24,762 nucleotides of DNA from positions 1-24,762 of the IMG/VR virus record IMGVR_UViG_3300018876_000094; one strand, written 5' to 3'. The notes under the pieces were generated by a model that saw nothing but the letters and a program-made list of their open reading frames with translations, searched no databases and was not told where the DNA came from. This stretch comes from a virus. This document shows, in pieces, positions 1 through 24,762 of this stretch. Numbering within the stretch: position 1 is the first letter of the stretch; every line of letters begins with the position of its first letter. A program made the position numbers and the translations under genes.

Positions 1-411
1 AAATACGCAAGCGGCGGCCACATCTCAGGCAAGTCTGGAATCGACCAAATTCCCGCAATGTTGAGCGAAGGAGAATATGTAATTCGCGCAAGCAGTGCTC
101 GTCAAATAGGAAAGCCAATGCTGGATCGTATAAACGCAGGAAAATTTAATGATGGAGGAGCTGTAACTCAAATAGATTCGTCTGATAAATCTTCTACAAC
201 TGGCGGCAATACTAATAACATAAGTATTTCAATTAACATGGACAAGGGGTCTAACTCTAAAGAAGATAAAGATCAACGCTCCTCAGGAGAAAATCCGGCG
301 GATCGATCCAATGATGAACAAAAAAATGCAGATCTAGCAGAAAGAATCAAGCAGCAGGTTGTTGCTGTTATTGTTGAGGAGCAACGGGCCGGAGGACTTT
401 TGAGTGATTAA
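1..411 (+). CDS. Tape measure protein, C-terminal 136 residues (5' end outside window)
   Basis: The frame is already open at base 1, so the gene begins upstream; the first internal ATG at 58 is not the start. The segment opens with a Gly-rich stretch followed by the pattern IPAMLSEGEYVI, then a GKPMLDRIN element. This 'D.IPAMLS.GEYVI...G...L..IN' signature is typical of the C-terminal end of phage tail tape measure proteins, which set tail length and occupy the tube lumen. The remainder is a hydrophilic, low-complexity Ser/Asn/Asp linker and a short helix (about residues 113-133). Position fits: in lambda-type tails the tape measure gene directly precedes the tip genes. The next gene starts 2 bases after the stop. 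Assignment rests on the motif and synteny. Confidence 0.8.
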   Translation, partial: KYASGGHISGKSGIDQIPAMLSEGEYVIRASSARQIGKPMLDRINAGKFNDGGAVTQIDSSDKSSTTGGNTNNISISINMDKGSNSKEDKDQRSSGENPADRSNDEQKNADLAERIKQQVVAVIVEEQRAGGLLSD

Positions 412-413
412 TC

Positions 414-1535
414 ATGAGTTACTCTAATTATGAGCAAACCGTTATTATAAATGGTCATAAATTGAATGGCGTTCAAGATGTTGATGGAAGTTATGGAATC
501 AGCGAAAAACCTGTTAATGTAGCTGGCGTTGGCTTTATCGACGCTCTTCCCAATAGCCCTCTTGAGGGAAATTTCTCCATCTCAAGAAAGATGGTTGGAA
601 AAGATCCATTTTTGAATACAAATTCTGTGGGAAAATATGATTTCGATGAACAGGAAATTAGCGGAGCGATTTTGTACGACAGTAATACGAAAGGGTTTGG
701 GTTTACTAAAGCAAGGGTTTCTAGATATTCAGTGAATTGTGCTGCAGGATCAATCCCTGATACACAAGTAGATATTAAAGTATATGGTAATCTTGGTAGT
801 AATGTTTTGAAAGTTGATCCTTATGCTGTTAATACTTCTAGTGAATATTATCCTTTTGATGGAGATTATGTATATTATACAAATGTTCAAGGGCAAGTGC
901 TTGATCAAGAGGGTTCAGCAAATTTGAAAGATCAATGGAATACCGCTTCGTTGAAGTTATCGGATTTTACATACAATAGTTTGAACGCAAGAACTAGAAC
1001 CATTGATGATGGAGATGTATTGGCATTGGGCAAGGATGCATTTATTATGAATGGATACGCGAACTTGATAACCGAGCAAGAACCAGAAGTACAATACCCA
1101 GATCAATCAAGCATCAAGATAAAGGTAAGTGATTTTGATATTGATGCCGTTAGTGATTTTAGTTTTTCTAGAACAGTAAATTTACAACCTGTATATGCAA
1201 TACCAAAAGGTCAAGGTGATGAATTGATCGCGCAAAATTTAGATCCAGTTCAGGTTGACACACAATATCCAATAGAAACTGATATTAATTTTACGATTAT
1301 TGCTGATCAATATGAAATTCGAGAGATAAAAGATCGATTGCAATCTGCGCCAAGAAGTTCTGTTGAAATAGAAATATTGGATGCTCAAGATCAAAACAAT
1401 ATAATAAATAGCTTTACGGGCTACAATGTGAGATTAATAAGTGAAAGCATCAATGGCTCTATCAATGAAGAAATGAGCGTATCTTTGACCTTCAAGGGTT
1501 ATGAGTCATTGCATAATCAATTTTATATATCATGA
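414..1535 (+). CDS. Tail protein with two tube-like beta domains (paralogue of the next gene)
   Basis: 373 residues with no signal peptide or membrane segment and no named family that I recognise. It reads as two beta-rich halves (about 8-127 and 231-366). Each has a strand with the pattern S.SR.. or ISRK, a loop, and a closing strand resembling tail-tube or distal-tail barrels. The pattern NTNSVGKYDF near residue 69 is matched by NTNQVGRYFF in the next protein, so the two are paralogues. Between the halves lies a separate module (about 150-218: WNTASLKL, then LGKDAF and GYANL) that recurs in the gpI-gpJ fusion. Its place between the tape measure and the M-like gene suggests an extra ring at the tube end; this is inference. 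The stop overlaps the next start as ATGA. Alternatives are a generic virion structural or adaptor protein. Confidence 0.6.
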   Translation: MSYSNYEQTVIINGHKLNGVQDVDGSYGISEKPVNVAGVGFIDALPNSPLEGNFSISRKMVGKDPFLNTNSVGKYDFDEQEISGAILYDSNTKGFGFTKARVSRYSVNCAAGSIPDTQVDIKVYGNLGSNVLKVDPYAVNTSSEYYPFDGDYVYYTNVQGQVLDQEGSANLKDQWNTASLKLSDFTYNSLNARTRTIDDGDVLALGKDAFIMNGYANLITEQEPEVQYPDQSSIKIKVSDFDIDAVSDFSFSRTVNLQPVYAIPKGQGDELIAQNLDPVQVDTQYPIETDINFTIIADQYEIREIKDRLQSAPRSSVEIEILDAQDQNNIINSFTGYNVRLISESINGSINEEMSVSLTFKGYESLHNQFYIS

Positions 1536-2449
1536 GTTCTCCTTTTTTAAGATTCGAAAATGGAAAAATTTCTTTAGACAATAAAGATCTGATGGTCAAG
1601 TCTGCTAATTTATCTATAGCTCCATCACTAAATGTAGAAAGAGTTTATGGAGATTATGACCCTTCAATTTCTGGCGCCAAAACAGAATTTGTTAATTTCT
1701 CTCCAATTCAAAATCTAAAGGGCAAGTTGGAAATCAGTTTTTACATATCAGCAGAAACATTCGCGAAAAATGGAACTCCTAATAATATAGATAGATTGTT
1801 CGATATCAAAAAAGGTATGAGCGAAAATCCCATCAATACAAATCAAGTGGGAAGATATTTTTTTGACAACATGTATTTGAATTCCTTTAATTTTAGATTA
1901 TCTCCATTTCAATTGATTGAAGCAAGTGCGAGTTATGATATATATGGAACAATAAGAAAAGAAACAAATTACTTTTTCAGAAAAACAGAAGTTGATTTTG
2001 CGCATTCATTGAAATCGTTTGGGGAAATGAAAGCTAGCGGTTCATCCGCCGATAATGCTATTGATTCTCAATTTGAAATATCCTCCTTGGCTTATTCAGT
2101 AGTGGTAAACAGAAAAATACATAATAATATTCGAGCATCCGAGCACACCTCTGTTAATACTCGAGCCGAAGGCGTATTGCCTGTTCGAGTTTCGGTGGAA
2201 ACTATTGAGTCTGAGATGACCATCGAGGCGAATGATATGATACCCAATCTTAATAGTTATGGGGATCAACAAAATTCTTTTTCTCCTGAAGGAATTCAAG
2301 ATTCTGAAATATTTGCTAATTTGTATTCTGTTCAAGGAGTAAAACTTGCAACCTTTTCAACCAAAGGCAAAATACAATCTCAATCTATGTCGATATCTGA
2401 AAATTCTTACGCAAAGAGTAATATAAGTATCAAGCAAATAATAAAATAA
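1532..2449 (+). CDS. Tail protein with two tube-like beta domains (paralogue of the preceding gene)
   Basis: 305 residues, overlapping its upstream neighbour by ATGA and its downstream neighbour by TAATG, which indicates translational coupling. The N-terminal half (about 18-140) carries the NTNQVGRYFFDN element seen as NTNSVGKYDFDE in the upstream protein, followed by a strand ending in IYG, matching VYG there. The C-terminal half (about 183-303) resembles a second copy of the same fold, with a V.VNRKI strand, a VLPVRVSVETIESEMTIEA strand pair, and a final Q..SISENSYAKSNISI edge. It lacks the inserted WN..SLKL module of its neighbour. Probable role is a structural ring at the tail end, inferred from synteny with the tape measure and M-like genes. 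I do not recognise a database family. Confidence 0.6.
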   Translation: MSSPFLRFENGKISLDNKDLMVKSANLSIAPSLNVERVYGDYDPSISGAKTEFVNFSPIQNLKGKLEISFYISAETFAKNGTPNNIDRLFDIKKGMSENPINTNQVGRYFFDNMYLNSFNFRLSPFQLIEASASYDIYGTIRKETNYFFRKTEVDFAHSLKSFGEMKASGSSADNAIDSQFEISSLAYSVVVNRKIHNNIRASEHTSVNTRAEGVLPVRVSVETIESEMTIEANDMIPNLNSYGDQQNSFSPEGIQDSEIFANLYSVQGVKLATFSTKGKIQSQSMSISENSYAKSNISIKQIIK

Positions 2450-5400
2450 TGAGCCAGCAGAAAATATATCTATCGCAAGAACCTACTCATATTTCTAATT
2501 ATCAGGGTATATTTCAAACTGGAGAAAATTATCAGAAATTTGATTTTGTTTACAACACAGGGGATGGCAGGTTTTATTATGCTCGAGATGATGTAAATAA
2601 TAGCCAGTCGGTTATTTCTGGGGAATATCGATTTACACTAGATGATGTGGGGCCAAGTAATGGTGGAATTGAAACATATTATATATACGACGAATGGAAC
2701 AACTCTGACGAATTGCAAGAAGGGCAAAGGATAAGTCTTCAAGGCTCGACAGTTGGTTCAGACGGATTATATAAAATATTGTCTATAGAAAAAGATTTTG
2801 AGGAAATCAATCACTCTAGCCAAGCTTATGATTTTAATCAAGTTTTTGACGCAAATCATATTACATTAAGTTGGTATCAATCTAGTTGGTTTTTTCGGCC
2901 AAATCTTGGAGAGGATTCTATTCTTGATTACTCAGCTTTTAGTAGAGATGGTGATTCATCGTGGATTTATAATACTTTGTTTGGTTTTATTTTTGTAAGC
3001 TTGATAGAAGATGGAGAGCAAAATTTTTGGTTTCATTCTGATTTAGCGCAAGGTTTGTGGTTTTATGCAGATAAGGCAGTACTTGGTAATTTGAATGATC
3101 AAAGAAACAGCTTTCTATATTTAGAAAATAGATCAAGTTCGCCAAGCAAGGCTGGTTCAAATTCATGGCTTCATTGGAGGAATGACCCTCAAGGTAATTA
3201 TAAGGCTTTGTTTTATAATTATACTGATCTTCAGTGGTTTGGATTTAATTCATTTAATGAAATTCAAAAAATTGATGCTCCAGATTTATCGATAATAAAT
3301 GCTCCTGAAGAAAGTGTTGCTTCTTTGAATAATAATGGAAAGAATACAAGAATAAGAATTCAGCCAGTAAATGAATCTTATCAAATAAACTCTTATGAAA
3401 CCAGGTCAAGTAATAATATTATTTTATCTGGAATTCTTGTTGATCCTTCTGATGATTCTGATTTGTGGTCAAAAGATAGATTCTTTTTTGATTCTGACTA
3501 TGGAGCAATTGTAAATTATAAAGCTAATAACTATAAATATCAATACGGAAATGGTTATTATGTTGTTCACCCAAAGAATATTAATAGTTTAACGTTTGAA
3601 GCGAATCTAAAATTTAAAAATAGAACAAATCGAGAAGCAAATGCGATTATACATTTTTTAGAAAATCATCAAGGACAAGATGCAAAAGATAAGCCTCTTT
3701 CTTATTTAAAATATAGTCAAGGTATTTCTGGTTTCAATTGGGACGGAGCTTCTTCTTTTCATCCATATGATTCTCTTGACATTCAAACCAAGAAATTTTA
3801 TTGTCAAGATTTTTCTCACTCGCTTAATTTCGAAGATAGCAATGATGTTTTGGTAAAATTAAGGAACTTGGATACATCTATATTGCAAAAAAATGATTCT
3901 CTTTTTGTTGCTAGTGCCCCCACTTACTCTGAAGATGATTATTACGAAAAAAACGATGTAGTTTTTTATACTGGAAATAATCAATATTATTATTTTCATA
4001 GCGGAGAGGGTCAAGCTCAGGGATTGCCTCCTGTTGAAATGCATCAAGAATGGACTAGAGAATTAGGCAATTTCTCACATATAAATACAGGGCAATGGAC
4101 TAGAGATTTTATGTGGAAACCATCTTTGGGATTAACTGTATCTCAGAATCCCAGACTGCAAGAGATTTCCCTTGGGGCGGGTTATACTCAGATTTATCAA
4201 GACGGAATCAATGAAAGTTTATTGACTTTAGAGGTTCAGTTTAATAATAGAGATGATAGTGAGGCTTATGCTATACTGCATTTTCTTGAGCAGCATTACG
4301 GATGTATACCTTTTATGTTTTCTGCTCCAGCCCCATATGAAGCTCCTCACAATTTTGTATGTCAAGAATGGCAGCATATATACAATTACAAAAATAATCA
4401 TAGCATAAGGGCTAGATTCGAGCAGTATGCTATTGATTTAAATAGCGATAAAATTATAGACAATGAAACTCCAGCTTCTCAAGCTCGCGCGGAAATTATA
4501 GTCAATAAAACAATAAACTTCTCAAGCAGAGACGACGAAGAACTAATTGAATCCTTGGGTGAAAAGGGGTACATAAGGAAGCAGGTAAATCTTAAGAATA
4601 TTGGTGATTTAAGTGCAGAAATCAATCTAATATCTACCGATTCACTTAACGATGAATATCATATTCTTGGGCAAAATGATTTTGGGTCGAATTATTGTCC
4701 ACAAGGTTTTTCTAGAGAAGATTCTATGACTGATAGTCAAATATCTGATATATATTTATCTATCATGGGCGAGGCGATGCTGGATTCATATTATATCGAC
4801 AAGTCTAATGAACAGCAATGGAGGGTTGCTGATTTAGTGATCGCGATTTTAAATAGTCAAGATTTCTTATTAAAGAGTCCAACGAGTAAAGATATACAAA
4901 TTATTTATCAAGACTTGATCGGGGAAACACCAACTCAATCAATTATAAATTCTCTTTTAAATGAATCCAGTTTAAATGAAGTAAGGCTAACAATCGAGTC
5001 TTCTGATGTTAGGGCTAATTTTTTAAGAAATAATCCGAAGGTAATCACTCAAAAAATAACAGGAACTGACAGAAAAATATGCATTCCTGATAATAAATTA
5101 TCTGACATAGGATTGAATGGAATGCAGATTCAATTGAAGAAAAGAACTTTAAACGGCAGAGGATTTAAAGTTATATCTACAAATGAAAATTATTTTCAAA
5201 ATAATCAAGGTATAATTATTCAAGAATCTAGTGGTCGATCTTTAGAATCTATTGATTTATATTTTGTCGATCAAAGAGTATTTGAGCTTTATTCTACTAA
5301 CATTATAAGAGGAGGGGAAGAGGGATATATTGATTTATATTTTCAGATTAAAGCTCAAGCAGATAGTTTTTTAACTGACTCTGCGGGTAATGAAATATCT

Positions 5401-8022
5401 TGGACAGATTCTTTTGGACGAGAAAAGGGTTATATAAAAATAGGTCGGGGAATAAATTCTGTAGAAGGTAATTTATATATAGAATCCCAAGGCGATTCAT
5501 TGGTATCAAGCCTTAATGCTTGGGTGAAATTTAATGACGAAACTATACAAGAAGAAGAAGAGATTTCTCCATGGTCTTACGAGAACGTTATAAATGCTCC
5601 ATTTTTATTTTTGAACACACCTGGTTTTTATATCAATAATACAGAATTGCAACCTTCTGAGAATCGGGCTAGAGCAGTTATAGGATTTGAAATTGGACAA
5701 CAAGATTTCAAAAAACTTGTTGGTTTGTGGGTTCCGTATGAAATTAAAGCTTATTCCGAGAATGGAGATTATGAATCTTACGTCGACTCTCAAGAAGGAG
5801 TTCTTGAGCTTTACGAAAATTATGTTGCTTCTGCAGGAGCATATCCTAAACCTAAGAAATTGTGGGGGTTAAATTATTGGTTTGAAAACGGAAAAGATCA
5901 AGGGCATACCCTTCCTCTGAGCGATGATAAATCTTCTATTGTTTTACCGAGAGGTTCATCTTATTACAATTCTTTAGATGATGATAGCGTAATTTTTCAA
6001 ACTTCTTCGCATTATTATGATTCAATAGAAAAAGATTTTTCAAGCAAGCCTTTAAAGTTTAACACTCAAAATATATCCTCTGCAAATACCGAAGATCATA
6101 CATTGATAGAAGTTAGAGAAATACCTCAAGCTGAACTTCCTAATGGTTATACTAAGGGTTACGCACAGAGAGGTTTAACTAAAATTACATCTAGAGTTCT
6201 AAATTCTTCTTTTATAGAATCATTTATTGATAGTGATTCTCAATTCTTGTTTGCGGAAATATTATGTTGGCTTGATAATTCAGTAGAAAGTTGCGGTAAT
6301 ATTGAGTTTTCTGTTTTAAATTCTATATCAGAATATGGTATAGTAAAAGCCAGTAATAATAGATATAATGTTGTAAAAAAAGCTTACGCTGTGTCTGGTC
6401 AGATATACGATATGGTTGAAAATTCATCTATAGGCTTTGATAAAATTATCCTTCTGGGTCAAGGAGGTTATCATTTAGAGTCATTTAGTAGAAATTTATG
6501 GGATAAACGTGAAATATTTATCGAACAATCAGTCTTCGATGAAGCTATGAATCCGCTAAGTTTAGAAGAGATAGAGCAAGTTGATTACAGAATTACTATA
6601 GGATCTGATGTTTTAGCTTATACAATTAGGGATGAAAATGTATTGTATATAACTAAAGGAATAATAGAATTAACGGAGATAGATGTATCTACAGGTTGGA
6701 CTTTATCTAATGCTGAATATGAATGGAATAAAATTATTAATCCTACATTTGGCGAAAGTAAGGTAAAGAAAATGGTTTATGAAAATCAATCGTGTTTAAA
6801 GGCTTGGGCGCATGTTCTTGATCGTACAAGTTTTAATATCGTATCTGACATATATAAAAGCACATACCCAGAATTAAATTCCGAGTATTATTCACTTCAA
6901 AAATCTTCGCTACCTCAAATACTAAATAAAGGATTAGAGGTTGATATTGATTTTAAAACAGAACTTAGTGAAGATCATAAAAAGGAAATACAAGATGCGG
7001 TTTCAACTTTAGAGTCTATTGTTCAAGATGAATTTTCCATAAATCTTACAGTTCTAGAAGATCACCATGGTCGTCTAGGCTCTAGTATTGAGAGTCAGAA
7101 TGTAGTTAAGATTACCCATACAGAAAAAGAATTTTTAAATAAAGGTCTTGCTCATTTAGATAGATCTAATTTTGTAAAATTATATGTTGGTGGATTTGAG
7201 TCTTATGTTATTCCTGATGATAATTATTTTGCGAGAAGAATTTCTGCTGTAATGACTATTGACCCAGAAAAAATAAATAATGCGGAATATAATCAAATTG
7301 TTAATGTTAATTATGATGCTTCACAACATACTCCTGTTTATTATACTGTATTGCATGAATTGATAAATATGCTAGGTGTAGGTTTTCTTTGGTCTCAAAA
7401 TAGAACTTGGTGGAAAGATGATGCGAATGTTGATGCAGCTTATAATTTATCAGAAAATAATTCTTCAGTTTATCAATATATTGGTGATAATGCGGTGCTG
7501 AAGTATCAAGAATTACTTCAATCTTATAGTCAAGAGGGGATTGTTTTTGATGTCAATGATTACGAGAGATATGTTGATGAAAATCCAACTGTTTTGGATG
7601 CTTATAATGCTTACCTGGCTGAAGAATCAGAAGAAGAAAAGCAGTCTAAAATAGAGTGGGGGTTAAATCACTGGAATGCCGAGGGAAGCTCTAATACAGA
7701 ACTTAATATGCCTACTAATAGTCCACTTTCTGATTTTTATAAAGATAAAATTCCTCTGACTGATTCTGGTTTATATTTAAGGTCCGAGGTTCGCAATGTA
7801 TCTAACGAAGGAGTTGATAAAATACAACCAACATTTCCTGGGGAAATAGGTACTGATTTTGGTTTGATAGCTAGGGCTCCAGCAGTTCCTATAATTAATC
7901 AAGGTGCAGCTCTTTCTGAAATATCTATTGGAATGCTAAAAGATTTAGGTTATAATGTTAGTTATGGACCTGCTAGACCAAGTGACGATCAATATCTCCG
8001 GCCTAGTATTAATTTAAAATGA
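2449..8022 (+). CDS. Giant minor tail protein: two gpM-like domains, mixed modules, inactive leishmanolysin-like domain
   Basis: 1857 residues; lambda gpM has only about 109. Parts in order: a WY chitin-binding-like module (22-58); an aromatic Trp/Tyr segment (139-266: SSWIYNTLFGF, NFWFH, LWFYAD); gpM-like domain 1 (340-478: GNGYY, NRTNREANAIIHFLE, FYCQD); a second WY module (494-540); gpM-like domain 2 (548-662: LGAGYTQ, DDSEAYAILHFLE, FVCQEW, RARFEQ); a DUF4214-like helical segment (789-860); beta-rich sequence of unknown type; a WG..YW module (1122-1156); and a C-terminal leishmanolysin-like domain (about 1493-1849) with HELINMLGVGFLW and a terminal KDLGYNVSY. The second His of HExxH is Asn1640 and a second WG..HW module (1705-1755) is inserted, so catalysis is doubtful. 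The position between the double-barrel genes and gpL matches gene M. The gpM call is firm for domain 2 and fair for domain 1. Confidence 0.75.
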   Translation: MSQQKIYLSQEPTHISNYQGIFQTGENYQKFDFVYNTGDGRFYYARDDVNNSQSVISGEYRFTLDDVGPSNGGIETYYIYDEWNNSDELQEGQRISLQGSTVGSDGLYKILSIEKDFEEINHSSQAYDFNQVFDANHITLSWYQSSWFFRPNLGEDSILDYSAFSRDGDSSWIYNTLFGFIFVSLIEDGEQNFWFHSDLAQGLWFYADKAVLGNLNDQRNSFLYLENRSSSPSKAGSNSWLHWRNDPQGNYKALFYNYTDLQWFGFNSFNEIQKIDAPDLSIINAPEESVASLNNNGKNTRIRIQPVNESYQINSYETRSSNNIILSGILVDPSDDSDLWSKDRFFFDSDYGAIVNYKANNYKYQYGNGYYVVHPKNINSLTFEANLKFKNRTNREANAIIHFLENHQGQDAKDKPLSYLKYSQGISGFNWDGASSFHPYDSLDIQTKKFYCQDFSHSLNFEDSNDVLVKLRNLDTSILQKNDSLFVASAPTYSEDDYYEKNDVVFYTGNNQYYYFHSGEGQAQGLPPVEMHQEWTRELGNFSHINTGQWTRDFMWKPSLGLTVSQNPRLQEISLGAGYTQIYQDGINESLLTLEVQFNNRDDSEAYAILHFLEQHYGCIPFMFSAPAPYEAPHNFVCQEWQHIYNYKNNHSIRARFEQYAIDLNSDKIIDNETPASQARAEIIVNKTINFSSRDDEELIESLGEKGYIRKQVNLKNIGDLSAEINLISTDSLNDEYHILGQNDFGSNYCPQGFSREDSMTDSQISDIYLSIMGEAMLDSYYIDKSNEQQWRVADLVIAILNSQDFLLKSPTSKDIQIIYQDLIGETPTQSIINSLLNESSLNEVRLTIESSDVRANFLRNNPKVITQKITGTDRKICIPDNKLSDIGLNGMQIQLKKRTLNGRGFKVISTNENYFQNNQGIIIQESSGRSLESIDLYFVDQRVFELYSTNIIRGGEEGYIDLYFQIKAQADSFLTDSAGNEISWTDSFGREKGYIKIGRGINSVEGNLYIESQGDSLVSSLNAWVKFNDETIQEEEEISPWSYENVINAPFLFLNTPGFYINNTELQPSENRARAVIGFEIGQQDFKKLVGLWVPYEIKAYSENGDYESYVDSQEGVLELYENYVASAGAYPKPKKLWGLNYWFENGKDQGHTLPLSDDKSSIVLPRGSSYYNSLDDDSVIFQTSSHYYDSIEKDFSSKPLKFNTQNISSANTEDHTLIEVREIPQAELPNGYTKGYAQRGLTKITSRVLNSSFIESFIDSDSQFLFAEILCWLDNSVESCGNIEFSVLNSISEYGIVKASNNRYNVVKKAYAVSGQIYDMVENSSIGFDKIILLGQGGYHLESFSRNLWDKREIFIEQSVFDEAMNPLSLEEIEQVDYRITIGSDVLAYTIRDENVLYITKGIIELTEIDVSTGWTLSNAEYEWNKIINPTFGESKVKKMVYENQSCLKAWAHVLDRTSFNIVSDIYKSTYPELNSEYYSLQKSSLPQILNKGLEVDIDFKTELSEDHKKEIQDAVSTLESIVQDEFSINLTVLEDHHGRLGSSIESQNVVKITHTEKEFLNKGLAHLDRSNFVKLYVGGFESYVIPDDNYFARRISAVMTIDPEKINNAEYNQIVNVNYDASQHTPVYYTVLHELINMLGVGFLWSQNRTWWKDDANVDAAYNLSENNSSVYQYIGDNAVLKYQELLQSYSQEGIVFDVNDYERYVDENPTVLDAYNAYLAEESEEEKQSKIEWGLNHWNAEGSSNTELNMPTNSPLSDFYKDKIPLTDSGLYLRSEVRNVSNEGVDKIQPTFPGEIGTDFGLIARAPAVPIINQGAALSEISIGMLKDLGYNVSYGPARPSDDQYLRPSINLK

Positions 8023-9230
8023 GTAAGTCTTCTTCAAATTTAAATAAGCAAGTAATATCTATTACCCCAGATGCTGTTATTGATTTATATGAAATTGATT
8101 TTAGCAATCTGCAGAAAAGCCTTGAGTTTTTAAAGGACGTTTACTCTGTTAACGTGAACGATGAGCCTGTGTATAGATTTTGTCCAATGATCAATGGAAC
8201 AAACCCTTTGGTATGGCAGGGAAATTCTTATCAACCGCTACCAATTAAGATGGAAGGTTTTGAGTATCAGGGGGAAGGTAAATTACCTAGGCCTAAATTA
8301 ACAATAGCTAATCCAGAAGGTTTATTTTCTAAGATATTATATGCCAATCAGGATTTTGTTAATTGCAAGGTTACAAGAAAAAGAACTTTTGCTAGGTTCT
8401 TGGATAATCAAAATTTTGAAGTTTCATCAAGGGGCGTTAATGATCAAAACAGGAATGCTTTTGGGAGGAGTGACGATGCAGCTCATTTTCCTGATGATAT
8501 ATATTTTATAAACCGAAAAACATCTGAAGATAAAAATTCTATTCAATTCGAGCTAGTGTCTGCGCTTGAAATGGAAAATGCTTGGATTCCGGCTAGACCA
8601 ATAATCGCTAACCATTGTGTTTGGACTTATAGATGTGAAATTGGATGTAATTATAAAGGACTTCCTATAGAAACTTTAGAAGGTAAAAATTTAGTTAGAG
8701 ATTTAAAGTATAATTCTAACGCCCAAAATTCTGAATCTTCTGATTTGAATCTTGCTTCATATGGAAAAGTTGACGCTCAGAGATATACTGGCAAGGGACA
8801 ATTGTTGAATGCCGTGCCAGAATGGTATAAATTTGGCCATAGATATGAAGAATCTTTTTCAGGAGGGAATACTATAAGGAATTTTATTAAAGGTACTCAG
8901 GAAAATCCAGAAGGATATTCTACTGGAGATGTTGTTCAGATTATTAATCATAATTCAAGTAACCCTTATCTTAATATTCCACAGGTATTTGTTTGTATAA
9001 AGAGTCATAGAATTGCTAGTGATCATCATCCATTTTTAGACACAGAATATTGGTTAAAAGATGAATGTTCTAAAAGCGTTAGTGCTTGTAAAAAAAGGTT
9101 TGGGAATATTGAAGAATTAAGAGGGTTTAACTCTATAGCTGGAACAAAAAATCCTGAAGCTATAACTCATGAGTCAACAAATCTTCCTTTTGGGGGTTTT
9201 CCTGGTGCAGAAAATAATCCTTTCGTGTGA
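8019..9230 (+). CDS. gpL-like tail tip protein with Fe-S cysteines and a large insertion
   Basis: 403 residues against about 232 for lambda gpL, a tail-tip protein known to coordinate an iron-sulfur cluster through four cysteines. The family signature is clear: HCVWTYRCEIGCNYKG (Cys200, Cys206, Cys210), then DECSKSVSACKKRFG (Cys350, Cys357), then LPFGGFPG (389-396) near the end. Spacing within each pair (10 and 7) resembles lambda, but about 140 residues separate the pairs where lambda has about 22. The insertion includes a WY chitin-binding-like module (298-348: GYSTGDVVQI, QVFVCIKSH, EYWLKD) that runs directly into Cys350. Cys206 is an extra cysteine. The N-terminal part (1-190) is the usual beta domain that packs on the tip. 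The start overlaps the upstream stop as ATGA, and the stop directly abuts the next ATG. High confidence. Confidence 0.92.
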   Translation: MSKSSSNLNKQVISITPDAVIDLYEIDFSNLQKSLEFLKDVYSVNVNDEPVYRFCPMINGTNPLVWQGNSYQPLPIKMEGFEYQGEGKLPRPKLTIANPEGLFSKILYANQDFVNCKVTRKRTFARFLDNQNFEVSSRGVNDQNRNAFGRSDDAAHFPDDIYFINRKTSEDKNSIQFELVSALEMENAWIPARPIIANHCVWTYRCEIGCNYKGLPIETLEGKNLVRDLKYNSNAQNSESSDLNLASYGKVDAQRYTGKGQLLNAVPEWYKFGHRYEESFSGGNTIRNFIKGTQENPEGYSTGDVVQIINHNSSNPYLNIPQVFVCIKSHRIASDHHPFLDTEYWLKDECSKSVSACKKRFGNIEELRGFNSIAGTKNPEAITHESTNLPFGGFPGAENNPFV

Positions 9231-9548
9231 ATGATTTGTGATGATATACTTTCTCAAATAAGATTATATGCTAAGTTGAAACCTAGTGAGGAATCTTGCG
9301 GGGTGATATGCAGGGAAGGATCAAGTTTAAAGTTTTTAGGATGTCAAAATTTAAGCAATTATCCTGAGGTTCACTTTAGGATTAATCCTGAAGTTTTAAT
9401 TGAAAATAATGTCGTATTTATTTATCATTCTCATGTAAATGCCTCATCTTTTCCTTCTCCTTTTGATATAAAAATGTATAAACAATTATGTATTCCTTTT
9501 TTAATTTATAGTTTAAGGGATGATGATTTTTACATATACGAAAAATAA
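9231..9548 (+). CDS. Stand-alone JAMM/MPN metallopeptidase, gpK N-terminal half
   Basis: 105 residues with a complete JAMM zinc motif: Glu21 in PSEESCG, then His66-Ser-His68, seven residues, Ser76, and Asp79 two residues later (HxH-x7-S-x2-D). Lambda gpK joins such a domain to an NlpC/P60 cell-wall peptidase. Here the protein stops right after the JAMM fold (DDDFYIYEK), and no NlpC/P60 sequence follows in any frame of the 24-base gap. The gene lies between L and I-J exactly where K is expected, so a role in tail-tip assembly is likely; the substrate of phage JAMM domains is not settled. The ATG directly follows the gpL TGA, so translation is probably coupled. Catalytic residues are intact, so activity is plausible. 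Confidence 0.9.
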   Translation: MICDDILSQIRLYAKLKPSEESCGVICREGSSLKFLGCQNLSNYPEVHFRINPEVLIENNVVFIYHSHVNASSFPSPFDIKMYKQLCIPFLIYSLRDDDFYIYEK

Positions 9549-9562
9549 GTGTAAAAAGAAAT

Positions 9563-9575
9563 AAGGTTTAAGGTG
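9563..9575 (+). promoter_or_regulatory. Shine-Dalgarno-like AAGG and GTG start of the I-J fusion gene
   Basis: The only real intergenic gap in the operon (9549-9572) holds AAGG at 9563-9566, six bases before a GTG at 9573. A stop at 9552-9554 closes the frame upstream and no ATG lies between, so GTG is the only usable start that keeps the gpI-like N-terminus (MKSIYLHGKLGKQFG). A second AAGG at 9569-9572 touches the start codon and is too close to serve. Confidence 0.6.
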
Positions 9576-12500
9576 AAAAGTATATATTTACATGGCAAGC
9601 TGGGTAAGCAATTTGGTAGAAAGTGGACACTCAATGTGGACACTATTCCCGAAGCTTTTCATGCCATAGACTGTAATAAAAATGGTTTCCTTGATGCCGT
9701 CGTTGAATCTTTGTCTGATGGAAATCAATATGTTCTACTAAAAAAAGATATAAATGAAATAAATAGCGAGGAAGATTTAGAAAAAAATTTACTAAAAGAA
9801 GATGAGGTAGAATTAAAAATTAAGAATCAAGAAATTCACCTTGTTCCTTCTGTAGAAGGAGCTGGTCAATGGATTGCCGCAAAGCTTGCAGAGATTGCTT
9901 GGACTAAGCTGATAGTTCAAACTGTCATTATGGTTGCAATAAGTTATGGTATTGCTGCATTAATGAAGCCACCTGAACCTCCTAAAGTTACAAGCTCAAG
10001 TATTAATACTAAATCTTATGTATTAAATGGTGCAGAAAATAGGGTTTCTCAAGGTTCTCCGGTTCCTTTGGGTTACGGCAGGTTGCGGATTGGGTCTAAT
10101 GTAATTGGCGCAAAAAGAAAGTTTAAAAATCTAGAAAAACATGAAAATAAACATGCACTTGAGTCTTTTTCCGAAATAGAATATATGGATCTCCTGTGTG
10201 AAGGACCTATAGTTGGGTTTGTTGATGATATGGGTAATCCAATTATGGATGCAGAAAATTATGATAAGGCTGTATTTTTGAATGATGTTCCTGTTAAGAA
10301 TAATCAGGGATTATATAATTATATTTTAACAGAAAATTCAAAAGAAGATCATTCTGATATTATAAAAATATCTCTTGGGGAGCAAAATTCTTTTGGAGCA
10401 AAAAATCTATTTGGCGGCGCATCTTATTCTAGGCAATATGATACTTTATTGATCGGGCCATCTCCGTATGTTGATGGCGTCAATTATCAATCCAAGAGGT
10501 GCGAGAGGCTTAATTTAAGCCAAAATGAAAGGAGAAATTTTCCTTACAATATATCAGGTATGAAGGATATTGATTCATCAACAGAGTTTAATGAAATAGA
10601 GTTCGCCAAAGAAAATGGGGCAAGAATATTTTCTCATATTGTTACAAACACAAATGTTACAGAGGTTGATATTAATTTGAAGCTCGAAATGAGCCGAAGG
10701 AACAGGAAAGGTGATAATTTTTTTAATTGGTGCGACTTTGTTATACTTGTTCAGTCCGCAGGAAAAGAATATAATGTGCTGGATCCAGATTCCGGGTGCG
10801 TTTGTCTGTTTAATAATTTAGAAATCGAAGATTTTTCTGCAGAGATAATAACTGACGGAAGTCTTAATGATAATCCTAAATATCAATTTGGAAAAAAATA
10901 TTGGGAAAAACTCTCTGCATCCGAGCAGCAGGCTGTAAATTTTAAACCTATATATAGCGATCAAAATATTGACTCTGATGAGGTGATGAAGTCTTATGAG
11001 ATGTTTGTTCAGAATAATCCTGGGGTACTTGAAAGATATCAGCGTTATGTTTTTGATAGAAAATATTTTCAAATAAGAGGAATTTCTACGGGAGTGTACG
11101 AGTTTTCAATAAATATAAAATTTGAGTGGAATAAAATAACTGAGAAATTAAATAATGGGATGACTTTTAAGGTTATAAAATTAAGCAATGAATATGATCC
11201 TACTGCATCGACTCCAGATAGTGAGGTGGAGACAAATCCAGGAACGAATGGTGAAAACATGAATCAAGTTGGTAAAATTAATGTAGAACCCTTTGAGAGA
11301 TTGGATTCTGTTTATAACGCTTTGGATGGAATTTTAAATAAAAGAACGCTTTCTGTATCTTCTGTTGCCGAAAAAATAAATGAAAACTTTTATTATCCAA
11401 ATAGTGCAGTTGCTAGTTTAAAGTTTGATTCAAGAAATTTTTCTTCTGTACCTGAACGGTCATATCATGTCAAGATGAAAAAAATGCTTGTTCCATCAAA
11501 TTATGATCCTTTTACTCGTAAATACAAGGGAGCTTGGGATGGATTGTTTAAGGGGCAAAGTGACGGAGAATCTATATATTCAGTTTCTGATAATGATAAA
11601 TACTGGAGTGATAATCCTGCTTGGATATTTTATGATGTATTAAGTAATCCAAGGTTCGGGGTAGCAAAATATGGATTGGAACAATATAATATTGATAAAT
11701 GGCAGCTATATAAAGTAGCAAAGTACTGCGATGAATTGGTTGAGACTGGTTATTCTATTGAAACAAAATCTTCAGTCCCGAGAGCTTTTCATACAGACAA
11801 TGTTGTTAATTATCAGGATGGTATATCTGAGGAATATGGATATATTACCATAAAGATTGAAGATTATTTTTGGTACCTAAATGAATCTGGAGCCGCCAAA
11901 TTCTCTGAAAAAAGATTTTTAAGTAGGGATTACATACCTCCAGGAATGAGTAGTCGCGATCAGATAATTACATCTGTTAATATAGATAATGTTTTTCAAG
12001 ATATATTTGGGCAAGGGGCTACTTCTTCTGAGGTGGAGAGGTACGCTGATAAAAATGTAACTGTCGAGCTTTTGATATCTTTTATATTATCTTATTCTAA
12101 CGAGGAATTGAGAATTAGAGCTACAGAATTGTTGTCAAGTAATGGGGGAACGCCTACAAATTCTGAGATTAAGGATAAGATTTATTCACTTGAAGAAGAA
12201 ATTGCTATCAAAACCTTTTCTGTGTACGATTTTAAAAAAGAATTTGGCGATGGAACTTCTTTTAAAGGGAAGAAGATAGCTTTCTTTATGAATAAACATC
12301 ATTTTGATGAATATAATGATGCAATTAAACAAAATATTCAACAAAAGTCTTGCTTGAGATCTGGGTACTCTCATATAGAAGAAAGAATTATTATCCGCAC
12401 CAACGCTTCCGAAAGAACCGTAACCGTGTCTGGGCCAAGTTTGGATATTGAGGGTTCATATATATATAAAGATGGTAATAAATATTCTTTTGGAGGGTGC

Positions 12501-15131
12501 GCCGCGCAAATAAATTATCCCACAGTTGAGCCGAGATTTACTAGCAATATCTACTTAACTGATAAGAGTGAAGCATTAAATACATTAAACGCATTTAGTT
12601 CTGTCTTCAGGGGAATGATAGCTTATTTTGGGGGGCAAGTGAGTGTAACAATGGATTACCCTAAAAAACCAATTAAATTATTTAATAATTCTAACGTTCA
12701 TGAGGGGGGATTTACTTACGCTGGAGATTATAAAAGTAAGAAATTTAGTAGCGCAGTTGTCAAATTTAATAATAAAGAAAAATCTTTTAGACCTGATATG
12801 GTATTTGAGGAGGACCCTTCGCTTATGCAAAAATTTGGATTTTCAGAGAAAGAGAGTATAGGTTTTGGTATAACTTCTAGATCTCAAGCGCAAAGGTTAG
12901 CGAAATGGATATTATTTACATCAAATCTTGAAGGGGAAAATATTAAATTTAATACATCAATGGAAGCTAATTACCTTGTTCCAGGATCTATTTTTGAAGT
13001 ATCCGACGAAATGAGATCAGGTAAATACAAGAGTGGTAGAATCTTAGGAACTGGATTATATAGAACAATAAAAAAAGGTAAATCGATAAAAATATTTGAT
13101 CCATATATAATAATAGATAAACCTGCTTTAACATTGGGAGGACTTTCTAGGGTCGAGATAACAATTTCTTATGGAGCTAGAAGTGAAAGTTTTCAAAATA
13201 TTGAGGCTAGATCTATAGGAAATACATATGAATCTGACGAAGATCAAGACGTTGAGATAGAAAATATAAATTCTCCTCAAATAATAAAATTCGAGGGCAC
13301 TTTGGATTTGATCCTCGACAAAGAGGCTTTAAGTGTCGTTTCGGAAAAAACTATTGTCGGTAATCTAATATTAAAAAAGCAATTCACTGTATCTATTGAT
13401 GAGAATTTAATTCTTTTATATCACCACGAATTTAGTGAAGGTGAAAGGGTTAGGTTTGTTAGTGATGGAACGCTTCCTGCGGGTATAAGTTCCAGAAGAA
13501 TTCATGAAGAGGCTTATTTTGTTAGAAACCCAACAAAGCATAGCTTTCAATTATCAAAAGAGCAAGACGGTAATATTTTAAATATATACAGTGAAGGTTT
13601 AGATTCCTTAAATAATCCGGGAGGTATACATTATGTATGTCCAGAGAATATAGATTCAGAATCTCACTTTACGATTAATGCCTTGAATCAAATATCTGAA
13701 GGATCAACTTACTCTTTAAAAAGTTATATTAATTCTGGTATAGAAAATAATGTCAATGAAGATTATTTATCTTCTGCTGAATTAAAATTGATTGGCATTG
13801 AGAAGGACTTTGTGGATTTTAAAAGCTGGACTATTTCTAAATTTTTTGGTCAATTGTATATCGCCTCAAGACAGTGGGCTTTTGTTAGGAATTTAGGTTG
13901 GACTTATATTGGGGAAGTGTTAACTAAGGGATTGAATTATAATTTATATTTTTATGTAGAAAATATTGGGTGGATTTTTGTTTTATCTGAGGAAGATGCT
14001 AATTTTTCATCACCTGCAACTGGGGGATATTTCTTTTTTATTAGTAATTATGAAGGACATGCAAATATAAGTCCGTGGATTTTAAATTATAAGAATACAG
14101 ATAATGAAATTAATCGTTTATTTGTTTATCATAATGACATAAATAATTTTCCAGCATATTCAAAAGTTGATAATAACCCCATTGGTTATGTAGATGAAAA
14201 TAAAGCTATATATTTATTGGATTCTAATGGTTCTGCGATTATATCTGATTCAGTTAAATTAAATCAACTATGGAATTCATCAAGTTTAAAGTTGACAAAA
14301 AATCAATACCTATCTTTACCCAATGAAACTCGAAGTGTTGAAGAAGATGGAAAGGATAGCTTTTACTTGGGTAAGGATTTATTTAAACTTGGATATTTTA
14401 ATTTGGGATACAATTCAAGATCTTCCAACGAAGGAATGAAGATGCAAATTACTCAACTTCAAGCTTCTGGTTTTATGCTTGGGTTTTTGTCTGAATCTAT
14501 AGATGATTTGGATGAGCCTGTTACAATTTTACCTATTTTGGGTGAAGAGTCATCATCTAATCCAGGTCTCAAGTTAAGCTCAATAAAGAATTTTTTCGCA
14601 GTTGATAAATATACTTCTGTGTCCGGACTGGACTGTATTCAACTCGAGCTTGAGGTTGGTCATAATTTATTATTAAAAGAAAATTTAGATATAATAATTG
14701 AGGGAGTTACTCAATCAAGTCAAGACTTACAATTTAACTCTTTAATTAATTCTGAATGGGCTACAATATATGTTGATGAAGATAAAATCGAGCTTGTTGA
14801 TTCTATATCTTTAAAAGATGTTTTGGATTCCGAGCAAGGCACAATCAATTCTTTCGGTTTAGTGCGTCATATTTCTAGCTTGAGTTCTGAAAATCAAATA
14901 TATCTAGATAGAAAATTGTACCGTGTAATAAGAATAAAAGAAAATAGTGAAAATAAATTTGAAATTATAGGCAGTGAATATAGCCCAAATAAATTTGATG
15001 CTATAGATAAAAATATATCTGTTGTTAAACCTTACTTACCTATACCTCCTCAAGCGGATATGGCTGTTCCTGATCCCCCTGAAGAATTAGAACTTTTTGA
15101 CTATACAATTAGAGACGTTATAAAAATTTAA
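9573..15131 (+). CDS. Fused gpI-gpJ tail tip / baseplate hub protein
   Basis: 1852 residues. Residues 1-135 are gpI-like: IYLHGKLGKQFG, a DTIPEAFHAI helix, IHLVPSVEGAG, then one hydrophobic segment (107-131). At 150-180 come the J-type NRVSQGSPVPLGYGRLRIGS element and at 204-216 YMDLLCEGPIVGF, the start of lambda J-like hubs. The hub core includes PERSYHVKMKKMLVPSNYDP (627-646), NPAWIFYDVLSNPRFG, and PRFTSNIYL..ALNTLNAFSSVFRG (987-1014) with NVHEGGFTYAGDY. The end (1780-1813: LYRVIRIKENSENKFEIIGSEYSPNKFDAID) is the usual last hub strand before the fibronectin-like region. Insertions: a YEMFVQNNPGVLERY half-module (476-489), a DUF4214-like segment (801-852), an HHEFSEGERVRFVSDGTLP module (1284-1354), an aromatic W-Y segment (1416-1510), and the WN..SLKL / LGK..F module (1540-1610). 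In lambda, I and J are separate; here I is fused and the distal part of J is the next gene. Confidence 0.9.
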   Translation: MKSIYLHGKLGKQFGRKWTLNVDTIPEAFHAIDCNKNGFLDAVVESLSDGNQYVLLKKDINEINSEEDLEKNLLKEDEVELKIKNQEIHLVPSVEGAGQWIAAKLAEIAWTKLIVQTVIMVAISYGIAALMKPPEPPKVTSSSINTKSYVLNGAENRVSQGSPVPLGYGRLRIGSNVIGAKRKFKNLEKHENKHALESFSEIEYMDLLCEGPIVGFVDDMGNPIMDAENYDKAVFLNDVPVKNNQGLYNYILTENSKEDHSDIIKISLGEQNSFGAKNLFGGASYSRQYDTLLIGPSPYVDGVNYQSKRCERLNLSQNERRNFPYNISGMKDIDSSTEFNEIEFAKENGARIFSHIVTNTNVTEVDINLKLEMSRRNRKGDNFFNWCDFVILVQSAGKEYNVLDPDSGCVCLFNNLEIEDFSAEIITDGSLNDNPKYQFGKKYWEKLSASEQQAVNFKPIYSDQNIDSDEVMKSYEMFVQNNPGVLERYQRYVFDRKYFQIRGISTGVYEFSINIKFEWNKITEKLNNGMTFKVIKLSNEYDPTASTPDSEVETNPGTNGENMNQVGKINVEPFERLDSVYNALDGILNKRTLSVSSVAEKINENFYYPNSAVASLKFDSRNFSSVPERSYHVKMKKMLVPSNYDPFTRKYKGAWDGLFKGQSDGESIYSVSDNDKYWSDNPAWIFYDVLSNPRFGVAKYGLEQYNIDKWQLYKVAKYCDELVETGYSIETKSSVPRAFHTDNVVNYQDGISEEYGYITIKIEDYFWYLNESGAAKFSEKRFLSRDYIPPGMSSRDQIITSVNIDNVFQDIFGQGATSSEVERYADKNVTVELLISFILSYSNEELRIRATELLSSNGGTPTNSEIKDKIYSLEEEIAIKTFSVYDFKKEFGDGTSFKGKKIAFFMNKHHFDEYNDAIKQNIQQKSCLRSGYSHIEERIIIRTNASERTVTVSGPSLDIEGSYIYKDGNKYSFGGCAAQINYPTVEPRFTSNIYLTDKSEALNTLNAFSSVFRGMIAYFGGQVSVTMDYPKKPIKLFNNSNVHEGGFTYAGDYKSKKFSSAVVKFNNKEKSFRPDMVFEEDPSLMQKFGFSEKESIGFGITSRSQAQRLAKWILFTSNLEGENIKFNTSMEANYLVPGSIFEVSDEMRSGKYKSGRILGTGLYRTIKKGKSIKIFDPYIIIDKPALTLGGLSRVEITISYGARSESFQNIEARSIGNTYESDEDQDVEIENINSPQIIKFEGTLDLILDKEALSVVSEKTIVGNLILKKQFTVSIDENLILLYHHEFSEGERVRFVSDGTLPAGISSRRIHEEAYFVRNPTKHSFQLSKEQDGNILNIYSEGLDSLNNPGGIHYVCPENIDSESHFTINALNQISEGSTYSLKSYINSGIENNVNEDYLSSAELKLIGIEKDFVDFKSWTISKFFGQLYIASRQWAFVRNLGWTYIGEVLTKGLNYNLYFYVENIGWIFVLSEEDANFSSPATGGYFFFISNYEGHANISPWILNYKNTDNEINRLFVYHNDINNFPAYSKVDNNPIGYVDENKAIYLLDSNGSAIISDSVKLNQLWNSSSLKLTKNQYLSLPNETRSVEEDGKDSFYLGKDLFKLGYFNLGYNSRSSNEGMKMQITQLQASGFMLGFLSESIDDLDEPVTILPILGEESSSNPGLKLSSIKNFFAVDKYTSVSGLDCIQLELEVGHNLLLKENLDIIIEGVTQSSQDLQFNSLINSEWATIYVDEDKIELVDSISLKDVLDSEQGTINSFGLVRHISSLSSENQIYLDRKLYRVIRIKENSENKFEIIGSEYSPNKFDAIDKNISVVKPYLPIPPQADMAVPDPPEELELFDYTIRDVIKI

Positions 15132-15132
15132 A

Positions 15133-18100
15133 ATGAAATCAACAGCATTAGGAGTAAAATTTTTGGTTACAGATTTATCTGTAAATTATCAACTTGTTGG
15201 TACTTCAGATAATTATTCTTTTCAATATGATCTTGGTAAAGGTTCTTCTTTAGTTGAGGAGGTTTACGAAGAATATACTCATAGGGTGGATTTAAAGGGA
15301 AATTATGGAAGTTTTAATGTTAGGGTTTTCGCGATAAATGATATAGGTATACGATCACAGTATATAGAGCAAACTATTTCTATATCAGCTCCGGAATTCA
15401 AATCTACATTTTCTTTTAATAATTTAAATAGTATTGTTGATCTTGGTACTGCTAATAATTTAATCGTCTCATCTCCATCTGATCAGGATAATAGTCTTAT
15501 AGTTAATGCTAGTTTTGTTGGAAGAAGCTTATTAATAAATTGGGAACTTATTGCTCCGCCAGGGCACTCAAAGGAGGGGCAGTCTTTATCTAAAGAACTT
15601 TTGAGTGATACATTTTTTGATAAATTTGAGATTACCATAAAAAATGGAGTGGATAGAATATTGATTGATAATGATATTTTAAACAATTCTCAAGGATTGC
15701 AAAATTATCTTTTGACCGATGATGTTGTAGGGGCTTTGTCTGATTATAGAAATTTTTCTTTTGAAATTACTACTCAAGCTTTTAATGATTTGGATCTTGA
15801 TAGACAGTTTGCTATTGAAATAAAATCTTATGATTCTTACGGAAGGAGTTCAATTGCTACAATAAACTGTTCCAATTCTGAGCCTGAAATTTTAAACTTT
15901 ACTGAATCTCTTAATTCTTCCTTGACTAGTTTTTCTTGGATAAATAGTGATGATGATTTTAGTAATGTAGTAGTCAAGTATTTATATGTAAAAAGTAATA
16001 CAATTCTGAGTGATTATACCGATTTGTATAAGAGTGTAGAATACCTTAGTGAGATTGCAAGTGCTCCTGATTATGTAAGCTTAAATAATCATCTTTATCT
16101 TGTTGGTGAAAAATACTTGTATAGTGATGGTAATGTATATCAAGTTATTCAGGAACATACTGCGGATATAAATAAAAATCCATCAAACACTGATTTTTGG
16201 GAAAACTTAGGTCCAAAGATTGAGTTCTTTTATACAGATGAAAATCAAGTTGTTGATGGCTCTTTTAGTTTGAGCCAAGCGTTTGGTTTTGATTATTATT
16301 ATGTTTTTTGCGCTTATGACGAATATGGAATTGGTCCAACTTATAATTTAACTAAACAAGGAATAGAAGTTCAGGGTGATGATGCTATATTAAGCCCCAA
16401 GAATTATGAGCTTAAGGTAGATAATCTTTCCTACAGAGAGAGGCAAGATACAATTGTGTTTAATTGGGATATTCTTGATGCTAATGATGAAGTTGTTGAT
16501 ATCGAACAATTGAAAATTAATAATTCAAATGCAAGCAATGACGTTCTTGGAATTCATGCTTATTTGTATGACGTTAATACTCAAGAACCTGTCTATGTGA
16601 TAACTCCAGGTTTTAATTCTAAAAAGTTAGTGAATTCTGTTGCGGGGGACTCTATTTCTGATGCAGGACTAATTTCCACAAAGATGTTTAATGAATTTGA
16701 ATACACAAGAGAATTAAATAATGCTATATATGGATCAAGTGGTTATCCTGCTAATGCCGATTACTTTGATACAGGAGTTATTTATACTCCTGCAAATGAA
16801 GATTGCGCTTTATCTAGTGGAGATAATTCTTTGCATAAATCAATAATTAATAACTCATATATTTTCCCTTATGTAAAAATAGATTATGAAGAGTGGGATA
16901 GTAATGTAACATATTCTTCTGGTGTTGATACTGTATCTTATGAAGGACAAATATATGTTTTGTCTCAAGATTTTGGCCCTCAGAGCGATATTGTCGAAGG
17001 ATTTTATAATAACAATGATTCTTATTTATCCAATAAATTTGTTGTTGCTCCTGTGCTTAATGAGGTTTCATTGTTTGACAGTGCTCAAGGATATAATCAA
17101 GGAGATTACGTATACTATAATGCTAGACTGTATTTATGCTTGCAGGATCAAGCGCAGGGGAGCTCTGTAATACCTTCTATAGCAAACCCTCTTTATTGGC
17201 AACCAAAATCAATAGGGTCAGATATATCTTTTGCTTTATATAAATCAAAAAATGATGTGCTTGCAGGAAGTCCGCTTTTACCATATCAGGATACGGATAA
17301 TTGGGAATATCAGAATCCCACTAATTGTCCAACTCACTTCTCCCTTTTGATTCCGTCGTACGAACTGGATTTAAATGAATGGGGTACAGGAATTAACTTT
17401 CTTCAAGGACAATATACTGTTTATAAAAATGATTTATGGATTGCTACTGATTCAAGTGGGCCTGATACTGATGTGGGTTTTTTGGAGCCCGATCAAAATT
17501 CTGATTATTGGACTAATACAATAGATGGTGATCAAGATATTAGTACTAATCATTCTTTGGGTGATTTAGTTTATCATAATAATGTAGTTTATAAATGTCT
17601 TGCTGATAGTCCAACTGGAGGACCTTTGTTTGCTGATAGTCTAGAAAAAGATTCCGAGTCTTCTTATATACAGTCTCAATGGCAACCTTTCTGGGAGAGG
17701 AATTTTGATTATATAGATATACCCTTGAAGCATATTGCAATACCTGAAAGCGGGAAAAGAAGTATTGGATTACAAGTTTCACTTTTAGATGTAAATGAAA
17801 ATATTTTATCTTCTGGAAGAATTGATGCGGAAAACCCTGCCCCTTATATTTTATATGATGATTTTAATAATACTGATGGTTTTGTTGATAGTGTCTCTGA
17901 GACTACAAAAGTAAAATTTAATTTTAAATATGCATTAGATTTTCAAGAAAAAACTACGAAAGTGTTTTTGTATAGATCTAGTGTTCAAAATTTTAATATA
18001 ACCGGAAGCGATGGATTGCCTTATTCTAATCTTCCTTCTGAAAGTAATCCAGACTCAACTCTCGCTAAAATTATCATTGGTCAGGGTGATGCATCTTTCG

Positions 18101-21100
18101 GTGAAAATATTACTTTTATTGAAGATTCTCCTCCACTTGCCGTTGTTCCTAATTATGAGAAATATGTTAATGATAATCAAGATATATTTCAGCAATATAT
18201 AATAGAAGATCCAGATCAAAGTAAGGAGGATTGGGGGGCTGATCATTGGTTGAACCAAGGACAGTCGGAAGGTTATGATTTACCTACAAAAAATACAACC
18301 ACAGGTTACTATTATAAAATATTACCTTTTGATGATTTTGGTAGCGGAGTAACGCATACGGTGAGGGAAAGTGGCCGCGAATTAATAAATGTTTTTCCTA
18401 AAGATTTTCATAACAAAAATGAATACGCATCAAATGGCCCCGTTGTTGGCGCAGGTTTAACACTTGCTGAAGGCGCAATTCCTTTTGCTGTTAGGAATTT
18501 ATCTGGTCAAACTGCTTTTGAAAATTTCTTCCTTAGTTGGTCGACAATTGATAATGATATTGACTTTTTTGAAGTTTGGAGTAATAAACCTGGTTATTCA
18601 GAGAATGAATCTCTTGCATTAATAACAGGTAGCGGGTCTTTCACTGGTTTTTTACAGCAAGAAAATAATACTGGATATCGGAGGACAGATGGTGTTATCT
18701 ATAGCGTTGGAGATGTACACCCAAAAGAAGTTGTCGACCAAGCCTGGAGGATTAAAAATGCTGAAAGAATATTTGAAGTGCCTGCTAGTGCTAAATTTAT
18801 AGAAACTGTTTATCCAGGATCCAAAGATGAAACTAGAAATTTTTGGATTAGAGCTGTAGATTTCGCTGGAAATAAAGGTCCTTTTACTGGAGCAGCCTTA
18901 ACTGAAGGGGATAATATTTCTGGATTATCTCTAAGCTTGGAATCGATTAGCGCAACAGATGTGAGTGATTTTGAAATATCTTTGACTGAAAGATTTACTA
19001 ACACTATAGGCCTGGAGCCAAATAATCCTTTTCAAAATAATTCTCCATCAAATGGGCAAATATCTTGGGATGCTCATACTTTATATTTCAGGGGTTCTGA
19101 GATAAATATTTCAGGCAATAATAATGGTCTTGGAGATGGATATGTTTGGTGGCAAACAGGTAATGAATTTTATAACACAGGGATAGAGCATCCAGCTAAT
19201 GTTCAAGATGGAAGTTTTAATGATGGAGACTTTATTATAGCAAGAAGTCGGGGAGGGGTAGCTACTCCTACGTTTAATGTTTTTGCTAACGCTTTAATTG
19301 GTACAGCGAACATAGCAGAAGCTGCAGTGGATAGTGCGAGAATAAAAGATTTAACCGCAGACAAAATACTTGGTGGAACAATATCTGGGCAGGATATAAC
19401 ATTATGGTCTACTTATGGAGAGCAAGGAGCTATAAGAACTAGAGGTTTTTATGGTGTTGATCATGAATATGATAGAAGCGGTTTTTTATTAAGTGGAGAT
19501 GGAACCTTTGCTTTTCAAGCCGGAGATAGTAGTTTATCTTTACAGAATGACACTTTAACACTTGTAGGAAATATAAGACAAAGTGATGTTAAGGATTATG
19601 ATTTTATTGATATTAATGTTGTTCCTGGATATTTTAATTATATAGAAGCAGATGATGGTTTTGTTCTGCAAGATGACTCGTCTGTAGATATTGAGGTTTC
19701 TTTTAGGAACTCTAGACTTGTCGATTTGGATCAAGATAAAGTTTATTTTAAAATGGAGTCTATTGTTGGTGGCCAATCATATAAAGTCTTTGATTATCAA
19801 GAATTAGAATTTAATCAAATTATTAGTGGATTTCAATATCATACATTCACGAGAAAAGAGGATGGCTCTATAGTTGTCAATGCGACATTAAATGGAGGAT
19901 TCTTGGATGCTGAGGATGGATTTCATGATATTATAACAAGCCCTGTTCCTGGCACAACTGGAGACGCTGTAGTTTTATACGTATCAGGAGAATATTCTGC
20001 TTATGAAAAATCTTCAACAATAACAAGAGTTATAGATGGTAAAATAGGGATTGATGGAGAATCAGCAAAAACCGTAAAGCTTGAAGCTACTGATTATTCA
20101 ATTGTATATGACGACAAGGGGCTTTCTCCAGAATTTAAAAGTGGGCCGAATTCTACTCAGATTCAAATCTCTGCAGAAGCTTCTAATTTTTACTCATCTC
20201 CCCAATATCGATTTACGAAAGATGGAGTTGTTTATTCGTGGGGCACAACCAATATTTTTAATTTGGGTGCGCCAGATTCGTGGAGTCAAGGAGCATTTGT
20301 AATAAAAGTAGAAGTTAGAGAGGGTTCCTCTGGAGGTGCATCCGCTTCTGATTCCATTTCAATCATTCGGGTTAAACAGGGAGAAAACGCACTGGCTGGA
20401 GTTTTAACCAATGAGAATCATACCATAAGCGCAAATAAAGATGGAACATATGATGATAATCAATTGGAATTGGCAGGAGGAGAGTTTCATCTATTTTACG
20501 GAGGTGAGAGAATTGAAGCAGGTAATATAACTTTCGGTGGCAATACATCAAAGAATGGTTTATCTATATTGATCGATGACGGCACCTATTCATTAGATGG
20601 AGGTTTATGGAGCACAAACACTGAAACTTTTGATATTACAGCACAATACAATGGAGAAACTATCACGAAGAGATACTCAATCAGTAAAGCTAGACAAGGT
20701 ATCGAAGGAATCAATGCAAAAAGTGTTAGAATCAATGCCGAGTCGCTTGTTTTTAAGAAAGATAAGGATAATGGCTCTATTTCGCCAGAAAGAATAAAAT
20801 TATCCGCAGAAACACAAAATACTTCAAGTTCTAGTGTCACATGGAGTGGATCAGATGAAATTTATATTGATTCATCCGGACAAACAAAAGTTGATTCTCC
20901 TAAAGTCAATGTTTGGGTTGGTCATGCAGATTTATCGACGAATGTAAAAGTTACAATAACTGCAACAATTGATGGGGTATCTGACTCTACAACCCTCATT
21001 CTTGTTGAAGATGGCTCTAATAATGTTCAAGCAGTACTCAGCAACGAATCGCACACACTAACCGAGTCGTCTGATGGAAGTTTTGATCGGTCTGGATCAG

Positions 21101-22347
21101 GTACAGATATTCAAGTTTTTGATGGAAGCAAACCGCTGACCTATACAACTGGAACTTTAGTTGAAGGAAAATTTACAGTGAACGTTTCACGAACTGGTGG
21201 TGTTACTGAAGGTACAGCAGGTTCAAGCGGTGATAAATATACAATTGGGAATCTGAGCGCAGCTACTGGCCCAGGAACATTAACTTTTACAATAACCGCT
21301 AAAAAAGGAAATGGAGAAACTGTAACTATCACCAAGGTCCAAAGTTTTGCTGTTTCAAAATTTGGGGAGGATGGGGATCCAGGCCCCGCAACTCCATATC
21401 GAGGAGATTGGTTAATAAATAAAAACAAGTTATCCGCTGGCCAAGAAATAACGTACGAAAAAAATGACAGTAGAGCAGATATTGTTTTTTATGATGATGG
21501 TAGCTCAGGTAATAAATATTGGATGTGTAATACAACCCATGATGTATCAACAGATACATCTTCATTTGATAAAGCTTTATGGGATACTTTTGGGGTTACA
21601 TTTTCCAGCGTAGCTACTGATTTATTGTTATCTGAAGATGTGGTTGTTACGTCAACTATAACTGTTGGTTCTTCGGATGCAACTCCTCCTTCATATTTTA
21701 AATTTGATGCAGATGCAGGAAGATTAGATATGAGAGGAGCTGTGGTCAATAATACTATAGCCGAGGATGTTGGGTTTAACTTGAGTAGTTTGATCATACC
21801 TGGAAATATTCGAATGTATCCAGGAGAAAAAATAATATACGGAGCTGTTGGAACTACTGATTTTAATGAATATTTAGCTGGACATTATCAGGTTAGACTT
21901 GTTCAGGGTGGTGATCAACAAGTTTTTACAATAGAATCAATAACAAATTCAACAAAGTTGCAAGTCAAAGAGGCTTCATTGTATACTTTTGGCGCAGCTA
22001 CTGCTTATGTAGAAACAGCTGTCGCCACCTTCTTGGGGGGAGGTTATAATAATGAAATCAGTCCGTTTCCTCTTGCTGCAGGAGGGTATCAATCTCTTGC
22101 TTCTTGCGTAGTTGGTGGCGCTTATAATGATATAACTGGAAGATTTTCTTTCATTGGTAATGGTTTTGAAAATGCTTGTGGAGATAATTTCTCTGCTATT
22201 GTTGGGGGTTATCAAAATAAAATGCCAAAAGTTGATTCCGCTAATCAAGGTGCAAATTTTATTGGCGCTGGTCAAAATAATATTATAGATGGCGGCACTA
22301 ATCAAAGTATACTTGGTGGAAGTGATAACCAAATAATAAACAGTTAA
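15133..22347 (+). CDS. Central tail fibre: detached distal part of gpJ with FNIII, WY modules, Ig-like duplicates and beta-helix end
   Basis: 2404 residues, starting one base after the hub stop and continuing J-type architecture. Fibronectin-III-like sandwiches occupy about 1-90 and 1110-1256 (FWIRAVDFAGNKGP), with weaker ones between. Five WY chitin-binding-like modules lie at about 320-360, 585-627, 648-693, 750-796 and 806-855, and a sixth at 2084-2154. A WG..HW module is at 1008-1051. Residues 1388-1480 hold the J/fibre stalk signature (GTANIAEAAVDSARIKDLTA, KILGGTISGQDI, LSGDGTFAFQAGD). Then come two Ig-like types in the order A-B-A'-B' (1644-2076), separated by short Gly-rich collagen-like linkers (e.g. 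GEDGDPGPAT). The last 107 residues are Gly-Gly-x-x-Asn beta-helix repeats (FLGGGYNNEI, VVGGAYNDI, SILGGSDNQI). No S74 domain is attached. Role: trimeric central fibre for receptor contact, by homology to J; receptor unknown. Confidence 0.85.
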   Translation: MKSTALGVKFLVTDLSVNYQLVGTSDNYSFQYDLGKGSSLVEEVYEEYTHRVDLKGNYGSFNVRVFAINDIGIRSQYIEQTISISAPEFKSTFSFNNLNSIVDLGTANNLIVSSPSDQDNSLIVNASFVGRSLLINWELIAPPGHSKEGQSLSKELLSDTFFDKFEITIKNGVDRILIDNDILNNSQGLQNYLLTDDVVGALSDYRNFSFEITTQAFNDLDLDRQFAIEIKSYDSYGRSSIATINCSNSEPEILNFTESLNSSLTSFSWINSDDDFSNVVVKYLYVKSNTILSDYTDLYKSVEYLSEIASAPDYVSLNNHLYLVGEKYLYSDGNVYQVIQEHTADINKNPSNTDFWENLGPKIEFFYTDENQVVDGSFSLSQAFGFDYYYVFCAYDEYGIGPTYNLTKQGIEVQGDDAILSPKNYELKVDNLSYRERQDTIVFNWDILDANDEVVDIEQLKINNSNASNDVLGIHAYLYDVNTQEPVYVITPGFNSKKLVNSVAGDSISDAGLISTKMFNEFEYTRELNNAIYGSSGYPANADYFDTGVIYTPANEDCALSSGDNSLHKSIINNSYIFPYVKIDYEEWDSNVTYSSGVDTVSYEGQIYVLSQDFGPQSDIVEGFYNNNDSYLSNKFVVAPVLNEVSLFDSAQGYNQGDYVYYNARLYLCLQDQAQGSSVIPSIANPLYWQPKSIGSDISFALYKSKNDVLAGSPLLPYQDTDNWEYQNPTNCPTHFSLLIPSYELDLNEWGTGINFLQGQYTVYKNDLWIATDSSGPDTDVGFLEPDQNSDYWTNTIDGDQDISTNHSLGDLVYHNNVVYKCLADSPTGGPLFADSLEKDSESSYIQSQWQPFWERNFDYIDIPLKHIAIPESGKRSIGLQVSLLDVNENILSSGRIDAENPAPYILYDDFNNTDGFVDSVSETTKVKFNFKYALDFQEKTTKVFLYRSSVQNFNITGSDGLPYSNLPSESNPDSTLAKIIIGQGDASFGENITFIEDSPPLAVVPNYEKYVNDNQDIFQQYIIEDPDQSKEDWGADHWLNQGQSEGYDLPTKNTTTGYYYKILPFDDFGSGVTHTVRESGRELINVFPKDFHNKNEYASNGPVVGAGLTLAEGAIPFAVRNLSGQTAFENFFLSWSTIDNDIDFFEVWSNKPGYSENESLALITGSGSFTGFLQQENNTGYRRTDGVIYSVGDVHPKEVVDQAWRIKNAERIFEVPASAKFIETVYPGSKDETRNFWIRAVDFAGNKGPFTGAALTEGDNISGLSLSLESISATDVSDFEISLTERFTNTIGLEPNNPFQNNSPSNGQISWDAHTLYFRGSEINISGNNNGLGDGYVWWQTGNEFYNTGIEHPANVQDGSFNDGDFIIARSRGGVATPTFNVFANALIGTANIAEAAVDSARIKDLTADKILGGTISGQDITLWSTYGEQGAIRTRGFYGVDHEYDRSGFLLSGDGTFAFQAGDSSLSLQNDTLTLVGNIRQSDVKDYDFIDINVVPGYFNYIEADDGFVLQDDSSVDIEVSFRNSRLVDLDQDKVYFKMESIVGGQSYKVFDYQELEFNQIISGFQYHTFTRKEDGSIVVNATLNGGFLDAEDGFHDIITSPVPGTTGDAVVLYVSGEYSAYEKSSTITRVIDGKIGIDGESAKTVKLEATDYSIVYDDKGLSPEFKSGPNSTQIQISAEASNFYSSPQYRFTKDGVVYSWGTTNIFNLGAPDSWSQGAFVIKVEVREGSSGGASASDSISIIRVKQGENALAGVLTNENHTISANKDGTYDDNQLELAGGEFHLFYGGERIEAGNITFGGNTSKNGLSILIDDGTYSLDGGLWSTNTETFDITAQYNGETITKRYSISKARQGIEGINAKSVRINAESLVFKKDKDNGSISPERIKLSAETQNTSSSSVTWSGSDEIYIDSSGQTKVDSPKVNVWVGHADLSTNVKVTITATIDGVSDSTTLILVEDGSNNVQAVLSNESHTLTESSDGSFDRSGSGTDIQVFDGSKPLTYTTGTLVEGKFTVNVSRTGGVTEGTAGSSGDKYTIGNLSAATGPGTLTFTITAKKGNGETVTITKVQSFAVSKFGEDGDPGPATPYRGDWLINKNKLSAGQEITYEKNDSRADIVFYDDGSSGNKYWMCNTTHDVSTDTSSFDKALWDTFGVTFSSVATDLLLSEDVVVTSTITVGSSDATPPSYFKFDADAGRLDMRGAVVNNTIAEDVGFNLSSLIIPGNIRMYPGEKIIYGAVGTTDFNEYLAGHYQVRLVQGGDQQVFTIESITNSTKLQVKEASLYTFGAATAYVETAVATFLGGGYNNEISPFPLAAGGYQSLASCVVGGAYNDITGRFSFIGNGFENACGDNFSAIVGGYQNKMPKVDSANQGANFIGAGQNNIIDGGTNQSILGGSDNQIINS
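20062..21360 (+). repeat. A-B-A'-B' duplication of two Ig-like domain types in the central fibre
   Basis: Type A copies cover about 20062-20373 and 20707-21006 (AKTVKLEATDYSIVY against AKSVRINAESLVFKK, each followed by a Q/K-I-LSAE-type strand). Type B copies cover about 20380-20691 and 21016-21360 (AGVLTNENHTISANKDGTYD against QAVLSNESHTLTESSDGSFD). Short Gly/charged linkers (KQGENA, RQGIEG, VEDGSNN) separate them. The similarity is visible at protein level; the DNA has diverged, so the duplication is not recent. Confidence 0.75.
22024..22344 (+). repeat. Gly-Gly-x-x-Asn beta-helix repeats at the C-terminus of the central fibre
   Basis: About seven turns of 12-17 residues, each built as hydrophobic-x-GG-x-x-N-x-I: FLGGGYNNEI, LAAGGYQSLA, VVGGAYNDI, FIGNGFENAC, AIVGGYQNKM, FIGAGQNNII and SILGGSDNQI. 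Such repeats are known from trimeric adhesin heads and phage fibre tips. The same repeat resumes in the last gene (24035-24190). Confidence 0.75.
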
Positions 22348-22348
22348 A

Positions 22349-22954
22349 ATGGCGGATTTATTGGCGAATGTAGTAAAGGATCCTGATGGAGGATTGTACT
22401 CAGCAAGAGTGTTGGGCTCTCAGGGTCAAGATTGCGCGCTTGATGAAAATAATTATCTTACAAATACATGTTTATTTAGGTCGGATGATCAATCAATAAA
22501 TGATAAAATGATAAAGACTAATGGGTATGGTTATTGGAATAATGCTATAAATGTAGAAGAAATTGATCTTGGATTTGAGAAAGGTGGGTGGGTGTATCAT
22601 CAAAACTTGTATTGGATACACCTTAGTCCTGTTATGCATAGTGATTTAGATACAGTGGATATATGGTTTTATTTTGATAGTAAGAGTGTGGCGGAAATTG
22701 GCCATTTTGGTTGGACTTATTTTAAGAGGTCTAATATCTTAAGACATTGGGCTTTTGAAACTCAATACATAAATAACCACTCTGTGTTAGGAACTTTTTC
22801 TGAGGGCTATGGCGTTTTTTTATGGAGAGATGCTGGTGCTGATTCTGGGTATCATGCATTCATAATAAATGAAAATGGAAATATATTTGTTTCTCAAAAA
22901 TTAAACAACTTGGGGGGTGCACCTGTTTCTTCGATTCAATATTATTCTTTTTAA
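22349..22954 (+). CDS. Small distal fibre-associated protein with aromatic W-Y module
   Basis: 201 residues, starting one base after the central fibre stop and ending two bases before the next gene. No family is recognised. Residues 78-140 carry aromatic repeats: GGWVYHQNLYWIHL, DIWFYFDS, FGWTYFK and HWAFE. This pattern also occurs in the I-J fusion (RQWAFVRNLGWTY) and the giant M-like protein (SSWIYNTLFGF). The N-terminal 50 residues are polar with two cysteines (Cys29, Cys41), and the C-terminal part is beta-rich (YHAFIINENGNIFV). There is no signal peptide or membrane segment. Its place between two fibre genes suggests a fibre component or decoration; the aromatic faces might bind carbohydrate, which is inference. 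Confidence 0.65.
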   Translation: MADLLANVVKDPDGGLYSARVLGSQGQDCALDENNYLTNTCLFRSDDQSINDKMIKTNGYGYWNNAINVEEIDLGFEKGGWVYHQNLYWIHLSPVMHSDLDTVDIWFYFDSKSVAEIGHFGWTYFKRSNILRHWAFETQYINNHSVLGTFSEGYGVFLWRDAGADSGYHAFIINENGNIFVSQKLNNLGGAPVSSIQYYSF

Positions 22955-22956
22955 TA

Positions 22957-24033
22957 ATGGCTTTAGAAAATCCTATATATAGTTCGGCCGTATTGGCTCT
23001 TGCGCAAGCACCACCAAGGGATTCTAGTATTGATTCCTTTAATAGTAATAATTTAATATGTGCGGGGAATCATTGTAAAATTAAGGATAGCAGGAGATGT
23101 ACAATTTTAAATTCAGAAAGTCTTTACTTGCATCAAAAATATAATTCTCATTGCGTGGGAGTAAATTTTCAATTTTATGTCAAGCAAGCATATTATTCTG
23201 GAATAGTTTATAGGGTAGCCTTAAATGAATATTATGAAAATTTAATAACTTCAATCGACGGATCTAATTACATAAAAATAAAAACAAGAAATGGTTGGGT
23301 AAATTTAAAATTACAATATTCTGGAAGTTATTATTATGTAAACTATTACAGTTCTGAGGATTTAGCGAAAGAACGTGCATCTTTATATAATTTTTACTTA
23401 AGCAATACTTTTTATGTAAATTGCAAAAACGGGTTGAGCGTATTGAATGTATATTATTCTGAATGGAGTTCTGGAGAGGTTTATAATTACAGAGACTATG
23501 TTTATTATACTATAAGTGGCGGTGAAGTTGTATTGTTTCAAAGAGGTGGGGCTGCGCCTGGAACTTCTTATAATCCAAGCATTAATGAACCAGATGATGA
23601 ATTGGAAACAATGTATTTTAAGGTGGTACAAAGGAATTTTAATCCCGCTTACTTTAGTAAAAGTATCGAAGTAAGGTATGCGAATGTCATGGAGTCCTGT
23701 GGAGATGTAATTTCAAACAATCTATCAGATATAAGATTGAAAAAAAACAGTTCAATTATTCATCAAGCCCTTGATTCGTTAAAAAAAATAAATCCAGTAA
23801 GTTTTAGTTGGAATGAAAGGCGGGGAGCGTTGAGAGGTAACGATATTGGATTAATAGCACAACAAGTTGAACAATATTTTCCATTAGCATCAAATACTAG
23901 ATCTGATGGTGTAAAATCTATTGATTATAAAAAATTTATACCAATTCTAGTTTCTTGTGTTAAAGAAAAACAGAAAAGAATAAATAAATTAAAAATGCAA
24001 ATCAATCAAATAAAGGATTATATATATGAGTAA
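22957..24033 (+). CDS. Tail fibre protein with WY module and S74 intramolecular chaperone (first of two)
   Basis: 358 residues. Residues 28-70 contain degenerate beta-helix turns rich in Asn and Cys (SNNLICAGNHCKI, RRCTILNSESLYL). The middle is beta-rich and tyrosine-rich; residues 168-222 form a WY chitin-binding-like module (SEWSSGEVYNYRDYVYYTI, then TMYFKVV). Residues 255-358 are an endosialidase-type (S74) C-terminal chaperone: LSDIRLKKN with the Ser257/Lys262 pair at the known five-residue spacing, then FSWNE, NDIGLIAQQVEQ, and a terminal coiled coil. In characterised members this domain trimerises the fibre and then cuts itself off just before the Ser. The stop overlaps the next start by eight bases. 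The chaperone call is firm; the binding target of the fibre is unknown. Confidence 0.88.
   Translation: MALENPIYSSAVLALAQAPPRDSSIDSFNSNNLICAGNHCKIKDSRRCTILNSESLYLHQKYNSHCVGVNFQFYVKQAYYSGIVYRVALNEYYENLITSIDGSNYIKIKTRNGWVNLKLQYSGSYYYVNYYSSEDLAKERASLYNFYLSNTFYVNCKNGLSVLNVYYSEWSSGEVYNYRDYVYYTISGGEVVLFQRGGAAPGTSYNPSINEPDDELETMYFKVVQRNFNPAYFSKSIEVRYANVMESCGDVISNNLSDIRLKKNSSIIHQALDSLKKINPVSFSWNERRGALRGNDIGLIAQQVEQYFPLASNTRSDGVKSIDYKKFIPILVSCVKEKQKRINKLKMQINQIKDYIYE
24012..24028 (+). promoter_or_regulatory. Ribosome binding site of the last fibre gene inside the preceding gene
   Basis: AAAGGA at 24012-24017 lies eight bases before the ATG at 24026, within the last codons of the upstream fibre gene. 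It supports this start and independent or coupled initiation of the second S74 protein. Confidence 0.55.
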
Positions 24034-24616
24034 TAATGCAATTTTAGGGGGACATTTAAACTCTATTAATTATTCAACTAATTGTACTGTAATTAATGGC
24101 GCAAATAATTATATTTCTGGCGCAAATAATGTTCATGTGATTGGTGATAATGTAATTACATTAGGCGCTAATGCGGAAGGCGGATCTGCAGATAATGATG
24201 ATAAGTTTTATGTTGGACTGATTAATGGAATGGTTGTAGATGGCCCAGTGCATTGTAGAGGTAATATAGAATGTGAGGCGGACATTATAGCTTTTTCTAC
24301 CTCAGACGAAAGACTTAAAGACGATATTAAAAAAATACCAAATTGCTTACAAAAAGTTTTAAGTCTTGATGCTATAGAATTTGATTGGAATGAAGATTTA
24401 CAAAAAACTTATAAGGGACGCGATATAGGTTTAATTGCTCAACAGGTTCAAGAAGTAGCCCCTGAGATAGTTGAAAAAAGAAACAATGGGTATTTAGGTT
24501 TAAAGTACGAAAAAATGATTCCTTTATTAGTTGGCGCCACTCAAGAACAAGATGAAATTATATCTGAATTAGAAAAACAAGTTGACCAACTTATGGATCA
24601 AGTTAACCATTTATAA
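24026..24616 (+). CDS. Short tail fibre tip: beta-helix repeats plus S74 intramolecular chaperone (second of two)
   Basis: 196 residues. Residues 4-55 are Gly/Asn beta-helix turns (NAILGGHLNSI, TVINGANNYI, HVIGDNVITLG) that read like a continuation of the end of the 2404-residue fibre. A short strand region follows (FYVGLINGMVVDG). Residues 91-196 are the S74 chaperone: STSDERLKDDI with Ser93 and Lys98, FDWNE, GRDIGLIAQQVQEVAPE, YEKMIPLLVGA, and a closing coiled coil (EQDEIISELEKQVDQLMDQV). Self-cleavage would be expected just before Ser93, leaving about 92 residues on the virion. Its 3' end overlaps a convergent minus-strand gene by 14 bases. Confidence 0.9.
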   Translation: MSNNAILGGHLNSINYSTNCTVINGANNYISGANNVHVIGDNVITLGANAEGGSADNDDKFYVGLINGMVVDGPVHCRGNIECEADIIAFSTSDERLKDDIKKIPNCLQKVLSLDAIEFDWNEDLQKTYKGRDIGLIAQQVQEVAPEIVEKRNNGYLGLKYEKMIPLLVGATQEQDEIISELEKQVDQLMDQVNHL

Positions 24617-24761
24617 TCTTCATTAATATTCTAGAATCGGTTGGAGAAATGTCGCTAAAGTCGTTCCAATTTTTGGCATTTTCGTTTTGATATTTTTCAC
24701 TCTTCCACCAATCTCTTAAGATAACTCTAAATTCTTCAAAGCTTGAGCAGTTTAATTTTTC
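24603..24761 (-). CDS. C-terminal 52 residues of an unknown convergent gene (5' end outside window)
   Basis: Reading the minus strand from 24761, a frame stays open for 52 codons and ends with TAA at 24605-24603; the other two minus frames stop at once. The peptide is hydrophilic and protein-like (FEEFRVILRDWWKSEKYQ, then NWNDFSDISPTDSRILMKI) and matches no family I recognise. It overlaps the end of the last fibre gene by 14 bases tail to tail. The plus strand has no plausible gene here, so this probably marks the end of the tail operon and a change of transcription direction. Confidence is limited by the short length. Confidence 0.55.
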   Translation of the reverse strand, partial: EKLNCSSFEEFRVILRDWWKSEKYQNENAKNWNDFSDISPTDSRILMKIING

Positions 24762-24762
24762 T

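Follow-up and report, generated by a model that had tools for sequence, protein, structure and literature searches.

Domain modules at fixed sockets in the tail-tip proteins of an uncultured lambda/T5-like siphophage

The tail-tip operon and its modules

We analyzed IMGVR_UViG_3300018876_000094, positions 1 to 24,762 (the window), a 24.8-kb viral contig that carries the tail-tip operon of an uncultured lambda/T5-like siphophage. The genes follow in the order upstream ORF end (probably the tape measure), V1, V2, M (gpM/Dit), L, JAB-domain protein, I-J fusion, J remainder, ORF X and two S74-chaperone fibres. The features of interest are listed below with the evidence that assigns them.

414-1535, + strand: V1, likely a T5-type tube-fold tail-tip protein, 373 aa with a 292-aa core (insert-free relatives mostly 292-295 aa; model of the L005 ortholog)
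813-1061, + strand: V1 insert at core residue 133, carrying a WN module at 855-1046 (WN HMM 4.5e-27)
1532-2449, + strand: V2, conserved tail-tip protein, here without insert (the relative L014 has HW at core residue ~175)
2449-8022, + strand: M, lambda gpM/Dit-like core enlarged to 1857 aa (Pfam Phage_min_tail 1.5e-23, in two places, 3478-3681 and 4108-4425)
2866-3246, + strand: ARO module, N-terminal socket of M (HMM 3.2e-40)
3892-4098, + strand: CBM5/12-like segment of the M core, moderate (hhalign)
4717-5022, + strand: DUF4214-like helical module in M (HMM 8.8e-39)
5764-5916, + strand: HW module, copy 1 of M (HMM 5e-15)
7354-7383, + strand: HELINMLGVG site in M, aligned to the HExxH motif of relatives (L007 HELGHVFGLT, L037 HEFGHIFGIT)
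7555-7713, + strand: HW module, copy 2 of M, within a protease-like domain (HMM 9e-17)
8019-9230, + strand: gpL (Phage_tail_L, Pfam 1.3e-42), with a CBM-like C-terminal part at about 8880-9053 (hhalign)
9573-15131, + strand: I-J fusion (PHROG central tail fibre J 5.4e-112, tail assembly protein 2.7e-28)
11958-12113, + strand: partial DUF4214-like segment in I-J, weak (0.0029)
13812-14150, + strand: ARO-like module in I-J (4.1e-7 with an I-J-trained HMM)
14202-14387, + strand: WN module in I-J, directly 3' of the ARO-like module (1.2e-15)
16084-16200, 16894-17025, 17074-17199, 17380-17511 and 17536-17694, + strand: five CBM5/12-like modules in J (module HMM; Pfam CBM_5_12 3.3e-11)
18148-18285, + strand: HW module in J (7.2e-15)
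22030-22344, + strand: Gly-Gly-Asn repeat at the J C-terminus, seen in the sequence (resembling stretch in S74b at 24035-24172)
22535-22888, + strand: ARO module, accounting for most of ORF X at 22349-22954 (2.1e-10)

Window V1, V2 and M recur at 100% identity in three further IMG/VR contigs. An assembly artefact was ruled out by this identity of V1 and M and by the finding of the L038-type nested V1 in three contigs. About 190 related loci were gathered, falling into 99 species-level clusters, some of them from outside this clade. As V2, ARO, WN and HW had no match among 50,697 phage records (INPHARED), the group has no cultured member there and comes with neither isolate nor host. On a 44-kb contig of the same phage (L209), several genes that look glycosyltransferase-like or sugar-related lie beyond the 3' end of the tail genes and are encoded by the other strand.

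The best structural handle on V1 came from the L005 ortholog, whose model (mean pLDDT 80.6) matched T5 tail-tip and tail-tube chains (7qg9, pb6) and T5/DT57C with Foldseek values of 1e-8 to 1e-4. Since the target TM-scores were 0.35-0.54 with high rmsd, a double-domain, T5-type tube protein of the tail tip is the likely but not certain reading of this model. In it, HW forms helices between two WN strands. The 83-aa insert of window V1 is missing in about half of the species-level relatives, and ortholog lengths ranged from 292 to 1207 aa among the first relatives. The V1 model and the homology to T5 and lambda make it plausible that the modules point outward on the tail tip.

M agrees in fold with a gpM-sized chain of the lambda tail tip (TMt 0.74). 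Its length ran from 724 to 1857 aa in the first relatives and reached 2549 aa in L049, where an RCC1-type beta-propeller (Pfam 2.9e-67; L049:2355-10004) stands ahead of the ARO module. Classical relatives have M orthologs of 724-773 aa without insertions, as against 1857 aa in the window. The protease-like domain holds HW in the window and WN instead in L007. Because HELINMLGVG lacks the second His of HExxH, the putative enzyme may, to judge from the motif, be inactive in this lineage; L005 has HEMLSMMGLG at this site.

Module families and their distribution

The preliminary description, made from the window's letters, had listed at least six small modules as recurring in different tail proteins. 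We examined the links with leave-out HMMs. Each was trained on the relatives' copies from a single gene, after removal of the window and its closest kin, and was tested on other genes. A WN model trained on V1 found window I-J (3.6e-9), and an HW model trained on L found both M copies (3.8e-5 and 3.9e-10) as well as J (3.2e-12). ARO models trained on V1 and on M recovered window M (1.3e-15) and ORF X (1.4e-4), respectively, and the aromatic block of I-J was assigned to the M/V1 ARO family at 97% by profile-profile comparison. None of the five module HMMs matched reversed or shuffled ORF sets at E<10, and a sliding profile-profile scan of V1, V2, M and L gave the module places probabilities of 85-99.9% against a reversed-control maximum of 7.9%. 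Three previously unnamed families therefore link genes of the window: WN (V1 and I-J), HW (M twice and J) and ARO (M, ORF X and I-J). PDB sequence searches with HW, WN, ARO and the protease-like domain returned chance-level matches only, and nothing convincing was found for the three families in Pfam, PHROGs or solved structures; they are apparently new.

The remaining candidates fared unevenly. The J protein scored 43.5 bits against Pfam CBM_5_12 (cut-off 26.2), and the J-derived CBM profile linked J to L, with hhalign probabilities of 93% for L residues 276-350 and only 43% for M 476-550. The ARO, HW and WN inserts of M had no convincing match to a known CBM. The DUF4214-like module is clear in M, and the L007 copy matches PF13946 (26.5 bits against a cut-off of 23.2 bits, 6.6e-6); the window copy matches the module HMM but no Pfam DUF4214 model at E<1. 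The I-J copy spans half of the model and reached 0.015 in the leave-out test, so that within the window the link between M and I-J is weak. For the Gly-Gly-Asn repeats, the tail of J scored 22.3 bits against S74b, barely above the shuffles' 95th percentile of 21.9 bits; they are not established as one module and were dropped as a shared insert. Of the six modules first proposed, recurrence thus held for WN, HW, ARO and the CBM-like module of J and L, whereas the DUF4214-like case is weak and that of the repeats did not stand. Conserved cores with empty sites in relatives bear out the idea that the modules are inserts, except for the CBM-like copies of L and M, which belong to the conserved core.

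All-copy ARO and WN alignments were too diverse for collection scans and close subsets were used instead; where module fragments had been combined with complete V1 proteins, the alignments were faulty and were left out of folding. By contig name, the ARO and WN subsets hit almost only contigs already in the clade, in a pattern search that sees close copies only. A bacterial source of HW was considered and rejected, as its pattern was absent from the genome contig collection and appeared in a single genome among 299 from one bacterial phylum (E 3.3e-4), in a partial match adjoining tail-fibre-like ORFs. Outside the tail-tip operon, HW occurs beside virion-like proteins in two relatives (L206:2330-4156 and L207:3316-3993). 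A long HW subfamily (L005, L150, L014, L148) has a W-DYDxDG-like loop reminiscent of those that bind calcium.

Sockets, nesting and presence/absence between relatives

The inserts sit at a few fixed points of the cores, which we call sockets. All domain-sized V1 inserts mapped in orthologs lie at core residue 133, the exception being a repeat-rich C-terminal extension of ~900 aa in L043 (WNTSNVTDMSYMF-type repeats; L043:2144-5767) that is unlike every other V1. Residue 133 may hold an uninterrupted WN, a WN that encloses HW, ARO, or both ARO and a lipase, or an ARO without WN; the lipase is a GDSL domain within the V1 WN module of L037 (Pfam 4.3e-11; L037:1575-3923). Further sockets lie at residue ~175 of V2, ~338 of L (occupied by HW in relatives) and ~136-143, ~567-576 and ~716-748 of M.

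The modules are themselves interrupted at near-constant points. In WN the break lies at model positions ~47-60 and is filled by HW in L005 and L150 or by ARO plus the GDSL lipase in L037. In ARO, whose predicted structure is of moderate confidence, it lies at position ~100 of the module model and is filled by HW in L007 and L037 or by WN in L051 and L135. As WN is thus split by ARO and ARO by WN, the nesting is reciprocal. In L036 a 444-aa stretch interrupts ARO, starting after position 63.

Near relatives provide natural pairs. L014 and L125 are 79-91% identical in DNA over the region, and only L014 carries a WN inside ARO, clean and in frame; an HW in V2 of L014 is likewise lacking in L125. 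In the pair L186 and L145, one I-J carries a clean, in-frame HW that the other lacks, and no target duplication was evident at the one clean junction examined. A further difference concerns the reading frame: in L003 (16341-16440) a single base differs from the window and creates an in-frame stop just past the I-J WN; the frame stays open in the window and in L004.

On a V2 tree of 42 species-level clusters, with socket contents simplified before changes were counted, the V1 socket (37 species clusters) underwent at least 10 state changes and the M socket (34) at least 12. WN-with-HW recurs in two clades of this tree and WN-with-ARO in three. Fixed sockets, reciprocal nesting and presence or absence in near relatives together uphold the earlier view that the tail grew by modular accretion of accessory surfaces. 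In the copy trees, the long HW subfamily (88% aLRT) takes in copies of seven phages from V1, V2 and M. ARO copies mostly group by gene, with 3 gene-label changes, which suggests that moves across genes may be rare. Among these, the V1 ARO of L035 groups with M-type ARO.

Origin and meaning of the modules

We consider it probable that the modules are accessory domains on tail-tip loops that are gained, lost and exchanged in frame at sockets, mostly by exchange among relatives. Permissive loops in the conserved cores of V1, V2, gpM/Dit, gpL, I-J and J would serve as sockets, and so would one or two loops of the modules themselves. The cargo would be likely binding-type domains (WN, HW, ARO, CBM, DUF4214) or enzymes (GDSL lipase, metalloprotease-like). 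For the most part, co-infecting relatives would swap loaded and empty alleles through homologous recombination within the conserved flanks, and rarer illegitimate recombination would place a module into a new gene or into another module. Selection may favour a changed contact with the host envelope or glycans, or their digestion, as for evolved Dit. By analogy with evolved Dit and with the 936 phages that bear CBMs on several tail proteins, adding host-surface contacts or local enzymes would be the most likely role of the modules, and a small domain set shared by a few fixed loops suggests a plug-in arrangement for contact with the host.

The preliminary description had instead favoured transfer within the genome, with modules duplicating between the tail genes of one phage. 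Several genes of one genome do hold the same families, and the window's M has a 42-nt stretch at 71% common to its two HW copies, the best case in a window that holds no recent DNA duplicate of any module. The nearest copies, however, are almost always found in other phages or near-identical relatives. The best match was the same gene of another phage for 18 of 41 HW, 20 of 25 ARO and 11 of 18 WN copies, and another gene of another phage for 15 of 41 HW copies; only 2 of 84 copies matched best to another gene of the same phage. Of three label-permutation tests, the one for HW gave a weak within-phage cross-gene excess (4 of 19, where 0.94 would be expected; P=0.024) and those for WN and ARO gave no excess. 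Within-phage cross-gene identity peaked at 46%, below the 53% seen between phages. Nearest copies in other phages and the lack of recent duplicates in the window favour exchange among relatives with rare relocation, and the proposed mechanism of intragenomic transfer now appears unlikely.

An equally doubtful account posits a module-rich ancestor with most sockets filled, followed mainly by losses in lineages. It gains from the frequent clustering of copies at one socket, as with ARO by gene, and from the L125 case, in which a module kept in the more distant L015 is missing, which fits loss in L125. It does not sit well with a socket that holds different modules in different phages, with nested combinations that recur in separate clades, or with the grouping of the L035 V1 ARO among M-type copies.

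Somewhat less probable still is that the clade keeps private coding cassettes, which move as units, in frame, into defined sockets, nest reciprocally and have a dedicated mechanism; such cassettes would in effect be mobile protein domains on the virion. It is very improbable that the modules travel as in-frame coding cassettes by means of a mobile element or site-specific system of their own, for although fixed insertion points and reciprocal nesting recall transposition into transposons, the one clean junction examined had no evident target duplication and no nuclease or recombinase was noted in the inserts read.

The modules and their sockets can be set beside known systems. Rickettsia palindromic elements are short coding pieces inserted in frame in unrelated proteins; insertion is in frame here too, but the modules belong to conserved families whose folds are predicted. 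That tail proteins can bear accessory domains is in itself already known. The closest cases are the evolved Dit proteins and the CBM-decorated 936 phages of lactococci. Evolved Dit inserts with carbohydrate-binding domains restore adsorption to, and infection of, EPS-positive lactococci (PMC10688798). As described there and in a report on 936 phages (PMC6669499), evolved Dit of lactococcal 936/skunaviruses resembles the present case in that a domain is inserted into the Dit ring protein and is variably present among relatives. Its counterpart here is gpM, the lambda Dit-like protein. Different are the several unrelated modules in several genes, the reciprocal nesting, the lambda/T5-like tail, the uncultured clade and binding that is only putative. 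The 936 report places BppA-like CBMs in Dit, a major tail protein extension and the neck passage structure, so that, as here, CBM-type accessory modules decorate several structural proteins of one group; there the tail protein extension arises by programmed frameshift, and module-in-module nesting is not described in the parts of that report consulted (PMC6669499). In T5/DT57C, the tail tube protein has an Ig-like domain placed after its tube domain (PMC10713586); like V1, whose core matches T5 chains, it is a tube-fold tail protein with a protruding accessory domain, whereas the V1 insert is internal and lies at a shared socket.

What is new compared with evolved Dit and, as far as the consulted parts of the 936 report go, with 936 phages is that unrelated modules are common to several structural proteins and nested reciprocally at near-constant points (PMC10688798, PMC6669499). 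Mosaicism at the level of domains thus reaches inside the structural proteins of the tail tip and is not confined to fibre ends. The comparison yields three domain families that match neither Pfam nor PHROGs, sockets at fixed positions and natural pairs with and without a module, which make it testable how phages add surfaces to their tails without breaking assembly.
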